Source: Echinicola rosea (GTDB lineage: Bacteria; Bacteroidota; Bacteroidia; Cytophagales; Cyclobacteriaceae). Taken from it: 64,000 nt of DNA. Under the pieces are notes generated by a model. That model did no database searches. It was not told the DNA's origin and saw only the letters and a program-made list of their open reading frames with translations. Of this stretch, positions 1 through 64,000 are shown in pieces. Where the stretch lies: positions 5,384,001 to 5,448,000 of the forward strand of contig NZ_CP040106.1 of assembly GCF_005281475.1 (NCBI RefSeq), written 5' to 3'. The position numbers were made by a program, and so were the translations under genes. Every line of letters begins with the position of its first letter. Position 1 is the first letter of the stretch.

Positions 1-964
1 CAGTCCCCCCGGGCATCGCCCAGTTTTGTCCAGTGGTATAAAAGTTATCGTAATATTTATCAAAGGACATCAAGGAATACTGGGTTTCACCACTTTCCAC
101 CAATTGTAACAATTCTCCAAAAACCTCGGATGCCTTCTTACAATAATCCGCATGATAGCTTTGACTTCCCGTAGATACCGAATTCATCAGCGGACTTCCT
201 GCCCACAGGTAGTTTTTGCCCAAATAGCCCAAGGCCATGATCTTATTGATCCGAAGCTGGTTCTTGCCCAAGGTCCTCCTTCCGGTGGTGGTATCATCCC
301 AGTCTATTGGGAGCAGATCAGCTGCCCTTTGCAAATCCTGGGCAACACGGTCAGCACATTCGTGATAACTTAAGCGCGGCAACGCCAGCTGCTCATCGCT
401 TGGCAGAACATGGTCCACATATGGCAGTCCACCAAAATATTGGATCAACGAAAAATGGAACCAAGCCCTGAAAAACAGCAACTGACCTTCTATCAAGTTT
501 CGCTCCTCTTCGGTGGCATCTGTCATCAGGGAGAGATTCTCCAATCCCATATTGGCCTTTCTGATCCCATACCAGGCCAGAGGCCATAAGCCTTGATAAT
601 GATGATCACGGCCAGTATTTACCCCGTTATCATCCAACCAGCCTTCTCCGCCCCCATTTTCATTTTGCCAGCCCCAAAAGTTGCCACGATCCACATCATA
701 GGCAAAAGTAAAGGTACCAGTAGTAGATTCTATCTCATCTTCCCCCCAGTTCCATGAGCTCACCCAGTTGGACAATGTAAAATTGGGTACACAATGATAA
801 AGCTCCTCTACATAGCCCTGGAAGTTGGTGAAATTCTGGAAGGCCTGTTCTTCGGAAATAATCGATTCAGGTGCCCGCTCCAGGTAATCCTCACAAGAGG
901 AGATGGCCAGAAACGCCGCTATCCAAACCGTTCCCTTAAATAGTGATTTTATAGATTTGTTCAT
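1..964 (-). CDS. SusD/RagB-family nutrient-binding lipoprotein (3' part cut by window)
   Basis: The reading frame opens with ATG at 964 on the minus strand and stays open to base 1, giving about 321 residues; the C-terminal part lies outside the window. The N-terminus is a lipoprotein signal (lipobox-like AISSC followed by EDYLE, the usual SusD mature start). The pattern of Trp/Tyr-rich helices, with a segment resembling SusD TPR helices (GQLLFFRAWFHFSLIQYFGG), supports the family. SusD proteins sit on the cell surface as lids on SusC channels and bind the glycan or other substrate. The start lies 13 bp behind the SusC stop, so the two are certainly co-transcribed. The substrate cannot be read from the sequence. 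Confidence 0.9.
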   Translation of the reverse strand, partial: MNKSIKSLFKGTVWIAAFLAISSCEDYLERAPESIISEEQAFQNFTNFQGYVEELYHCVPNFTLSNWVSSWNWGEDEIESTTGTFTFAYDVDRGNFWGWQNENGGGEGWLDDNGVNTGRDHHYQGLWPLAWYGIRKANMGLENLSLMTDATEEERNLIEGQLLFFRAWFHFSLIQYFGGLPYVDHVLPSDEQLALPRLSYHECADRVAQDLQRAADLLPIDWDDTTTGRRTLGKNQLRINKIMALGYLGKNYLWAGSPLMNSVSTGSQSYHADYCKKASEVFGELLQLVESGETQYSLMSFDKYYDNFYTTGQNWAMPGGT

Positions 965-977
965 TGGAATTGCTCGT

Positions 978-3900
978 TTAGAATGTAACATTAAGGCCCA
1001 GATTGATTCTTCTTACCGTCGGGTACGCCCCTTGGTAAGAAGGCCCGCCGAAATTGGATTCCCGGTCATCGGGCATATCGGTCCAGAGTAGCAGGTTGTT
1101 TCCGTTCAGATACACCCGCATATTGCTCAGTCCCATGTTCCTTACCCAATCGGACTGGAAGTTATAGGCGATTTCCGCATTCTTTAGCCGCAGGTAGGAT
1201 CCATCGTACAGGTACCTTGGGCCGGAATTATAACTGGAAGGTTGTGAACGCCATCGCGGCATGGGAGAATCTGGATCGGTGTTCTCCTTGGACCAATAGG
1301 TCCCCTCATCATATACCAAATTAAGTCCACCGGCAAGACTGGTCAGGTACACATCCCTGGTTACATTATTCACCCCATAAAATTGTAGATAGAGGCTCAA
1401 ACCTTTATATTCGACCCCCAAATTAGTGCTGTACGTGTTTTGGGGCACGCCGGAATAGCCATAGGGAGCCGAATCAAATGAATCTATGACCCCATCCCCA
1501 TTAAAATCGGCAATATAATAGTTGCCCGGTAACTTGGCCATATCGTTGGTATTGTGCTGGGGACTGGCATAGAGTTCGTCCCAAGTATTGTAATAACCCG
1601 CACTGATATGGCTACGGTACTGGCCGAGCTGATACCCTGCACTTTTTTGATAATCAGGACGAAGCTCAGGGTCGTCACGGTCAATTACCTGGTCGATGGC
1701 ATGGGTCATGGAAAAGTCTCCCCAAAGCCTGATCCCACTGGCGAAGGTATGGTTAAGCCCAACGGTCAACTCATACCCTTCGGTCTCTACCCTCCCTAGG
1801 TTTGCGGCCGGGGCAGTGGCACCATAATAACCCGGGACCGAACGGCCACTGGCCATCAGGATATCCACCCTGTTGTCCCGGAACCAGTCCACGCTGCCAT
1901 TGACCAGTCCATGGAAAAAACCAAATTCCAATCCCGCATTGTATTTATAAACCGTCTCCCAGTGTACATTGGGGTTACCTACAGTAGCTTGTCTGTACCA
2001 GGTATAGGGACTGTTTTCACCGCTGACACCAATCACCCCCATCTGGGAATTGTTTCCGTAGACCCACTGGTCCATAAACAAAAACCGACCTCCGATATTG
2101 TCATCCCCTACTTCGCCATAAGAAGCCCGAAGCTTTAACCGATCTACAAAAGACAGGTTTTTCATAAAATTCTCTTCGGAAATATTCCAACCTAGCCCAC
2201 CAGAGGAGAAAAACGCAAACCGGTTTTCAGGAGAGAATTTCTCAGAGCCGTTATAGGCACCGTTGTATTCGATCATGTATTTGTTTTTGTAATCATACGT
2301 CGCCCTGAATACCCAATCCTCACGATAACTTGGTATGACACTACCAATGGCATCTTCCTGCCTGTTCAGAAGTCCCATCAGGGAGTAATTATGTTTCCCC
2401 TCAATATTTCCCGCATAGTTCAATTGCAGTTGATAGAAAAGCCTTCTTCGAGATGCATTATTGTTTACACTCCCCGCTTGATCCTCCCAGGTAATGGCCT
2501 CCACAAAGTCAAACCTTGTATTACCGTCCAAAATATTGGTGTATTTAGGGTTTCCAGTAAAGGGATCAATCCATTTGGTAAAGGGAGGGTTATAGAGATC
2601 GTTTATCCCCTTATTGGTTTCCTGAAAAGAATTATCTACCGCTAGGGTTCCCTTAAAATTCAGCCCTTTCAAAACCATGCCCAGGTCCTGCTCCAATAGG
2701 AAATTGGTGGACAAACTGGTCGTAGTAATGTAATTGACTCCACTGGCAGCCAGGTTCAACAAGGAGTTTTGAACCGCATAGTCTGAAGGGTCATAGCGCC
2801 CATAAGCCCCATCAGCGTATCGTGGCATAAAAGCATCTGGCGGACTTTTGTAGGCCGAATTCCAAAATCCTTCCGGAAAATCATAGGCCCATGGCGCTTG
2901 ACGAACGCCATAAGTTCCTCCGAGGTTAACGCCCAACTTGGTCGAAGGAGTCAATTGAAAATCAAGGTTACTCCTAAAATTGATCCTATTGAAGTTAAAT
3001 CCAGCCTGGTAGCCCCTTCCAGTTTCAAATTTCCGAAAAAGATCACCTTCGTACTGGTAATCGATGCTGGTAAAATATTTAACGAAATCGGTTCCTCCTC
3101 TTACACCCACGTTGGCATTATAGGCCATGGCCTGGTCCTTGAAGACCACATCCTGCCAATCCACATTGGGATACCGTTCCATTTCCTCCAGGTTGGCAGG
3201 AAACCGGTACTTCTCCCGCATGGCCTGTGGAATCATCTCATCCCAGCTATTTGGGCTCAGGGAGAGTTCACGTTCGATCGCCATGTTCCTGACGCCAATC
3301 GCATCATAGGAATCCAATTTTCCGGGCAATTTGGAAACAGATTTCATGGTGGTACTGATATTGGCGGTGATTTCAGCCTTGCCTTCGCGTCCTCGTTTGG
3401 TGGTGACGATGATCACGCCGTTGGCACCTCTAGAACCAAATACTGCTGTAGCCGAGGCATCTTTCAGTACTGAGATAGATTCCACGGAATTGATGTCCAT
3501 ATTGGCAAAAAACTCCGGCCGCTCCACTCCGTCCACCAAGATCAAAGGAGAATTCCCGTTCCAACTGTTTTGACCCCGAATGACGATCTGTGGCATTTCT
3601 TCGCCGGGTGTACCTACACTGGAAGTCGTGATCACTCCGGGCAAGTTCCCAGTCAAGGCCTGTCCCACATTAGAAACCCCTCCGGTGCGCTTTAGCACCT
3701 CTCCGTCGGTTTGGGTCACCGCACCCACGATGGTTTCCTTTTTCTGTTCTGCATAGCCCACTACGACCACCTCATCCAAGGATTGAAGGTCTTCCTCCAA
3801 GGAAATATCAATGGTACTTTGGGAACCAACAGTAACTTTCTGTTCGATAAATCCCACAAAGCTGAACACGAGTGTTTCGCCCTCATTCACATCAATGGTG

Positions 3901-4424
3901 TATGCACCATCGATATTGGTCACCGTCCCCCTTGTGGTTCCTTCTATGCGAACGGTAACCCCGGGAATGGGCATTCCATCTGTATCGGAGATTACTTTTC
4001 CGGTAACTTCTATCACTTCCGCTGTCAACGGAGCTTCCTTCACGGAAATATCACCGGATTTCTTTTTGGTGATATGGATTGCATTGTCCACCCGGACAAA
4101 TTTCAGGGATGTTTTTTGCGAAATTTCCTTAAGTACATCGGCTAGAGCGGTATCTTTTCGGTCAATATCCAATTGAACATCCTTAAAGGAGATTTTCCCC
4201 TTGTTATAGCTAAACTTAAAGCCAGTCTGCTCTTCCAGTTCGGCTATGACCTGGGCAAGGCCTGTGGATTCCACCTGGATGGTCACCACTATCTCATCCA
4301 AACGCTTGAACTGGGCATTCCCTGTGTTTGCCATCAATACAGCCGTAAAAAACAACTGAAAGATAAAAGCACCCACAAAATATCTGGAAAGCATAATGAT
4401 TTGCCTTAGTATTGTTTTTTCCAT
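978..4424 (-). CDS. SusC/RagA-family TonB-dependent transporter with STN signalling domain
   Basis: A 1148-residue outer-membrane importer. From the N-terminus it shows a signal peptide (about 1-36), an STN domain (about 45-115, containing FKFSYNKGKISFKDVQLDI), a carboxypeptidase-D regulatory-like beta-sandwich (about 137-213, starting VTGKVISDTDGMPIPGVTV), a plug domain after the DEVVVVGY box typical of SusC, and a long barrel ending in NLGLNVTF with a terminal Phe. STN domains in this family contact a FecR anti-sigma factor in the periplasm. FecR and an ECF sigma factor lie directly upstream on the same strand, so substrate-triggered transmembrane signalling is the likely control. SusD follows. 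ATG codons at 4424 and 4394 are both possible starts; the longer form is given. The imported substrate is unknown. Confidence 0.95.
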   Translation of the reverse strand: MEKTILRQIIMLSRYFVGAFIFQLFFTAVLMANTGNAQFKRLDEIVVTIQVESTGLAQVIAELEEQTGFKFSYNKGKISFKDVQLDIDRKDTALADVLKEISQKTSLKFVRVDNAIHITKKKSGDISVKEAPLTAEVIEVTGKVISDTDGMPIPGVTVRIEGTTRGTVTNIDGAYTIDVNEGETLVFSFVGFIEQKVTVGSQSTIDISLEEDLQSLDEVVVVGYAEQKKETIVGAVTQTDGEVLKRTGGVSNVGQALTGNLPGVITTSSVGTPGEEMPQIVIRGQNSWNGNSPLILVDGVERPEFFANMDINSVESISVLKDASATAVFGSRGANGVIIVTTKRGREGKAEITANISTTMKSVSKLPGKLDSYDAIGVRNMAIERELSLSPNSWDEMIPQAMREKYRFPANLEEMERYPNVDWQDVVFKDQAMAYNANVGVRGGTDFVKYFTSIDYQYEGDLFRKFETGRGYQAGFNFNRINFRSNLDFQLTPSTKLGVNLGGTYGVRQAPWAYDFPEGFWNSAYKSPPDAFMPRYADGAYGRYDPSDYAVQNSLLNLAASGVNYITTTSLSTNFLLEQDLGMVLKGLNFKGTLAVDNSFQETNKGINDLYNPPFTKWIDPFTGNPKYTNILDGNTRFDFVEAITWEDQAGSVNNNASRRRLFYQLQLNYAGNIEGKHNYSLMGLLNRQEDAIGSVIPSYREDWVFRATYDYKNKYMIEYNGAYNGSEKFSPENRFAFFSSGGLGWNISEENFMKNLSFVDRLKLRASYGEVGDDNIGGRFLFMDQWVYGNNSQMGVIGVSGENSPYTWYRQATVGNPNVHWETVYKYNAGLEFGFFHGLVNGSVDWFRDNRVDILMASGRSVPGYYGATAPAANLGRVETEGYELTVGLNHTFASGIRLWGDFSMTHAIDQVIDRDDPELRPDYQKSAGYQLGQYRSHISAGYYNTWDELYASPQHNTNDMAKLPGNYYIADFNGDGVIDSFDSAPYGYSGVPQNTYSTNLGVEYKGLSLYLQFYGVNNVTRDVYLTSLAGGLNLVYDEGTYWSKENTDPDSPMPRWRSQPSSYNSGPRYLYDGSYLRLKNAEIAYNFQSDWVRNMGLSNMRVYLNGNNLLLWTDMPDDRESNFGGPSYQGAYPTVRRINLGLNVTF

Positions 4425-4565
4425 ACTTTGTTTAGGATTTTAAGTGCATAAAACTTGAAATTGGCCTTTGTCTGGTTTGGCGATTGGATCAAAGGCCCCT
4501 AGGGCAGAAAAGGTCACTTCTCTGCCCTTCTTTCAACTGGTATTCCTGTACTGTTTTTTCATAGG

Positions 4566-5591
4566 TTAATGTTGTTTTGGGTTATAAATTGTTATGTTTT
4601 TTCCTTCCATGGCATAGGCAAACTCTGAGGCTATGCCAATTCCCTCTAGGACATACTCCAGTGATTTATCGTGGTAGGCTCCCGAGTATGACCAGTCTGC
4701 GGGCATTGAATGTTTGGAGCTGATCTTGACCCCGTACCACCGCTCTAGTTTCATGATCACCTTATCGAAAGGGGCATCTTTAAAGATGAGGTACTTATCT
4801 TTCCAACCGCATATTTCCAGGGGATCGAATTGGCCCTTGGTCATGGTTCCATGGGGCACTTTGGTCAACATTTCATTGGGTTTCAATTGCTCCATATCAC
4901 CCTCTTGGGAGACATAAGTGACACCACCTTCTATCAAGGCCACGGACAAAAAACCTTTATAACTGCAGAGGTTAAAGGATGTTCCTGTCACCCTGACCTC
5001 TTCCTCGCCCAGATCGACAACAAATGGTCTCACGCTATCTTTTTTCACCTCAAAATAAGCCTCTCCCTCCACGGTTACCCTTCTGACGTCACCTGTAAAG
5101 GTCTCTGGATAGGACAACTTGCTACTGGCATTGAGGTGTACAACCGTACCATCTGGCAACCTAAAACTGGATTTTTGACCGGCGGGATTGCATTTGACAA
5201 CCATTACTTCCTCAGAATTAGAAATATGCCCGTCCCCCTCCAAATAGTATTTAAAACAATAAACACTGGAAAACATGACAAAAAGTATTGCAGCCACTTT
5301 ATGCCATCCCTTCCATTCAAAGTCATTTCCCGACCGAAAATCCTTTGGGCGGCTCTCGGCAATAATATTTTCGTATAGATCGGTATAGGCCTTGTCCGAA
5401 AGGGAATGGTTTTCCTTATAATCCACAAAAAGAATGATCTCTTTTGCTTTTTGGATGATCTGCGTTTTCTCGGGGTGCTCAGCAATCCATTTTAACCAAA
5501 AATGATCAGTTTCATCACTAGGCCTTTTTACCCATCTGATAAAAAACTCATCATTCAGAAAATCCTCAATATCGTATTGACTGTACTTCAT
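4566..5591 (-). CDS. FecR-family anti-sigma factor
   Basis: This 341-residue inner-membrane protein has an N-terminal cytoplasmic sigma-binding part (about 1-90, opening MKYSQYDIEDFLNDEFFIRW), one membrane helix (about 93-113), a FecR beta-domain (about 135-240, with LPDGTVVHLNASSKLSYPE and GEAYFEV), and a C-terminal DUF4974-type domain (about 265-340, with FKDAPFDKVIMKLERWYGV). This layout is the standard Bacteroidota anti-sigma that reads the STN domain of a SusC protein. It lies 18 bp after the sigma-factor gene and about 140 bp before SusC. Inference: it holds the ECF factor until SusC is loaded with substrate. Confidence 0.93.
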   Translation of the reverse strand: MKYSQYDIEDFLNDEFFIRWVKRPSDETDHFWLKWIAEHPEKTQIIQKAKEIILFVDYKENHSLSDKAYTDLYENIIAESRPKDFRSGNDFEWKGWHKVAAILFVMFSSVYCFKYYLEGDGHISNSEEVMVVKCNPAGQKSSFRLPDGTVVHLNASSKLSYPETFTGDVRRVTVEGEAYFEVKKDSVRPFVVDLGEEEVRVTGTSFNLCSYKGFLSVALIEGGVTYVSQEGDMEQLKPNEMLTKVPHGTMTKGQFDPLEICGWKDKYLIFKDAPFDKVIMKLERWYGVKISSKHSMPADWSYSGAYHDKSLEYVLEGIGIASEFAYAMEGKNITIYNPKQH

Positions 5592-5609
5592 ATCTTTGTT
5601 GAGAGGGGC

Positions 5610-6188
5610 TTACCTAAGACATTCCCTTGTATCAAACACTTCTTTTAACCTACCCAAGGCCTTATAAACCAACGACCTGGCAGTCTTAACCTCCTTAAAA
5701 TCCATCAGGTCTGCAATTTCCCTGTAGCTCAATTCCTCCCTGTAAAGCAAAACAATGGCTTGCCTTTCACGCTTTGTCAATTGGTTAAGAGCTTCTTCCA
5801 ACTCCCTTTTCCTCTCTCCTGAAAGTTCCTGAGCAATCAGCTTGGTCTCATGGGAAGCCTCGATAAGGAATTCATCAGCCATTTCATCGAGTGGCACAAA
5901 CTCATCCTTTCTTTTTTTCCTGATGAGCTTGAACAGTTCACGGTGAAATACAGTAAATAAGTATCCCTTAATACTATGGACATTCCCCAACCGTAAACGC
6001 TTTCTCCTTATGTCCACAAACATCGCCTGCAAACAATCCAACACCCATTCATTTTGATGACATACCTGCATGCCGTAATTGTACAATTCCGCAGCATGCT
6101 TCCGGTATATGTAGTTAAAGGCTGATTCATCACCGTTTTTGAACGAGCTCCACACTTCAAGGTCACTTTTATCGGCGTAAACCATCAT
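5610..6188 (-). CDS. ECF-type RNA polymerase sigma factor
   Basis: About 192 residues from ATG 6188. Region 2 runs over about 15-85 (ALL of NGDESAFNYIYRKHAAELY through GYLFTVFHRELFKLIRK), and region 4 over about 130-185 (LTKRERQAIVLLYREELSYR, then a helix-turn-helix with the usual Bacteroidota KALGRLKEVF ending). The frame can be extended to ATG 6293, adding 35 residues rich in Lys, Asn and Met that resemble nothing in the family, so the shorter start is preferred; ATG 6206 and 6185 are close alternatives. It heads the sigma/FecR/SusC/SusD run and most likely transcribes that operon. Confidence 0.85.
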   Translation of the reverse strand: MMVYADKSDLEVWSSFKNGDESAFNYIYRKHAAELYNYGMQVCHQNEWVLDCLQAMFVDIRRKRLRLGNVHSIKGYLFTVFHRELFKLIRKKRKDEFVPLDEMADEFLIEASHETKLIAQELSGERKRELEEALNQLTKRERQAIVLLYREELSYREIADLMDFKEVKTARSLVYKALGRLKEVFDTRECLR

Positions 6189-6293
6189 GATCTTGCTGTG
6201 CTTCATGAGGAGCATAGGAAATTCAACTTTATCGTTAATGTTGGTATTTTGGGTCTTTTTCATGATGGAGCAGTCAACTTTTTGACTCTTCAC

Positions 6294-7041
6294 TTATAAA
6301 GAGAAGAGGGGCTGTAAAAACAACCTCAAAATTTTTTACTTATTTATTTTTACAAAATCATACACTATAAAAAACCATATTCACCTATTATAAAAAGGCA
6401 AATACAGACCTTTACCACAGCAAAACATATATCACCGCTTAGTAACTGAGAATCCGTATTGGGTAATTAGCTTTTTACCTCGGGTTTGAATGGTGCTGGA
6501 TTTGGGAAAAATATTTTCTATGCCGATAGAAATGGAAAGGAAGTGACTTTTGGTCCAAACGACTCATTCCATTGCCGACTTTCCAGCGCATATCGTATAA
6601 TAGGAAGGAAATGATGATTGAAATGTAAATGATTCTTCATATTTGGTTCTGGGTTTAGGTTAATCAACAATGTCAATTTACATCCTAACCTTAACAAAAT
6701 AAACTCAGCAGCATAATTGCAACAATCTGAATTTCAACTACTTATAAAATTCATTGCGTTTATTTCCAGTAAAACAAAATGAATAAAAAATTACGGATTT
6801 GTGGGCTAAACACCTTTACGGGTCTTATTTCCCAAAATCGTCATTTCGCTTAAGTGAAAATACTGATTATCAACACATTACAACTATAAAAAGTATTGTA
6901 ATCACATGGCTCACTATGTATAAATACCATTATTTAATAATATACTGTCCTTTAAAATCGGACTTACTTGACTTGATATCCAGTAAATTTAAACTTCCAC
7001 TCACTAGATGTCATTGTCCCTTTTTTAATATCATACACATG
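6294..7041. other. Gene-free spacer upstream of the ECF sigma gene
   Basis: AT-rich sequence without a convincing gene. A 44-codon plus-strand frame around 6478-6614 reads plausibly protein-like (IFYADRNGKEVTFGPNDSF) but has no start context and no family was recognised; it may be a coding remnant. A 130-codon plus-strand frame from 6799 is rich in rare-looking codons and runs straight through the terminator-like hairpin at 7103-7130, so it is not called. Confidence 0.5.
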
Positions 7042-7102
7042 ACAAAAGCCTTAAATCCTCCTTTAAATGGTTCGAATTTGCTCTTATCAGCTCCACAACC
7101 CA

Positions 7103-7130
7103 AAAACGAGGTGAATTTCCGCCTCGTTTT
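7103..7130. terminator. Terminator-like hairpin inside left 392-bp repeat
   Basis: AAAACGAGG (7103-7111) pairs with CCTCGTTTT (7122-7130) around a 10-base loop. The A-run before and T-run after make it look like an intrinsic terminator usable in both directions. The right copy has the same hairpin at 31479-31504. Confidence 0.6.
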
Positions 7131-7276
7131 TTATTTATATTACATAAACCAAGCAACAAAAATCGTTTTCATCTATATAATAAGCTTTTAATTCGAAAAA
7201 TGAATTTCCAAAAACCAATTCTATCAAAAATCAAAATACTGACAACAATCTTCAAAAATCATATGATTTAACAAAT

Positions 7277-7318
7277 GGTTCGATAAATCTCATTGGCTTA
7301 GCCAATAGGATTCGAACC
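7277..7318. repeat. Long hairpin with inner 15-bp palindrome (left copy)
   Basis: GGTTCGA (7277-7283) is complementary to TCGAACC (7312-7318). Inside it, ATTGGCT (7292-7298) and AGCCAAT (7300-7306) form a near-perfect palindrome around a single T. In the right copy the outer stem is kept (31640-31647 with 31674-31681, one G-T pair) while the inner palindrome is eroded. This may be an RNA structure or a recombinase or protein binding site. Confidence 0.6.
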
Positions 7319-7433
7319 AAATTTCACTGAAAATTCCAATATTTTTTTTTGAATTTATCCATCAAACTCTTTTTTAAAGCTAAATATCAAACACATCTAA
7401 ATCAATCGTTCTTCCAATTGCCCCTTCCAAAGG

Positions 7434-7466
7434 TAACCGCACTTTTCAACCTTTACTGTGCGGTTA
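7434..7466. repeat. 9-bp inverted repeat at the repeat/radC junction
   Basis: TAACCGCAC (7434-7442) is a perfect inverted match of GTGCGGTTA (7458-7466) with 15 bases between. It begins exactly where similarity to the other 392-bp repeat copy ends, and sits 14 bp before RadC homology is lost. It is absent next to the right copy. It could be an element end or a structured scar. Confidence 0.55.
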
Positions 7467-7479
7467 AGGGACAAAGTCT

Positions 7480-7713
7480 TCCTCCGGATGAAGCGTTGAT
7501 AATTTCAAGGACACGGTTTGCCTTGTTGAGCAATATCACCTTGAACTCTTCGATAAACTCCAGTTTTGATGCGTCCCAGTTGGCCCTGAGGATTTTGTTG
7601 GCCGCCAGAGAGGAGACAATCTGCGGTTTTTCGGAAATCCTTGAATTGGGACGATAGCTCAGGGTGATTTCGGCTACCTGTTCCAAAGCGATCTTCTTGT
7701 TGTTGCTGTCCAT
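7480..7713 (-). pseudogene. Truncated RadC-like (JAB domain) gene
   Basis: From ATG 7713 about 78 residues match the N-terminal part of Bacteroidota RadC/JAB-domain proteins (EITLSYRPNSRISEKPQIVS, then EFKVILLNKANRVLEI and ASSGG). After SSGG, where the family continues toward the metal-binding HxHPSG motif, the frame instead reads eight unrelated residues and stops at 7453. The catalytic half is therefore missing. The break point lies beside the inverted repeat 7434-7466 and the left 392-bp repeat, so insertion or deletion of that element probably cut it. RadC-like genes of this type are frequent passengers of mobile elements in this phylum. Confidence 0.75.
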
Positions 7714-8276
7714 AACATTTCGTTTTTGATGGTTAGAAATTAATTATGGACACCGCCCCGCTTGAGGGCAACCAAGGCCAAGTGGCAACGGAATAAATGA
7801 AGGACATGCGGGAGAGGCAGTGTTTATGCCGGACACTCTTGGCCGCCCCGGCCGGCCGAAAGCTAACTTTGTGCTATGATTAATGAATAAATGGAATCAC
7901 CTCTGTTATCAAAGGTAACCGTATTCTATAATTAAGTATGTTATGTTGAATTCTGGTAATCAAAAAATCCTACTATAAAAGGCAGGGAATATGCAGCAGG
8001 GATAGCGGCGGGGGCATCAACTTATTTTTTCCATAAAACAGTAGCTAAAATCACCCATATTATTACATTAATTGCAAATAAACAGTGTTTTATACCTATA
8101 TTTATAACATAAAACCAAATAATACCAGATGGGTGCAATAAGGGAATATACGTTTATAGTGTATGATTCAGAAAATTTAATTTGAAATGAGAACTTATGC
8201 CTATTAACTAAACTCACAAAGCACCTCCTACCATACTCCCAGAAAATCACCCTAAAAATAACCAGTAATTGAATGC
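7714..8276. other. Spacer upstream of the response-regulator gene
   Basis: No gene is seen. A GC-rich patch near 7840-7862 is followed by AT-rich DNA up to the regulator start. Control signals for the regulator and for the truncated RadC gene must lie here, but none could be identified with confidence. Confidence 0.4.
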
Positions 8277-8915
8277 ATGAATATGGATAAAATTTTACCC
8301 ATCAGTATTGTTTTAGATGACCATCTTCTCTTTCTAGATTCATTTTCAGCTTTATTAGAAAGGTTGGAAATTTTCCGAGAGGTTCATTCCTTTCACAAAG
8401 AACATGATTTGATTCAGTTTTTGATCCACCATCCACAGGATAAAATTTACTTGTACTTGGACTATTATCTAAATGGAAAAAATTCCCTTCCACTTTTCAA
8501 CGAAATAAAACGGTTAAACCGCAAAACTGAGGTGATTGTTGTGAGTTCGGTGACTACCCCAATTACCATAGGAAACATCCTGAATTACCAGCCTAGGGCT
8601 GTGATCAGTAAGTCCTCAGGTTTGGATTCAATCCTACAGTGCAAAAAGGTCATAGACAACGGAGAGCAATACTTATGCCCAGAAATAAAAAAAATCATTA
8701 ACAACAGTCCCCAAAAGTCCGATATTCCCTTTAGTTCCAGGGAACTGGAAATTCTACAGTATTTTGCGAAGGGATTATCCATTGTCCAAACTGCAGAACA
8801 AACCCATTTGAGCAAGCACACAATAGTTTCTCACAGACGAAAAATGATGCACAAAGCCCAGGTCAATTCGATTACAGAATTACTTGCGTTTGCACGTAGC
8901 CTTGAATTGGTATGA
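8277..8915 (+). CDS. LuxR/NarL-type response regulator
   Basis: 212 residues. The receiver domain (about 8-125) has the acidic pair D14-D15, the likely phospho-acceptor D62, S90/S91 and the conserved K112. The C-terminal LuxR helix-turn-helix (about 150-210) includes FSSRELEILQYFAKGLS and LSKHTIVSHRRKMM. A histidine kinase of the matching HisKA_3 class follows after 34 bp, so the two form a two-component system. A second regulator very similar in sequence lies at 30184-30810, at the other edge of the surface-protein block, which suggests that both control these genes. Start at ATG 8277; ATG 8283 is also possible. Confidence 0.9.
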   Translation: MNMDKILPISIVLDDHLLFLDSFSALLERLEIFREVHSFHKEHDLIQFLIHHPQDKIYLYLDYYLNGKNSLPLFNEIKRLNRKTEVIVVSSVTTPITIGNILNYQPRAVISKSSGLDSILQCKKVIDNGEQYLCPEIKKIINNSPQKSDIPFSSRELEILQYFAKGLSIVQTAEQTHLSKHTIVSHRRKMMHKAQVNSITELLAFARSLELV

Positions 8916-8949
8916 TTAGGATACCCAAACTGAATACCCCATAGTAAAC

Positions 8950-10764
8950 ATGTCATCCCCAAAAACCTTTCTATTATTCTCTATTTACCTCCTCTCCAAC
9001 TTTTTCGCCAGCCCTACCATTGGTCAAATACAACTGATCAATAAAGAGATAGATCGTCGGTCTATGATCAAGGACAGTATCGACCTTGTAAACCACTATA
9101 ATCGTCTGGGAGTGCTTTTCAGGACCAGGAATTCGGATAGCAGCTTTCATTACGGCATTAAAGCCAAACACCTGGCCACAAAGTTACATTATCTAAAAGG
9201 CCTAACTGACGCAGACCTTATTATTGCCCATTCTTTATACAAAAAGGGGCTTTACGCAGAATCCCTAGAACTTTTGGGAAATTTATTGGCGGATTATAAG
9301 GAGCTCAATGATACAGAAAAAATCATTCGGATAAATCTGGACATGGCAGAGATCATAAACAAGGAAATCTATGACAAAAACGAGATAATCCCTTTATTAC
9401 GTGAAACCATTAAACTGGGAGATCAACTCGAAAAGGACAGCATTATGTCCGAAGTGTACATGACCTATATTAGACTTGGCCCGAAATTGTCCAAAGACAG
9501 TATTGATCATTATCTGGAACGGTCTGCTGAAATCGCCAAACGTTATCACGATGTACGCATGCAACACTATAACCGGATGTGGCGGACTCGGATGCTCATC
9601 TTGGAGGATGAAATGGAACAAGCTCTTCCACGGGTAAAAGCCATGCTTGAAAGCTCCCGGTCATCCGGAAACCATAGTATGCAGATCAATTGTCTTTTTC
9701 AAATGATGGCATTTTATGAGGACAACCCAAGGATGTCCCTCCATTACCTGTATCAAGCAAGGGAGGTGGCTAAAAAAAGTGGTGACAAATATGTTGAAAT
9801 CTATATTTTAAACTATGGAATAGGAATAGCAAGAGAGCTCGGGGATAAAGATGAGACAATTTACCTGCTCAGCGAATTAAAAAAGGCAAGGGAAGAAGAA
9901 TGGGAAAAATCCAAAAAGTTCTTTAGTGACTATATCAAATTCAATACAATCAAGGAAGATAATAGGTTACTAAACGAGAAGAACAAGCAAAAGGCCCTAT
10001 GGATCATAATCACCTCCTTATTGGCCTTATTTACCATCTTGGTCATCTATCTGATAATGCTAGGGAAAAGCCGAAAGGCCAAAGCCCAAATAGATTCCCT
10101 AAACGAAACCGCCAGCTTACAAGTAATTGCCATGGAAGAAATGAAGCATGCTGCCATCAAGAAAGAACAACAACGAATGGGGCAGGAACTTCATGACGGT
10201 CTATCTGCAACCATTGCAGCAATTAAGCACAATTTGGAAGGCCTGTATATGGAAATGAGTGACCCGGTCCTAAAAAACAGATTGTCCAATCTTACCGAAG
10301 ATCTGGCCCATGCCTATGCCTTGGCGAGAGATAAAAGCCATGAATGGTACCTCGCCGGAGAAAAACAAGAAAGCAGCTTTGAACAGCAGATTAAAGCGCT
10401 AGTGGACAGCGCCCTTCCAGATGGTTCCTATCAAAAAAGTATCCAAATAGACCCAGGATCAATGAGACAGATTGATTTGGATACCAGAATCGTACTATTT
10501 AGAATTATCCAAGAGGCCATTACCAATATTATCAAGCATGCCAAGGCCAAAAGGATCAGCTTACTGATCTATGAAGAACCCCATCATTTATCACTTTCCA
10601 TCAAAGATGATGGGGACGGTATGCCGAAAAAAAACACCAAAAGGAACAAACCATCCATGGGGCTTCAGTCCATACAACGTAGAGTACAATTACTCAATGG
10701 CCACCTTTCCATTCAATCCTCAAGTAAAGGTACGGAGATCAATGTGGACATTCCCTTCCCATAA
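8950..10764 (+). CDS. TPR-containing sensor histidine kinase (HisKA_3 class)
   Basis: 604 residues: signal peptide (about 1-25), helical TPR-like sensor region (about 30-330), one membrane helix (about 343-367, WIIITSLLALFTILVIYLI), a dimerisation/phosphorylation helix with His415 in QELHDGLSA, and a HATPase_c domain with the N-box Asn526 (QEAITNIIKHAK) and the G1 motif DDGDGM. This is the NarX/DesK-like class usually paired with LuxR-type regulators, like the one 34 bp upstream. The TPR part should be periplasmic, where it could sense cell-surface or envelope state; that role is inferred. It converges on the surface-protein genes that end at 10826. Confidence 0.9.
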   Translation: MSSPKTFLLFSIYLLSNFFASPTIGQIQLINKEIDRRSMIKDSIDLVNHYNRLGVLFRTRNSDSSFHYGIKAKHLATKLHYLKGLTDADLIIAHSLYKKGLYAESLELLGNLLADYKELNDTEKIIRINLDMAEIINKEIYDKNEIIPLLRETIKLGDQLEKDSIMSEVYMTYIRLGPKLSKDSIDHYLERSAEIAKRYHDVRMQHYNRMWRTRMLILEDEMEQALPRVKAMLESSRSSGNHSMQINCLFQMMAFYEDNPRMSLHYLYQAREVAKKSGDKYVEIYILNYGIGIARELGDKDETIYLLSELKKAREEEWEKSKKFFSDYIKFNTIKEDNRLLNEKNKQKALWIIITSLLALFTILVIYLIMLGKSRKAKAQIDSLNETASLQVIAMEEMKHAAIKKEQQRMGQELHDGLSATIAAIKHNLEGLYMEMSDPVLKNRLSNLTEDLAHAYALARDKSHEWYLAGEKQESSFEQQIKALVDSALPDGSYQKSIQIDPGSMRQIDLDTRIVLFRIIQEAITNIIKHAKAKRISLLIYEEPHHLSLSIKDDGDGMPKKNTKRNKPSMGLQSIQRRVQLLNGHLSIQSSSKGTEINVDIPFP

Positions 10765-10825
10765 ATTCCCACAGAAATTTATTAAATCGCCTTTGAACCG
10801 GTGGAAAGGAATGACCTCCACTTTA

Positions 10826-11329
10826 CTATTTCCAATAACTCCACTCCTCACCATCAAACACTGCCAATGCTTTTGCATCTGTATCATAGCACATCATCCC
10901 CGGATAGGGACTCGGCACATTGGTATGCGGAGAGGCTATTTTAGGCAGGATCAGGCTTTTATTGGAAGATTCCAATACCAGTGTACCATCAACTGAGGTA
11001 CTGGTAGCACCGATAACCGATTGTCTATCAGAGTCGGTGCCGTTATAAGGCAACACAGCGCTATTATCCCCTTCATCCGTCAAATTCACCCAGGTCCCAT
11101 TTTCATACACTTTGACCCTCTGGTCATTTTTATCGTACAGGAATGTTCCGTTGGCAGGACTACTTGGCAATGTTTCAATTGCTGGCAAAATAATTCCTTT
11201 GGTTGTCCCACTTGGAAAGTCCAACAAGCCATCACCATCTACCGTGTTTTTTTCGATTGCGGTCTGTCCAAAGGACAAACCACAACCGAAAAAGGATAGG
11301 ATTAGTATTAATGTGAGCAAACGTTTCAT
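10826..11329 (-). CDS. Small secreted protein with tail-fibre-like C-terminus
   Basis: About 167 residues from ATG 11329, preferred because a clean signal sequence (MKRLLTLILILSFFGCG) starts there; the frame also opens at 11365. The Cys at position 16 may be a lipobox, or cleavage may fall after SFGQ. Two short motifs, FLYDKNDQRVKVYENGTWVNL and GMMCYDTDAKALAVFDGEEW, belong to the small beta-motif common at the ends of Bacteroidota surface and tail-fibre-like proteins. The last residues of the 2849-residue protein just upstream (LYNGTAWNRIVRSCNE) use the same motif. The gap to that gene is 45 bp, so the two are co-transcribed. Function is unknown; a partner or anchor for the large protein is a guess. 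Confidence 0.65.
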   Translation of the reverse strand: MKRLLTLILILSFFGCGLSFGQTAIEKNTVDGDGLLDFPSGTTKGIILPAIETLPSSPANGTFLYDKNDQRVKVYENGTWVNLTDEGDNSAVLPYNGTDSDRQSVIGATSTSVDGTLVLESSNKSLILPKIASPHTNVPSPYPGMMCYDTDAKALAVFDGEEWSYWK

Positions 11330-11374
11330 AATAGTTATTTTTTTTTCAAAATATATCAATTCCAATCTATAGAC

Positions 11375-14300
11375 TTATTCGTTACAGCTCCGAACGATCC
11401 TGTTCCAAGCAGTACCATTATATAATTTGATACATTGATCCTGTATTTCATATACCAGCATCCCCTCCACTGGGCTTGCTACATCGCTGACCTGCTGTAC
11501 CCTGGTAATAACAAATCCGCTATCTTCTGATTCGATCACCACAAAGCCATTGGGGATATTGCCCGGCCAACCGGGAGTCAGACCGTCTCTGTCTGAGAAG
11601 CCTACTTTAGTAAATTCGGTAGGCGTACCTGTATTACCTGGTTTGGTGCAATATGTAGGAAAATCAGAAATACATGCTGTACCATCCAATTGATTGATAT
11701 AGCCGGTAATATTTTGAATAAAACTGGCGTTGCCTGTTGTTAAATCAAGCTGATAAATGTCTCCTGCGTTCGTAACGCCAAATATTTTACCGCTGTCCGT
11801 GGCAAACATACCTCCAAAAGCTGCACCTACATTCGTAAGTCCAATTTCTGTGATCACACCTGTATAAGGGTCAATACTGAATAGCTTATTGGTGGAGTTG
11901 GTAACCGTATATAAAAGATCATCCACAGGATTGTAAGCCATGTCTGCAATGAAATCATCAGTGAATGAACTTGTCAATAAAGTAGCCGTTCTATTAGCTA
12001 TATCGATACTGTATATAGGTTTTGTCCCTCCATTTCCCCTTACAATGTATGTATTGCCATCTGAAAGGACATCCCCGGCTACAAAACTATCCGATGGTAA
12101 TCCTGTTACCACACCCAGACTCACGACGCTTCCATCACTACCAACCTTATATAATGTATTTCCAGTTCTTGAAAGGGCGTAGATATAATTATCTACTTTG
12201 TTATACCCTATGGCATTATAAGCTACGCCATGTGAATTATCCCCAATAACCGTCATTGTATGTGGTGTCACATTATAATCAACCAAATGCAATGTACTTG
12301 GATCTGAAGGGGAAGCAGCAGTTATTAAGTATATATTATCATCACATACAAATGGCGATAAACAACTTAAAAGAGTGCCATCCTTCGACGTACCAATACC
12401 TTGTGAAGTACTCCCTGGAATACCATCTACGTCTATAGGATGCATTATGATATTAATTGAGCCATCAGCATTCAAGTCTGCATCTTCATAAATACCATCC
12501 CCTTCTAAGGCATCAAAACACCCATCATTATCACTGTCCAAGTCCTGGTAGTCCATTACCCCATCACCATCTGTGTCTGGACAAGCATTTATTTCAATAT
12601 CCCCAAGGGCAAAATCATCGGAAGCCCCAGATCCAGATACAAAGTCAAACCTTAAATCTCCTGTGCTAGGAATGCCACTTGGCAAATCAATGACCCAATC
12701 GGTATATACTGTTCCAATACTAAAGCTGGACAATGAGCCTGTTGCTCCATTTGCATAGGTTATCGTGGCTCCCGAACCTGCGCCATCAGAAGTTTCCAAT
12801 GTCACGTAATCCACTCCAGCATAAGATATGGTGAGTGTAGAAGCTGTACCACTTCCACCCGGGTTATTTGCAGCTATTTTTGAAATATAGATTTGCTGAG
12901 TGCTATAATTGTCCCATCCGGTAATATTTTGCGTAATGGATTGGGTCTGACCATCCCTTTGGAACCTGATGCCATTGCCAAATACGAAAGGGCCTGTAAT
13001 ATTATCCCAAAGGATCTGTGCACTGGTACCGGATCCTGTAGAGTTAAAAGTCCAGTTATTGGAAGTCGCGGTAGAAAATTGCCCGGCACTTAAGAATCCT
13101 GGCGAACCGGGCAAATTCGTAAAATCGCCTCTCTTAACGATATTGTTACCACATTCATCAGCATCCAATATTCCGTCGTTATCATCATCCAAATCGCAGG
13201 CATCATCAATCCCATCTCCATCAATATCATTTCCCGATGGATTCGGACAAGGCCCGCACTCGTCTAGTTCAAGTACATTGGAAAGCATTGGAGATCCTTC
13301 CGCACATGGGTTTTCAGGCTCTACTACCAATTCAAATAAACTGGATGCAAAATCCTCATCAGTGAATATATCACTTGTGATATCCACCACTACGGTAATA
13401 GAACTTTCGCCGGCTGGAATGGTAACATCCTCTGTTTCTATATAGGACTCCCCTACCGGGTTGATACCATGGACTCCCGTAACCCCACTATTAAAGGTTA
13501 CCGATACAATCTCTTGGCCTATATCATAATAGCCTTTTAGGGTGGCTCCAGTGATTTCAGCTCCTTGGTTGTCAAGGTTCAAGGTATAGGTCACTTGGTC
13601 GCCGTCCTCGATACATGAAGCATCCACTTCATAGAGTAAGTCCAATGGCGGCTCGGAATACGTACTTGCCTCAAAACCTACGGTACTAAATTCATTGCCT
13701 GCCGGATCGATACTGGTATAAGAATTCCCCGTTTCATCCACCGTAAAGTTACTCGTAGTGTTATAGGTAGTCGTCGTACCATCAGTACTCCTAACGTTGA
13801 TGTACAAATAGGTAGTACCTGGGGGCAACTCCAGTCCGTTTAAAGTGAAGCTGGAGGAATTATACGTATAGGTCGGTGAAGCAGGAAACTCTGAATCATT
13901 GTAAGTATCTTCTACGAATTCCAATCCTGAAGGCAAGCTTTGACTAATATCCACCGTTCTGGTATCGCAGTTACTATTGGTAAAACGCATACGCATAGTC
14001 GTTTCAATGCAACTTGGTACCTCCTCACTTTGGGTAAAGTCCTGCACCATTGTCACATTATCCTCGGTCGGAGGCAGTGGCAATGCACATTCAAAAGAAA
14101 TATCGCCCACATTTAGGGACCGTAATGTATTTCTGGAATTTACCCTATCCACTTCCGAAGTAATTACAATTTCCTCAATAGCCCTGTCAAACCTGACGTT
14201 CGCAGTGGAATGTAAAAACGCCAATCCACGGTAACGCTTCGTCCCAATCACCTGGTTATCTTGTATTTCATAGGTTGTGGCATCGGTAGGCGGTGCGGCA

Positions 14301-17300
14301 TAAGTGATTTTTGGCATCACCAAGTTTCCATCACAATCGAAACCTTCCACCGTAAACCTATTGGCATTGCTTAGGTAGGTATTGATATTTGATAATTGGA
14401 AACTGGCTCCTGATACAGATTGGTTTAAGCTAATGGTATGGGTTACTGCTAAGTTTTGGTTATCGTACCTTCTTGATAGCATCCATCTTCCATAACGTCT
14501 TGGCGAACTATTGGGGCCATACTCAATACCGGGAGGATAATTGGCTTCCATGTTTACGATCAAATCCCCCTGATCTGTCGTTCCTATGGTTTCCGGATCC
14601 ATTACATTGGCGATCCTTTCGGTACTGGCATCCCAACTGCTTCCTGTCTTGAATACAAAGCTTCCGCCTGTACAGATATCACAGGTACTCGGTGCCACAA
14701 TTCCTGCGAATTTGAGGTATTTGACACCTTCTGGGATCAGAACATTAAAGGTGGCGATCCCGCCTGAATAGGAAGCTGCCGGTATCTTCACCAAATTAGT
14801 AGTGAAATTTTCATCATCTGCCATCCACATTTCTATGTCTGTGTTGAAAGTATAAGCGTTTAAATCTGCTTCCAACCATATAGGGTCTGCCGTATTGGTG
14901 GTTTCTACACGCCACACTCTATTTGAAGATGATACTGCTGGGTCTAAAGTTTCTCCTGTACATGGATCTGTAGCAAGTGAGGTTTCTCCAGTTGCTTCAT
15001 TATCCCCGAACAGCATGTAGGTTTCATCGTTAGTAAAGCTTGTTCTTGAAGCATCGAGGTTACTCAATTCAAAATCATTATTGGTAGCAGCCGTTAAGAT
15101 AGTTCCCGCATTAATACTTTGCGATACTTTTTGTTCGAAGTTACCAATAACCGATTGAGCTAAACCGAAAATATTATTATTAAACGCGGTATTATCAGCA
15201 CCATTCCAAACAATAGCACTTCCTATAGCTGTTGAACCTAAATAATGCTCGGTATCAACACGATCTAGGGTTATCCCGTATTTAATAGCCAAATAAGAAT
15301 CTACACTACGTTTTTCTGTATCAGTTAAATCACCTGCATATAGAATAACCTCACTAATTTGTCCATCCCAACCATAAACAGATCCATTTTCAACATTATC
15401 ACCTCCACTAGCCAAACCAAAACCAGTTTCTACATAATTCATAGGTTCTAATCCTGTACCTGTTGCTTCGGCACTACCGTTTTGCGCTAAGAAAAAGGTT
15501 TGATTCTCTGGTGCCGGGTTTGACCCTGTTGTAATAATACTAGGTAATCCCGCTTCCCATACGCCATTTTCTACATAATCACTAAGATTTCTAAACTCTC
15601 CTATTTGTGGAGCTGTCCCGCCGGCACCTCCTACGTTACCAACAGCTATTCGCCTATCATTTTCATTAGCACCAGTACCTGTTTGTGATACATTGGTAAT
15701 ACCGAAAATATATTTTCTTTGTCCCAAAGAACTCGTATTTGGCGTCGCTACCGAGAACGTTGTTAAACCTGCTGTACCGGCAGCATAACCCGCCGTTAGG
15801 CTATTAAGTGCGGTATGCGGATTGGGTGTAAATTCCATATTCGGATTGAAATTTACAAAATTTGAAGTTTCATTATAGAACGGTTGGCGGTTTACATCTG
15901 CTTGGACAACTGTTTCTATACCACCCACTTGATCTTGTAAAGCACTTACTTTATCAACATTTAATGTTACTCCTTTATCTGCTCGATACCAACGAGCAAT
16001 ACCACTGGCAACACCCGCAGGAGCATTTACATAACCCGCTAACGTAAAATATTCTCCATCGTTTAAGGTTACTGTTGCCGTATTGTACACCACTCCATTA
16101 ACCGTAACGTCTGTAGTCATTTCGGTAAAGGTGTCGGTATTATCAAACGTTTCATCTGCCGATTGCACCAAGTATAAATTTGAAATACCTGCTGGCCATG
16201 CCACCGTAACATTACCGACGGCATTGGTGTTTTGTACTTTCCAAATGGCTGCAAATCGCGAATTCACTTCTCCATTAGCTCCTGCTGTATAACTTAAAGA
16301 TTCGCTTAAACCTTGCAATAAACCATTATCGCCAACCATTAAAAATTGTCCATCATTAAGTGTATTGGTATTCGCTGCATTGGTATCAAACAGTGAACTT
16401 CCCACTCCTAAAATCAGTTTTTGGTTATCATTGATGCTTGTTGATTGTTTTTGGTGAAGTGCTGAAGTAGCATCGTTAGCAATTCCAAATACGTTATTAT
16501 AGTAATTACTGTCTGTACCATCCCAAATAACAGTACCTGTAGCACTTAAATAGTCTCTGCTCTGCTCTGCACTTAATGTTTGCCCATACTTAATGGCAAG
16601 ATATGATTCTACTCTATTAAACTCTTCATCGGTCAGCTTGTTATCAAAAACAATCATTTCATTTTGCTGCCCTTCTAATTGATAACCGGCATCAGCCTTT
16701 CCTACCATAAAGGCATTGCGATCAGCATCAAGTCGTACATCGGTTATATTTGTATCATATGTTTGATGAAAACCACCAAGTGTAATATCTACAAGATTAT
16801 TTCCGCCAACACCAGCTCCATTTTCCCAAGTTCCGCCTCCAATGTATGGTCCATCTATTGTGTAAGTGCTTACGGGATCATATTCTCCTAATCTGGGGTA
16901 AAATAAAAAATCATCATCGGTAAACCTGTACAAACCTGGATCATCCATATCATTTCCACGTCCACTAAGCCCAAAGCCTATAAAGGGTGCCAAATCACTT
17001 GTACTTCCAGCAGAGAATAGGGCGCCTTGGCTTCTATCAATAATATAGCCATTACTATCTATTGGATCATACTGTAACCATTTTTCACCTCCTGTATAAG
17101 TTACCGTTGGATTAAAGTTGACCAAGGTGGTTGTATTTGAATAATCAGGTCGGTAATTAGCGTTAGATTGCGACAACGGAAAAGGATTATTGTTAAACTC
17201 ATTCCACTGTTGAATAGTTGAAGCATCTGTTGCATTGGTTGTACCAGCATCAGAAAATAGTGTGTTTGCCGCATCTGCCCTATACCAGGCTGCTGCTGTA

Positions 17301-19924
17301 ACCCCGCCTGGAGCATACATATACCCTGCAAGAGTGAAAAACTCACCATTATTTAACGTAACTGTAGCCGTATTATAATTTACACCATTGATACTTACCG
17401 TATTATCCATTGCGGTAAAGGTATCGGTGTTATCAAAAGTTTCATCAGTTGATTGGACTAGGTATAAATTTGAAACGCCTTCTGGCCAAGCTATTGTTAC
17501 ATTACCGACACTATTGGTATTTTGTGCTTTCCAGATAGACTCAAAACGGAAATTGGTTGCTCCATTGGTACCTGCAGTATATAATAAAGGTGTTTTCAGG
17601 TTTTGCGCAAGACCGTTATCACCTACCATTAAAAACTGTCCTTCAGCCAACGTATTGGTATTATCGGCATTAGTATCAAAAAGTGAACTACCATTCCCTA
17701 TGATCATCTTTTGACCCGAGTTGATACTCATGGACTGTTTTTGGTGCAATGCAGAAATTCTATCATGTGCTATCCCAAACACATTATGGTGGTAGCTGGC
17801 ATTGGTTGTGCTTCCAGCCCACACTTCATTGCCTTGGGAATCCAAATAATCGTATGTCCCGTCAACAGCATCCATAAGTGTCTTGCCATTTTTGATTGCC
17901 AAATAAGAGCGGACTTTTTGTTTTTCATTGGGGGAAAGTTCCCGCTCATAAGCAATCACCTCACCGATCAAACCATTATTGACTTCAGCTTGGGAACCCA
18001 AAATACTTCCATTGGCTTGCAATGATCCTCCAGCCGACCTGGTCTGCGATGTAGATGCATTACGCCCATTTAATCCGTAGTTTATCCCTGAAACATCGAC
18101 CGTATATGACACATCAGTCAATAGCAATTCGTTATCAGGATATTCATTTGGAAATGCAGATGATGTAGAATTATAAAGTACAATATTATCATTTAGCTTG
18201 GTTACAGTAGGGAAATTTGCATTAGCTAGACTACTTCCTGTAGTAGTGCCACCAAATCCCAAAATATCCCGATAGCCACTGGTGCCGCCGTCCCTTGTCA
18301 GTGTTGCTGTAAAAAACGTCCCACTTAATCCATTGGCAGAAAAAGGCTGGCCACTGGGAACTACCATAAATCGCCCGTCGGCTGATGCATCGCCACCAAA
18401 ATCAATTACTGGATTAAAGTTGTATTGATCTGCAGCCACAAAGGGTTGTCGGCTGGCATTGGTTTGAGTATAATCATTTGCGTGAATAGAGTAATCGGTC
18501 CATGTATCAGTCGAAAACCCATTATCTGCTCTTAACCACACGCGCAAATCATCGATTACACCTCCTGGTGCAAATGCATAGCCTGCAAATGTAAAGAATT
18601 CCCCATCAGCTAAGGTTACGGTTGCTGTATTGTAAACCACTCCGTTTACCGTAACCTCATCGGTCATAGGCGTATAGGTATCTGTGTTGTCAACAGTCTC
18701 ATCGGTTGACTGTACCAGGTACAAATTCTCTATTCGTTTTGGCCAAGCGATAATCACTGTACCAACAGCATTGGTGTTTTGTGCTTTCCAAATAGACTCG
18801 AAACGGAAATTGGTTGCTCCATTGGTACCTGCAGTATATACTAAAGGTGTTTTCAGGTTTTGCTCCAATCCATTATCACCAACCATCAAAAACTGACCAT
18901 CGGTAAGGGTATTGGTATTATCGGCATTAGTATCGAAAAGTGAACTGCCCGCTCCAATAATAAGTTGTTGTTCTTCCCCTTCACTTTTGGATTGTTTTTG
19001 CAGCAAGACCGAAGCATCATCACGCCCCAAACCAACTATATTATGATGGTATGTTGCATTTGCCGTTGCATCCCACACAATTTGGTCGGCTGAAGACGTG
19101 TAATCATGTCCCGTTGTTAAGGTAATACCATATTTAACTGCTAAATAAGAATGTATTTTTTCAAGATCGGCATTTGCCATATCATCCCCTACAGGATTAT
19201 GATAAACGATTACTTCGGCAATCTCTCCCAGGAAATTATCACCTGTAGTACCATCAGCCCCCATATAAGCCCCGGTAGTTGGCAAACTGTATGTTCCTCC
19301 TGAATATGGGTAAGGAGCAGGGTAAACCTTTTCAAGCCCATTATAAAACCCACGCTGGTCCCCTTGTCCAGGTGTTTTAGGAAGAATAGCCGAATAAATT
19401 CCAAAATCGTCCGGTGAGTTTATGGCTGCAGCTGCTACATTGTAATTATTCCCGATAGTAGGAAAGGCTGTATTCCCTCCACCTCCTGAATAGAAAAATC
19501 CATCATCATTTCCTGAAACACCAAATAAATTACGGGCTGCAGTGCTTCTATTAGTCCCTTTTGCCACTACTATATAATGTACAGAGCCTGCAGTGTTCAA
19601 ATAAGGGGTTGAATTATTACTCAAGTAATTATTAGTTCCATTAAACGTAACGGTAGGATTAAAATTCCATGTATTCACATAAGTTGTATGGTCATTATAG
19701 GGTAATGTTGGTGTATTATTTGGTCCAAGACTTACGTTTGTTGGAGAAAAGGAATCCCATTGTGTTACATGGTTTGACCCATCTGTTGCAACACCACTGT
19801 CTGCTCTATACCAAACAGATAAATCTGTTACCACCCCACCTGGCGCTTGACCAAAAGCGATAGATAGAGAACCAAAAAAAACTACCAGTAAAAATATTCC
19901 ATTCAGATTGCTTATGATCTTCAT
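11375..19924 (-). CDS. Giant modular surface protein (2849 aa) with four LamG-like modules
   Basis: After a signal peptide (about 1-25, ending AFGQ) come four copies of a roughly 420-residue module, starting near residues 26, 450, 868 and 1298. Each begins with an APGGV...WYRAD-type segment, continues as a concanavalin/LamG-like sandwich, and contains the landmarks YHHN or YNN, SSLFDTNA and GQFLMVGDNG. Then follow a domain with one Cys pair (about 1745-2040), a DUF11-like stretch, a thrombospondin type 3 calcium-binding segment (about 2240, NDIDGDGIDDACDLDDDNDG), a second Asp-rich segment (about 2440-2510) and a beta-propeller-like region (about 2530-2755). The C-terminus is a short tail-fibre-like motif; no CHU_C or other known T9SS sorting domain is visible. 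Adhesion or glycan binding at the surface is likely. The gene is followed by a small partner. Confidence 0.85.
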   Translation of the reverse strand: MKIISNLNGIFLLVVFFGSLSIAFGQAPGGVVTDLSVWYRADSGVATDGSNHVTQWDSFSPTNVSLGPNNTPTLPYNDHTTYVNTWNFNPTVTFNGTNNYLSNNSTPYLNTAGSVHYIVVAKGTNRSTAARNLFGVSGNDDGFFYSGGGGNTAFPTIGNNYNVAAAAINSPDDFGIYSAILPKTPGQGDQRGFYNGLEKVYPAPYPYSGGTYSLPTTGAYMGADGTTGDNFLGEIAEVIVYHNPVGDDMANADLEKIHSYLAVKYGITLTTGHDYTSSADQIVWDATANATYHHNIVGLGRDDASVLLQKQSKSEGEEQQLIIGAGSSLFDTNADNTNTLTDGQFLMVGDNGLEQNLKTPLVYTAGTNGATNFRFESIWKAQNTNAVGTVIIAWPKRIENLYLVQSTDETVDNTDTYTPMTDEVTVNGVVYNTATVTLADGEFFTFAGYAFAPGGVIDDLRVWLRADNGFSTDTWTDYSIHANDYTQTNASRQPFVAADQYNFNPVIDFGGDASADGRFMVVPSGQPFSANGLSGTFFTATLTRDGGTSGYRDILGFGGTTTGSSLANANFPTVTKLNDNIVLYNSTSSAFPNEYPDNELLLTDVSYTVDVSGINYGLNGRNASTSQTRSAGGSLQANGSILGSQAEVNNGLIGEVIAYERELSPNEKQKVRSYLAIKNGKTLMDAVDGTYDYLDSQGNEVWAGSTTNASYHHNVFGIAHDRISALHQKQSMSINSGQKMIIGNGSSLFDTNADNTNTLAEGQFLMVGDNGLAQNLKTPLLYTAGTNGATNFRFESIWKAQNTNSVGNVTIAWPEGVSNLYLVQSTDETFDNTDTFTAMDNTVSINGVNYNTATVTLNNGEFFTLAGYMYAPGGVTAAAWYRADAANTLFSDAGTTNATDASTIQQWNEFNNNPFPLSQSNANYRPDYSNTTTLVNFNPTVTYTGGEKWLQYDPIDSNGYIIDRSQGALFSAGSTSDLAPFIGFGLSGRGNDMDDPGLYRFTDDDFLFYPRLGEYDPVSTYTIDGPYIGGGTWENGAGVGGNNLVDITLGGFHQTYDTNITDVRLDADRNAFMVGKADAGYQLEGQQNEMIVFDNKLTDEEFNRVESYLAIKYGQTLSAEQSRDYLSATGTVIWDGTDSNYYNNVFGIANDATSALHQKQSTSINDNQKLILGVGSSLFDTNAANTNTLNDGQFLMVGDNGLLQGLSESLSYTAGANGEVNSRFAAIWKVQNTNAVGNVTVAWPAGISNLYLVQSADETFDNTDTFTEMTTDVTVNGVVYNTATVTLNDGEYFTLAGYVNAPAGVASGIARWYRADKGVTLNVDKVSALQDQVGGIETVVQADVNRQPFYNETSNFVNFNPNMEFTPNPHTALNSLTAGYAAGTAGLTTFSVATPNTSSLGQRKYIFGITNVSQTGTGANENDRRIAVGNVGGAGGTAPQIGEFRNLSDYVENGVWEAGLPSIITTGSNPAPENQTFFLAQNGSAEATGTGLEPMNYVETGFGLASGGDNVENGSVYGWDGQISEVILYAGDLTDTEKRSVDSYLAIKYGITLDRVDTEHYLGSTAIGSAIVWNGADNTAFNNNIFGLAQSVIGNFEQKVSQSINAGTILTAATNNDFELSNLDASRTSFTNDETYMLFGDNEATGETSLATDPCTGETLDPAVSSSNRVWRVETTNTADPIWLEADLNAYTFNTDIEMWMADDENFTTNLVKIPAASYSGGIATFNVLIPEGVKYLKFAGIVAPSTCDICTGGSFVFKTGSSWDASTERIANVMDPETIGTTDQGDLIVNMEANYPPGIEYGPNSSPRRYGRWMLSRRYDNQNLAVTHTISLNQSVSGASFQLSNINTYLSNANRFTVEGFDCDGNLVMPKITYAAPPTDATTYEIQDNQVIGTKRYRGLAFLHSTANVRFDRAIEEIVITSEVDRVNSRNTLRSLNVGDISFECALPLPPTEDNVTMVQDFTQSEEVPSCIETTMRMRFTNSNCDTRTVDISQSLPSGLEFVEDTYNDSEFPASPTYTYNSSSFTLNGLELPPGTTYLYINVRSTDGTTTTYNTTSNFTVDETGNSYTSIDPAGNEFSTVGFEASTYSEPPLDLLYEVDASCIEDGDQVTYTLNLDNQGAEITGATLKGYYDIGQEIVSVTFNSGVTGVHGINPVGESYIETEDVTIPAGESSITVVVDITSDIFTDEDFASSLFELVVEPENPCAEGSPMLSNVLELDECGPCPNPSGNDIDGDGIDDACDLDDDNDGILDADECGNNIVKRGDFTNLPGSPGFLSAGQFSTATSNNWTFNSTGSGTSAQILWDNITGPFVFGNGIRFQRDGQTQSITQNITGWDNYSTQQIYISKIAANNPGGSGTASTLTISYAGVDYVTLETSDGAGSGATITYANGATGSLSSFSIGTVYTDWVIDLPSGIPSTGDLRFDFVSGSGASDDFALGDIEINACPDTDGDGVMDYQDLDSDNDGCFDALEGDGIYEDADLNADGSINIIMHPIDVDGIPGSTSQGIGTSKDGTLLSCLSPFVCDDNIYLITAASPSDPSTLHLVDYNVTPHTMTVIGDNSHGVAYNAIGYNKVDNYIYALSRTGNTLYKVGSDGSVVSLGVVTGLPSDSFVAGDVLSDGNTYIVRGNGGTKPIYSIDIANRTATLLTSSFTDDFIADMAYNPVDDLLYTVTNSTNKLFSIDPYTGVITEIGLTNVGAAFGGMFATDSGKIFGVTNAGDIYQLDLTTGNASFIQNITGYINQLDGTACISDFPTYCTKPGNTGTPTEFTKVGFSDRDGLTPGWPGNIPNGFVVIESEDSGFVITRVQQVSDVASPVEGMLVYEIQDQCIKLYNGTAWNRIVRSCNE

Positions 19925-20159
19925 ATTATCTCTATTAATATTTTAGCTTTATTAGCTTTAAAAGATGGTTACTAGTGTTCTCCAAATTGACAAAACAGTG
20001 AATCATTAATTGTCAAGGAATTAGAACTTCAATCATTGAAGATGATTATGCTCTAACCTTACGGATTTCCCCATGTTTTGATGAAGTCTTTACCAACCAA
20101 CCTGTCAATTATAAAAACTACCTGAAAAATTCAGGTAGTTTTAAACATAGGACGCCTAT
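19925..20159. other. Spacer between the two large surface-protein genes
   Basis: 235 bp holding the terminator at 20114-20142 and presumably the promoter of the 2849-residue gene on the minus strand. No protein frame was seen. Confidence 0.5.
20114..20142 (-). terminator. Intrinsic terminator after the tandem-repeat protein gene
   Basis: AAAACTACCTGAA (20114-20126) and TTCAGGTAGTTTT (20130-20142) form a perfect 13-bp stem with a 3-base loop. It lies 17 bp past the stop of the gene ending at 20160, and in the minus direction it is followed by a T-run. Confidence 0.85.
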
Positions 20160-23100
20160 TTATGGCGCTTCCACAACATACTCCACGATGATATAGTAAT
20201 CTCCCGCAGGATGAAGTGTTGTCATTGAGCCCGCCGTACCCAGGATCAGTTGCCTGGTACTATCATCATATTCGATAATATTAGTACTAATGGACCCTGT
20301 AGATTTACTGACGAAACGGACACTGATCAAAGTGGCGCCCGTCGGAATATCACTTCCTGACAAATCCACCAAATTGGTATTGCTAGCCAAGGTAATATCT
20401 GCCACTACTTCAAATACCGGCTCATTGTTCAACCATTCCTTTCCTGTGTCCTGACTGGTAGATCGGTAGTGTACCTGTTGGGATTGAACCACTGAGACAT
20501 CTGCCGAAAGGACATTTCCGCTTGCATCGGTATAAAGTATGTTTTCAACTGGAGTGGCCCCACTATTGTCCCGGGAGTTTAAATAATTATGAAATTGCAA
20601 TTCACCCGCATCATCTATTGTCAGCCTTGTACCACCGTTGGTGATAAAATTCAAAGGTTGTGCAAAGCCTGTGGTCATTCCTATATTGAATGCATCCATC
20701 GTAGGGCCATCTGCAAATAGCCGGGCGGTATTCCCAGAAAATTCTAAATTGATTTGGTTACCATCTGTATTGGAACTTCTAAGATTATCACCATTCACTT
20801 CAATTAATCCGTCTGTTCCTTGAAATCTCAACCAGTTTTCCGTACCGCTGACTGTCCTAAGTCCGGGTAGAGTCCCGTCCGTATTGTAAATATTCAAGGT
20901 AGAACTGGGCACATATAGTGCGCCATCTGTACCTGCTACAATAGTGTTCCCAGCGTCGATAGATATCAGATCCAGCGACTGTGTATTTCCATCTTCTATG
21001 GTCGTGGACAATGCTCCCCCAGAAATGCTCAGGTCAGTAATCTGTTGATTATCAGTATCAATATCATCGGCCAAATCTGCCAAGGCGAGCTGCACGGTGC
21101 CCCCTTCACTGTCCGTTAGGATCAGGTTGGTCCCGTCCTCTGTCAGACTGGCATTGGTCGTATTCGTATCGATATCCCCCAAAGCCAAGGTAACTGTCCC
21201 CCCTTCACTATCGGTCAGAATCAAGTCCGTACCGTCCTCTGTCAGACTGGAATTCGTAGTGTTCGTATCAATATCGTCGGCCAAATCTGCCAAGGCAAGC
21301 TGCACGGTACCCCCTTCACTGTCCGTTAGGATCAGGTTGGTCCCGTCCTCTGTCAGACTGGCATTGGTCGTATTCGTATCGATATCCCCCAAAGCCAAGG
21401 TAACCGTACCCCCTTCACTATCGGTCAGAATCAAGTCCGTACCGTCCTCTGTCAGACTGGAATTCGTAGTGTTCGTATCAATATCGTCGGCCAAATCTGC
21501 CAAGGCAAGCTGCACGGTGCCCCCTTCACTGTCCGTTAGGATCAGGTTGGTCCCGTCCTCTGTCAGACTGGCATTGGTCGTATTCGTATCGATATCCCCC
21601 AAAGCCAAGGTAACCGTACCCCCTTCACTATCGGTCAGAATCAAGTCCGTACCGTCCTCTGTCAGACTGGAATTCGTAGTGTTCGTATCAATATCATCAG
21701 CCAAATCTGCAAGGGCAAGCTGCACGATGCCCCCTTCACTGTCCGTTAGGATCAGGTTGGTCCCGTCCTCTGTCAGACTGGCATTGGTCGTATTCGTATC
21801 GATATCCCCCAAAGCCAAGGTAACCGTACCCCCTTCACTATCGGTCAGAATCAAGTCCGTACCGTCCTGGGTCAGACTGGAATTCGTAGTGTTCGTATCA
21901 ATATCATCGGCCAAATCTGCCAAGGCAAGCTGCACGATGCCCCCTTCACTGTCCGTCAGGATCAGGTTGGTCCCGTCCTCTGTCAGACTGGCATTGGTCG
22001 TATTCGTATCATTGTTAGCTACTATAGTATTCACTTCAGTATAAATACTACTAGAATTATCTTGCAACTCGGTCAATACATCACCAACCACATCAATGGT
22101 AATGGTATCTCCATTTGCATTGGTCAAGGTATAAGTACCATCACCATTATCTGCCAAAGTCGTGGTATTGGCATCAAAGGTAATCGTTGTCCCATCTCCT
22201 GCAGTGTGTGTAAAAGTTCCATCTCCATTATCTACTAATTCGTCACTACTTGCAGCTACAACAGTTTCTATCTCATTTATAAAGTCACTGTTACTGGTAA
22301 GTGTATTGATGAAACTGGAGTTATTAGCGATTTCATCCAATGAAACTTGAACCTTATCGCCCTCGCTGTCGGTCACCGTGAGTGAATCGTTCTCTACCGT
22401 AAAGCTGTTGTTTATCGTATTGAAATCGCTCCAGTCGATCACCTGCTCGGCACCACTGTCATCGATATAGGTAAAAGTACCATCGGTCTGGTCATAGGTC
22501 ACATTGCCAAAATCCTCCTCCAATAATTGCGTGATCTCATCTATAAATTCACTGTTGTTGGAAATCGTCGTTATGAACGCCGAATTGGCCGCCACTTCCT
22601 CTAGGGAAAGCTGTACCTTATCACCCTCGCTGTCGGTCACCGTGAGTGAATCGTTCTCTACCGTAAAGCTGTTGTTGATCGTATTGAAGTCGCTCCAGTC
22701 GATCACCTGCTCGGCACCGCTTTCATCGATATAGGTAAAAGTACCATCGGTCTGGTCATAGGTCACATTGCCGAAATCCTCCTCCAATAATTGCGTGATC
22801 TCATCTATAAATTCGCTGTTGTTGGAAATCGTCGTTATGAACGCCGAATTGGCCGCCACTTCCTCTAGGGAAAGCTGTACCTTATCGCCCTCGCTGTCGG
22901 TCACCGTGAGTGAATCGTTCTCTACCGTAAAGCTGTTGTTGATCGTATTGAAGTCGCTCCAGTCGATCACCTGCTCGGCACCGCTTTCATCGATATAGGT
23001 AAAAGTACCATCGGTCTGGTCATACGTCACATTGCCGAAATCCTCCTCCAATAATTGCGTGATCTCATCTATAAATTCGCTGTTGTTGGAAATCGTCGTT

Positions 23101-24131
23101 ATGAACGCCGAATTGGCCGCCACTTCCTCTAGGGAAAGCTGTACCTTATCGCCCTCGCTGTCGGTCACCGTGAGTGAATCGTTCTCTACCGTAAAGCTGT
23201 TGTTGATCGTATTGAAGTCGCTCCAGTCGATCACCTGCTCGGCACCGCTTTCATCGATATAGGTAAAAGTACCATCGGTCTGGTCATACGTCACATTGCC
23301 GAAATCCTCCTCCAATAATTGCGTGATCTCATCTATAAATTCACTGTTGTTGGAAATCGTCGTTATGAACGCGGAATTGCCCGCCACTTCCTCCAGGGAA
23401 AGCTGTACCTTATCACCCTCGCTGTCGGTCACCGTGAGTGAATCGTTCTCTACCGTAAAACTGTTGTTGATCGTATTGAAGTCGCTCCAGTCGATCACCT
23501 GCTCGGCACCGCTTTCATCGATATAGGTAAAAGTACCATCGGTCTGGTCATACGTCACGTTTCCGTTCCCCTGTCTTTCTAGGAGGGCCATGATCTCAGC
23601 ATAGACGTTTCCATCCTCGGAGATGTTTGTCGCAACAACAGATGGTATATCGATCATCGACTCATTGCCTTGCTCATCGGTGTAGGTAAATGTACCATTA
23701 CCGTTGTTCTCCAAGGTAGAAACCGTCTCATCGAGCAGCTCACTTATATCCAACGGGACCAAATCTCCGTTTTCGTCGTTGTAGTAAAACCGATCAGCTT
23801 CTTGGTCATAGACAAGCATGTTATTGGATGCGGGGCTTCCCCCGCTCCAGGCAAGCCGTCTCCACTTCCCGTCATACCAATAATAATATCCTGGGACAAT
23901 CATGTCATTATCGGTAATATTGAACACCAATAGGCTTTCTACGTTACCATCGGTGATCGTACTCTCATCTGTAATGTCCTCTAGGGCCACCTGCGGGATC
24001 AGGATCCCACGGTCCGAAGCTACCACTTCCAGTTGGGAAGACATGTTCGGATCTTCGGTACCTATTCCAACCTGAGCCATGGCCGTACTTCCCATGACCA
24101 AACAAAAGGCTAAAAGTATTACTCTTTTCAT
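20160..24131 (-). CDS. Tandem-repeat surface protein with tail-fibre-like ends
   Basis: About 1323 residues from ATG 24131 (MKRVILLAFC signal peptide; ATG 24140 also possible). The N-terminus carries the VGIGTEDPNMSSQLEV...GILIPQVAL motif typical of Bacteroidota fibre-like proteins, then YYYWYDGKWRRL. The middle has five copies of an 88-residue repeat (about residues 190-630) and then about nine half-units of a 35-residue repeat rich in Asp, Thr, Asn and Gly (about 705-1025). The C-terminal 300 residues (LRTVSGTENWLRF onward) resemble the non-repetitive tail of such fibres. The repeats are likely to form an extended stalk. The gene lies 82 bp after the CHU_C gene on the same strand. Repeat number can change by recombination, so stalk length may vary. 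Confidence 0.8.
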   Translation of the reverse strand: MKRVILLAFCLVMGSTAMAQVGIGTEDPNMSSQLEVVASDRGILIPQVALEDITDESTITDGNVESLLVFNITDNDMIVPGYYYWYDGKWRRLAWSGGSPASNNMLVYDQEADRFYYNDENGDLVPLDISELLDETVSTLENNGNGTFTYTDEQGNESMIDIPSVVATNISEDGNVYAEIMALLERQGNGNVTYDQTDGTFTYIDESGAEQVIDWSDFNTINNSFTVENDSLTVTDSEGDKVQLSLEEVAGNSAFITTISNNSEFIDEITQLLEEDFGNVTYDQTDGTFTYIDESGAEQVIDWSDFNTINNSFTVENDSLTVTDSEGDKVQLSLEEVAANSAFITTISNNSEFIDEITQLLEEDFGNVTYDQTDGTFTYIDESGAEQVIDWSDFNTINNSFTVENDSLTVTDSEGDKVQLSLEEVAANSAFITTISNNSEFIDEITQLLEEDFGNVTYDQTDGTFTYIDESGAEQVIDWSDFNTINNSFTVENDSLTVTDSEGDKVQLSLEEVAANSAFITTISNNSEFIDEITQLLEEDFGNVTYDQTDGTFTYIDDSGAEQVIDWSDFNTINNSFTVENDSLTVTDSEGDKVQVSLDEIANNSSFINTLTSNSDFINEIETVVAASSDELVDNGDGTFTHTAGDGTTITFDANTTTLADNGDGTYTLTNANGDTITIDVVGDVLTELQDNSSSIYTEVNTIVANNDTNTTNASLTEDGTNLILTDSEGGIVQLALADLADDIDTNTTNSSLTQDGTDLILTDSEGGTVTLALGDIDTNTTNASLTEDGTNLILTDSEGGIVQLALADLADDIDTNTTNSSLTEDGTDLILTDSEGGTVTLALGDIDTNTTNASLTEDGTNLILTDSEGGTVQLALADLADDIDTNTTNSSLTEDGTDLILTDSEGGTVTLALGDIDTNTTNASLTEDGTNLILTDSEGGTVQLALADLADDIDTNTTNSSLTEDGTDLILTDSEGGTVTLALGDIDTNTTNASLTEDGTNLILTDSEGGTVQLALADLADDIDTDNQQITDLSISGGALSTTIEDGNTQSLDLISIDAGNTIVAGTDGALYVPSSTLNIYNTDGTLPGLRTVSGTENWLRFQGTDGLIEVNGDNLRSSNTDGNQINLEFSGNTARLFADGPTMDAFNIGMTTGFAQPLNFITNGGTRLTIDDAGELQFHNYLNSRDNSGATPVENILYTDASGNVLSADVSVVQSQQVHYRSTSQDTGKEWLNNEPVFEVVADITLASNTNLVDLSGSDIPTGATLISVRFVSKSTGSISTNIIEYDDSTRQLILGTAGSMTTLHPAGDYYIIVEYVVEAP
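21055..22009. repeat. 210-bp tandem repeat array (about 4.5 units)
   Basis: Nearly identical 210-bp units recur with exact period: the word TGCACGGTGC or a one-base variant falls at 21091, 21301, 21511, 21721 and 21931. Each unit encodes two 35-residue half-repeats (NTTNASLTEDGTNLILTDSE type). The array lies inside the tandem-repeat surface protein. Confidence 0.95.
22242..23561. repeat. 264-bp tandem repeat array (5 units)
   Basis: Five units of 264 bp (88 codons) start on the minus strand at 23561, 23297, 23033, 22769 and 22505, each opening with NVTYDQTDGTFTYID. The middle units differ by only a few bases, the outer ones more (the last changes to DDSG and ANNSSF), as expected from recent internal duplication. 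Confidence 0.95.
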
Positions 24132-24222
24132 AGCTATCATTCTTTAAAATTTATTGACCAACTGAGTTCCTTTATTTTATAATGACAGAAAAGTTCAATG
24201 CACGAGCATTCCTTCCCCTGTC

Positions 24223-25809
24223 TCATTCCTTTATTACCTGTATCCATCCTTTAAATTCCTTTTCCTCTCCACTGGGCTCAGTGACTTCCAGAATGTAGAA
24301 ATAGGTACCTGCGATAAGTCCACTTGCATTCCAGTCATTTTGATAATTTTCTACGTCAAGTACCTCATCATTCCATCGATTAAGGATCACTATCCTGTTA
24401 CTGGTAAACCTATTGAGACCACGTATCTCAAATAAATCGTTATCCCCGTCGTCATTTGGAGTGATCACATTGGGAATAAAGAAGGCATTAATGTTGTTTT
24501 CATCGGTGGCGGCATTGTCCGAAGGATCACCATCCTCTTCAGAGGATCCTACCTCGGCATAATTTGTGATTGGACCGGCATTACCTGCAGTTACCCGAAG
24601 CTTGATTATCATCTCGTCCCCGGCCCTGAACAGTGGGACACTCCAAGTCAGTACCTGACCCATGGCTTCCATATCCCATTCCAGCAGCCCAAAGGCCGAT
24701 TCCACTTCCATACTTTCATATTCCACCCCATTGGGCAGGTTGTCCACTATTACTACATTAGAAGCATCCACCCCACCATTGTTCTGTACCCTGATTTCAT
24801 ATTCAAATACATCCCCTTCATAAACAGATGCTTCGAACGAGGTCTTTGATATCGACATATTGGTCATATTAGCCGACATCACTGCCAGAGTAAATATGCC
24901 ATCATCCTCCAAAGGGTCAGGTGTTGTCACCGTTTGGCTATTACCGTCCACATCCCCGCCTAAGTTGGTCCACAACGATTCCCCCTCGTCCCATTTTGCC
25001 ACCACGATATCACTGGTTACTCCCAAAATAAAAGCAGGGGTTGTGACATCTCGCCAAGAAAGGGTCAGACGGACATCGTCATTATCATTACCATTCTCCA
25101 GGAACAGCTCCCAATATTCCGCATCGTCAATCAGCTCTAAACCTTCCTCTTTTTGTTCCCTAGGATATGATCCGTCGGGATCTTCAAAAAAGTATTTGGT
25201 ATGGAATTCAACATCGGAGTCAGAAGGTGCTGATATTCCTGCAAACCTGAAAAAACCACCATCACCGACAGGGTAATCAAAATCCTCATCTCCTCTTTTT
25301 TCGACATAACCGTCCACATGGCTGGCATCTGACGCTCCTTCATAGGTACTGCCACGCTCAAAAAGCACTAGTCCGCCATTTCCATCGGAAAGAACCACCC
25401 CGTCCACAAACCTGGAAACCCCGGAAATACTGATGTCGCCGGAAAGATGAAAGGCATTTTGGTGATTGGGATTTTCAAAAAGCACATTGTTGAGATTTGA
25501 TATTTGACTACCACTGATATCCTGAACACCGTTTTTTCCTACAAATCGGGTATTCCCCTCATCCCCCTGACTAAAAGTCACTTCTCCATCATTGTTAAAA
25601 TGAGCATACAGGTACAGGTCCCCATCATTGAGCAACTTTCCCGTTTCGGTATTGTTCAAATCAAAATTACTGGACACCACTGTTCCGCGCTTAATACTCA
25701 TAGTACCCTTGTTCACCGTCTGGGCCGACACACCGGCTCCGGAAACCATTGCCAGAACCGTCAAAAGGAAAAATGATTCCCTCAATAAAAATTGTCCACG
25801 TTGTCTCAT
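24223..25809 (-). CDS. DUF11/CHU_C surface protein (type B T9SS sorting domain)
   Basis: 528 residues: signal peptide (about 1-29), a beta-rich N-terminal part, a DUF11-like Ig fold (about 315-435, VYEGDVFEYEIRVQNNG, VIVDNLPNGVEYESM) and a C-terminal CHU_C gliding-motility-associated domain (about 445-528, FIPNVITPNDDGDNDLFEI, ending KGWIQVIKE). This C-terminal domain is the type B signal for export by the type IX secretion system, whose substrates often depend on a neighbouring PorP/SprF protein, as here. The start overlaps the stop of the upstream OmpA gene by 4 bp, so translation is probably coupled. Confidence 0.9.
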   Translation of the reverse strand: MRQRGQFLLRESFFLLTVLAMVSGAGVSAQTVNKGTMSIKRGTVVSSNFDLNNTETGKLLNDGDLYLYAHFNNDGEVTFSQGDEGNTRFVGKNGVQDISGSQISNLNNVLFENPNHQNAFHLSGDISISGVSRFVDGVVLSDGNGGLVLFERGSTYEGASDASHVDGYVEKRGDEDFDYPVGDGGFFRFAGISAPSDSDVEFHTKYFFEDPDGSYPREQKEEGLELIDDAEYWELFLENGNDNDDVRLTLSWRDVTTPAFILGVTSDIVVAKWDEGESLWTNLGGDVDGNSQTVTTPDPLEDDGIFTLAVMSANMTNMSISKTSFEASVYEGDVFEYEIRVQNNGGVDASNVVIVDNLPNGVEYESMEVESAFGLLEWDMEAMGQVLTWSVPLFRAGDEMIIKLRVTAGNAGPITNYAEVGSSEEDGDPSDNAATDENNINAFFIPNVITPNDDGDNDLFEIRGLNRFTSNRIVILNRWNDEVLDVENYQNDWNASGLIAGTYFYILEVTEPSGEEKEFKGWIQVIKE

Positions 25810-28160
25810 TGTTTCACCTTGATTTCAGTTCTTCTGTTCAATTGATGGATTTCTTCACTGCAGGGGATATCCTTGCAATCCTCTACTGGGGAAGATTCGC
25901 CGAGTCCGGAATAATCCAGTCGGCCTTTGTTTATCCCTCTGTCGATCAGGTATTGGGCCACTGTCCCCGCCCGCTCTTCCGACAGCTCCTTATTGTAGGC
26001 TTCGCTTCCTCTGATATCAGTATGCCCTTGGAGCTCCAAGCGGAGGTCATCATTATTTTCAAGTAACAGGACCAATCGCTCCAGTTCCATTTTGTCTTCA
26101 ACCCGGAGGTCAGTCCTGTCAAAATCGAAGTGGACCATAGGAACACCTGTATACTCTTCGATCATCTGCATGGGCTGCAGCTTATTACACCAATCTTCCG
26201 GCAACATGCCACCGGGAACGGTCATGCCCTCTTCAATTTCCAATGAGATGACCAGTTCGGTCCTCCTGTTGAGTTGGTGCAGTCCTTCGGGGCAATGGTC
26301 ACCATCCGCACAATCGTTTACCAATTGTTCTTCCCCGTGCCATTCGGCAGCTATTCTTGCCGCATCCACGCCTCTGCCCACAAGGCTGGCCTTTACATTT
26401 TCGGCTCTTTGCCTACTCAGCTCCACATTATATTGTCTTGACGCCCTGGAGTCGGTGTGCGCTGAGACCTTGATACGCAGGAAGGGATATTCCTTGAGCA
26501 GCTTAGAAGCCCTGTCCAAAATCTTGGAGGCATCTTCCCTTATGGAACTCTTGTCAAGATCATAATAGATGATATCGACATATACCGTCCTATTATCCGG
26601 TACGGGCACAAGCCTGTATTCCCTTTCAATGGTCCCCGGTTCGGTTCCCTTGGTGGTAATATCAAGGTCTTCGACACTGAAATATCCTTTCTTGGTCAGT
26701 TCAAGTTCATATTCGGTATTACCGGAAAGGACCCCACTATAAACCCCTTCATCCTCCTGTGCCATTTCCACCTGTTCGCCCTGTTCGTTTTGGACCATAA
26801 GCCTGGCCCCTTTCACGGGAAGCCCGTTGCAGTCCACTGTACTGACCACCAGCTTCCTCAGGGCCCGGGCCACCTGCCGGTAGATATTGTCCAGTCCTGA
26901 ATCTCCTCTTCTGTTGGAGCTCAAGTAAATCTCATTGTCCGGATATTGACGGTAGGCAAAATCATCCTTGCTTGAATTATAGGGCTCATCCAAAGGGGCA
27001 ATATCAGAGAAACTCCCTTCCTGTAGATCCACTTGGTAGACATCCAGTCCTCCATGGCCCTGGTGTCCGTTGGAGGCAAAAAAGAATTTGTCCGAATCCA
27101 CAAAGGGATCTCTTTCGTCACCCGCAGAATTGACGGGCTCCCCTACATTTACTGGCTCACCGAATTCAAAATCACCGGAATACCCTACATAGTAGATATC
27201 ATATCCGCCATGTCCACCTTCCATGTCCGAAGCAAAATATAGCCGTTCGGCAGATTGGTCCACAAAGGGCGTCACCATTCCATGTTCAAGTGTGCTGTTG
27301 AAGGGAAAGGATTTGATATTGGCTACTTTGTCCCCCTGCAGCTCTCCGTAAAAAATCTCCGGGCTGACCGTGAACGTTCTTTTCTGCTTGGCTTTTCTGA
27401 TGCTCCGTGTAGCCGAGAAAAACAAATACTCCTTGCCCTCTGCCTTGACAATGGACGGGTCACTTACATTTAAAAAGTCATCCCTGTCCATCTGCAGTTG
27501 GATAATCGCTCCATTCGGATCTTTCTTGTAAATTTTCAGGTATTCCCTCCCCGTCCAGTCCGAAAATTCCTTGTCGTACAGTTGGTTCCTGGCATCGAAC
27601 CGGATTCCCGGAAATGACTTTTCTTGGGCTTTAGTGTCCCTGTCGGAAACAAAATAGAGGTTCCCTTCTCCATCCCTTGCCCCCATAAAATCAGCGGCAC
27701 TTAAGGTATTAAGCTCTGCCGCCAGCTCCAGTTGATCCTCTTCGGCCTTGTCACTGACTGTCCGGTACATCAACAGGTCCAGGGGATCCATATTTGAAGG
27801 ATCAAGACCGAGCTGCCTTAGTTTTTTCAGTGCGTCGTCCTCCTTTCCCACTGCATAGGAAGACTTCAAATAATTTTCTGCATCATCAACAGATGGGTTT
27901 TCTCCAATTTCCATAGCCTTTCCCCACCATTCATAGGCTTTTGCATAATTATTCGATTTGGCATAACATTCGGCAGCTCCTTTTGCAGAGCGATAAGTCT
28001 TCCTTCTTTCAAATGCTCTGGTATAACCTTCCACTGCCTGAGCATAATTTGCCAGGGCAGATTGTTCATCTGCATACCTTAACAATGCATTTTGACCATT
28101 TGTGGTGCTCCAAAATGCGCAGGACAGAAAAAGTGTCAACAAAAGGGTATAATTCTTCAT
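25806..28160 (-). CDS. PD40-repeat protein with two OmpA domains
   Basis: About 784 residues from ATG 28160 (MKNYTLLLTLFLSCAFW signal); ATG 28175 would overlap the upstream gene. Order: TPR-like helices (about 25-150), PD40/WD40-like propeller repeats with FVSDRD, LYFASDMEGGHGGYD, FFFASNGHQGHGGLD and LSSNRRGDSGLDN (about 165-430), a carboxypeptidase-regulatory-like sandwich (about 435-510), then two OmpA peptidoglycan-binding domains (about 520-640 and 675-784) with AHTDSR...LSRQRA and GHTDIRG...LSEERA. OmpA/PD40 proteins next to PorP/SprF are common T9SS accessories that tie the apparatus to peptidoglycan. Two OmpA domains in one chain are unusual. Confidence 0.88.
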   Translation of the reverse strand: MKNYTLLLTLFLSCAFWSTTNGQNALLRYADEQSALANYAQAVEGYTRAFERRKTYRSAKGAAECYAKSNNYAKAYEWWGKAMEIGENPSVDDAENYLKSSYAVGKEDDALKKLRQLGLDPSNMDPLDLLMYRTVSDKAEEDQLELAAELNTLSAADFMGARDGEGNLYFVSDRDTKAQEKSFPGIRFDARNQLYDKEFSDWTGREYLKIYKKDPNGAIIQLQMDRDDFLNVSDPSIVKAEGKEYLFFSATRSIRKAKQKRTFTVSPEIFYGELQGDKVANIKSFPFNSTLEHGMVTPFVDQSAERLYFASDMEGGHGGYDIYYVGYSGDFEFGEPVNVGEPVNSAGDERDPFVDSDKFFFASNGHQGHGGLDVYQVDLQEGSFSDIAPLDEPYNSSKDDFAYRQYPDNEIYLSSNRRGDSGLDNIYRQVARALRKLVVSTVDCNGLPVKGARLMVQNEQGEQVEMAQEDEGVYSGVLSGNTEYELELTKKGYFSVEDLDITTKGTEPGTIEREYRLVPVPDNRTVYVDIIYYDLDKSSIREDASKILDRASKLLKEYPFLRIKVSAHTDSRASRQYNVELSRQRAENVKASLVGRGVDAARIAAEWHGEEQLVNDCADGDHCPEGLHQLNRRTELVISLEIEEGMTVPGGMLPEDWCNKLQPMQMIEEYTGVPMVHFDFDRTDLRVEDKMELERLVLLLENNDDLRLELQGHTDIRGSEAYNKELSEERAGTVAQYLIDRGINKGRLDYSGLGESSPVEDCKDIPCSEEIHQLNRRTEIKVKQ

Positions 28161-28165
28161 CATCT

Positions 28166-29140
28166 TTAGAACCATCTTTGATTTCTCATCCTGGCTTTAC
28201 GGGGAGACAGGTAATACCCCAGAGATATCTCATGTGAATTGTGCCGCATCCCTGAAAGAACATTCAAGTTCTGGTCATAGGCATATCCTATCCTCAGATC
28301 GGGAGTGGCAAAGACCTCAAGGATCAACGCCAAGGCATTCCTATTGGACAGCCTTTCATCAAGATTATTTTTCCACCATTTTACGTTAGACCGGAAGGAG
28401 CCTCCAAGCCATAGCCGCTCATGGAAAAGAAACATGGCATTCAGGTCAAAATTGGTCGGAGCCCCTTTTACCTCTTTTACAAGAATTGATGGTTTGAATT
28501 TCACTGCTTCGCTCAAAGGCAAAAGGGTGCCGGCGGTGAAATAATAATGGAAGTCGTGGTAGGCCAGGGCGATGTCCTCTCTCTTGACCTGTTTTTTCCC
28601 AATCATGTTATAGGCACTTAACCCAATATAGAAATCACTTGTGTTGAAAAATATCCCCGCATTCATATTAGGAGTGTACAGGTTGGTTATCCCATCTGAC
28701 AATACATCATCAGGATAATCATTGGGATCAAGCATGGAATGGTCCAAGGCATATTCGGAAACGCCCGCACTTACACCAATCCCCAAAAACGACTCATGAC
28801 CCGTCTGGATCCGGTAGGCATATGTCAACAGCCCGCCTGTCGTGCGTGCAGCGCCAAGCTCATCATTAAGGAAGAGTACGCCAAAACCCATTGTTCCCTC
28901 ATTTGCACTGAAATCGGCTGATACTGAAAGTGTTTTGGGCGCACCTGGAAAGTTGGTCCACTGGGAACGATACGTCGCTTGTATATAGCCTTCCTGCTTG
29001 TACCCTGCATACCCAGGATTAATATGCATGCCATTGAAAATATACTGGCTAAATTGTGGGAGTTGTTGCCCGTGACTATTACAAACAACTAGAAAAACTC
29101 CTGCAAACATCAAAAAAAAGAATCTTAAATATGTTTTCAT
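28166..29140 (-). CDS. PorP/SprF-family type IX secretion outer-membrane protein
   Basis: 324 residues with a signal peptide (about 1-24) and the family hallmarks: QLPQFSQYIFNGMHINPGYA near the N-terminus, YRSQWTNFPGAPKT, and a C-terminal HEISLGYYLSPRK. SprF of the gliding bacteria binds the type B domain of the adhesin SprB and is needed for its export; genes of this family are usually paired with one CHU_C protein. Here that partner is the gene at 24223-25809, with the OmpA protein between. It heads the minus-strand operon, preceded by about 1 kb of gene-free DNA. Confidence 0.92.
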   Translation of the reverse strand: MKTYLRFFFLMFAGVFLVVCNSHGQQLPQFSQYIFNGMHINPGYAGYKQEGYIQATYRSQWTNFPGAPKTLSVSADFSANEGTMGFGVLFLNDELGAARTTGGLLTYAYRIQTGHESFLGIGVSAGVSEYALDHSMLDPNDYPDDVLSDGITNLYTPNMNAGIFFNTSDFYIGLSAYNMIGKKQVKREDIALAYHDFHYYFTAGTLLPLSEAVKFKPSILVKEVKGAPTNFDLNAMFLFHERLWLGGSFRSNVKWWKNNLDERLSNRNALALILEVFATPDLRIGYAYDQNLNVLSGMRHNSHEISLGYYLSPRKARMRNQRWF

Positions 29141-30183
29141 AATTACTTTCCTTATATTGCCTGCTCAAGACGTTTACTAACACTACACCTCAGATAACCA
29201 AAACCATTTAGATTCGCTTCAACTAAATAGAAGAGGCTTAGCACGTTTAACTTTAACTGCCCCTGCTGGTTAAATTCAGAGGCAGTATGATATTGTCTGG
29301 CCGCAATACCCAAGATTGGTATGCTCTTAATTGTAGTATAAAATTTGTACTGCCTGTTCATAGATAATTATGTTTTAATATCTCCGCTGACTATAGGATG
29401 CTTAAGAGATGAACTGAAAAAACCGTTAAACCAACGCTGAATTCTATCATAATTATTGGTTTATCTAAAATTGATAGACCTACACATTTGAGTTAAATCA
29501 CAAAAGATTCGATACAAATGAACAAAATCCAATAAACTGATCTCTCACATGTCCCTATGGGACATCGAGAATAAAATTTTGCTCAGCTTTCATAAACGAA
29601 ATAAACATAAAATCATCAGTTTATTGCACAGACAATTGTCAACCCTTGAATAAATACCAATTTCAAGCTACTCATTACCAAAAAACAGCATTTTTTTGTG
29701 ATACCTTTCAGTAGTTTTAACTATTTTATGGCATTGCAACCACCCATTCCAAGCAAATAATATTTTACAACTAAAGAAAAAACGATTTGAAAATATAAAA
29801 TATGATCTTCGTAAAAAACATGTTCTACCTACCTTGGTAGATGATAGATGTTTTTACAAAAAACAACCGTAAAGTAGTGAACCATATCTCACCATAATCA
29901 GAGATTTTTATTATGGGATAGTTGAAGATTTATAGAAAATGTCCTTACAAACCTAGATTCTAAAAACACATCAATAAAAAACCTTCCTCGGTGATTTACA
30001 CATCCTTCTCCTATAGCCATGCATTCAAAAAAATGGAGAAGCTCCTCTTCCAAATAACTTATTCTAATGATCATCACAAATTATTGTCATATTCATAAAA
30101 TAGGCAACATGTTTTTGTTATTGTTTGTTTGATCTCACATAAGTAGCACAATTAACTTGCTAATGGTGCCTAGCTTTAAAATT
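29141..30183. other. 1-kb gene-free control region between the T9SS operon and orphan regulator
   Basis: This AT-rich stretch separates two divergent genes, the PorP/SprF operon (minus) and the LuxR regulator (plus). A 69-codon minus-strand frame at 29152-29361 has no recognisable product. The region contains the palindromes at 29549-29565 and 29829-29840. Its length suggests complex regulation or a small RNA. Confidence 0.5.
29549..29565. promoter_or_regulatory. 17-bp palindrome, candidate operator
   Basis: ATGTCCC (29549-29555) and GGGACAT (29559-29565) form a perfect palindrome around TAT, with an outer TCTC/GAGA pair. It lies between the divergent T9SS operon and the LuxR-type regulator, so a binding site for one of the two LuxR proteins is possible; this is inference. 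Confidence 0.4.
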
Positions 30184-30810
30184 ATGAAGCACCAAAAAGC
30201 AATAATATATGACCACCATCGGCTCTTTAGTGACTCCTTTTCTTGTATCATGGAAAGATCGGATCTTTTCCAGTCCATCCAATCTTTCTTTGACGATAAA
30301 GAACTTGTACAACATATCATATCAGAAAGTCCAGAACCTACAGTTTTGTTTATAGATTTCATAATGGATGATGCTTATTCCTTGTTCTTAATAAATGAAA
30401 CCCGGCGCCTCAACAGAAACCTGAAAGTGGTGGTGGTCTCTGGAATTTCTTCCCCTTCACTCATCAAAACTATTATAAGTTATCGGCCACATGGGTTTAT
30501 CTCAAAATCTTCTGGCTTTGATGAAATAATAAAGTGCTTAAAAAAAATCGAGGACGGCCAATTTTATTTATGTCCGGAAATCCAAAATGTTCTGACTAAT
30601 TACGAAAAAATAGAGAAAATACCATTTACATCAAGAGAGCTACAAATTTTACAACTATTTGCTCAAGGATTTTCAATTGACAAAACTGCAGAATTGGTTC
30701 ACTTAAGTAGGCATACCATCGTTTCACATAGAAGAAAAATGATGAAGAAGGCTGGTTGTAAATCCATTATCGAATTGTTGGCATTCTCACACAAGCATGG
30801 ATTAATATGA
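30184..30810 (+). CDS. Orphan LuxR/NarL-type response regulator
   Basis: About 208 residues from ATG 30184 (MKHQKAIIYDHH), chosen over an upstream ATG at 30157 because the receiver starts directly after it. The receiver has the phospho-acceptor Asp58 in LFIDF and a conserved Lys in ISKSSG, but the usual acidic pair is reduced: the first position is Tyr (YDHH). The LuxR helix-turn-helix (FTSRELQILQLFAQGFS, LSRHTIVSHRRKMM) is nearly the same as that of the regulator at 8277-8915. No kinase is adjacent, so it may share the kinase at 8950 or act without one. It is divergent from the PorP/SprF operon. Confidence 0.88.
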   Translation: MKHQKAIIYDHHRLFSDSFSCIMERSDLFQSIQSFFDDKELVQHIISESPEPTVLFIDFIMDDAYSLFLINETRRLNRNLKVVVVSGISSPSLIKTIISYRPHGFISKSSGFDEIIKCLKKIEDGQFYLCPEIQNVLTNYEKIEKIPFTSRELQILQLFAQGFSIDKTAELVHLSRHTIVSHRRKMMKKAGCKSIIELLAFSHKHGLI

Positions 30811-30937
30811 CTTTAAAACACTAAAGTTTCACATTATTATTTCGTCATGCTTAAGTTAAACAGCCTGTTATCATTATGGATAGTTAGTCCATAGGTACAA
30901 TTATATCAGTTTGTTTTCGTAAATCTCTATCCTAATA

Positions 30938-31180
30938 ATGCGTATTAATTTCAACCAAAAGGAATTCGTTTATACAACATATATAGGGAAGACCTTCTCT
31001 AAACCAAAAAAAATATCCCCAATTATCCAGATGGGGTCATTGGTAGTTTATAACCATGATGATATCGTTTTACGTTTTGTAATTGAGGATATAAATAACA
31101 GGATTTATCATCACTTCACTTTAAATGAAATTCATCAAAAAAGCATAGACGAACTATTCCAAATACTTACTAGTGCCTGA
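30938..31180 (+). CDS. Small hypothetical protein (80 aa)
   Basis: The protein opens MRINFNQKEFVYTTYIGKTF and is rich in Ile, Lys and His, with no signal peptide or membrane segment. It follows the orphan regulator on the same strand after 127 bp. I do not recognise a family. The balanced amino-acid composition makes a real gene possible, but there is no clear ribosome-binding site and no second line of support. Confidence 0.4.
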   Translation: MRINFNQKEFVYTTYIGKTFSKPKKISPIIQMGSLVVYNHDDIVLRFVIEDINNRIYHHFTLNEIHQKSIDELFQILTSA

Positions 31181-31416
31181 TCAAATTAAGACATCCTAAA
31201 TATTCATTGACACTGATAGGGCATTAGATGCTACGCCTTCTCCTAAATGCTCCTAAGTTGAATGATTTGGCTCCGGTTGGACTGCAATACGGAAACCTAA
31301 TCATTTAGTAAGAAATTTTCCCTTCCCGGGGGCTAGCCTCCGGGAAGGGAAAGGACAGTGTTGAGATAAGACTCCCTCGCCCCTTTGAGTATTCTCCTTC
31401 CGATCTCAAATACCCG
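31181..31416. other. Spacer with strong 13-bp-stem hairpin
   Basis: TTTCCCTTCCCGG (31317-31329) pairs perfectly with CCGGGAAGGGAAA (31340-31352), with a GGCTAGCC palindrome in the loop. No gene is seen. The hairpin is GC-rich, lacks a T-run and may be a repeat-type palindrome or a terminator. Confidence 0.5.
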
Positions 31417-31808
31417 CCAAAAGCCTTAAATCCTCCCCCAAGTGGTTCGAGTTTGCTCTTATCAGCTCCACGACTTAGAAACGAGGTGAATTTTCGCCTC
31501 GTTTTTTTTATATTACATAAACAAATTAACAAACATCGTTTTCATCTATATAATAAGCTGTTAATTCGAAAAATGAATTGTCAAAAACCAATTCCTTCAA
31601 AAATCAAAATACTGACAAAAATCATATGATTTAACAAATGGTTCGATCAATCTCATTGGCTTAGCTAGTAGGAATCGAACTAAATTTCAAATAAATTTGC
31701 GTCCAATAACCATTAATTATTCCGTATAAATGGAATAAACTTATTTTTAAAGTTAAAATCCGAAACAAACTTAAACCAAGCGTTCTTCCATTTGACCCTT
31801 CCAAAGGA
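31417..31808 (+). repeat. Dispersed ~392-bp repeat, right copy
   Basis: This is the direct-repeat partner of 7042-7433, with the same order of landmarks. The terminator-like hairpin AAACGAGG/CCTCGTTT is at 31479-31504. The long outer stem GGTTCGAT (31640-31647) pairs with ATCGAACT (31674-31681) through one G-T pair. It lies between the orphan LuxR regulator and the IS200 remnant. Confidence 0.85.
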
Positions 31809-31919
31809 TATATCCCTTTCTTGGATCCGAATAATCATGGTTTAACCTACTGAAACTTTCCGGGGACCTTTCAATAAAAGCTTGCCTTCCCTTATCCCCA
31901 TCCAAAGGAAGGGGATTTG

Positions 31920-32525
31920 TGATAACCCCTGTAAGGGGGTAAAACTGCTCTTGCCCCCTGAGGAGGCAAGGGAGGTGTTGTCCCCTCTGTTAAACTTTAT
32001 TTACTTTTCAAATTTCTTTTCTTGCTTTTCCTGGTATTCCACATATCGTCTGATCATTTCTGAATCAAGACCTATCGTATCTACACAGTAGCCCTTGGCC
32101 CAAAAGTGATTGCCCCAATAGGGGCGCTGCTTCAACTACTTGAACCTACCAAAAACCCTTATTGCCGTACGTCCTTTTAGCACACCAACAATTTCTGATA
32201 TGGATACTTTTGGCGGTACCTCGATGATCAGGTGAACATGGTCCTCCTGAACATTTAGTGCTTCTATCTTGCAACGCTTTTGCTCGCTGAACAGATGAAT
32301 GCAGGTTTCTACTTCTTCCTTTATTGTGCCCTTCAGCACTTTATACCTATATTTAGGCGTCCATACTATATGGTACTTACAATGCCAAATGGCATGAGAT
32401 AATCTATTGAATCGACTCATTTGGTTACTTTCTTTTGTTGTGGGGACAACATCTTGAAAGTTAACCTTGAGTCGGTTTTTAGGCAAACCCGTGAAACGGT
32501 CTCTGACCACGTTCACAGAACGTGG
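31920..32525 (-). mobile_element. IS200-type insertion sequence, degenerate
   Basis: The element is read on the minus strand. Its 5' end has a hairpin with an 8-bp stem, CCACGTTC/GAACGTGG, at 32507-32525. Downstream of the transposase, GC-rich hairpins lie at 31925-31940 and 31950-31970. GGTGTTGTCCCC at 31974-31985 and the reverse of GATGTTGTCCCC at 32442-32453 form an 11-of-12 inverted pair around the transposase gene; the latter also folds on itself (GTTGT/ACAAC), like the translation-blocking leader hairpins known in IS200. The right boundary is approximate. The left end abuts a SIR2-like coding fragment, so the element probably inserted into that gene. Confidence 0.65.
32001..32420 (-). 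pseudogene. IS200/IS605 TnpA transposase with in-frame amber stop
   Basis: Start ATG 32420 (MSRFNRLSHAIWHCKYHIVW, the usual IS200 TnpA opening). The protein keeps the HUH-type motif HVHLIIEVP, but a TAG at 32136-32138 stops it after 94 residues. Past the stop the same frame continues as family-like sequence (LKQRPYWGNHFWAKGYCVDT, then SEMIRRYVEYQ) to a natural TAA at 32001-32003. The Tyr expected to be catalytic lies in the RRYVEYQ helix beyond the amber codon. The element is therefore inactive unless the stop is read through or a helper enzyme acts in trans. Confidence 0.85.
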
Positions 32526-32817
32526 ATTTCTAAGTTTATATTAAAAAAATCGTAAAACTCCTCATAGTCAAAATACCCTTTGACTTTATTATGGTATTGC
32601 ATTAGATCACGACAGAAGTCAAATTCAAAGTCATAACTGGTTTTATAACCTACATTGGTTTTCCTCCCCTTGTATCAAAGATCATTGCCCCTCCGGGCGA
32701 AAAGGCGAAATCACTCCCATCGCACTCCAGTAATAGTTTGTTAAGCTGATTTCCGATAGGGTATCCCATTGGAGCGGAAAAGCCCGCTCCCAATAATATA
32801 GAAATAGATTTAGGCAT
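32526..32817 (-). pseudogene. SIR2-like gene fragment, frameshifted and cut by IS200
   Basis: ATG 32817 opens MPKSISILLGAGFSAPMGYP, the Rossmann glycine motif of SIR2-type NAD-binding domains found in many anti-phage proteins. The frame ends at 32650 after GGKPM. One added base in the AAAA run near 32661-32664 restores a frame that reads on as NVGYKTSYDFEFDFCRDLMQ and FDYEEFYDFF up to the IS200 end at 32525. So the fragment carries a one-base deletion and the insertion. No continuation was found beyond the IS. It lies next to, and divergent from, the AbiE pair. Exact SIR2 subfamily is unknown. Confidence 0.7.
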
Positions 32818-32940
32818 TATAGAACAAGAAGTTTTTGTGAAGGTAGTGGTATTGAGCAGGAGTTCAAATACCTCAAATGGGGTATTCTTTATCCATAACG
32901 GGTTTAAAAAATACACGAAAAGTAAACTTTTAGTTTGGTT

Positions 32941-32979
32941 ATTGGATTTTATATAAACTATTATTTACTTTGGTTTATA
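32941..32979 (+). promoter_or_regulatory. Candidate promoter and operator of the AbiE operon
   Basis: ATTG (32941-32944), a 20-base spacer and TTACTTTG (32965-32972) resemble the Bacteroidota -33/-7 elements with one mismatch in the -7 box. The -7 box is flanked by an inverted pair TATAAAC (32952-32958) and GTTTATA (32973-32979), and TTTATAA recurs at 32974 and 32987. AbiEi antitoxins are known to repress their own operon by binding inverted repeats, so these are operator candidates. Confidence 0.45.
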
Positions 32980-32999
32980 ATTGTTCTTTATAACAAACT

Positions 33000-33773
33000 A
33001 TGAGTTTGGAAAATAAAACTAAAATAAACCGTCTATTGCAAAACTGGCCATCTGGGGCTGTTTACCTGAGTTCATGGTTGGCAGACCAAGGATATTCGAG
33101 CCAATTATTGAACCGGTATAAAAAAAGTCAATGGATTACTTCAATAGGTTCAGGAGCTCTGGTAAAAAATGGAGACCAAGTACTTCTGGAGGGAGCTATA
33201 TGGGCTATACAGAAGCAGGGAAACGGAACTGTTCACATGGGAGGCAAAACAGCATTAGGGTTATTGGGAAAATCCCATTATCTGGAGTTTTCCCCGCAAA
33301 ATTGTGTCCTGTTTGGTGGTGAAAAAGAAAAAATTCCCGCTTGGTTTCAGCAGTACAAATGGCCCATGAAATTACATTACTATAGTACGGCTTTCCTGCC
33401 ACCTGAGTTGGGTATGACCGATCATGAAGTTAATGGGTTTTCCATCAAGATATCCAGTGCTGCCCGAGCGATGATGGAATGTCTGTATTTGGCCCCGGAA
33501 AAACAAGAGTTAAAGGAGTGTTACGAACTCATGGAAGGGCTCAATAACCTACGACCCAATCTTGTCCAAGAACTCTTAACAACTTGTTCCTCCATCAAGG
33601 TCAAAAGATTGTTTTTATACATGGCTACCAAGGCCGGACATCCCTGGTTACCTTTTATAGATCAGGAAAAGATATCGCTAGGCACTGGTAAACGTCAGTT
33701 AGCCCAAAACGGGGTATATGTCCCGGAATTTATGATAACAATACCAAAAGACCTTTTTAATGACGAATTATAA
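33000..33773 (+). CDS. abiEi: AbiEi-family antitoxin of a type IV toxin-antitoxin system
   Basis: 257 residues. The N-terminal winged helix (about 1-75, WPSGAVYLSSWLADQGYSSQ, with RYKKSQWITSIGSGALV) matches the AbiEi_3-type DNA-binding part; the C-terminal domain carries GGKTALGLLGKSHYLEF and SSAARAMMECLYLAPE, typical of the family. AbiEi represses its operon and counters the nucleotidyltransferase AbiEii without direct complex formation (type IV). The toxin gene overlaps its end by 14 bp. No truncation is seen. AbiE systems give abortive infection against phages; that it does so here is inferred. Confidence 0.88.
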   Translation: MSLENKTKINRLLQNWPSGAVYLSSWLADQGYSSQLLNRYKKSQWITSIGSGALVKNGDQVLLEGAIWAIQKQGNGTVHMGGKTALGLLGKSHYLEFSPQNCVLFGGEKEKIPAWFQQYKWPMKLHYYSTAFLPPELGMTDHEVNGFSIKISSAARAMMECLYLAPEKQELKECYELMEGLNNLRPNLVQELLTTCSSIKVKRLFLYMATKAGHPWLPFIDQEKISLGTGKRQLAQNGVYVPEFMITIPKDLFNDEL

Positions 33774-34656
33774 AAATCAGGTAGCACTTTTGCTCAACGT
33801 TTTACCCGAAGTGGCCAGAGAAAGCTGCTTTGCTTTACATGGCGGTACGGCCATCAATTTATTTGTTCGAAATATGCCAAGACTGTCAGTGGATATTGAC
33901 CTGACCTATATACCTGTGGAAGACAGACAGACTTCCTTTAACAATATAAATGGAGCGTTGGACAGGATTGCTAAGCGTTTGCAAAAGGTCCTGCCCAAAA
34001 CGGAAGTCAATCATCAGCCTGAGCGTCTCAAGCTACAGATCAGGAACAATGAGGCGTTGATAAAGATTGAAGTCAATCAAGGTATTAGGGGTCTTATAGG
34101 CCAAATAGTTCCCTTAGAGCTTTGTAAGAAGGCAAGTGAGGTATTTGATGCATTCTGTGTGATACAGGGGGTACCCTTTGGACAATTGTATGGAGGGAAA
34201 ATTTGCGCAGCTATGGATCGCCAACACCCCAGGGATATTTTTGATGTAAAATACCTTTTAAAGGAAGAAGGATTTACCCAAGAGATCAAAACGGGTTTCC
34301 TCTTTACTTTATTGAGTAGTAAACGACCTGTTCAGGAGATATTATACCCCAATTTTATTGATCAACGACAGGCATTCGACAACCAATTTCAGGGAATGAC
34401 CGAAGAGGATTTTACGTATGAAAATTTCGAAAGTACAAGGAAGGAGTTGTTTCACGTCATTCACGAAAATATAACAGATTCCGACAAGGAGTTTATTCTA
34501 AAATTTGAAACGGGTACTCCGGATTGGAGCATTTATGATTTTGGAGAATATCCGGCCGTACAGTGGAAGTTGCATAATTTGAATAAATTCATGCAGGCCA
34601 ATCCAGAAAAGCACCAAATGGGGCTTTCAGATTTAAAAAGCCTTTTGAACATTTAA
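33760..34656 (+). CDS. abiEii: AbiEii/AbiGii-family nucleotidyltransferase toxin
   Basis: 298 residues. The nucleotidyltransferase signature is complete: HGGTAINLFVRNMPRLSVDIDL (written here only as the key residues GG, R and DxD at about 27-46), followed by a basic region LKLQIRNNEALIKIEVN and LYGGKICAAMDRQHPRDIFDV, a conserved AbiEii block with K, R and D. The family transfers nucleotides to RNA targets and stops growth. The start overlaps the antitoxin by 14 bp, consistent with coupled translation. A terminator follows 20 bp after the stop. Confidence 0.88.
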   Translation: MTNYKNQVALLLNVLPEVARESCFALHGGTAINLFVRNMPRLSVDIDLTYIPVEDRQTSFNNINGALDRIAKRLQKVLPKTEVNHQPERLKLQIRNNEALIKIEVNQGIRGLIGQIVPLELCKKASEVFDAFCVIQGVPFGQLYGGKICAAMDRQHPRDIFDVKYLLKEEGFTQEIKTGFLFTLLSSKRPVQEILYPNFIDQRQAFDNQFQGMTEEDFTYENFESTRKELFHVIHENITDSDKEFILKFETGTPDWSIYDFGEYPAVQWKLHNLNKFMQANPEKHQMGLSDLKSLLNI

Positions 34657-34676
34657 AACGTATCTTTTCAATTAAG

Positions 34677-34702
34677 AAAGCACCCCAAAAAGAGGTGCTT
34701 TT
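34677..34702 (+). terminator. Terminator of the AbiE operon
   Basis: AAAGCACC (34677-34684) and GGTGCTTT (34694-34701) form an 8-bp stem, followed by TTC. It lies about 20 bp after the AbiEii stop. Confidence 0.75.
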
Positions 34703-34869
34703 CAAAATATGTCCTAAAGTAGCATCATATTTTCAATCCTCTGTCTCAAATGGTAGAGTAAAATCTCATTAAATAAACAGGGAAAAGGTAGAGCCACTTA
34801 TTATGCACTTAGATGACTAACTTGATCAGAACCCTTGGCCGCCTGCCGGAAGCCTTAGAGCCCGTTGCC

Positions 34870-36468
34870 CTATTCTTCAAATCCATGATAGAGATATACC
34901 GCCCCGTAAGACCAATGTGGCCCGCTCTGGCTGGGATAATTGAACCTATCCATCATCAATGCCACGTATTTAAAGGGATAGCCTTCAGGCAACTGTACCA
35001 CATTGGGCCATACCCTAGTGCCCGAACGTTCATCCCACGGCGGGAGGTCCATATTCAAACTGCCCACTTCCTTGAGGTCCGGATAGGAATAGATGTATAT
35101 CTTCCGTTCCGAGCTGCCCGAAAAACAATATCGTTTATCACCTATTTTTTGGATTGAAGTGCCCGTGGAATTGTGCTCGACAGGACCTGCCATTCGCTTG
35201 TAGTTCCTGTTCCAGGAATCAGATTCCAAGACAATTGCCTTATAGCCCCCGTTGTTTTCGCAGGCAAGCATACGCCATTTTTTTGCTTCGGTATCAAAAA
35301 GGATATGGGGATCCTCGATGTCCCCAACCATTCCAAAGGGAGCAGCCTTCATGATCGAAAAACCAAAGCGAGGGTCTTTTTTGCTCTCGATGGCCAGCAA
35401 TTGTTTTTTTTCTTTTGAGGGATTAGCATAAGCACTGAAACCGGTGGTTATGCCCCGCCATATATTGTTTTCCCTATCATAAAAAATATGGGATGCTACT
35501 TCATTGCGCAATAGGCCATCATTGCGGTCAAATACGATTATACCTTCCAATTTCACGTCAAAGACCGTGGGATCCATGCTAAATACGCCTTGAATGTGAT
35601 GCGGCAAGGCACGTCCCCTGATGGACATCGTGTACCACAACCTGCCTTGGTCTAGCATGGGGTCGCCATTTTCATAGGTTATGGCCCGTATATCGGCCAG
35701 GCCTATCCCGGTACTCAGTTTCATTTCGGCTTTTTTCACTTCCACCCTACCCTCTTTCAAATGGACATATACCTTTGACTGAAAGCTTTGTAAATATGAT
35801 TTATTGCGCAAATCCATGTATGTGTTAAAATTACTTTGCGCGATGACCTTAGGCAATTCTCCAGTATGTTTTACAAATATCGTAAGACCGCTGCCCAGCA
35901 TCTGTAGGACTATCTTTCCCTTTATCTTTTCACTTGCATCAATATCCATGGCCATAGACTCATCCGCAACCACTTGGTCACCGGCAAAAACACTCAGCCT
36001 GGCCCCGGTAATTAGTGAATCCTCAAAACTGATTTTTATAAGAAACCGTTGTTCCTGCTTTGCATCAGAAAATTCAAACCCCAGTTCTCCATTGCCTTTT
36101 GTACCATGCACCTCCATTGAATAGGTAGCAAAGGGGTTAAACCCACCAAACCATATCCCGGTTTCGGTCTCTTTTTCTGATTGTATGATCAAGTGCCCAT
36201 CCTCAATGCCTACATCCGCCCCATCATTGCCATAATGGGTTGTGGGATACATTGCAGAAAATCCAACACTATTTCCAGGATCAAGGATTGCCAGGGGTAT
36301 GGATTGATTTTCATCAAAAACCAATCTTTTGGCGCCTTGTCTTACAAAGTTAATCTTGTCCGGAGAAACCTGCCCCATAGCGGGAAAAGCAAACAAAAAA
36401 ACAAAAATTAATACGATGGATGGTTGATATTTGATCCATATTTTCGGCTTACTTTTAAGCATATACAT
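34870..36468 (-). CDS. Secreted protein with a five-bladed propeller-like glycosidase fold
   Basis: 532 residues with a signal peptide (about 1-33, ending AFPAMGQ). The N-terminal half (about 50-240) looks like a concanavalin-type jelly roll. The C-terminal part (about 260-530) shows repeated blade-like units (RLWYTMSIRGRALPHHIQG, IEDPHILFDTEAKKWRMLA, DKRYCFSGSSERKIYIYSY) that recall GH43/GH32-type propellers, with an E-D-P motif as in many of them. No family assignment is certain and the catalytic acids were not identified. It is a single gene, not in an operon. Possible role: breakdown of, or binding to, a polysaccharide. Confidence 0.5.
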   Translation of the reverse strand: MYMLKSKPKIWIKYQPSIVLIFVFLFAFPAMGQVSPDKINFVRQGAKRLVFDENQSIPLAILDPGNSVGFSAMYPTTHYGNDGADVGIEDGHLIIQSEKETETGIWFGGFNPFATYSMEVHGTKGNGELGFEFSDAKQEQRFLIKISFEDSLITGARLSVFAGDQVVADESMAMDIDASEKIKGKIVLQMLGSGLTIFVKHTGELPKVIAQSNFNTYMDLRNKSYLQSFQSKVYVHLKEGRVEVKKAEMKLSTGIGLADIRAITYENGDPMLDQGRLWYTMSIRGRALPHHIQGVFSMDPTVFDVKLEGIIVFDRNDGLLRNEVASHIFYDRENNIWRGITTGFSAYANPSKEKKQLLAIESKKDPRFGFSIMKAAPFGMVGDIEDPHILFDTEAKKWRMLACENNGGYKAIVLESDSWNRNYKRMAGPVEHNSTGTSIQKIGDKRYCFSGSSERKIYIYSYPDLKEVGSLNMDLPPWDERSGTRVWPNVVQLPEGYPFKYVALMMDRFNYPSQSGPHWSYGAVYLYHGFEE

Positions 36469-36781
36469 AGGGTTTCACTCAGTTATTGACTTTTCAGGGA
36501 TAGCTTTCAATCTATAAAATCCTGATAAATTTCACCAATATAGGGCAATTTGAAACAATTGAAAACAATTAAGATTGACAGTGCGTTTATTTTGGAAAAT
36601 CCCCAATCCCAACCTTTTTCCCCAAAAAAAACCCTTCAATAATGCTTTGTACCTACCCACAACGGTATTTTGACAAGAACACGTCATACAGAAGCGAACC
36701 CAACATACTCACCAGCAGCACTTTTGCCATTGGTGAGATTTCATTCCTATCCCTTCATGCTTTTTCACCTGTATTCTTAAA
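36469..36781. other. Spacer with phased CAATT repeats
   Basis: CAATT occurs at 36546, 36556 and 36566, exactly 10 bp apart. On the minus strand a TATATTGG at 36532-36539 resembles the -7 box for the propeller gene, with a weak TTTT element 19 bases upstream. No gene is seen. Confidence 0.4.
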
Positions 36782-37102
36782 TCAATCCAATTCCCTGATT
36801 TTTCTTTGATGACTCTTTCCCCACTTCTCCATAGGCTTCACCACCTCTTCAATTCCAAAACAATAATCCGTTATGGTATATTCGATACGCATGGGAAAAT
36901 CATCAATCACTGTTCTTTTAATAAGCAGGTTTTCTTCCAGAAGTTTTAATTCTTTGGACAATACACGATTGGTTATGGCGGGAATGGAATTGGAAATCTC
37001 GTTATACCTTTTATTCCCATCGTGAATAGTCAGGATAATGGGCGGGTTCAGTTCTCCTTCCGTACCGGAAGAAATTACCGAGATTATCCATGAAGCAGCC
37101 AC
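36782..37102 (-). pseudogene. HxlR-family regulator with lost N-terminus
   Basis: From about 37045 downward the frame is a clear HxlR winged helix (IILTIHDGNKRYNEISNSIP, ITNRVLSKELKLLEENLLIK, RIEYTITDYCFGIEEVVKPM, EKWGKS). The expected N-terminus with the conserved Cys and the GGKW motif is missing. Instead the frame extends over 19 unrelated residues to a GTG at 37102, because this DNA is the antisense of an SDR gene remnant (37053-37205). HxlR proteins need that N-terminal part for redox or electrophile sensing and dimerisation. The gene is therefore probably non-functional, a product of a deletion that joined it to its former neighbour. Confidence 0.75.
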
Positions 37103-37205
37103 CGATAATAAAGACCAACTGCGTTACCTTGTCGGTGAGAACGCACATGACCGTTGCGCAAGACGATTGGAAATAGTCCCGGAAGCCTTTAGAAAAGAGA
37201 TATAG
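37053..37205 (+). pseudogene. C-terminal remnant of a short-chain dehydrogenase (SDR)
   Basis: On the plus strand the frame reads SPSVPEEITEIIHEAATDNK, then DQLRYLVGENAHDRCARR, EIVPEAFRKEI and a TAG at 37203-37205. This is the typical C-terminal tail of NADP-dependent SDR oxidoreductases (PEEVAE...AATD...DQLRY..G.DA). Nothing of the Rossmann part is left; an in-frame TGA lies at 37023. HxlR regulators are often divergent from the oxidoreductase genes they control, which fits deletion of the stretch between the two. Confidence 0.75.
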
Positions 37206-37322
37206 CATTGGTTCGCCGATATTAGAAATTTGTAATCAACACCTGAAAAGATCCACTGCACAATTTCTCCACTGTTTTTAAATGTTTTCACCAAAAAAAT
37301 GGGCAATTCCCTCTTAGAACCA

Positions 37323-37330
37323 TAATTTTG
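37323..37330 (+). promoter_or_regulatory. Candidate -7 element for proB
   Basis: TAATTTTG fits the Bacteroidota -7 consensus TAnnTTTG and lies 28 bp before the proB start. No matching TTTG was found 19-21 bases upstream, so support is partial. Confidence 0.35.
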
Positions 37331-37357
37331 AACTGACGACAAAAACACTTTAAAACC

Positions 37358-38149
37358 ATGGAAGATAAACGGAAAAAACCGAAAAAAATAGTGGTAAAAG
37401 TAGGGTCAAACATGCTTACCAATCACAAAAACCGAATCATGGACACTGTCCTGCAGCATTTGGTAGGACAACTTGTCCAACTTTACCAAGAAGATATCAT
37501 GCCGATACTGATCACTTCCGGATCGGTGGCAGCCGGTAAGGAGGCCATGGGCCGTGAACTGTCCGTCAAGGACAAAACAGTTCGAAGACAGATCTATTCG
37601 TCCATGGGGCAGCCCAGGCTGATGCGGCATTATTATGAAATTTTCCAGCAATATGGCATCCGGTGCGGACAGGTTCTGGCGACCAAAAGGGATTTTTCCC
37701 CAGGAAAGCACCGGGAAAACATGGTCAATTGCTATAATGGATTGATCGCTTCGGGCATTGTCCCCATCGCCAATGAAGATGATACCGTTTCCCTTTCGAT
37801 GTCCGCTTTTAGCGACAACGATGAACTTGCTGCACTGGTCGCCGAGTTGCTCGATGCGGACATGCTGATATTCCTTACCCATAAGGACGGGGTATTCAAT
37901 GGCCCCCCTGATGCCGACCACACTGAGGTGTTGGAAGAAGTCAAAATAGATGAAAAAACCGAACAGTATATCCATGACAAAGCCGACACCAAGACCATCG
38001 GAAGAGGCAAAATGTCCTCAAAACTTAAAATGGCAAAAAAAGCTGCCATGAAAAACATTTCCGTGCATATAGCCAACGGAACCACTCCAAACGTAATCTT
38101 AGACATCGTGAATGGCAAACAGATAGGAACCAAGGTGATGCAAAATTGA
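37358..38149 (+). CDS. proB: Glutamate 5-kinase
   Basis: 263 residues: the amino-acid kinase domain alone, without a C-terminal PUA domain. Motifs include IVVKVGSNML near the N-terminus, ITSGSVAAGKEAMG, QPRLMRHYYEIF, PIANEDDTVS, FSDNDELAALVA and a GRGKMSSKLKMAKKA loop. It phosphorylates glutamate to gamma-glutamyl phosphate, the first step of proline synthesis. The usual partner proA is not adjacent, and the gene has its own terminator (38210-38249). Many Bacteroidota ProB proteins are short in the same way. Confidence 0.88.
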   Translation: MEDKRKKPKKIVVKVGSNMLTNHKNRIMDTVLQHLVGQLVQLYQEDIMPILITSGSVAAGKEAMGRELSVKDKTVRRQIYSSMGQPRLMRHYYEIFQQYGIRCGQVLATKRDFSPGKHRENMVNCYNGLIASGIVPIANEDDTVSLSMSAFSDNDELAALVAELLDADMLIFLTHKDGVFNGPPDADHTEVLEEVKIDEKTEQYIHDKADTKTIGRGKMSSKLKMAKKAAMKNISVHIANGTTPNVILDIVNGKQIGTKVMQN

Positions 38150-38479
38150 TCGTCGCCACGATAAAACACCATCCATACCGGAGATCCTAAGGGCTTTGCC
38201 CATTCCCAAAAACCTTTTGCAACCAGTCGATTTGCAAAAGGTTTCTTTTTGCTCCAATTATCCGTTTACCTGTATAGCGCTCTTTTCACCCCCGGATTCC
38301 ATTCAGCTTCCCCCTAAAAGGTGCCCAATCTTATAATTTTAACCAATTCGATCGTCCCTTGTGGCGTAATCCGCTCCAAGTTCATGTATTTTTATACATT
38401 CATTTAATGTTACCAATTAGCAATAACTTGCCTTCATCTTCTCTAACCGCCCAGAAAGGAATGGTAAAAATCACGAACT
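38150..38479. other. Spacer with proB terminator
   Basis: 330 bp without a gene, containing the terminator at 38210-38249 and presumably the promoter of the barrel protein at 38480. Confidence 0.5.
38210..38249 (+). terminator. Intrinsic terminator of proB
   Basis: AAACCTTTTGCAA (38210-38222) and TTGCAAAAGGTTT (38232-38244) give a perfect 13-bp stem with a 9-base loop, followed by CTTTTT. Confidence 0.85.
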
Positions 38480-39742
38480 ATGAATAAGAAAAGACTAGTC
38501 ATCAACCTTTTATCCTTTTGTTCTCTTATCATTTTGATAATGGGATCATCGACCGTATATGGGCAGGAAAAAAAAGAGAAAAAGGACAAAAATGCTCCTC
38601 CCCAAAAAGGGAGTCTCTATCTTTCGCCTGTACCCGTTATTGGTGCCAATCCCGCTTTTGGTTTTATATATGGAGTGGGTGGATCAGCTAGTTGGTTTAT
38701 GGGGGATCCCTCCACCACAAAAATTTCCAATGCCCTCTTAGGGGTAGCCTTCACCACCAAAAAACAGACCATTGTCACCCTCAAGAGTACCGTTTATGGT
38801 GAAAACAATGATTTTATCCTATTGGGAGACTGGAGGTATCTGGACAGTTCCCAACCCACCTGGGGCCTCGGTACTGGCCCCCAATCGGCAAAACTGGCCA
38901 GCAATGATTTTGGCTTTGATGATGGAAGCATTGAAGGTAATTCGGAAGCCGACATGATGGAGTTTCGCTTCTTTCGGTTTTATGAAACCTTCCTGAAAAG
39001 GGTCAATGACAAGGGTTTTTACGCAGGTTTAGGCATCCACGTGGACATGTTCCGTAACATACAGGATCAATTGCTGGACCTGGAATCAACTCCTCAGATA
39101 ATCACACCTTATTATGCCTACAATGAAGCCTACGGATTTGACCAAGAGAAAAGCACTTTGGTGGGCATTTCCCTTAATGGGGTTTATGACACACGGGACA
39201 ACATCAACAATCCCTACGCCGGAGGTTATGCCATGATCAACTTTAAGATAAACCCTGAATTTATGGGCAGTGACCAAAGCTCCACGCAATTATGGATGGA
39301 ATACCGCGACTATTTTGACTTCACCGATGACCACCAAAATATCCTTGCCATCTGGACGTACGCCAATCTCTCCATCTCAGGTGACCTTCCCTATATGAAT
39401 CTTCCTGCCATTGGTTGGGATCAATATTCCAAATCTGGAGAACCTTATTCCCAAGGACGGTTTAGGGGCAGTAACCTAATGTTTGCCGGAGTGGAGTTCA
39501 GAAAGCACCTTTTGGCAACTAAGAACAACCCTGATTTCTTTGGGGCGGTTGTGTATGCCAATGCCACGACTGCAAGTGGAAAAGCAAATGGCATCAACCT
39601 GTTCGAATATGTAGAGCCTGGTTATGGCTTGGGATTGCGGTTCAATATTAATAAAAAGGCCCGGACCAATGTAGGAATAGACTATGGCTGGGGCAATTAT
39701 GGCACCTCGGGACTGTTCTTAAGACTGAATGAAAACTTCTGA
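38480..39742 (+). CDS. BamA/TamA-family outer-membrane beta-barrel protein
   Basis: 420 residues. A signal peptide (about 1-29, ending STVYG) is followed by a Lys/Glu-rich linker, then a barrel of the surface-antigen D15 type: LYLSPVPVIGANPAFGFIYG, GVYDTRDNINNPYAGGY, GRFRGSNLMFAGVEFRKHL and the terminal FLRLNENF with a C-terminal Phe. No POTRA domains are present, as in many Bacteroidota paralogues, so it is probably not the essential BamA. Substrate or partner is unknown. It is a single gene. Confidence 0.75.
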   Translation: MNKKRLVINLLSFCSLIILIMGSSTVYGQEKKEKKDKNAPPQKGSLYLSPVPVIGANPAFGFIYGVGGSASWFMGDPSTTKISNALLGVAFTTKKQTIVTLKSTVYGENNDFILLGDWRYLDSSQPTWGLGTGPQSAKLASNDFGFDDGSIEGNSEADMMEFRFFRFYETFLKRVNDKGFYAGLGIHVDMFRNIQDQLLDLESTPQIITPYYAYNEAYGFDQEKSTLVGISLNGVYDTRDNINNPYAGGYAMINFKINPEFMGSDQSSTQLWMEYRDYFDFTDDHQNILAIWTYANLSISGDLPYMNLPAIGWDQYSKSGEPYSQGRFRGSNLMFAGVEFRKHLLATKNNPDFFGAVVYANATTASGKANGINLFEYVEPGYGLGLRFNINKKARTNVGIDYGWGNYGTSGLFLRLNENF

Positions 39743-40967
39743 CAATAGCATGTCGTTTTTGACATCAAATTGAAATAATTCCAACACAAATCCATTCAGT
39801 GCACTCAATTAGGGAAATCATCTCCTAAAGGTTCATTACAATTTACCGAGAGCTATTATTCCCCACGCACAATCCCACTGATATGCGCTTTACTTTTAAA
39901 CGTTGAATGGACTATTTGACCATGGCTTCCTCCATGGCTATGAACATGTCACTCCCCTGGGGCTAGCTTCGAGTGCAATCTATCAATGCAGGTCCAACAT
40001 ACACTTGGTACCTTTGTGGCATTTTTATGTATCGTTAGTTTTTCCATTAAGTAAACTGGCAGCCCCCAAACTTTTCCGCTTGATCCAAGAACTGCTTGTG
40101 ACTTAAACCCGGAATCAATGCCGTTTAGTTAGTATGTACCTGGAAATATTGGTTCTATTGTTTTTCTGCTAAATTCCAAGATGGTTTTCATCTCTTTACC
40201 TTTGTCACTTTTTTGCTGCAGGTCAAAAAAGTGACCAAAACCTGTCCGCCGGTGGTGGAAACCCCGCCGCTACGCCACGGCGCACAGGTGTGCATCTATT
40301 GGCCTAAAATTAAAACCTCCCCTCATGCAGGCAAACTCCTCCTTTTCTAGCTGCCAATATTCTTTTTGGCTAGTATTTCGTCAAACAAGCCTGCCTTTTT
40401 ACCCGCCCGCTTTTTAATTTCTTAACGCCCAATACCTGCAAGGCGGATCCGATTAATAAGTTTCTTATGGATAAATTATCATCATTATTCCATGTACTGG
40501 TATATTTTCTTAAGTAACCAAGTTGAGCCGGAACGATAAGCCCCCCTGAGCCAAAAAAGGTATCGCTTCCTTATTACGGCCCTTGGTATGCCTGTTTTCC
40601 AGCCGATGGTGGAGGCCGTTAAGAAAGGGAGTTGGCTCGCGTCGTGGAACAGCGAGCCCCACTCGCTTTTAGGTCGTAGCCATCGGGTGGAAATTAAAAT
40701 GGGTGACGGATCCACGTCGCAGGGGAAATCCATGTCCCATTTTAAAGGGCAGACCACCGGCCTGGATTTTTTTCTTTCTTTTTTCATCAATGGAAAAAAG
40801 GAAAAGGATAAAATCCACCAAAATGCCCAAAGCCATACAATTAAAGTCAAATAGAAAAGAAACTCCTAGCAGGTGAAAACAGGGAAATGGCCTTAACTAA
40901 ACGGCATTAAACCCGGGTTAAAACAGCCCCCCTTTTGATATTTATTAAAAATTAATCTAAATAATAA

Positions 40968-40998
40968 TTGATCTAAAAAGCCCTAAGGTATATATTTG
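40968..40998 (+). promoter_or_regulatory. Promoter of the XusABC-like operon
   Basis: ATTG (40968-40971), a 19-base spacer and TATATTTG (40991-40998) match the Bacteroidota TTTG-N19-21-TAnnTTTG pattern almost perfectly. Transcription would start near 41004, about 115 bp before the receptor gene. Confidence 0.65.
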
Positions 40999-41005
40999 CA
41001 GTAAA

Positions 41006-41020
41006 TTAGATTAAATCTAA
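41006..41020. promoter_or_regulatory. Candidate operator palindrome (TTAGATT-A-AATCTAA)
   Basis: A 15-base palindrome with 7-base arms lies at the predicted transcription start. TAATCTAAA and TGATCTAAA words near 40952-40978 repeat one arm. In an iron-uptake operon the likely binder is an iron-responsive repressor; identity is inferred. Confidence 0.5.
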
Positions 41021-41120
41021 ACAAAAACGATACAATAAAGCAGTCCCGTGTTTTTTTTTAAATGAGCAACATATCGCTTGAATTTTATTTCGAATTAAAA
41101 AATACGATAACGAAGATCGG

Positions 41121-43571
41121 ATGAAAGCAACTCTACTTATTTGCAAAACTTCTTTTTTATTGGTGTTCAGTATGGTTTTATCCAGTCCAGCAGCCCTGGG
41201 GCAGGCCGTCGAAGCTACCACGGTAAAAGGAAAAATTTTTGATGCTGCGGCCACGCCACTTCCAGGAGTTATCGTGCGCATCAAGGACAGCCCACTGACG
41301 GCCATATCAAATCTTGATGGCAGTTACCAAATTCAAAATGTCCCCTCTGGAGAGGTTGAAATCTTGCTTTCATGCCTTGGCTATCAGGACCATGCTCGTA
41401 AATTCTCTTTGAAAGAAAATGAACCCACAGTCCATTTGGATTTTTCACTGGAGGAATCCACTACGGATCTTGATGGTGTCATCATAGAAGGCCAATCGGT
41501 GAAAACGGAGATAGAAACCAAAGGATTTGCCGTGGAAGTGGTGGAAACGGAAAAGGCCGCCTTGCAGTCCGTCCAGACCAACGACCTGCTCAACAGGACA
41601 GCTGGTATCCGTGTCCGCCAAAATGGGGGCATTGGTTCCAGGGTGGACTATAACCTTAACGGCATGTCGGGAAATTCGGTGCGAATATTCATCGACGGTC
41701 TCCCAATCTCTACCTATGGCCCTTCCTTTAGCCTTAACAGTATCCCTCCTGCCCTGATCGAGCGAATAGAGATATACAAAGGCGTTATTCCTGCACACCT
41801 TGCGGACGATGCCCTTGGCGGTGCCATCAACGTGGTCCTGAAAAAAGCCGCTTTCAATAGCCTGATGGCATCCGTTTCTTATGGTTCATTCAACACCCTG
41901 CAAGGCAACCTCAATGCCGTTTACCATGATGAAACATCCGGCTTTACCACCAAAATATCTGGATTCTACAATTACTCTGACAACGATTATGAGGTATGGG
42001 GAAAATTTGTCCGTAACATTTTGCCAAACGGCCGGTATGATTATGTGCGTGCAAAAAGGTTCAATGACAGCTACCGGTCGGTTGGAGGCAAATTTGACAT
42101 TGGCTTCTCCAATGTCAAATGGGCAGACCAGTTTTTTATCAGCTACACCGGATCCGATGATTACAACGAAATACAGCACGGCACCTATATGTCCATTCCT
42201 TACAAGGGACGATTCACCACTTCCCAATCAAACGTGTTTGGACTAACCTATGCAAAGGACGGCCTGTTTACCGAAAAGCTTGAAGTCAACTTCAATGGAT
42301 CCTTCAGTAAGCGGGCAGAAGTGGTCACCGATACCGTAAAGTGGAATTATAACTGGTTTGGAGAAGTAAGCCTTAACCTGGATGGCAATCCAATTCCAAA
42401 GGATATGGGAGCCCAGCAAGGTGCCCCGACCATTAACCACATTGACCGGAATGTTAGTACGTTTCGCGCTGTTGCCAATTATGACATTACTCCACAACAT
42501 AAGATAATCCTAAGTCAATCATTCTTTAACATTGATCGCTACCAGCAGGATGAAATGAGAAGTGAGGTTGAGCGCCAGTTTGTGGGCACTCGTGACTTAC
42601 AAAAACACATCACCTCATTTGGATATGAATTTAACCTGGTCCAGTCCAGGCTGAAGGGAAATATTTTTGGCAAATACTATGTACAGGATATTGAACGGAT
42701 GGATCCAATCCTTGTGGAAGGTACAAATGGATCAGTAAGAGAGGAAGACAGGGTTTCCAGCAACCGAAATACCACTGGATATGGCATGGCCTATTCATTC
42801 CAAGCCTGGAAACAGGTGATTTTTCTTGCTTCTGCCGAAAAGGCGGTCAGGATGCCTTCCGAAGGAGAGATTTTCGGAAGTCCTGGGGACAATATCGTGG
42901 AAAATATTAGTCTCAAGCCAGAAATCAGTAATAACCTTAATGTGGGCTTCAAGTTGGGAAAATTTAAACATAATTCCCATGAATACTCATTTTCAGGAAC
43001 GGGATTTATCCGTGACACTAAAGATAAGATCGTCCAACAGATCAATCCCAGAGTCAATGATGCCGTACAGACCAATCCTTTTGAAAACTTAAATAAAGTC
43101 AAAGCAATTGGGTTTGAAGCACAGGCAACATATTCGTATAAAGAAGCATTGTTGGCCACAATAAATTTCTCTCGATTCAATTCAGTGTTTAATAACAAGT
43201 ACGATCCGAATGGAGAAGTATATGAAAAATATGGACAACAAATACCAAACCAACCTTACTTTACTTTAAATAGCTCATTGGAATACATTCTCCATAACTT
43301 CATTCAACAAGGTTCATCACTCAGGTTATCGCACTATTTCAGTTTCGTACAAAATTACTATATCAATTGGCTAGAAATCGAAAGTCTCCGGACTCCTAAG
43401 CAATTTGCCCATGACCTTGGAGCGACCTACACCCTGCCAAATCAACGGCTGTCCATCAGTGCAGACTTAAGAAATGTATTTGACAAACAGGTATATGACA
43501 ACTTTGCCGTCCAAAAACCGGGCAGGGCATTCTACCTCAAGGTCAATTATGCCATTCATAACTTTAAATAA
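41121..43571 (+). CDS. TonB-dependent receptor, XusA-like siderophore importer
   Basis: 816 residues: signal peptide (about 1-28), carboxypeptidase-D-like domain (about 33-110, VKGKIFDAAATPLPGVIVRI), plug (about 120-235, with NDLLNRTAGIRVRQNGGIG and ERIEIYKGVIPAHLADDALG) and a 22-strand-type barrel. It is not of SusC type and has no SusD partner. It is followed by a DUF4374 lipoprotein and a PepSY membrane protein, the order known for XusA-XusB-XusC of Bacteroides thetaiotaomicron, which takes up iron bound to foreign siderophores. The call as XusA-like rests on that gene order. Confidence 0.85.
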   Translation: MKATLLICKTSFLLVFSMVLSSPAALGQAVEATTVKGKIFDAAATPLPGVIVRIKDSPLTAISNLDGSYQIQNVPSGEVEILLSCLGYQDHARKFSLKENEPTVHLDFSLEESTTDLDGVIIEGQSVKTEIETKGFAVEVVETEKAALQSVQTNDLLNRTAGIRVRQNGGIGSRVDYNLNGMSGNSVRIFIDGLPISTYGPSFSLNSIPPALIERIEIYKGVIPAHLADDALGGAINVVLKKAAFNSLMASVSYGSFNTLQGNLNAVYHDETSGFTTKISGFYNYSDNDYEVWGKFVRNILPNGRYDYVRAKRFNDSYRSVGGKFDIGFSNVKWADQFFISYTGSDDYNEIQHGTYMSIPYKGRFTTSQSNVFGLTYAKDGLFTEKLEVNFNGSFSKRAEVVTDTVKWNYNWFGEVSLNLDGNPIPKDMGAQQGAPTINHIDRNVSTFRAVANYDITPQHKIILSQSFFNIDRYQQDEMRSEVERQFVGTRDLQKHITSFGYEFNLVQSRLKGNIFGKYYVQDIERMDPILVEGTNGSVREEDRVSSNRNTTGYGMAYSFQAWKQVIFLASAEKAVRMPSEGEIFGSPGDNIVENISLKPEISNNLNVGFKLGKFKHNSHEYSFSGTGFIRDTKDKIVQQINPRVNDAVQTNPFENLNKVKAIGFEAQATYSYKEALLATINFSRFNSVFNNKYDPNGEVYEKYGQQIPNQPYFTLNSSLEYILHNFIQQGSSLRLSHYFSFVQNYYINWLEIESLRTPKQFAHDLGATYTLPNQRLSISADLRNVFDKQVYDNFAVQKPGRAFYLKVNYAIHNFK

Positions 43572-43599
43572 ATTTTAACCAAACAAGTAACAAAGGAAG

Positions 43600-44934
43600 A
43601 TGTTCAAGACAAACACATTATCGTTTAAACTCCTACAAATCAGCTTTGTGGTAGCCATGCTATCCCTGGTAAGCTGTAGCAGTGAAGATGATCCCACCCC
43701 GGAAAACCCACAGGAAGCAGACCGCTGGGTGACCGTAGCAGGCGCCCTAATGGGAGATAGCCCAGGTGACGGAAACGGTGGCACCAAAATCTACGCGGTC
43801 AGCTACGAGGATGCCATCAATCCCGAAACGGAGATCAATGTTTTTGACGACGGAGAGCCGGTAAAATCCAACCGTACCGCAAGGATTCAGGTATCAGAGG
43901 ACGGAAACACCTTGTTCAATATTGCCTACGGGGGTGATAATGGTGGGGAATTCTCCAAATTTGATGTGACAGGTGGTTCAAGCTATGTTCAACAAGACGT
44001 AACTGCCAACATTTCTCAATATGTAGGTTCTGCCCCAAGATGGAGTAAATTATACAATGGTGATAAAAACGGTATAGCAGTAAATATCACCAGTATTACA
44101 CCAAATAATGCAGGAGAGAATTCTGCAGAACCTTTCCGCTACTATAGAGGTACTGCTACTGTTCTAGACTTGGATCTTCAAAATGTACTTATCAAAGATA
44201 GTGAGAATTATGAACTGCCCCTTTCTGCTGAAGAAGAACTGGCAGGGCATTGTATCTTCAGATTGGATGCACCGGTGCTGAACCAAGCAGGCGATAAGCT
44301 ACTTATTGGTACCTGGATGCGTAAGTACGATGTAGCCACTGGCGACAGGGAAAGCGAATGGGAAAGACTGGGCACCAAAACCGTGGTAGTAGATTATCCT
44401 TCATTGGAAAATCCAACGATCATTACCTCCACACAAGCCAATGGAGACTGCTCTGGCTACCGTAGCAACGTAAACCAACTTGCAGAAGACGGAAGTATAT
44501 ATCAGGCCACTTCCCGTGACACCGACGGTTCGCACATCCTGAAAATCACTCCTGACAACGAATATGACAACACCTTCGCCCTGAGCTTGGACGAAGCACT
44601 TGGATTCAACGACGTTTATGTGGATGCTTGGAAATACGTGAACAATGGTATCGGCTACGCCATGATCCGTCATGGAGAATCAGACCAAGGTTACATTGCC
44701 AGATTGGACCTTAACCAACAAACCGCCCACCTGGTAAATGAAATCCCTGATGATCCTGATGTAAGGTTTAACCAATACCAAGGATTTATGGTAAATGGAA
44801 ACGACCTGTTGGTACCCGTTTCTCCACTGGGCAAAGACGGAAATATCTACGTCCTGCACAGCGAAACCGGTGAAGTTTCTGTTGGTGCCAAACTGATCAA
44901 CAAACCAGGCAACCATTTTATCGGCGCCTTCTAA
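43600..44934 (+). CDS. DUF4374 surface lipoprotein, XusB-like
   Basis: 444 residues. The signal peptide ends in a lipobox (LSLVSC, Cys26), followed by SSEDD, acidic residues that in Bacteroidota promote surface exposure. The body has propeller-like repeats (ARIQVSEDGNTLFNIAYGGD, ILKITPDNEYDNTF, YIARLDLNQQTAHLVNEIPD). DUF4374 proteins of this kind include XusB, which binds ferric siderophores. It lies 28 bp behind the TonB receptor. The siderophore bound is unknown. Confidence 0.82.
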   Translation: MFKTNTLSFKLLQISFVVAMLSLVSCSSEDDPTPENPQEADRWVTVAGALMGDSPGDGNGGTKIYAVSYEDAINPETEINVFDDGEPVKSNRTARIQVSEDGNTLFNIAYGGDNGGEFSKFDVTGGSSYVQQDVTANISQYVGSAPRWSKLYNGDKNGIAVNITSITPNNAGENSAEPFRYYRGTATVLDLDLQNVLIKDSENYELPLSAEEELAGHCIFRLDAPVLNQAGDKLLIGTWMRKYDVATGDRESEWERLGTKTVVVDYPSLENPTIITSTQANGDCSGYRSNVNQLAEDGSIYQATSRDTDGSHILKITPDNEYDNTFALSLDEALGFNDVYVDAWKYVNNGIGYAMIRHGESDQGYIARLDLNQQTAHLVNEIPDDPDVRFNQYQGFMVNGNDLLVPVSPLGKDGNIYVLHSETGEVSVGAKLINKPGNHFIGAF

Positions 44935-45235
44935 GACAGAAAGCTTATTACCGAATGGCTTTGAACTGGTATCGACCTTGCCTCCTCTGTACTTACCTGA
45001 GGGGACAAGGTCTTTCCTACTTCAAGCAGTACCTTCCCAAGATCGCACTCCCAGGTGGCGGAAATGACAACGTGTTGGTTTTCCAATACTACTTCATATA
45101 TACCGAGACAGTATATCACCGCCAAACCTACTGCCCACAGCAGTTTTGAAACAACTCCAAGTAATGCTTTTCAAAAAGGGACATAATCCCTTTTGGCAAG
45201 CTCCCCTTTCAGAGACAACACAAATTTTCAGAAAC
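44935..45235. other. Spacer inside the iron-uptake operon
   Basis: 301 bp between XusB-like and XusC-like genes with no gene. It has an imperfect hairpin CCTTGCCTCC/GGGGACAAGG near 44978-45012 and an 8-bp stem AAAAGGGA/TCCCTTTT (45174-45181 with 45187-45194), which could lower expression of the last gene. Confidence 0.45.
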
Positions 45236-46492
45236 ATGAAATCAAAGCCTAAAAAGACCACTTGGCAAAAAGTCCGGAAGTTCTTTAACGACATCCACTT
45301 ATGGGTTGGGCTGGCCAGTGCCTTGGTGCTGATCCCGGTTTGCCTATCCGGAACAATATACGTCTATAACAGCGAGCTGCAAGAAATGTTCAGTGCGCAC
45401 CTCCACTCCATCCCCTATACAAAAGGAGAATCCAAAAAATCAATCGAAGACCTTGTCCACGTCCTATCTACCCAAGTGGAAGGCGATATTACAGGTGTCT
45501 CGATACCCCATGATCCGGAAAGCACCTATCAATTTACCGTAAGGAAAAAAGACAGCCGCAGCCGTTTTGGCACTACGTATTACCTGAACCCTTATACCGC
45601 AGAAATCGTCGGCGACTCAAATGAAGAGAATCCTGTGGCTGATTTTATGCGGGAGATGTTCAGCCTCCACCGCTGGCTAATGCTGGATAAAATCGAAGAA
45701 CCGCTATTCGGAGAACTGTCAAACCGAAAACTGGGCAGCTACATTTCCGGGACAGCCACGATATTGTTTACCTTGGGTGTCATTACCGGGATTGTCATCT
45801 GGTTTCCACAAAAGCTAAAAAGCTGGAAGCAGGGATTAAAGCTAAAACTGAACGGCAGCTGGAAACGTGCCAACCATGACCTCCACAACACACTGGCCTT
45901 CTATTCCTTTTTTATCTTGCTGATCATGGGACTGACCGGACCACAATGGTCCTTTCCGTGGTACCGAACGGGATTACAAAAAGCCCTGGGGACTTACCAA
46001 GAGTCCCCCAACAGAGGCGGCGGTCACGGAAGACCTTCGCCTGCTAAGGAGACAGAAGAAGCCCCTACCAAAGCCCTTTCGCTTCTTCCCTACCAAGAAT
46101 ACCTTGACATGACCGACAAAAACCTCCCCTATCAGGGAGATTACAGGATTAGCTTCCCCAAAACCGGAAATGACCAGGTTCAAATCCAAAAAAATAAAAC
46201 GGGATTTTTTGCCCCAGCAGCAAGTGACAGGATCAGTCTGGATCCCGCTACAGCAGCCGTCACGGATATCCATCGTTTTAGGGACCAACCTTTTAACCAA
46301 CGGGTAGCAAGATCCATCAAAGCCCTCCATATTGGTTCTGTATATGGTGGATTTTCCAAGCTTTTGTACTTCATATCCTGTTTGATTGCCACTAGCTTAC
46401 CCATTACGGGAACACTGATCTGGATCAATAAAATGAAGAAAAAACCTGCCAGAAAACGTAAAACCAAGCAGCAAGAGGTTTCTGCAGCTTAG
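45236..46492 (+). CDS. PepSY-domain inner-membrane protein, XusC-like (putative siderophore-iron reductase)
   Basis: About 418 residues from ATG 45236 (MKSKPKKTTWQKVRKFFNDI, a basic N-terminus ahead of the first helix); the frame extends further up without support. Four membrane helices: HLWVGLASALVLIPVCLSG, GTATILFTLGVITGIVIWF, LAFYSFFILLIMGLTG and LLYFISCLIATSLPITGTL. His residues at helix ends (for example in DIHLW, SLHRW, NHDLHN and KALHIG) suit haem binding, and proteins of this family are proposed to reduce ferric siderophores at the inner membrane. It is the third gene of the Xus-like set. Confidence 0.82.
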   Translation: MKSKPKKTTWQKVRKFFNDIHLWVGLASALVLIPVCLSGTIYVYNSELQEMFSAHLHSIPYTKGESKKSIEDLVHVLSTQVEGDITGVSIPHDPESTYQFTVRKKDSRSRFGTTYYLNPYTAEIVGDSNEENPVADFMREMFSLHRWLMLDKIEEPLFGELSNRKLGSYISGTATILFTLGVITGIVIWFPQKLKSWKQGLKLKLNGSWKRANHDLHNTLAFYSFFILLIMGLTGPQWSFPWYRTGLQKALGTYQESPNRGGGHGRPSPAKETEEAPTKALSLLPYQEYLDMTDKNLPYQGDYRISFPKTGNDQVQIQKNKTGFFAPAASDRISLDPATAAVTDIHRFRDQPFNQRVARSIKALHIGSVYGGFSKLLYFISCLIATSLPITGTLIWINKMKKKPARKRKTKQQEVSAA

Positions 46493-46849
46493 ACTATCAC
46501 CACACTAAGCATTAAATTTGATTGAAAATATTCTGAACACAGGGAAAGGTTCTTAACGTCTTATGACCCGAAGCATCCTCTTCCCTTGTGTTCGGAAATA
46601 AATAATAAAGGTTCGCATAACAGACAAATTGCTATCCCCGCCACCAAACTGCCTTCATCCCTCCACCCTAATTACTTTAGTTGCCCCTACCTAGTATTGA
46701 TGCCCAATAGAATCCTAAAACCCCTGCTTTTCACTACTGATATTGAATTGTTTCCAAATTTAATGCATGGAAAATTGGGAAAGAATGGATTTGCTATAGT
46801 GCCTAAAATACTTTATTTTAAGGTTTTACGCACATAAAGGATATGGCAC
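46493..46849. other. Spacer with hairpin and RND operon promoter
   Basis: GAACACAGGGAA (46535-46546) and TTCCCTTGTGTTC (46581-46593) pair with one bulge, a possible terminator for the iron-uptake operon. TTTG (46790-46793), 20 bases, and TATTTTAA (46814-46821) resemble a weak promoter for the efflux genes. Confidence 0.45.
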
Positions 46850-48271
46850 TTGTACAACAATGACCCCACTCATTCCACCCCCTTGAGAAGCAGCTTCATT
46901 TGCCTGCTGACTGTGTGCCTATTTTTCTGGCAATGTTCACCAAAAATCACTTCCTACGACCCTCCTATCGATACCGCGCAGGAATTCTCCAGCACTGGGG
47001 AGGATAGCATTTCCATGTATTGGTGGGAGGCCTTTGAGGATCCTGCACTGAACAAGCTCATGGACAGCTCCTTTTCCCATAACCATAACCTCATCAGCAT
47101 CTGGTACCAATTGGAAGAGGCCAGATCGATCCGAAAAATCCAGTCCACTTTTTTGCTTCCCGATATTGAAGGCAGTGCCCAGACGGCCATCAGCAGGCCC
47201 CAGCCGGACTTCGCTGGTGGCGAAAACACCCAAATAGGCGTTTCGGCCAGTTATGAGGTGGACCTATGGGGAAGGATCCGAGCGGGAGTACAAGCGGAGG
47301 ACTTCAGGATGCAAGCGTCCTATTTTGATTATCAAACCGCTGCCATGACCTTATCCTCACAAATAGCCACTACTTGGTTTCAACTGATAACGGCAAAAAA
47401 ACAACTGAACCTTGCCAAAGAGCAGATCGCCATCAACGAAAAAATCATTAATCTGATAAAGGTCCGATTTGGTGCGGGGCAGACCAAAGGCGTGGACATC
47501 CTCCGCCAACAGCAACTGGTCGAAGAGGCCAGAAACCAGCAACTCCTCTACGAAACGGACCTTGCCCTTCTCAAAAACCAACTGGCCGTACTTACGGGAG
47601 TACCGCCACAAAATTTTGAGGTATCCGCACGAGACAGCCTTCCTCGCCTCCCGCCACATCCACAGACAGGCCTGCCACTGGACCTGGTAAGGAGAAGACC
47701 GGACGTCCAACGTGCTTACCGTGACCTGTTGGCCGCCGATCGGGACATGGCCGTGGCGGTAAGAAATAAGTTTCCCCGGCTATCCTTTAACCTTACCGGC
47801 CAGACAAGGTCCAATACCTATCCGGAACTCTTCAATGATTGGGCCTATACCCTGGGTGCCAATCTGGTCGCTCCACTCCTATACTGGGGCAGGTTGCGGG
47901 AGGAGGTAAAACGTGCCGAGGCGGTAAAAAACCAGCAATTGCACAATTATGGCCAATCTGTACTCATAGCCTTTCGGGAAGTAGAGGATGCCTTGGTGCA
48001 AGAGCAAAACCAAGCCAAGCGGCTTAAGGTAATCGAAAAACGCATCACCATGGCAAAAAAAGTCCAAAGACAATTGCAGACCGAGTACATCAATGGGTTT
48101 ATAGAATACCTTGATATCCTGGTATCCCTAGAAGAACAACAACAGCTTGAGCGGCAAAAAATCCAACTTGAACAAGACTTGTTTGAGTCAAGGATTGCAT
48201 TGTACCGGGCATTGGCGGGGAATTTTGACCTGGAGTATATCCCCAATTCCCAACCAGCTAACCAGAACTAA
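46850..48271 (+). CDS. Outer-membrane efflux lipoprotein (OprM/NodT family)
   Basis: 473 residues of the TolC-like RND outer-membrane channel family. Motifs: WWEAFEDPALNKLMDSSF, the two coiled-coil repeats with YEVDLWGRIRAGVQAEDF, and LVRRRPDVQRAYRDLLAADR. The lipobox is unusual (LFFWQC, Cys29). The only start that includes the signal is TTG 46850, preceded at 8 bases by AAAGGA (46836-46841). It is the first gene of a three-gene efflux operon, with one base between its stop and the adaptor start. Confidence 0.9.
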   Translation: MYNNDPTHSTPLRSSFICLLTVCLFFWQCSPKITSYDPPIDTAQEFSSTGEDSISMYWWEAFEDPALNKLMDSSFSHNHNLISIWYQLEEARSIRKIQSTFLLPDIEGSAQTAISRPQPDFAGGENTQIGVSASYEVDLWGRIRAGVQAEDFRMQASYFDYQTAAMTLSSQIATTWFQLITAKKQLNLAKEQIAINEKIINLIKVRFGAGQTKGVDILRQQQLVEEARNQQLLYETDLALLKNQLAVLTGVPPQNFEVSARDSLPRLPPHPQTGLPLDLVRRRPDVQRAYRDLLAADRDMAVAVRNKFPRLSFNLTGQTRSNTYPELFNDWAYTLGANLVAPLLYWGRLREEVKRAEAVKNQQLHNYGQSVLIAFREVEDALVQEQNQAKRLKVIEKRITMAKKVQRQLQTEYINGFIEYLDILVSLEEQQQLERQKIQLEQDLFESRIALYRALAGNFDLEYIPNSQPANQN

Positions 48272-48272
48272 G

Positions 48273-49454
48273 ATGAGCAATAAAAAGACCCTTTTCATTT
48301 CTGCTGGAATCTTGATCGCCTCCACCTTGGTGGTTTTCCTGATTTTTTTCACAGAGCCTACCGCCCAGAGTGAAGGAGCCACCAAAACCACGGCGATGCT
48401 AGTAAGTGTGGAAGAGGTCCATAGTGGCACTTTCGTTCCTGAGTTTATCACAACCGGATCTGTCCAAGCGGTGGACAACATCAATTTAAGCGCCCAGGTA
48501 AATGGTGAAGTGGTCGAGCGAAGGAGTGAATTTGTCCCTGGTGGCATGGTAGAAAAAGGCGAAGTACTCTTGAAGATCAATCCCGCCGACTACCAAAATC
48601 AACTGGCCTTGCGCAAAAGTGAACTGGCACAAGCAGAGACCAATCTTCAGATCGAAATGGGACGCCAAAAAATTGCCGAACAGGACCTGTCCCTGATCGG
48701 TGGGGACACCCTTTCGGAAAAGGAGCAGTCACTGGTCCTCCGCAAACCGCAGCTGGAAGCTATCAATGCCCAAATCCAATCTGCAAGAGCGGCCGTGGAC
48801 CAAGCTAGCCTAAACCTTCAACGCACCGTCATCAGGGCTCCCTTTGATGCCCAGATCATCACACAAAACGTCACGCTGGGCTCACAGGTGGCAGTAGGCG
48901 ATGACTTGGGCAGACTGGTAGGCACCGAAGCGTACTGGGTGCAGGTCACCCTTCCGGTCCGGGACCTAAAATGGCTACAATTCCCAAACGACGACCAAGA
49001 ATTGGGCGATACCGTAAAAATAAAAAACACCAGTTCCTGGGAATCACAAGAATACAGAAACGGCTACCTGTACCGCCAGATTGGAGCACTGGACCCACAG
49101 ACACGCTTGGCGCGCATCATCATTAAAGTGCCGGATCCATTGGGGATGCGTTCTGAAACTTACCTTCCCAGGCTGCTCATTGATGAGTTTGTCGAAGTCT
49201 CTGTCAAAGGCAGCCCTATCAAAGAAGTGGTCAGGTTGGACAGGGATTACTTGAGAAGTAATGAAACCGTTTGGGTAATGGAGAATAAAAAACTCGCTAT
49301 TCGCAAAGTGCACATCAAACTGATGGATGCCCATTATGTCTATATTTCCGAAGGGCTGGAAGATGGCGAGCAGGTAGTCACCACCAATATCAGTACCGTC
49401 ACAGACGGCGTTCCCCTTAGGATTGAAGAAGACACCACCACTAATACCAGATAA
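48273..49454 (+). CDS. RND efflux periplasmic adaptor (HlyD/MFP family)
   Basis: 393 residues from ATG 48273: one N-terminal membrane helix (about 7-27), then lipoyl-type half-motifs [20 protein letters not shown] and [12 protein letters not shown] around a coiled-coil hairpin (about 105-160), and beta-barrel and membrane-proximal domains. It joins the inner-membrane pump to the outer-membrane channel. The pump gene starts 2 bases after its stop. Confidence 0.92.
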
Positions 49455-49456
49455 CC

Positions 49457-52400
49457 TTGGAAAAGCACAGCGACAAAACCGAACACAAGGGGATCATTGC
49501 CTACATGGCTACCCATTCCCTAGCGGCCAATATCCTCATGATGCTGCTGGTGGGCGGTGGCATCTATACGATGTTTACCATCCAGAAGGAAGTATTTCCA
49601 CAGTTCCAGCTGGACTTTGTAAACGTCTCCGTGGTCTATCCCGGTGCGGCGCCTGAAGAAGTGGAGCAAGGCATCCTGATGCCCGTGGAAGAAGCCATCC
49701 GGGGCATTCAAGGGATCAAGGAAATCACCTCTACGGCAAATGAAGGATCCGCCCAGGTCAGCATAGAGCTGGTCGCCGGCACCAACAGGATGAAGGCCTT
49801 TCAGGACATCGACCAGGCCGTCAACCGCATCCGTACATTCCCCGATGATATTGAGGAGCCCGAAGTGGTCCTGCAGGACCGGCAACGGGACGTGATGCAG
49901 ATTTCCCTCTACGGAAATGTGGACATCTGGACCCTGAGAAAGCTTGGGGAGCGTCTCCGCAACCGGCTGTTGAGCCAACCGGAAATCACCCAAGTGAGCC
50001 TTGACAATGTGCCCGATTATGAAACCCGCATAGAAATCCCCCGCCACAACCTCCGAAAATACCAGCTCACACTGGGGCAAGTGGCTGATTTGATAGACCA
50101 GTCCAGCAGGGATGTACCAGCAGGTGCCATCGAAACCAATTCGGGCGAAATCCTGCTCAGGATGAAGGAAAGAAAGCAATGGGCCAAGGAATTTGGAAAC
50201 ATCAACATTGCCTCCTCGCCTTCGGGCGCACAGGTAAAATTACAGGACATCGCCACCATTACGGACGGCTTTGAAGAAACAGGTTTTCACGGACAGTTTA
50301 ACCAGACCCCTGCGGTCAGCATGGAAATATTCCGTGTCGGGGACCAATCACCGCTGGACATAGAGGAATTGGTAAATGAACTTTTGGCGGACTTTCAGCT
50401 CCCTCCGGGAGTGCATTATCGCATTGACAGCAACAGGGCGGAAGATTATCGCGAGCGCCTTTCCCTGCTGACCGAAAATGGCCTGATGGCAATCGTGATC
50501 GTATTAGTGATCCTCGCCTTATTTTTGGAGTACCGGTTGGCCTTTTGGGTCATGATCGGCATGGTCATCTCCTTTATCGGCGGGATCACTTTTTTGCCCT
50601 GGATCGGTGTCAGCGTGAACATGATTTCAATGTTCGGTTTTTTGGTCGTTCTGGGCATCGTGGTAGATGATGCCATCGTGGTCGGGGAAAATGTCTTCGA
50701 ATACCGCCAAAAGGGATATAGCATCATGGACGCTTCAATCAAAGGCACCAAGGACGTCGCCAAACCGGTACTCTTCAGCATTTTAACGACGATCATTGCT
50801 TTTTTTCCATTACTTTATATCCCTGGCGAAACCGGCAAATTCTGGTGGCCACTTCCTGCAGTGGTGATCGTCATACTCAGTGTTTCCCTGATAGAAGCCT
50901 TGTTCATCCTTCCCTCCCACTTAGGGCATATCAAGCGCCGCAAGAAAAAAGGGATCATCCTGAAACTGGAAAGCTATCAAGCCAAATTTGCCAAGGGATT
51001 TGAGTGGTTCATAGACACCTACTACCATCCTTTTCTGGACAAATGCCTGGAGTTTAAGTACATCACCTTGAGTATAGCGGTCGGATTGTTGGTGATGGTC
51101 GGCGGATATGGACTAAGCGATCATATGGGGATTATCTTGATGCCGGAAGTGGCGGCAGACGAAATCGAAGCGGGGATCAGGCTGCCAGTGGGCACCACCC
51201 CTGACCAAGCGGCTGCAGTGGCCGAAGAAGTGACCACGGCCACCAGGAAAATGTTTGAGGAACACAACTTATATGAAGTCGCAGAAGGGATCAAAACCAA
51301 TGTCCGCGGGCAAAACTTCATCGATGTGGAAATCGTCATGCTTCCACCTGACCAACGGGACATTTCTGCTAGGGAGATCATCGCCCTGTGGCGGGACAAC
51401 ATCGGCGACATCCGTGGTGTGGACCAAATTACCTTCGAAGCCGAACGCGGTCCAGGTGGTGCACGACAGGCCATCAGCGTGGACCTGAGCCATTCGGACA
51501 TAGCGGTTTTGGAAAAAGCCAGCAACGCCTTTGTCCAAAAGATGAATACCTTCGAGAATACCCGGGACGTAAGCGATAATTATAACAAAGGAAAAATACA
51601 ATACGACTTTAAGCTTTTGCCACAAGGACGAAACCTGGGCCTTACCTCCTCTGAAGTAGGCAGGCAAGTACGCAACGCTTTTTTTGGAGCCTTGGCCATG
51701 CGCCAGCTCCGGGGCAACGATGAAGTGGAAATCCGTGTAAAACTACCACTGGAGGAACGGAAAGACATTCGAAATCTCGAGGATTTCATCATCCGGACGG
51801 ACGAAGGCATCGAAGTCCCTCTCATGGATGTAGTGGAGGTGGTCCAAAAAGAGGCCTTTACCTCTATTAACCGACGGGACGGCCGACGCGTGGTCAATGT
51901 GGGCATGGACGTAGAACCTTCCAATGCCGTCAGTCGAGTGCTCGCATCCATAAATGAAACGGTACTTCCACAGCTCCGGGCTGATTTCCCTGGGCTCACG
52001 TGGACTTTCGAAGGCAGTCAAGCAGACATGAGAGAATCCACGGACTCGCTGTGGGGAACCTTCACCATGGCACTCCTGCTTATTTACGCGCTGTTGGCCT
52101 TGGCCTTTGGCAATTATACCCAGCCGCTCATTGTCATGACTGCCATTCCGTTTGGGATCGTAGGTGCGGTAATCGGACACATTTTACTGGGGTATGACCT
52201 GTCTCTGGTCAGCCTGATGGGCATGATTGCCCTAGCGGGGGTAGTGGTAAACGATTCCTTGATCATGGTAGATTATGCCAATAAAATGAGAAAGGAACTT
52301 TCTGCCTTTGACGCTATCCATGAAGCGGGACTAAGACGCTTCAGGCCTATCGCCCTGACCACCTTAACTACCTTTGGTGGGCTTACCCCCATTATCATGG

Positions 52401-52567
52401 AAACTTCCAGCCAGGCCTATTACCTGATTCCCATGGCCATTTCACTGGGGTTCGGCATTGTATTCGCCACTTCCATCATTTTGGTGATCGTTCCCTGCCT
52501 TTACCTCTCCCTTGAGGATATCAAGCACCTTTTTGCAAAAATAACATCCAACGAAACAACTACCTGA
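49457..52567 (+). CDS. RND-family efflux pump (HAE1/AcrB-type permease)
   Basis: 1036 residues with the full RND layout: two sets of periplasmic loops and twelve membrane helices. Motif: [19 protein letters not shown] with the two TM4 Asp residues needed for proton relay, [19 protein letters not shown] in TM10, and [20 protein letters not shown] at the N-terminal porter domain. The start is TTG 49457, two bases after the adaptor; ATG 49505 would remove the first 16 residues. Substrates cannot be predicted. The closest general class is the HAE1 group rather than heavy-metal pumps. Confidence 0.93.
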
Positions 52568-52574
52568 GGCTACT

Positions 52575-52898
52575 TCAGATGGCTGAACACCTCAGTATAA
52601 GGTAATGTAAATCCGCTACTACCCTGTCTTCCTTTTTATGGGCAATGGCATTTTTAAACACGGGCATGCCGCCCATTTGGCCTGTTTCATATGGATCCAA
52701 CACATACTTCCATTTTCCATTCATGCTGGTAAACGACCTGTTTTGGGTATTGGCTATGAATGTTTCCTGACTAACCCCATCTCCAAGGGCAAAAAAGAAT
52801 AGGATAAAGGATAAAAAAACAGTCTGCGGTAATCGTTCATGCTTTATATGGCTTATGGTTTCGATATTTAATTTCAGGGCTAAAATACCGAAAAACAT
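52575..52898 (-). pseudogene. N-terminal remnant of a GH2-type glycoside hydrolase
   Basis: A signal-peptide-like start (PQTVFLSFILFFFALGDGVS) is followed by SFTSMNGKWKYVLDPYETG, the usual opening of GH2 beta-glycosidases (SLNGxWxxxxDPYExG). After about 20 more residues the frame ends; nothing of the catalytic TIM barrel remains here. It converges with the RND pump gene that ends 7 bp away, and no further GH2 sequence is seen. Probably the leftover of a deletion. Confidence 0.55.
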
Positions 52899-52923
52899 GC
52901 TGCAAATCCGTTGAGATGTTTGC

Positions 52924-53304
52924 TTATTGGGCAGCCAAAACCTCCACAGTAGCGGCCTTCGCTCGGTCACTGATCATGGGAGCCAAGTATGGACTCCCTC
53001 CGTATTTTTCCCGGTACGCTTGATCAATCTTATCATTTAGCTCACCTGATATTGGCTCAAACCGCACTTTCTTTTCCAGTCCAACTGCGGTGATTTTACC
53101 GCTTTTTTGACCCATGGCAGCTTGATACCACCTCGAACCAATCCCATTATAGGCACGGACATATAACCTGCCGTCCACGGCTACGGACCAAATCCAAGTG
53201 AGGGTGCCAAAAGTCTGACCGTCTTCCCGAAAAGGAGCGATGTGAAAATCATCCTTTTCTGCAATTTGCTGGACTTCCTCTTTGCTCAATGTTTCTGATA
53301 GCAT
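52924..53304 (-). CDS. DUF2255 family protein
   Basis: 126 residues matching the DUF2255 family over its whole length: DDFHIAPFREDGQTFGTLTW, IWSVAVDGRLYVRAYNGIGS and RWYQAAMGQKSGKI. The fold resembles split-barrel flavin-binding or nitroreductase-like proteins, but no function is known. It lies 8 bp behind the cupin gene and belongs to the same redox cluster. Confidence 0.82.
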   Translation of the reverse strand: MLSETLSKEEVQQIAEKDDFHIAPFREDGQTFGTLTWIWSVAVDGRLYVRAYNGIGSRWYQAAMGQKSGKITAVGLEKKVRFEPISGELNDKIDQAYREKYGGSPYLAPMISDRAKAATVEVLAAQ

Positions 53305-53312
53305 TTTACGAT

Positions 53313-53708
53313 CTATTTTGAGTATTGCTCATCTGTTACTTTTTCCATCCAAGTCACCACAGTACCATTTACCTCCTCTTGAATGGCTATATGGCTCATG
53401 GCCTTATTGGAGGAAGCTCCGTGCCAATGTTTTTCATTTGGCTCAAACCAAACGATGTCCCCTGGCTTAACGACCTCTATCGGCCCTCCCTCCCGCTGCA
53501 CCCAGCCCAAACCTGACTGGATGATCAGCGTCTGACCTGCTGGATGGGTGTGCCAAGCCGTCCTGGCACCTGCCTCGAAGGTCACTAAGGCACCAGCCGC
53601 TTGGGTAACTTCCCTTTTGGGAAATAAGGGATCGATCCTCACCGAACCTGAAAACCAATCTTCAGGCCCTTCCATTGAATTCAGTTGTTCATTTTTAACA
53701 ATTTCCAT
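53313..53708 (-). CDS. Cupin-domain protein (mandelonitrile-lyase-like)
   Basis: 131 residues of a single cupin barrel. Motif 1 is [15 protein letters not shown] (two His), motif 2 is [17 protein letters not shown]; together they give the three-His/one-Glu-or-Gln metal site. It resembles the small cupins listed as (R)-mandelonitrile lyase-like. A secreted paralogue lies at 57007-57486. No signal peptide, so it is cytoplasmic. Role probably in detoxification or modification of a small carbonyl compound; not provable here. Confidence 0.85.
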
Positions 53709-53786
53709 CGTATTTGTGGTTTTATTTTAATATCCTTCCATGATTACGATATGGTACAGGCAATCATAAAACGCCAAAATTACTTG

Positions 53787-54650
53787 TTAATCCCCCGAAA
53801 ACACTGGAAACACAGTAGCCTCTCCATAGTCATTTATCTGTTCGAGGTGCTTTAAATGCTCCATATCCTTATCGGAAATTTCAAAATCCAATGCAGCATT
53901 GGCCTTCATATGCTCCGGATTGGCTGTTTTTGGCAATGGTAACAGTCCCAATTGCAAATCATATCGAATGCTGAGCTGTGGCACGGAAACACCATATTTT
54001 TCAGCCATTTGGGCCACCTCCTTATCTTTGAGCAACTCGCCATGTCCTAATGGTGAATAAGCTTCTATCAAAATGCCCTTATCCTTACAAAACCGGATCA
54101 AGTCGGCCGGGGTATTCTTGATATGGGCCAGGATTTGGTTGACCATAGGCTTAATGGTACAGGAAGTCAAGATATTTTCAATATCGACTTCCTTAAAGTT
54201 TGAGAGGCCTATTGCCCTTAGTTTACCGGCCTCATAAGCTTCTTCCAAGGCACGCCACGCGGCACGGTTCCCTTCAAAATACCGGTCCTCACCCTGGTAT
54301 TCTTCCCATGGCTTTGGGCTATGGATGATCATCAAATCGACATAATCAAGGCCCATTTTCTCCAACGAACCATCAATTGCAGCTTTGGCACCTTCATAGG
54401 TCTTCTGCTCAGCTGCCAATTTACTCGTAACAAACAGGTCTTCTCTTTTTAAACCGCTTTCACGGATTCCCTTTCCCACACCAGCTTCATTTTCGTAGGC
54501 CTGGGCGGTATCGATGTGGCGATAGCCGATTTCCACCGCTTCCTTTACAGCTTGCGCAGCATCCTCGTCACTGATAAACCAGGTACCTAGTCCCAGTTTT
54601 GGAATTTCCACCCCATTTGACAATGAATATTTCTCTTCTAAAATCATCAT
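53787..54650 (-). CDS. Aldo/keto reductase
   Basis: 287 residues with the complete AKR tetrad: Asp47 (HIDTAQAYENE), Tyr52, Lys77 (VTSKL) and His110 (DLMIIHSPKP), plus AIGLSNF and a C-terminal NADPH-site block LLPLPKTANPEHMKAN. The start MMILEEKYS is one codon longer than the alternative. It lies 18 bp behind the alcohol dehydrogenase gene. The enzyme reduces aldehydes or ketones with NADPH. Confidence 0.92.
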   Translation of the reverse strand: MMILEEKYSLSNGVEIPKLGLGTWFISDEDAAQAVKEAVEIGYRHIDTAQAYENEAGVGKGIRESGLKREDLFVTSKLAAEQKTYEGAKAAIDGSLEKMGLDYVDLMIIHSPKPWEEYQGEDRYFEGNRAAWRALEEAYEAGKLRAIGLSNFKEVDIENILTSCTIKPMVNQILAHIKNTPADLIRFCKDKGILIEAYSPLGHGELLKDKEVAQMAEKYGVSVPQLSIRYDLQLGLLPLPKTANPEHMKANAALDFEISDKDMEHLKHLEQINDYGEATVFPVFSGD

Positions 54651-54668
54651 GTGTACTTTTTTATTGAC

Positions 54669-55865
54669 TTAAAATGTAGCGGCATCGATCACATACCGAT
54701 ACCGCGCTTCTTTGTTGACGACCTTTTCCCAGGCGTCATTAATCTCCTCGGCCGCAATTTTCTGAATCTGCGGCCGGATGCCATTATCCGCACAATAATG
54801 GACCACCTCCTGTGTCTCAGGGATCCCTCCGATCAAAGACGCATTAAAATTTACCCTTGAAAATGCTAGCATCAGATTGTTAAGGGTTATTTCTGAGGCA
54901 TCTGGCATCCCTACGAAGGTGAATGTTCCCTGAGGCTTTACACACGCCACATATGGTGAAACGTTAAACTGGTAGGGAATGGTGCAGATCATATAATCCA
55001 AGGTCTTAACGAAGGCTTGCATGTTTTTATAATCCTCATCCACGACGATTACTTCCGTGGCTCCCCACGATTTAATATCCGCTACTTTTTCGGTGGTGGT
55101 GGTAAAGGCATATACTTCGCCCCCCTTGGACACCGCTAGTTTTACCGCCAGGTGACCAAGCCCTCCGATTCCCGCTACCCCAACCTTATCCCCTACTTGA
55201 AATTGCGCTTTCATGAGTGGCGAATAGGTGGTGATTCCTGCGCATAAAAGAGGGGCCGCTTCTTCAAAACTGAGCTGGTCGGGAATGTGTACCGCAAAAT
55301 GGTCCCGCACTACCATCTTATTGGAATAACCTCCCTGGGTAATTCCTGAAGGTGATTCCTCAGAAGGATATCCGTAGGTAAATACCGTCTCTCCGCGATC
55401 ACAAAAGTGTTCCTCACCATGGGTGCAGCTTTCACACTCCATACAGCTGTCCACCATACACCCTACCCCGGCACGATCGCCCACCTTGAACTTGGTAACG
55501 TTTTTGCCAACTGCCGATACCACACCGACGATCTCATGACCGGGTACTTGGGGATACACCTGCTTGCCCCAGTGTCCTTTTTCCTGGTGGATGTCAGAAT
55601 GGCAAATACTGGAAAACTTAACATCGATCAGGATATCATCATCCCCTACCGGCCTCCGTTCAAACTCCCATGGGCTTAACACACCGGATTCATCTGTAGC
55701 TGCATAGCCCTTGGCTTTGATGGGTTCTACGGTCTTTCCCGCTGTTTCCCCCTTGGAAAAGACTGAAACTGGATTGGATAAGGTCAGGCCTGCCCCCAAA
55801 ACGACCGTCTGCTGGATAAAAGCTCTCCGGGAGCTGTCATCTGATATTTGGGATTTCTTTGTCAT
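54669..55865 (-). CDS. Zinc-dependent alcohol dehydrogenase with Tat-type signal
   Basis: 398 residues. The N-terminus (about 1-37) has a twin-arginine motif SRRAFIQQ and a hydrophobic stretch VVLGAGLTLSNP, unusual for this class. The rest is a zinc MDR of the YahK/cinnamyl-alcohol type: catalytic Zn ligands Cys88 (SSICHSDIH), His110-Glu111 (PGHEIVG); structural Zn Cys141, Cys144, Cys147 and Cys155; Rossmann GIGGLGHLAVKLAVSKGGEV. It would act as NADP(H)-dependent aldehyde or alcohol oxidoreductase. Whether it is really exported is unclear, as NADP(H) is cytoplasmic. Confidence 0.88.
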   Translation of the reverse strand: MTKKSQISDDSSRRAFIQQTVVLGAGLTLSNPVSVFSKGETAGKTVEPIKAKGYAATDESGVLSPWEFERRPVGDDDILIDVKFSSICHSDIHQEKGHWGKQVYPQVPGHEIVGVVSAVGKNVTKFKVGDRAGVGCMVDSCMECESCTHGEEHFCDRGETVFTYGYPSEESPSGITQGGYSNKMVVRDHFAVHIPDQLSFEEAAPLLCAGITTYSPLMKAQFQVGDKVGVAGIGGLGHLAVKLAVSKGGEVYAFTTTTEKVADIKSWGATEVIVVDEDYKNMQAFVKTLDYMICTIPYQFNVSPYVACVKPQGTFTFVGMPDASEITLNNLMLAFSRVNFNASLIGGIPETQEVVHYCADNGIRPQIQKIAAEEINDAWEKVVNKEARYRYVIDAATF

Positions 55866-56103
55866 ATGTCCTATGGTGAGGTTTTAATTTCCTTTACACT
55901 TTCAACATTACAAATTTCAAACTTTCACCTATCAAAAAATAAAGCTTTTCAAATCATTTATTAAAAAAATCAAACCTCACATGAACTGCTCAAATAGATC
56001 ATAACAAACAGAACAATAATTAGTTAAGGAAATACCAACAATATATCGAACCTAATACCGGAACAACAAACCACATCCCTGCCCCCATCACAAGTTAACA
56101 TAA
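55866..56103. other. Control region of the ADH/AKR genes
   Basis: 238 bp, AT-rich, between the AraC regulator gene and the dehydrogenase gene. No gene is seen; the most likely place for AraC-type operators, though none was defined. Confidence 0.35.
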
Positions 56104-56982
56104 TCAAACTTTCTCTAACCGAATAGCCTTGGGCGTAGTACCGGTCTGCTTTTTGAAAAAATTGTTAAAATACGTAGGATAATCAAAACCGAGCGCAAAA
56201 GCAATTTCACTGATGTTCCAGTTGGTATGGTGCAATAAAGCCTTTGCCTCCACCAACACGCGATCGGACACATGGGCGGAAGTGGGCTTTCCAGTAACCT
56301 CCTTCACCGCCCTGTTCAAATAGTTGACATGGACATTCAGCTGATTGGCATAATCCTGCGCTGACTTTAGCGCTAAAGGCTTACTGGACGTCTCAATGGG
56401 GAATTGCCGCTCCAGCAACTCCAAAAACACCGATGTCAACCGCGAAGAAGCATTTTTCTGCTGCTCAAAATCCTCTGAAGGCTGCAGCTTCATGGCCTCG
56501 TGTAATATCAAATGGATATAATTACGGATCAGCTCGTCCTTAAATGGATAATCAGACTGCTGCTCTTCGATCATTTTCTTGAAAATCCCGTTAAGAAATT
56601 CACGTTGCTGCTCATTGATCAGCAGTATCGGCGTACCGCCCAACTTGAACAAAGGGGATTGTTGCAGCATATCGCTTCGGTCTGATTGAACCAAAAACTC
56701 CTCGGAAAACAAACAAGTATAACCAACATACCGTGTGGACAATGTTTCCCAGGAATAAGGGATATGGGGATTGCCAAAAAACAAGATGGTATCATCTGCT
56801 TCAAAACTCCGGTCGGAATAGTGAATAATACTTCTTCCTGTGGTCAGGCATATTTTATAAAAATCCTTCCTACTGTAAATCTTGGTTGCATTTCCATCCT
56901 TTTCGATCTGAAACACATTAAACCCCCTAAGCTTTAACTCATTGTTAAAGTCTGATACTGACCGTTCAATTTTAGCTTCCAT
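56104..56982 (-). CDS. AraC-family transcriptional regulator
   Basis: 292 residues: an N-terminal cupin-like sensor (about 20-150) and a C-terminal double helix-turn-helix (about 190-290) with LNVHVNYLNRAVKEVTGKPT and WNISEIAFALGFDYPTYFNN, then FFKKQTGTTPKAIR. It is flanked by the cupin lipoprotein gene and the ADH/AKR genes it probably controls, a frequent arrangement in Bacteroidota. Confidence 0.9.
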   Translation of the reverse strand: MEAKIERSVSDFNNELKLRGFNVFQIEKDGNATKIYSRKDFYKICLTTGRSIIHYSDRSFEADDTILFFGNPHIPYSWETLSTRYVGYTCLFSEEFLVQSDRSDMLQQSPLFKLGGTPILLINEQQREFLNGIFKKMIEEQQSDYPFKDELIRNYIHLILHEAMKLQPSEDFEQQKNASSRLTSVFLELLERQFPIETSSKPLALKSAQDYANQLNVHVNYLNRAVKEVTGKPTSAHVSDRVLVEAKALLHHTNWNISEIAFALGFDYPTYFNNFFKKQTGTTPKAIRLEKV

Positions 56983-57006
56983 ACCTCAAAATAAGAAAAA
57001 AGCTCC

Positions 57007-57486
57007 TCATTTACTATTGTACACTTCATCGCTTACAGGCTCCATCCACTCGACAATCCCCTTGTCCGTGTTGGTTACCACATACATTTGCTGCAATCCC
57101 GTATCGGGACTGGCGCCATGCCAATGTCGGGTATTGGGCGGACACTTCACCACATCACCCTTTTTCATGATTTCGATGGGCTTCCCTTCTATTTGGTGGT
57201 ATCCTTCACCATCGGTAATGATCAGAATCTGTCCTCCCGGATGGGTATGCCAGTTGCTTCGTGCTCCCGGCTCGAAATAGACATTCCCTACGACTGTATG
57301 ATAAACGGAATCATTCGGAACCAAACCAATATTATAGGCATTTCCGGTAAATAATTCCGCCGGTCCTTTATTTCCTTTGGGAAAAATTGCCTCCAAGGAT
57401 TTACCCTCCCCTTTGGACGCTTCCTGTTGATGACACCCTTGTATTAGCAGGCCTATCATTAGTGATAATAATGTAATTCGTTTCAT
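57007..57486 (-). CDS. Secreted cupin lipoprotein
   Basis: 159 residues with a lipobox (LIQGC, Cys18). The cupin core has WHTHPGGQILIITDG and PPNTRHWHGASPDTG, closely similar to the cytoplasmic cupin at 53313-53708, including the ending EWMEPVSDEVY versus [11 protein letters not shown]. Two copies of one cupin, in different compartments, thus frame the ADH/AKR genes. It lies 12 bp after the acetyltransferase gene. Confidence 0.87.
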   Translation of the reverse strand: MKRITLLSLMIGLLIQGCHQQEASKGEGKSLEAIFPKGNKGPAELFTGNAYNIGLVPNDSVYHTVVGNVYFEPGARSNWHTHPGGQILIITDGEGYHQIEGKPIEIMKKGDVVKCPPNTRHWHGASPDTGLQQMYVVTNTDKGIVEWMEPVSDEVYNSK

Positions 57487-57498
57487 GGCATTAATGGT

Positions 57499-58074
57499 TT
57501 ATCGGTTTAGATCTTTAATGATTTTTGCGGGAACGCCCGCGACCACACTATTGGCCGGAACATCCCTATGTACCACTGCACCTGCTGCTACCACTGCATG
57601 CTCTCCTATCGTGACACCGGGCAAAATTGTGGCATTGGCACCTATCCAAGCATTCCGCTTTACCAATACTGCTGCTGGCACCATGGTTTTTCGGGCAACG
57701 GGATCCACTGGGTGGTTTTCGGAAGTAATGTTCACACGGGGACCGATCATCACACCATCTTCTATGGTAATTCCTCCCAAATCCAAAAAACTACAGGCAT
57801 GGTTGATAAAAACATTGCCCCCTAACCGAATATGCTTCCCCACGTTGGTATAGAAAGGAGGGAATATAGTCGTACTTTCCGGAATAGGTTGTCCAATGAT
57901 TTCTGAAAGACAAGCCCGGATTTCCGCTTTCGTCTGCGCAGAATTCAGCTTATGGGACAACACTAAAGTACGATCTACCGCCTCCCCAATTTTTACATAT
58001 TCCGCATCATCCATGGATATGGCCTCCCCTGAAAGCAGCCGCTCAAAAATATCTCTTACCGGTACACCTCCCAT
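57499..58074 (-). CDS. Sugar O-acetyltransferase-like protein (left-handed beta-helix)
   Basis: 191 residues of the maltose/galactoside/nodulation acetyltransferase type: an N-terminal helical part (ERLLSGEAISMDDAEYVKIG) and hexapeptide repeats with NVFINHACSFLDLGGITIED and WIGANATILPGVTIGEHAVV. The catalytic His is in SENHPVDP. It transfers acetyl groups from acetyl-CoA to a sugar or related acceptor. It heads the minus-strand run that continues to the cupin lipoprotein. Confidence 0.85.
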   Translation of the reverse strand: MGGVPVRDIFERLLSGEAISMDDAEYVKIGEAVDRTLVLSHKLNSAQTKAEIRACLSEIIGQPIPESTTIFPPFYTNVGKHIRLGGNVFINHACSFLDLGGITIEDGVMIGPRVNITSENHPVDPVARKTMVPAAVLVKRNAWIGANATILPGVTIGEHAVVAAGAVVHRDVPANSVVAGVPAKIIKDLNR

Positions 58075-58210
58075 ATAACAATCTTACTTACAACAAGTTG
58101 ACAATACAACAAATTTAATATTTACCCCTAAAACAAATTAACGATAATCAAAGGAAAAATTAAGGAAATCAAACCTGATCATATCAAACGCTCCAATCCC
58201 CTCTCGGAAC

Positions 58211-58256
58211 GAAAAAAGCCCTCGGCCATCGGACAGTATCCAATGACCAAGGGCTT
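58211..58256 (-). terminator. Terminator of gnd
   Basis: On the minus strand an 18-bp stem (58216-58233 with 58239-58256, three G-U pairs) around a 5-base loop is followed by TTTTTT. The same stem on the plus strand would carry three C-A mismatches, which shows the direction. Confidence 0.85.
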
Positions 58257-58310
58257 CAAGGCTTTTTTTCCAATAGCACGATAAGTTGCCAAGCCTAAAA
58301 TGTTGGTGCG

Positions 58311-59765
58311 TTAACTGTTATAGGCCGTCGAAACGGTATCGGCACCTTCTCCTGTCCAGTTGGTGTGGAAGAATTCCCCTCTAGGCTTATCGGTCCGCTC
58401 ATAGGTATGGGCACCAAAATAGTCGCGTTGTGCCTGAAGCAGATTGGCAGGAAGCCGCTTCGTCCTAAACCCGTCAAAATATGCCAAAGCAGCGCTCAGG
58501 GCCGGTACTGGAATACCGTTGGTCACGGCAGCGGCACAGACCTTTCTCCATCCTCCTTGGGCATTTTGTACTTTTTCTTTGAAGAAATCATCCAACAATA
58601 AATGGGGAAGACCAGGATTCTTGTCAAAGGCCTTCTTGATATCTCCGAGGAAGGCAGAGCGGATGATACACCCCCCACGCCACATCAAGGCTATATCGCC
58701 ATAGTTCAAATCCCAATCATGCTCCTTGGAAGCTTCCATCAACAGGTTGTAGCCTTGGGCATATGAAGTGATCTTGGCACCGTACACCGCCATTTTAAGG
58801 CTTTCCAGCATCTCTTCCTTGTCACCATCAAAGGTAATTCCCGGCGCCTCAAACACCTGGGACGCCTGATCACGAAGCTCCAATTGGGCACTCAGGAACC
58901 TGGAAAATACCGACTCGGCAATCAGTGTCAACGGTACTCCCAAATGCATCGCTTCTATCCCCGTCCACTTTCCAGTACCTTTTTGGCCGGCAGTATCCAG
59001 TATTTTCTCCACCATCGGCTCGCCATCTACGTCCTTATAGGCCAAAATATCAGCGGTAATCTCAATAAGGTAGGAGTCCAGCTCTTCACTGTTCCATTTT
59101 TTGAAGGTCTGGTGCATCTCGTCATAGCTCATGCCCAGCACGTCTTTCATAAACTGGTAGGCCTCGGTGATGATCTGCATATCCCCATATTCGATGCCGT
59201 TATGGATCATTTTCACATAATGGCCGGCACCGTCGGCACCCACCCAGTCACAACAGGGCACGCCCCCGTCCACTTTTGCAGATATGGACTGGAAGATTTC
59301 CTTCACATGAGGCCAGGCTTCCTTGCTCCCTCCGGGCATCATGGACGGCCCGCGTAACGCGCCGATCTCTCCGCCCGATACGCCGGTTCCGATAAACTGA
59401 AAACCTTTGCTCTCCACATATTCGGTACGGCGGACCGTATCGGTAAAATTGGAGTTTCCACCGTCAATGATAATATCGCCTTCTTCCAAGTGGGGAATGA
59501 TCTGCTCAATGAAGCTGTCCACCGGGTCGCCCGCCTTTACCAGCATCATTACTTTTCTGGGTTTTTGCAAGGAATCCACCAGTTCCTTTACCGAATGGGT
59601 GCCGATGAAGTTTTTTCCTGCCCCACGTCCTTCGATAAACTTGTCCACTTTTTCTGTTGACCTGTTGTAAACGGCTACGGAAAATCCTTTGCTTTCCATG
59701 TTCAGCACCAGGTTTTCGCCCATTACCGCAAGCCCTATCAGGCCTATATCAGCCAATTTGCTCAT
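58311..59765 (-). CDS. gnd: 6-phosphogluconate dehydrogenase (decarboxylating)
   Basis: 484 residues, the usual length of NADP-dependent Gnd. Rossmann motif GLIGLAVMGENLVLNM, GTGVSGGEIGALRGPSMMPG, the catalytic region HYVKMIHNGIEYGDMQIITE with Lys, and the C-terminal DYFGAHTYERTD. It converts 6-phosphogluconate to ribulose 5-phosphate with CO2 and NADPH in the pentose phosphate pathway. It is a single gene with its own terminator. Confidence 0.96.
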   Translation of the reverse strand: MSKLADIGLIGLAVMGENLVLNMESKGFSVAVYNRSTEKVDKFIEGRGAGKNFIGTHSVKELVDSLQKPRKVMMLVKAGDPVDSFIEQIIPHLEEGDIIIDGGNSNFTDTVRRTEYVESKGFQFIGTGVSGGEIGALRGPSMMPGGSKEAWPHVKEIFQSISAKVDGGVPCCDWVGADGAGHYVKMIHNGIEYGDMQIITEAYQFMKDVLGMSYDEMHQTFKKWNSEELDSYLIEITADILAYKDVDGEPMVEKILDTAGQKGTGKWTGIEAMHLGVPLTLIAESVFSRFLSAQLELRDQASQVFEAPGITFDGDKEEMLESLKMAVYGAKITSYAQGYNLLMEASKEHDWDLNYGDIALMWRGGCIIRSAFLGDIKKAFDKNPGLPHLLLDDFFKEKVQNAQGGWRKVCAAAVTNGIPVPALSAALAYFDGFRTKRLPANLLQAQRDYFGAHTYERTDKPRGEFFHTNWTGEGADTVSTAYNS

Positions 59766-60029
59766 AACGTTCTTTTTTGTCTTTTGATTAGTGTTTCGTA
59801 AAGTTTGGGAAAGTTAACATAAATCCCGCTAATTTTTAAGTCTAGGGGCAGTTCTCATCACGATTTGGGCCATCAAACCTGTACAGATCGATTATAAACC
59901 AAAAAATCACCATCCATCCTACTCTCCACTCGTCTCCGAGGATATTCTCCCCGCAAGATCATGCATCCTTCATTTCATTGGACTGTCCTCAGCGCCACAG
60001 GCACTTTGGCCAGGTTTAATCCACTGACA

Positions 60030-61442
60030 CTACTGTACCTCCCCCGGAACCTCCAGCGTATTGGAAAAATAGCCAAACTTCAGCTTCTCCAGCTGCCACT
60101 TGGTAATCAAGTCCACCAGTTTGAGTTGGCCCTCCAGGTATTTCTCCTGCCGCTTGTTCAGCAGAAATACAGAGCTTTCCCCATAGTTGAACTTCTCGGA
60201 TTCCGCCCATAACAACCGCTCATATCCCTCGACGTTTTGCTGCTGATTCGCCACTTGGTTGGCCAGCAGCCCTATTTGCGCTTGACTGTTAAGCACCTTG
60301 TTTTGCAGCCCGAGTGTCTTGTTTTCCAGGTCCAGGAGCTTTTCCCGTACCTTGATCTTGCTGAGCTGTAGGTTTCCCCTTTCGCCCCTCAAAAGGAGTG
60401 GAAAGCTAAAAGAAAAACCCCATTTATAGTCGTTTTCATTGTATCCCGGCAGCCCTTCCCCGTCCGGGGTAAGCAGCGGCATGTATTTAAGCTTAAGCTT
60501 AGGCAGGAGTTTTTCCTGTTTCATCCTCCTCTCCGCCTCTAAAGCGGTGATGTCCAACCTGCTCTTTTGGAGCATGGGATGCTGCTCCAACGAATCAATG
60601 GCATATGGTGGCACCGTGACTTCTTCACGGAGGGATTCAAGTTGCTCTGGTGCCCGCCCCTGGAGGTAGGCATTTCCATCTTGGTCCCACAAGAAATTTT
60701 CCAGGTTCCGTACCGTGGACACATAACTGGACTGTGCAGATTGCAACAGGTTTTGGCGATCTTGCCATACGGTAAAGGCTTCCAAGGTATCCATGGCCGT
60801 CTTTTCCCCATTTATATAAGCCGTTTTGGTATTTTCGAAGTAATTCCCGGCCAGTTCGACGCTTTCTTTTACGATCGACAGGGACTGGTGGCTGTTGGCC
60901 CAATAAAAATAGGCCTCGGCCGCGCTGAAATAAAGGTCATTGGTCTGAAGCACCTGCTCTTGTTCGGCGATTGCCGCATAGGCCTTCGCCTGCTTCAGGG
61001 CTGTCCTGCCTTCGTCCATCAGCAGGCCTTGGAGGACATTCAACTCAATGCCTGCATTCCAGAGCCCATCGTCCCCTGCGATATAGTTTTCCGGGTTCAG
61101 GTTATACCCCGAATTTTTCTCATACCCGGCCACGAGGTCAAAGCCCGCCACGGTAGGAATCCTCACACCTGAAGCAAGCTTGCGGTAATAGATTTCCTCA
61201 TCATAATGCTTTTGGCTGAAATCTGCACTGGCTACGGGGTCAAAATTTCCACGCGCCGCCCGCACCGTTGCTTCTGCCTTTTGGGCATTTAACCTCGCCT
61301 TGGCAGACAAGGGATGGTGTGCCAGCACATCCTGAATGTACTGTTCAAAATCAAGCACCCCACTATCTTGTGCCTGGGCTCTCGGCAACAGGCACATGGT
61401 ACATAAACACCAAAAATATGTATAGATTACCACCTTGATCAT
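60030..61442 (-). CDS. TolC-family outer-membrane export channel
   Basis: 470 residues with a signal peptide (about 1-24) and the double helical hairpin layout of TolC, lacking a lipobox. Conserved parts are YIQDVLAHHPLSAKARLNAQ, NVLQGLLMDEGRTALKQAKA and LDITALEAERRMKQEKLLPK. It is the third gene of an ABC/HlyD/TolC set (9-bp gap to HlyD), so it is the outer-membrane exit of a type I exporter. Confidence 0.9.
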   Translation of the reverse strand: MIKVVIYTYFWCLCTMCLLPRAQAQDSGVLDFEQYIQDVLAHHPLSAKARLNAQKAEATVRAARGNFDPVASADFSQKHYDEEIYYRKLASGVRIPTVAGFDLVAGYEKNSGYNLNPENYIAGDDGLWNAGIELNVLQGLLMDEGRTALKQAKAYAAIAEQEQVLQTNDLYFSAAEAYFYWANSHQSLSIVKESVELAGNYFENTKTAYINGEKTAMDTLEAFTVWQDRQNLLQSAQSSYVSTVRNLENFLWDQDGNAYLQGRAPEQLESLREEVTVPPYAIDSLEQHPMLQKSRLDITALEAERRMKQEKLLPKLKLKYMPLLTPDGEGLPGYNENDYKWGFSFSFPLLLRGERGNLQLSKIKVREKLLDLENKTLGLQNKVLNSQAQIGLLANQVANQQQNVEGYERLLWAESEKFNYGESSVFLLNKRQEKYLEGQLKLVDLITKWQLEKLKFGYFSNTLEVPGEVQ

Positions 61443-61451
61443 GTCGATGCT

Positions 61452-62828
61452 TTATTTTACCGATTTTAAGGGAGCCTTTAACTTGATCCCTTTGGGGTTG
61501 GCCTTCTCTTCGCTATAATAATCTGTGGGGAAGCCATTCAGTTGCCGCCATATTTCGTACCACAATGGCACATCGTTCAGCAAAAGGAATGCGCGTGCCC
61601 CGGTGCCGATGCTGAGCCTTTCGGGCCACTTACGGTCATCCGGATCGGGGGTGACCAGCAGCCTGTAGTACCCATTGGTACTAATAAACCGGTCCATGGC
61701 CACTACCTGTCCGGAAAATATCCCCGTGGATGCCTCCGGCCAGCCACTGATGACGATGGCGGGCCACCCATCAAAGCGCAGGCGAACCTTTTCATTTTGC
61801 TGTACCAACGGAAGATCCCGTGGACGTACGTACACTTCCACGGCCATGTCCACCCTGTCCGGAACAATGGTCATGATATCGGTGCCCTCTTTGATCATTT
61901 CCCCGAGGCCCTTTGTTACGGTCTTAGTGACGTATCCAGACTGCGGTGCGGTCACATAATACCGTTCTTGCCGTTCTGTATAGTTTCTTAGCTGGTTGCG
62001 CAGTTTGGAAGCATCGGCGAAGGTTCCCAATTTGGAAGAAAGGGCCGTTTGGATGTCCGACTGCACCTTTGCCAGCTTGTCCCGATATTCCCTTTCGGTG
62101 GAAGATATCTGGAGGTCCAGGTTGAGCAGTTCGTTGCGCTGGTTGGTCAATTTGTTTTGCTGTACGGTCACTTTGGCACGTGTTTCCTGTACCTTCAGTT
62201 CCTTCTCCTGCAGTTCGGTTAGCGACTTGAGTCCTTTCGAATGCAACTCAGTAGTCCGTTGCAATTGGTTTTCGGCAATGGAAAGATTGGTCTTAAAGGC
62301 CACCAGGTCCATGCTGTCCATTTCGACTTTGTTCTGAGCCTGCAGTATCTTGTTGTCCAGCTGCCGGAGCTTAAAGTCAAGTGCTTCTTTCACGGCCTGG
62401 TACTGCGAGCGCAGCGCAGCCACCTTCATTTCGTAAGAATCCGCACTTTGGGTCTTTGCGTCCAATTGCTCGGTGGTCCTTTCCAACAGGTTAGGGTCAA
62501 AGTATTCACTCTTTGCATCGGAGATATGGACCAGCGTATCGCCCTTTTGGACAAAGTCCCCCTCCTTGACATACCACCGTTCCAACCGACCCGATATCAC
62601 TGACTGGATGGCCTGTGGCCGTTGCTCTGGCGACCGGGTGGTGACATAGCCATCGGTTTGGATGTTTTGGGTCCACGGCAAAAACATGGAAGCTCCAAAG
62701 ACCACAAAAATGATCAGAAAAGTCCTGCGGGAAAACTGGAAAGCCTTGGCATCTTCCAGTACCTTAAAGGCCTTAAAGTCCTTTTTTTTGATATAATTAT
62801 GGATACTGTTTTCAGAGATATTCAGCAT
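61452..62828 (-). CDS. HlyD-family membrane-fusion protein
   Basis: 458 residues: cytoplasmic N-terminus (about 1-34), one membrane helix (about 35-52, FLIIFVVFGASMFLPW), lipoyl halves (SGRLERWYVKEGDFVQKGDT and YYVTAPQSGYVTKTV) around a long coiled coil (about 115-285), then a barrel domain. It connects the ABC exporter with the TolC channel. It starts 6 bp behind the ABC gene. Confidence 0.92.
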   Translation of the reverse strand: MLNISENSIHNYIKKKDFKAFKVLEDAKAFQFSRRTFLIIFVVFGASMFLPWTQNIQTDGYVTTRSPEQRPQAIQSVISGRLERWYVKEGDFVQKGDTLVHISDAKSEYFDPNLLERTTEQLDAKTQSADSYEMKVAALRSQYQAVKEALDFKLRQLDNKILQAQNKVEMDSMDLVAFKTNLSIAENQLQRTTELHSKGLKSLTELQEKELKVQETRAKVTVQQNKLTNQRNELLNLDLQISSTEREYRDKLAKVQSDIQTALSSKLGTFADASKLRNQLRNYTERQERYYVTAPQSGYVTKTVTKGLGEMIKEGTDIMTIVPDRVDMAVEVYVRPRDLPLVQQNEKVRLRFDGWPAIVISGWPEASTGIFSGQVVAMDRFISTNGYYRLLVTPDPDDRKWPERLSIGTGARAFLLLNDVPLWYEIWRQLNGFPTDYYSEEKANPKGIKLKAPLKSVK

Positions 62829-62834
62829 AGCGGA

Positions 62835-64000
62835 TTACAGCTTCACGGTCATTGTACTTCTTTTCAGCCATTCTTGGTCATCACTGATGACCATCAAGGT
62901 CCAAGGCCGCTTTTCATCGGTCAAGTATTGGATCAATTTGACCTTTTCGCCCGTAGGAACATTGACCAAAGGATCTTCCATCAGCAATAACCCGGGACAG
63001 TGGCAAATGGCCCGCGCCAAGTGTATTTTTTGGATCACACACCTCGGGGTCCTTCTTCCCCCACTGTCCATAATGGTTTCCAGCCCTTGGGGTAATCCCT
63101 TAATATAGTCTTCCAAATCCAAGTCTCGCAGTACCTGTAAGAGTTCTTTTTCCGAAACCTCCCTGCCCACCAGGATATTTTCACGGATAGTGGCATTAAA
63201 AATCTGGTTAGAGGCAAAGACGACACCCAACTGCTGATGAAGGCTTTTCCGGCTCAGCACGTTATACGAAATGTCGTTCAGCAAAACATCGCCCGACTCC
63301 AGGTCCTGCACCCCTGCGATGACCTGTAGCAAGGTGGATTTTCCTGATCCCGTCTCGCTATTTAGCACTGCTCTGGCTTTGGCCGGAATGACCAGGTCAA
63401 GATCGCTAAAGACAGGTTCCAAAGCGTCCTTGTGCTTGAAAGTGGCTTTTTTCAAGGTCAGTGAACAATCCGAATTCGGGGAAATTACCTCCTGGCCTTT
63501 GCGCTGTTCAAGTTCCAGATCGGTCACAAAACCAATTTTGTCAAATGCCGTGAGCACATCATATACGCTGTCCCACACCTGTAGTAGCTTTTCCACTGAA
63601 TTGATGATCAGGATGATCACAATTTCCGCAGCCACAAACTGCCCAATATTCATTTGTTGGTTAAACACCAACAGTCCACCCACTACCAGAATACCCGCAG
63701 CAATCAGTATCTTAAAGCCCACAAAAGATTTGAACTGGTCCATCAGCACCTTAAAATGCGACTCCCGACCGTGGATATAATCGGCGGTAATGCTATCGGT
63801 CTTCCTCAAGTGGAATGAAGAGGGATCGTTTATCTGAAAAGTCCTTCTTGCCCGGCCGATTTCTTCCAGCCAGTGGGCCAATCGATACTTGTATTTACTT
63901 TCCTCCAAACTGGTGTCCAGTCCGATTTTTCCGGTAACCTTTACCAAGACATAAAGAATCAGGATCATCACCAATCCCATACCGATAAAATAAAGGCTAT
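62835..64000 (-). CDS. ABC exporter with degenerate nucleotide-binding domain (5' part cut by window)
   Basis: The frame is open to the window end, giving about 387 residues with the C-terminal part of the membrane domain and a complete ATPase domain. Walker A is normal (SETGSGKSTLLQVIAG). The signature LSGGQ is replaced by TPRCV before IQKIHLARAI; Walker B reads LLLMEDPL, with Glu-Asp where Asp-Glu is usual; and the H-loop His is Asp (VISDD). Such altered sequences occur in a Bacteroidota group of exporters next to HlyD and TolC genes, as here. ATP hydrolysis may be slow, or a partner subunit may supply the signature. The exported substrate is unknown. Confidence 0.85.
   Translation of the reverse strand, partial: SLYFIGMGLVMILILYVLVKVTGKIGLDTSLEESKYKYRLAHWLEEIGRARRTFQINDPSSFHLRKTDSITADYIHGRESHFKVLMDQFKSFVGFKILIAAGILVVGGLLVFNQQMNIGQFVAAEIVIILIINSVEKLLQVWDSVYDVLTAFDKIGFVTDLELEQRKGQEVISPNSDCSLTLKKATFKHKDALEPVFSDLDLVIPAKARAVLNSETGSGKSTLLQVIAGVQDLESGDVLLNDISYNVLSRKSLHQQLGVVFASNQIFNATIRENILVGREVSEKELLQVLRDLDLEDYIKGLPQGLETIMDSGGRRTPRCVIQKIHLARAICHCPGLLLMEDPLVNVPTGEKVKLIQYLTDEKRPWTLMVISDDQEWLKRSTMTVKL

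Follow-up and report, generated by a model that had tools for sequence, protein, structure and literature searches.

Direct repeats flanking a surface-gene block in Echinicola rosea as probable attachment sites of elements inserted at the 3′ end of ssrA

The two repeats of about 392 bp that bracket a 24-kb block of surface-display genes in Echinicola rosea are composite attachment (att) sites that carry the 3′ end of ssrA, the tmRNA gene. We consider it probable that they stem from elements integrating site-specifically at this 3′ end, and that the block is a passenger, segment E, in a longer array of such segments. The window analyzed here is a stretch of 64,000 nucleotides (positions 5,384,001 to 5,448,000 of contig NZ_CP040106.1, here C1); its features are collected in Table 1.

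The preliminary description of this DNA had reported a repeat of ~392 bp in two copies of the same orientation, and both copies were confirmed at window 7042-7433 and 31417-31808 on the plus strand. Their pairwise alignment has 404 columns, of which 323 are identical and 24 are gap positions; this gives 85% identity in ungapped columns, with a longest exact run of 32 bp, such that the two are diverged copies. A search of the 6.06-Mb genome returned five matches, namely four plus-strand copies and a 30-bp minus-strand match that lies inside the first copy (C1:5312155). Hence, the repeat is not scattered singly through the genome, but confined to one strand within 103 kb. It also flanks other DNA, namely segments C and D in this genome and TOTE elements in relatives.

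The att sites consist, in this order, of a conserved 55-bp island end, the ssrA 3′ end CAGCTCCAC, a terminator and a right arm of approximately 300 bp. The core CAGCTCCAC measures 9 bp and lies in the acceptor-stem 3′ strand of the tmRNA. Thus, the repeat, which had been thought to hold no nameable gene, includes three recognizable parts, namely the 3′ terminus of ssrA, a terminator, and the final codons of a gene for a TOTE primase. Rfam at gathering thresholds found no family within the window, and ARAGORN no tRNA, because the repeat holds the 3′ end of ssrA only. In relatives, the right arm is preceded by an att site or by an intact ssrA gene and succeeded by the TOTE-primase gene; it stands 3′ of an intact tmRNA gene in the sister species G003, as do shorter parts of it in G008, G009, G007 and G002. 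The TOTE element of the relatives encodes a protein of ~1009 aa with AEP-TOTE primase and helicase (Pfam AEP-TOTE), which we take to be comparable to the TOTE conflict systems, whereas the window has C-terminal remnants only. Both repeats of segment E probably represent left ends of a ~5-kb element with TOTE-primase and AlbA_2 genes that is largely intact in relatives. Sites resembling those of ssrA were also found away from this gene, and an arm-core-arm sequence present at C1:5809083 is a candidate attP; for a second set of att-like sites at 2.19 Mb, a tRNA-Ala anchor was rejected, since this tRNA ends in ATTCTCCACA and not in CAGCTCCAC.

Table 1. Positions of att sites, genes and remnants (window coordinates, unless given on contig C1)
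Feature	Position	Strand	Basis or remark
Four repeat copies	C1:5312155, 5342989, 5391042 (= window 7042), 5415418 (= window 31417)	+	
att4 (left repeat)	7042..7433	+	arm 7042-7087; core CAGCTCCAC 7088-7096; terminator ~7103-7132; right arm to 7433
TOTE-primase end, last 11 codons and stop (remnant)	7397..7432	-	direct reading against relatives' gene; too short for tblastn
RadC remnant, residues 1-78	7480..7713	-	79% to RadC beside LSR1
LuxR-type response regulator	8277..8915	+	GerE (Pfam) exceeds its cut-off, Response_reg falls slightly short
Histidine kinase	8950..10764	+	domain search; present in 1/148 family genomes (own)
2849-aa surface-type protein with DUF6923	11375..19924	-	domain match
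1326-aa repeat protein	20160..24140	-	weak matches only
Protein with DUF11 and CHU_C / T9SS type B sorting domain	24223..25809	-	domain matches
OmpA-family protein	25806..28175	-	domain match
PorP/SprF-family protein	28166..29140	-	domain match
Second LuxR-type regulator	30157..30810	+	49% identical to first
80-aa ORF	30938..31180	+	no Pfam family
att5 (right repeat)	31417..31808	+	arm to 31462; core 31463-31471; terminator ~31479-31509; then right arm
TOTE-primase remnant, residues 969-1009	31774..31896	-	95% identical
IS200-type transposase piece	32136..32516	-	Y1_Tnp, profile positions 2-84 of 121
AbiEi/AbiEii pair	33000..34656	+	between att5 and collinear chromosome
Resumed collinearity with G003, G004	37276..38149	+	genome alignment

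The ssrA gene itself lies at C1:5110066, 281 kb upstream of the left repeat. Between it and window 31471, the pattern GTTCGA-N12-CAGCTCCAC occurs at five sites on the plus strand, and no further one was found in 370 kb with up to 2 mismatches allowed. These five att sites share a common orientation, and the 305 kb that extend from ssrA as far as the right repeat are split by them into segments A to E. An island had been proposed before; the repeats indeed are segment borders and the block is variable among relatives, but it forms only a single part of an array of 305 kb. Segments A and B have genes for large serine recombinases (LSR1, LSR2) at their left ends. Against a native background identity of about 80-82% to G003 and G004, 31 kb of segment A are 99.5-99.9% identical to another species, G010, with the last block stopping at the att1 core. 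On the same background, 18.6 kb in segment B reach 99.7% identity to a second species, G004, with identity falling at the att2 core. In five comparisons, between-species identity shifts at the 9-bp core. Segment D is 82% covered by G003 at 82% identity and in the same order, while G004 lacks D and runs from its last att site directly to the proB side (the ORF at the point of resumed collinearity presumably is proB). Recently exchanged, near-identical DNA is thus observed in the two segments closest to ssrA, A and B, and was not seen in D or E, which is consistent with a strict rule of segments becoming older with distance from ssrA. As a counterpoint to this rule, the E slot is unlike that of G003, although D is common to both.

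The recombinases of A and B combine Resolvase, Recombinase and Zn-ribbon domains, and the genome has five further LSR-domain matches, LSR2 among them. Their architecture is that of Ccr- and XisF-type recombinases, but in NCBIfam all matches to XisF, CcrB and CcrC were below cut-off (for LSR1 including that to CcrB) and every equivalog cut-off was missed. They differ from these types in being positioned at tRNA or tmRNA ends and in having a reading frame that extends beyond the element: the LSR genes adjoin ssrA in this genome, G004, G006 and G010, and their frames continue into the att site and ssrA. Among the best 80 relatives of these LSRs, 67 abut the 3′ end of a tRNA or tmRNA gene and none lies at a gene start; all of the 67 have a terminator at that end and a frame that is open into the tRNA. 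Location at a tRNA gene hence appears to be common for this LSR family across related bacteria. One may speculate, with considerable reservation, that it is a Bacteroidota-wide family using tRNA/tmRNA 3′ ends as attB, whose gene has no stop of its own in the element, the last codons running through an element-supplied terminator and across the att site into the tRNA in antisense. Integration would then restore the host RNA gene, provide it with a terminator and, at the same time, exchange the C-terminal tail of the LSR.

Based on the att anatomy, the common orientation, the arms common to relatives and the identity shift at the core, we propose that elements insert at the ssrA 3′ end via the core CAGCTCCAC, whereby the inserted element would restore the tmRNA end and supply a new terminator. 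Successive integrations would yield the row of segments that reaches from ssrA to window 31471, with the LSRs at the left ends of A and B as the likely catalysts. Segments A and B resemble integrative and conjugative elements (ICEs): they have their own integrase, and conjugation genes are found in segment A (TraM, DUF4138) and in relatives (TraG and TraM in G006, a relaxase beside LSR2 in G004), segment B itself having been aligned to G004 at the DNA level. Their near-identical DNA in other species may be taken as indirect support for excision and transfer; a circle or excision was not seen. It further speaks against the proposal that the TOTE-type elements owning the repeat arms come without a recombinase, that the genome has the further LSR-domain matches, and that att-like sites exist away from ssrA.

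Segment E contains the regulators and the kinase of the preliminary description, but its count of six surface or T9SS genes was generous: three are supported by family (PorP_SprF, OmpA, CHU_C), and the two very large ones show a DUF6923 repeat or sub-threshold matches. The RadC-type remnant at the left copy and the IS200 remnant at the right copy were both found again. The DNA of the former is 78-82% identical to RadC regions of G004; it fits a trace of a decayed conjugative element and might hint that E was derived from, and mobilized by, a related ICE. The 80-aa ORF has a 60% match in G004 that adjoins a regulator remnant. Matches to PF00589, PF07508 and LSR1 are absent from the segment, and the ten proteins scanned have neither Tra nor recombinase domains. 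The left 12.9 kb (window 9190-22117) had no DNA match in any of ten other genomes of the genus, such that the block is not fixed among close relatives. No genome was found in which the E site is cleanly empty. The idea that E is unique to this genome does not hold in full: an 81% ortholog of 6.9 kb of the operon is present at a different locus in G003, with no att site nearby by the pattern used. Segment E looks like a stranded passenger without a recombinase. It would be decayed and cis-mobilizable-like, and may have arrived or departed as one unit. However, the internal att sites join two island arms (P-P′), and classical serine integrases are not known to pair such sites; for this reason, segment E might be locked.

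The most serious alternative, which we regard as possible though doubtful, is that E is old native chromosome between chance truncated TOTE elements, with species differences being deletions by recombination between att sites. The collinearity of D with G003, the absence of D in G004 and the E operon located elsewhere in G003 argue for this, whereas the unmatched left part of E, the other genes that G003 carries in this slot, and the RadC remnant together with a lower G+C content (42.2% versus 47.8%), which suggest foreign origin, argue against it. Most of D follows the order of G003 at an identity close to that of native DNA; this segment, and perhaps also E, may thus be long-resident chromosome with att sites on both sides, and not an acquired island.

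The preliminary description had instead viewed the repeats as duplicated sequence by which the block loops out, duplicates or moves through homologous recombination. Exact runs of up to 32 bp in direct repeats could serve RecA-type exchange, and att2 and att3 have 800 bp in common at 92%. Yet the copies are diverged, every one of them has the ssrA end and terminator, cross-species identity shifts at the core, and intact and truncated TOTE elements account for the repeat sequence; we therefore find this quite improbable, and att sites explain the repeats better. Only slightly less improbable is that another, unseen recombinase built the array and the LSR elements are two of several site users. 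TOTE-type arms, from elements without a recombinase, stand behind four of six core sites, and two att-like sites elsewhere in the genome adjoin tyrosine recombinases. A tyrosine integrase was rejected as catalyst of the array, however, as the region from 4.79 to 5.68 Mb lacks any PF00589 match (hence no integron integrase in the array either), and the LSR frames extending into ssrA as well as the location of the LSR relatives point to the LSRs.

The site-specific array can be compared to known systems. McMurdie et al. (2011, PMC3146451) describe tandem islands of Dehalococcoides that lie downstream of ssrA and have ssrA itself, or a repeated copy of its 3′ end, as their borders, with a reverse-strand serine recombinase adjacent to attL; those lacking an integration module were suggested to be cis-mobilizable. 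The ssrA 3′ end likewise borders tandem segments here, and a reverse-strand serine recombinase lies beside attL in A and B, with none in E. Unlike the 20-bp repeat with T-loop crossover given there, the common block here is CAGCTCCAC in the acceptor stem, where identity shifts. Next to LSR1, the integration module of that study (DsiB, DsiA, RecF, ParB, Mom-like) was not found; LSR1 is followed by RadC and conjugation genes; terminators lie in the arms, and the array reaches 305 kb, as compared to repeats within 100 kb of ssrA. Segment E also resembles CIMEs, described in PMC5704250 as segments with att sites that lack integration and transfer genes and neighbor related integrative elements; att sites flank E, such genes are absent, and related integrative elements adjoin. 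Differing from the CIMEs portrayed there, its att sites join two island arms and the linked recombinases are LSRs. In islands found by Islander, as outlined in PMC4383910, the island end restores the tRNA or tmRNA gene and tandem arrays are known; both apply to the array proposed here.

According to the Islander authors (2014), no family of serine recombinases was known to be located at tRNA genes. Our literature comparison on serine recombinases at tRNA/tmRNA genes covered openly accessible papers and makes no claim of absence from print. An LSR family at tRNA genes would be relevant to software that finds islands in tRNA genes and to DNA-insertion tools for Bacteroidota; if the tail swap holds true, it could serve as a built-in sensor of the integrated versus the circular state. 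For E. rosea, an anonymous repeat becomes a readable record of insertions, and the array offers an explanation of how accessory genes, those for surface display among them, can accumulate at one site.

The preliminary description had placed one non-coding sequence, in the same orientation, at either end of the 24-kb block, and both copies are indeed present; their alignment is identical in 323 of 404 columns (85% of the ungapped columns), with a longest exact run of 32 bp. The own genome (G000) is one contig of 6.06 Mb, of which the window covers C1:5384001-5448000; its proteins have relatives in Algoriphagus, Belliella and others, which suggests Bacteroidota. A search of this genome returned four copies of the repeat, all on the plus strand and inside 103 kb, and an additional 30-bp match on the minus strand within the first copy. 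The core, CAGCTCCAC, nine bases between the left 55 bp and the right arm of the repeat, is the 3′ end of the tmRNA. Scanning 370 kb (C1:5096001-5466000) with the pattern GTTCGA-N12-CAGCTCCAC gave five exact sites, all on the plus strand, and no further site at up to two mismatches; together with the tmRNA gene ssrA, these attachment (att) sites divide a 305-kb array into segments A to E, the 24-kb block being E. With a stricter pattern and three mismatches allowed, only the four repeat copies were found genome-wide, and none with the reversed control. A looser census over the 11 genus genomes yielded 37 sites versus four for the reversed control, several of the 37 being distant from ssrA. Of the 800 bp that att2 and att3 (G000:C1 5312200, 5343033) have in common at 92% identity, about 540 bp lie right of the core, such that segments C and D start alike.

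Features of the ssrA array on contig C1 (LSR, large serine recombinase)
Feature	Position	Strand	Remark
ssrA	5109667-5110076	+	281 kb upstream of left repeat
LSR1	5110039-5111595		adjoins ssrA
LSR2	5184688-5186322		reached from one right arm
att1	5184766	+	exact pattern site
att2	5312182	+	exact pattern site
att3	5343015	+	exact pattern site
att4 (left repeat)	5391070	+	exact pattern site
att5 (right repeat)	5415445	+	exact pattern site

After the core, the six own sites (ssrA and att1 to att5) carry one of three right arms, every one of which opens with a hairpin resembling a terminator (-13.5 to -20.2 kcal/mol). Two of the three run into the genes LSR1 and LSR2; according to Pfam, LSR1 and the protein that corresponds to LSR2 in G004 both have Resolvase, Recombinase and Zn-ribbon domains. 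The third arm, found at all four repeat copies, is part of an element of about 5 kb in the relatives G003, G004 (two copies), G007, G008 and G009, which reads att, a protein of about 1009-1031 aa (minus), an AlbA_2-type protein (plus), att. Its right-hand att is seen in G007, G003, G009 and G004 and partially in G008, and the AlbA_2-type protein is split or shortened in some relatives. Pfam was applied to the primase of G003 and the AlbA_2 protein of G007 and identified AEP-TOTE and helicase domains in the former; the element is called the TOTE element here. Read directly from the sequence, att4 retains the final 11 primase codons; att5 retains 41 primase codons (95% identical). Ends of the AlbA_2 gene directly adjoin att2 and att3 on the left and, in the case of att1, are kept about 5 kb to its left.

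A search of 59 genomes with the leading 299 bp of the left repeat gave matches in ten, the own included; in one of them (G046, from another family), the match is limited to part of the right arm. An intact tmRNA gene is immediately followed by the right arm (about 72% identical) in G003, shorter arm parts follow the tmRNA in G002, G007, G008 and G009, and the left 55 bp also occur ahead of other right parts. Among the 11 genus genomes, an LSR gene adjoins ssrA in the own genome, G004, G006 and G010, as well as in G005, where this was judged from a 112-aa ORF and an arm at a contig end; the TOTE element occupies ssrA in G003, G007, G008 and G009, and G001 and G002 have neither LSR gene nor TOTE element there.

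Like the anatomy of the att sites, the segment borders can be observed directly, namely in profiles of identity around the core in 100-bp bins. Own att1 compared with G010 is 98-100% identical over the left 600 bp and 33% in the first right bin; own ssrA versus G004 4971396 shows 90-99% on the right and 32-48% on the left, own att1 versus G004 ssrA 80-98% and 31-45%, respectively. For own att2 against G004 4966369, the left 1.5 kb are 98-100% identical and the right bins 86, 94 and 71%, after which similarity stops, and the two ssrA genes of these genomes agree at 99-100% over the left 400 bp and at 43-83% on the right. Segment A shares four blocks (31 kb in total, 99.5-99.9%) with G010, the last of which stops at 5184792, the final base of the att1 core, and segment B shares 18.6 kb at 99.7% with G004, extending 232 bp beyond the att2 core into the common arm. 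This overrun aside, no block of at least 500 bp and at least 97% identity was seen for segments C, D and E across the eight compared regions. The aligned chromosome past the array is 82% identical to G003 and 80% to G004.

Segment E has no match to PF00589, PF07508 or LSR1, and in ten of its proteins neither a recombinase nor a Tra domain was detected. Its RadC remnant is 79% identical to the RadC beside LSR1, and its DNA is 78-82% identical to G004 RadC regions. The G+C content of E is 42.2%; that of segments A-D is 44-46.5%, and the chromosome past the array has 47.8%. At an E-value of at most 1e-40, its histidine kinase occurs in one of 148 family genomes, the own alone, and its best relatives elsewhere are 53-56% identical. 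As a DNA query, window 9190-29140 gave matches in all 11 genus genomes, the left 12.9 kb (window 9190-22117) having none in the ten others. G003 carries 6.9 kb at 81% identity to window 22118-29068, about 80 kb past a proB-like gene and with no att site nearby in a plus-strand pattern scan; the other hits, own paralogs included, are PorP-level matches or short patches of 64-73% (88% in a single patch of 59 bp). Near 5087-5090 kb, G004 carries what remains of the second regulator (75% over 94 aa), together with matches to the 80-aa ORF of E and to RadC. This placement in G003 and G004 indicates that, in one lineage or more, pieces of E have changed position with respect to the DNA around them. 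Two LuxR-type regulators near the ends of E (window 8277-8915 and 30157-30810) are paralogs (49%), and two very large surface-type genes hold long, in-frame-looking repeat families (window 16011-18857, 21055-21984 and 22270-23625; spacing 1257-1290, 210 and 264 bp).

Two histories of D and E have to be weighed: they may be old att-bracketed segments that were lost from G004, or they may be gained pieces. Most of D (own 5344228-5388019) is collinear with G003 4957569-5002582, and in G004, where D and E are absent, the last att site leads straight on to the collinear chromosome. The slot of E in G003 is filled by different genes. It also has a weak att-like site that differs from the pattern at three positions, a level at which the scan yields chance sites too, but that precedes an arm of the LSR1 type. 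From 5421276, own DNA is again collinear with both relatives; an AbiEi/AbiEii pair (window 33000-34656) lies directly right of att5, ahead of this point.

Most likely, the attP of an element recombines with the ssrA end, a reaction that an LSR would catalyze. The island would provide the CAGCTCCAC end and a new putative terminator, such that the tmRNA, its end rebuilt from the island, would remain functional. Successive integrations would pile up segments in a single orientation, and older ones, probably including E, would shed their recombinase and transfer genes and persist as bracketed cargo. That newer elements lie nearer ssrA fits the identity pattern, which does not prove this order. A weak point of the mechanism lies in the internal sites, which join two island arms, a pairing that classical serine integrases are not known to recombine.

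Sites of similar make-up occur away from ssrA. At G000:C1 5726396 and 5809083 and G008:C1 5452411, distant from ssrA and close to tyrosine-recombinase genes, a type-2 island arm is joined to LSR2-/LSR1-type right arms; these look like the junctions of LSR elements in circular form that are carried at other places. Three att-like sites with a type-1 arm (G000:C1 2194037, 2195066, 2196668) adjoin small modules (an AbiEii-type gene, a HepT/nucleotidyltransferase pair); by eye, a different terminator-like sequence follows each, and no structural RNA ending in CAGCTCCAC was found adjacent.

An LSR-alignment scan of genome contigs confirmed at least 542 relatives, of which we analyzed the best 80; these are the closest relatives rather than a random sample, and records of the own or near-own genome may be absent. 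In 67 of these 80, the LSR match ends no more than 60 bp from the 3′ end of a convergent tRNA or tmRNA gene (18 Arg, 14 Pro, 12 Leu, 9 Met, 7 Lys, 3 Val; Cys, Gln, Glu and tmRNA once each); none of the 80 has a tRNA equally close to the LSR start. For the 13 misses, the tRNA is 79 and 139 bp off in two and about 760 bp in one, one lies at a contig end, and nine have no tRNA inside 1.5 kb. All 67 loci have a terminator-like hairpin and a T run after the tRNA, a feature shown by 55 of 1340 80-mers drawn at random from these loci. The reading frame of the LSR stays open over the tRNA boundary in 67/67 (by just 1 bp in L152 and 8 bp in L145), the remaining two frames being open across the last 75 bp in 12 of 134 cases, and the LSR stop codon lies within the tRNA in 52 of the 67. 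The C-terminal end of own LSR1 at ssrA is CRQVELQGVEPWSR, and a G004 relative adjoining an island end reads CRQVELIRENSNHLG and onward. From the position of the LSR genes at tRNA ends, we infer that the LSR family uses tRNAs as targets. Beyond the array, the own genome has four more LSR-domain matches (G000:C1 5669097, 5838233, 3103710, 3412274), two of which contain an internal stop.

Dehalococcoides is already known to have ssrA islands in tandem, with a serine recombinase, and islands lacking an integrase were suggested there to be cis-mobilizable (PMC3146451); accretion and CIMEs are covered in a review (PMC5704250). The ssrA array of E. rosea is a variant of such known ssrA islands, and the LSR family located at tRNA genes offers the broader lead.
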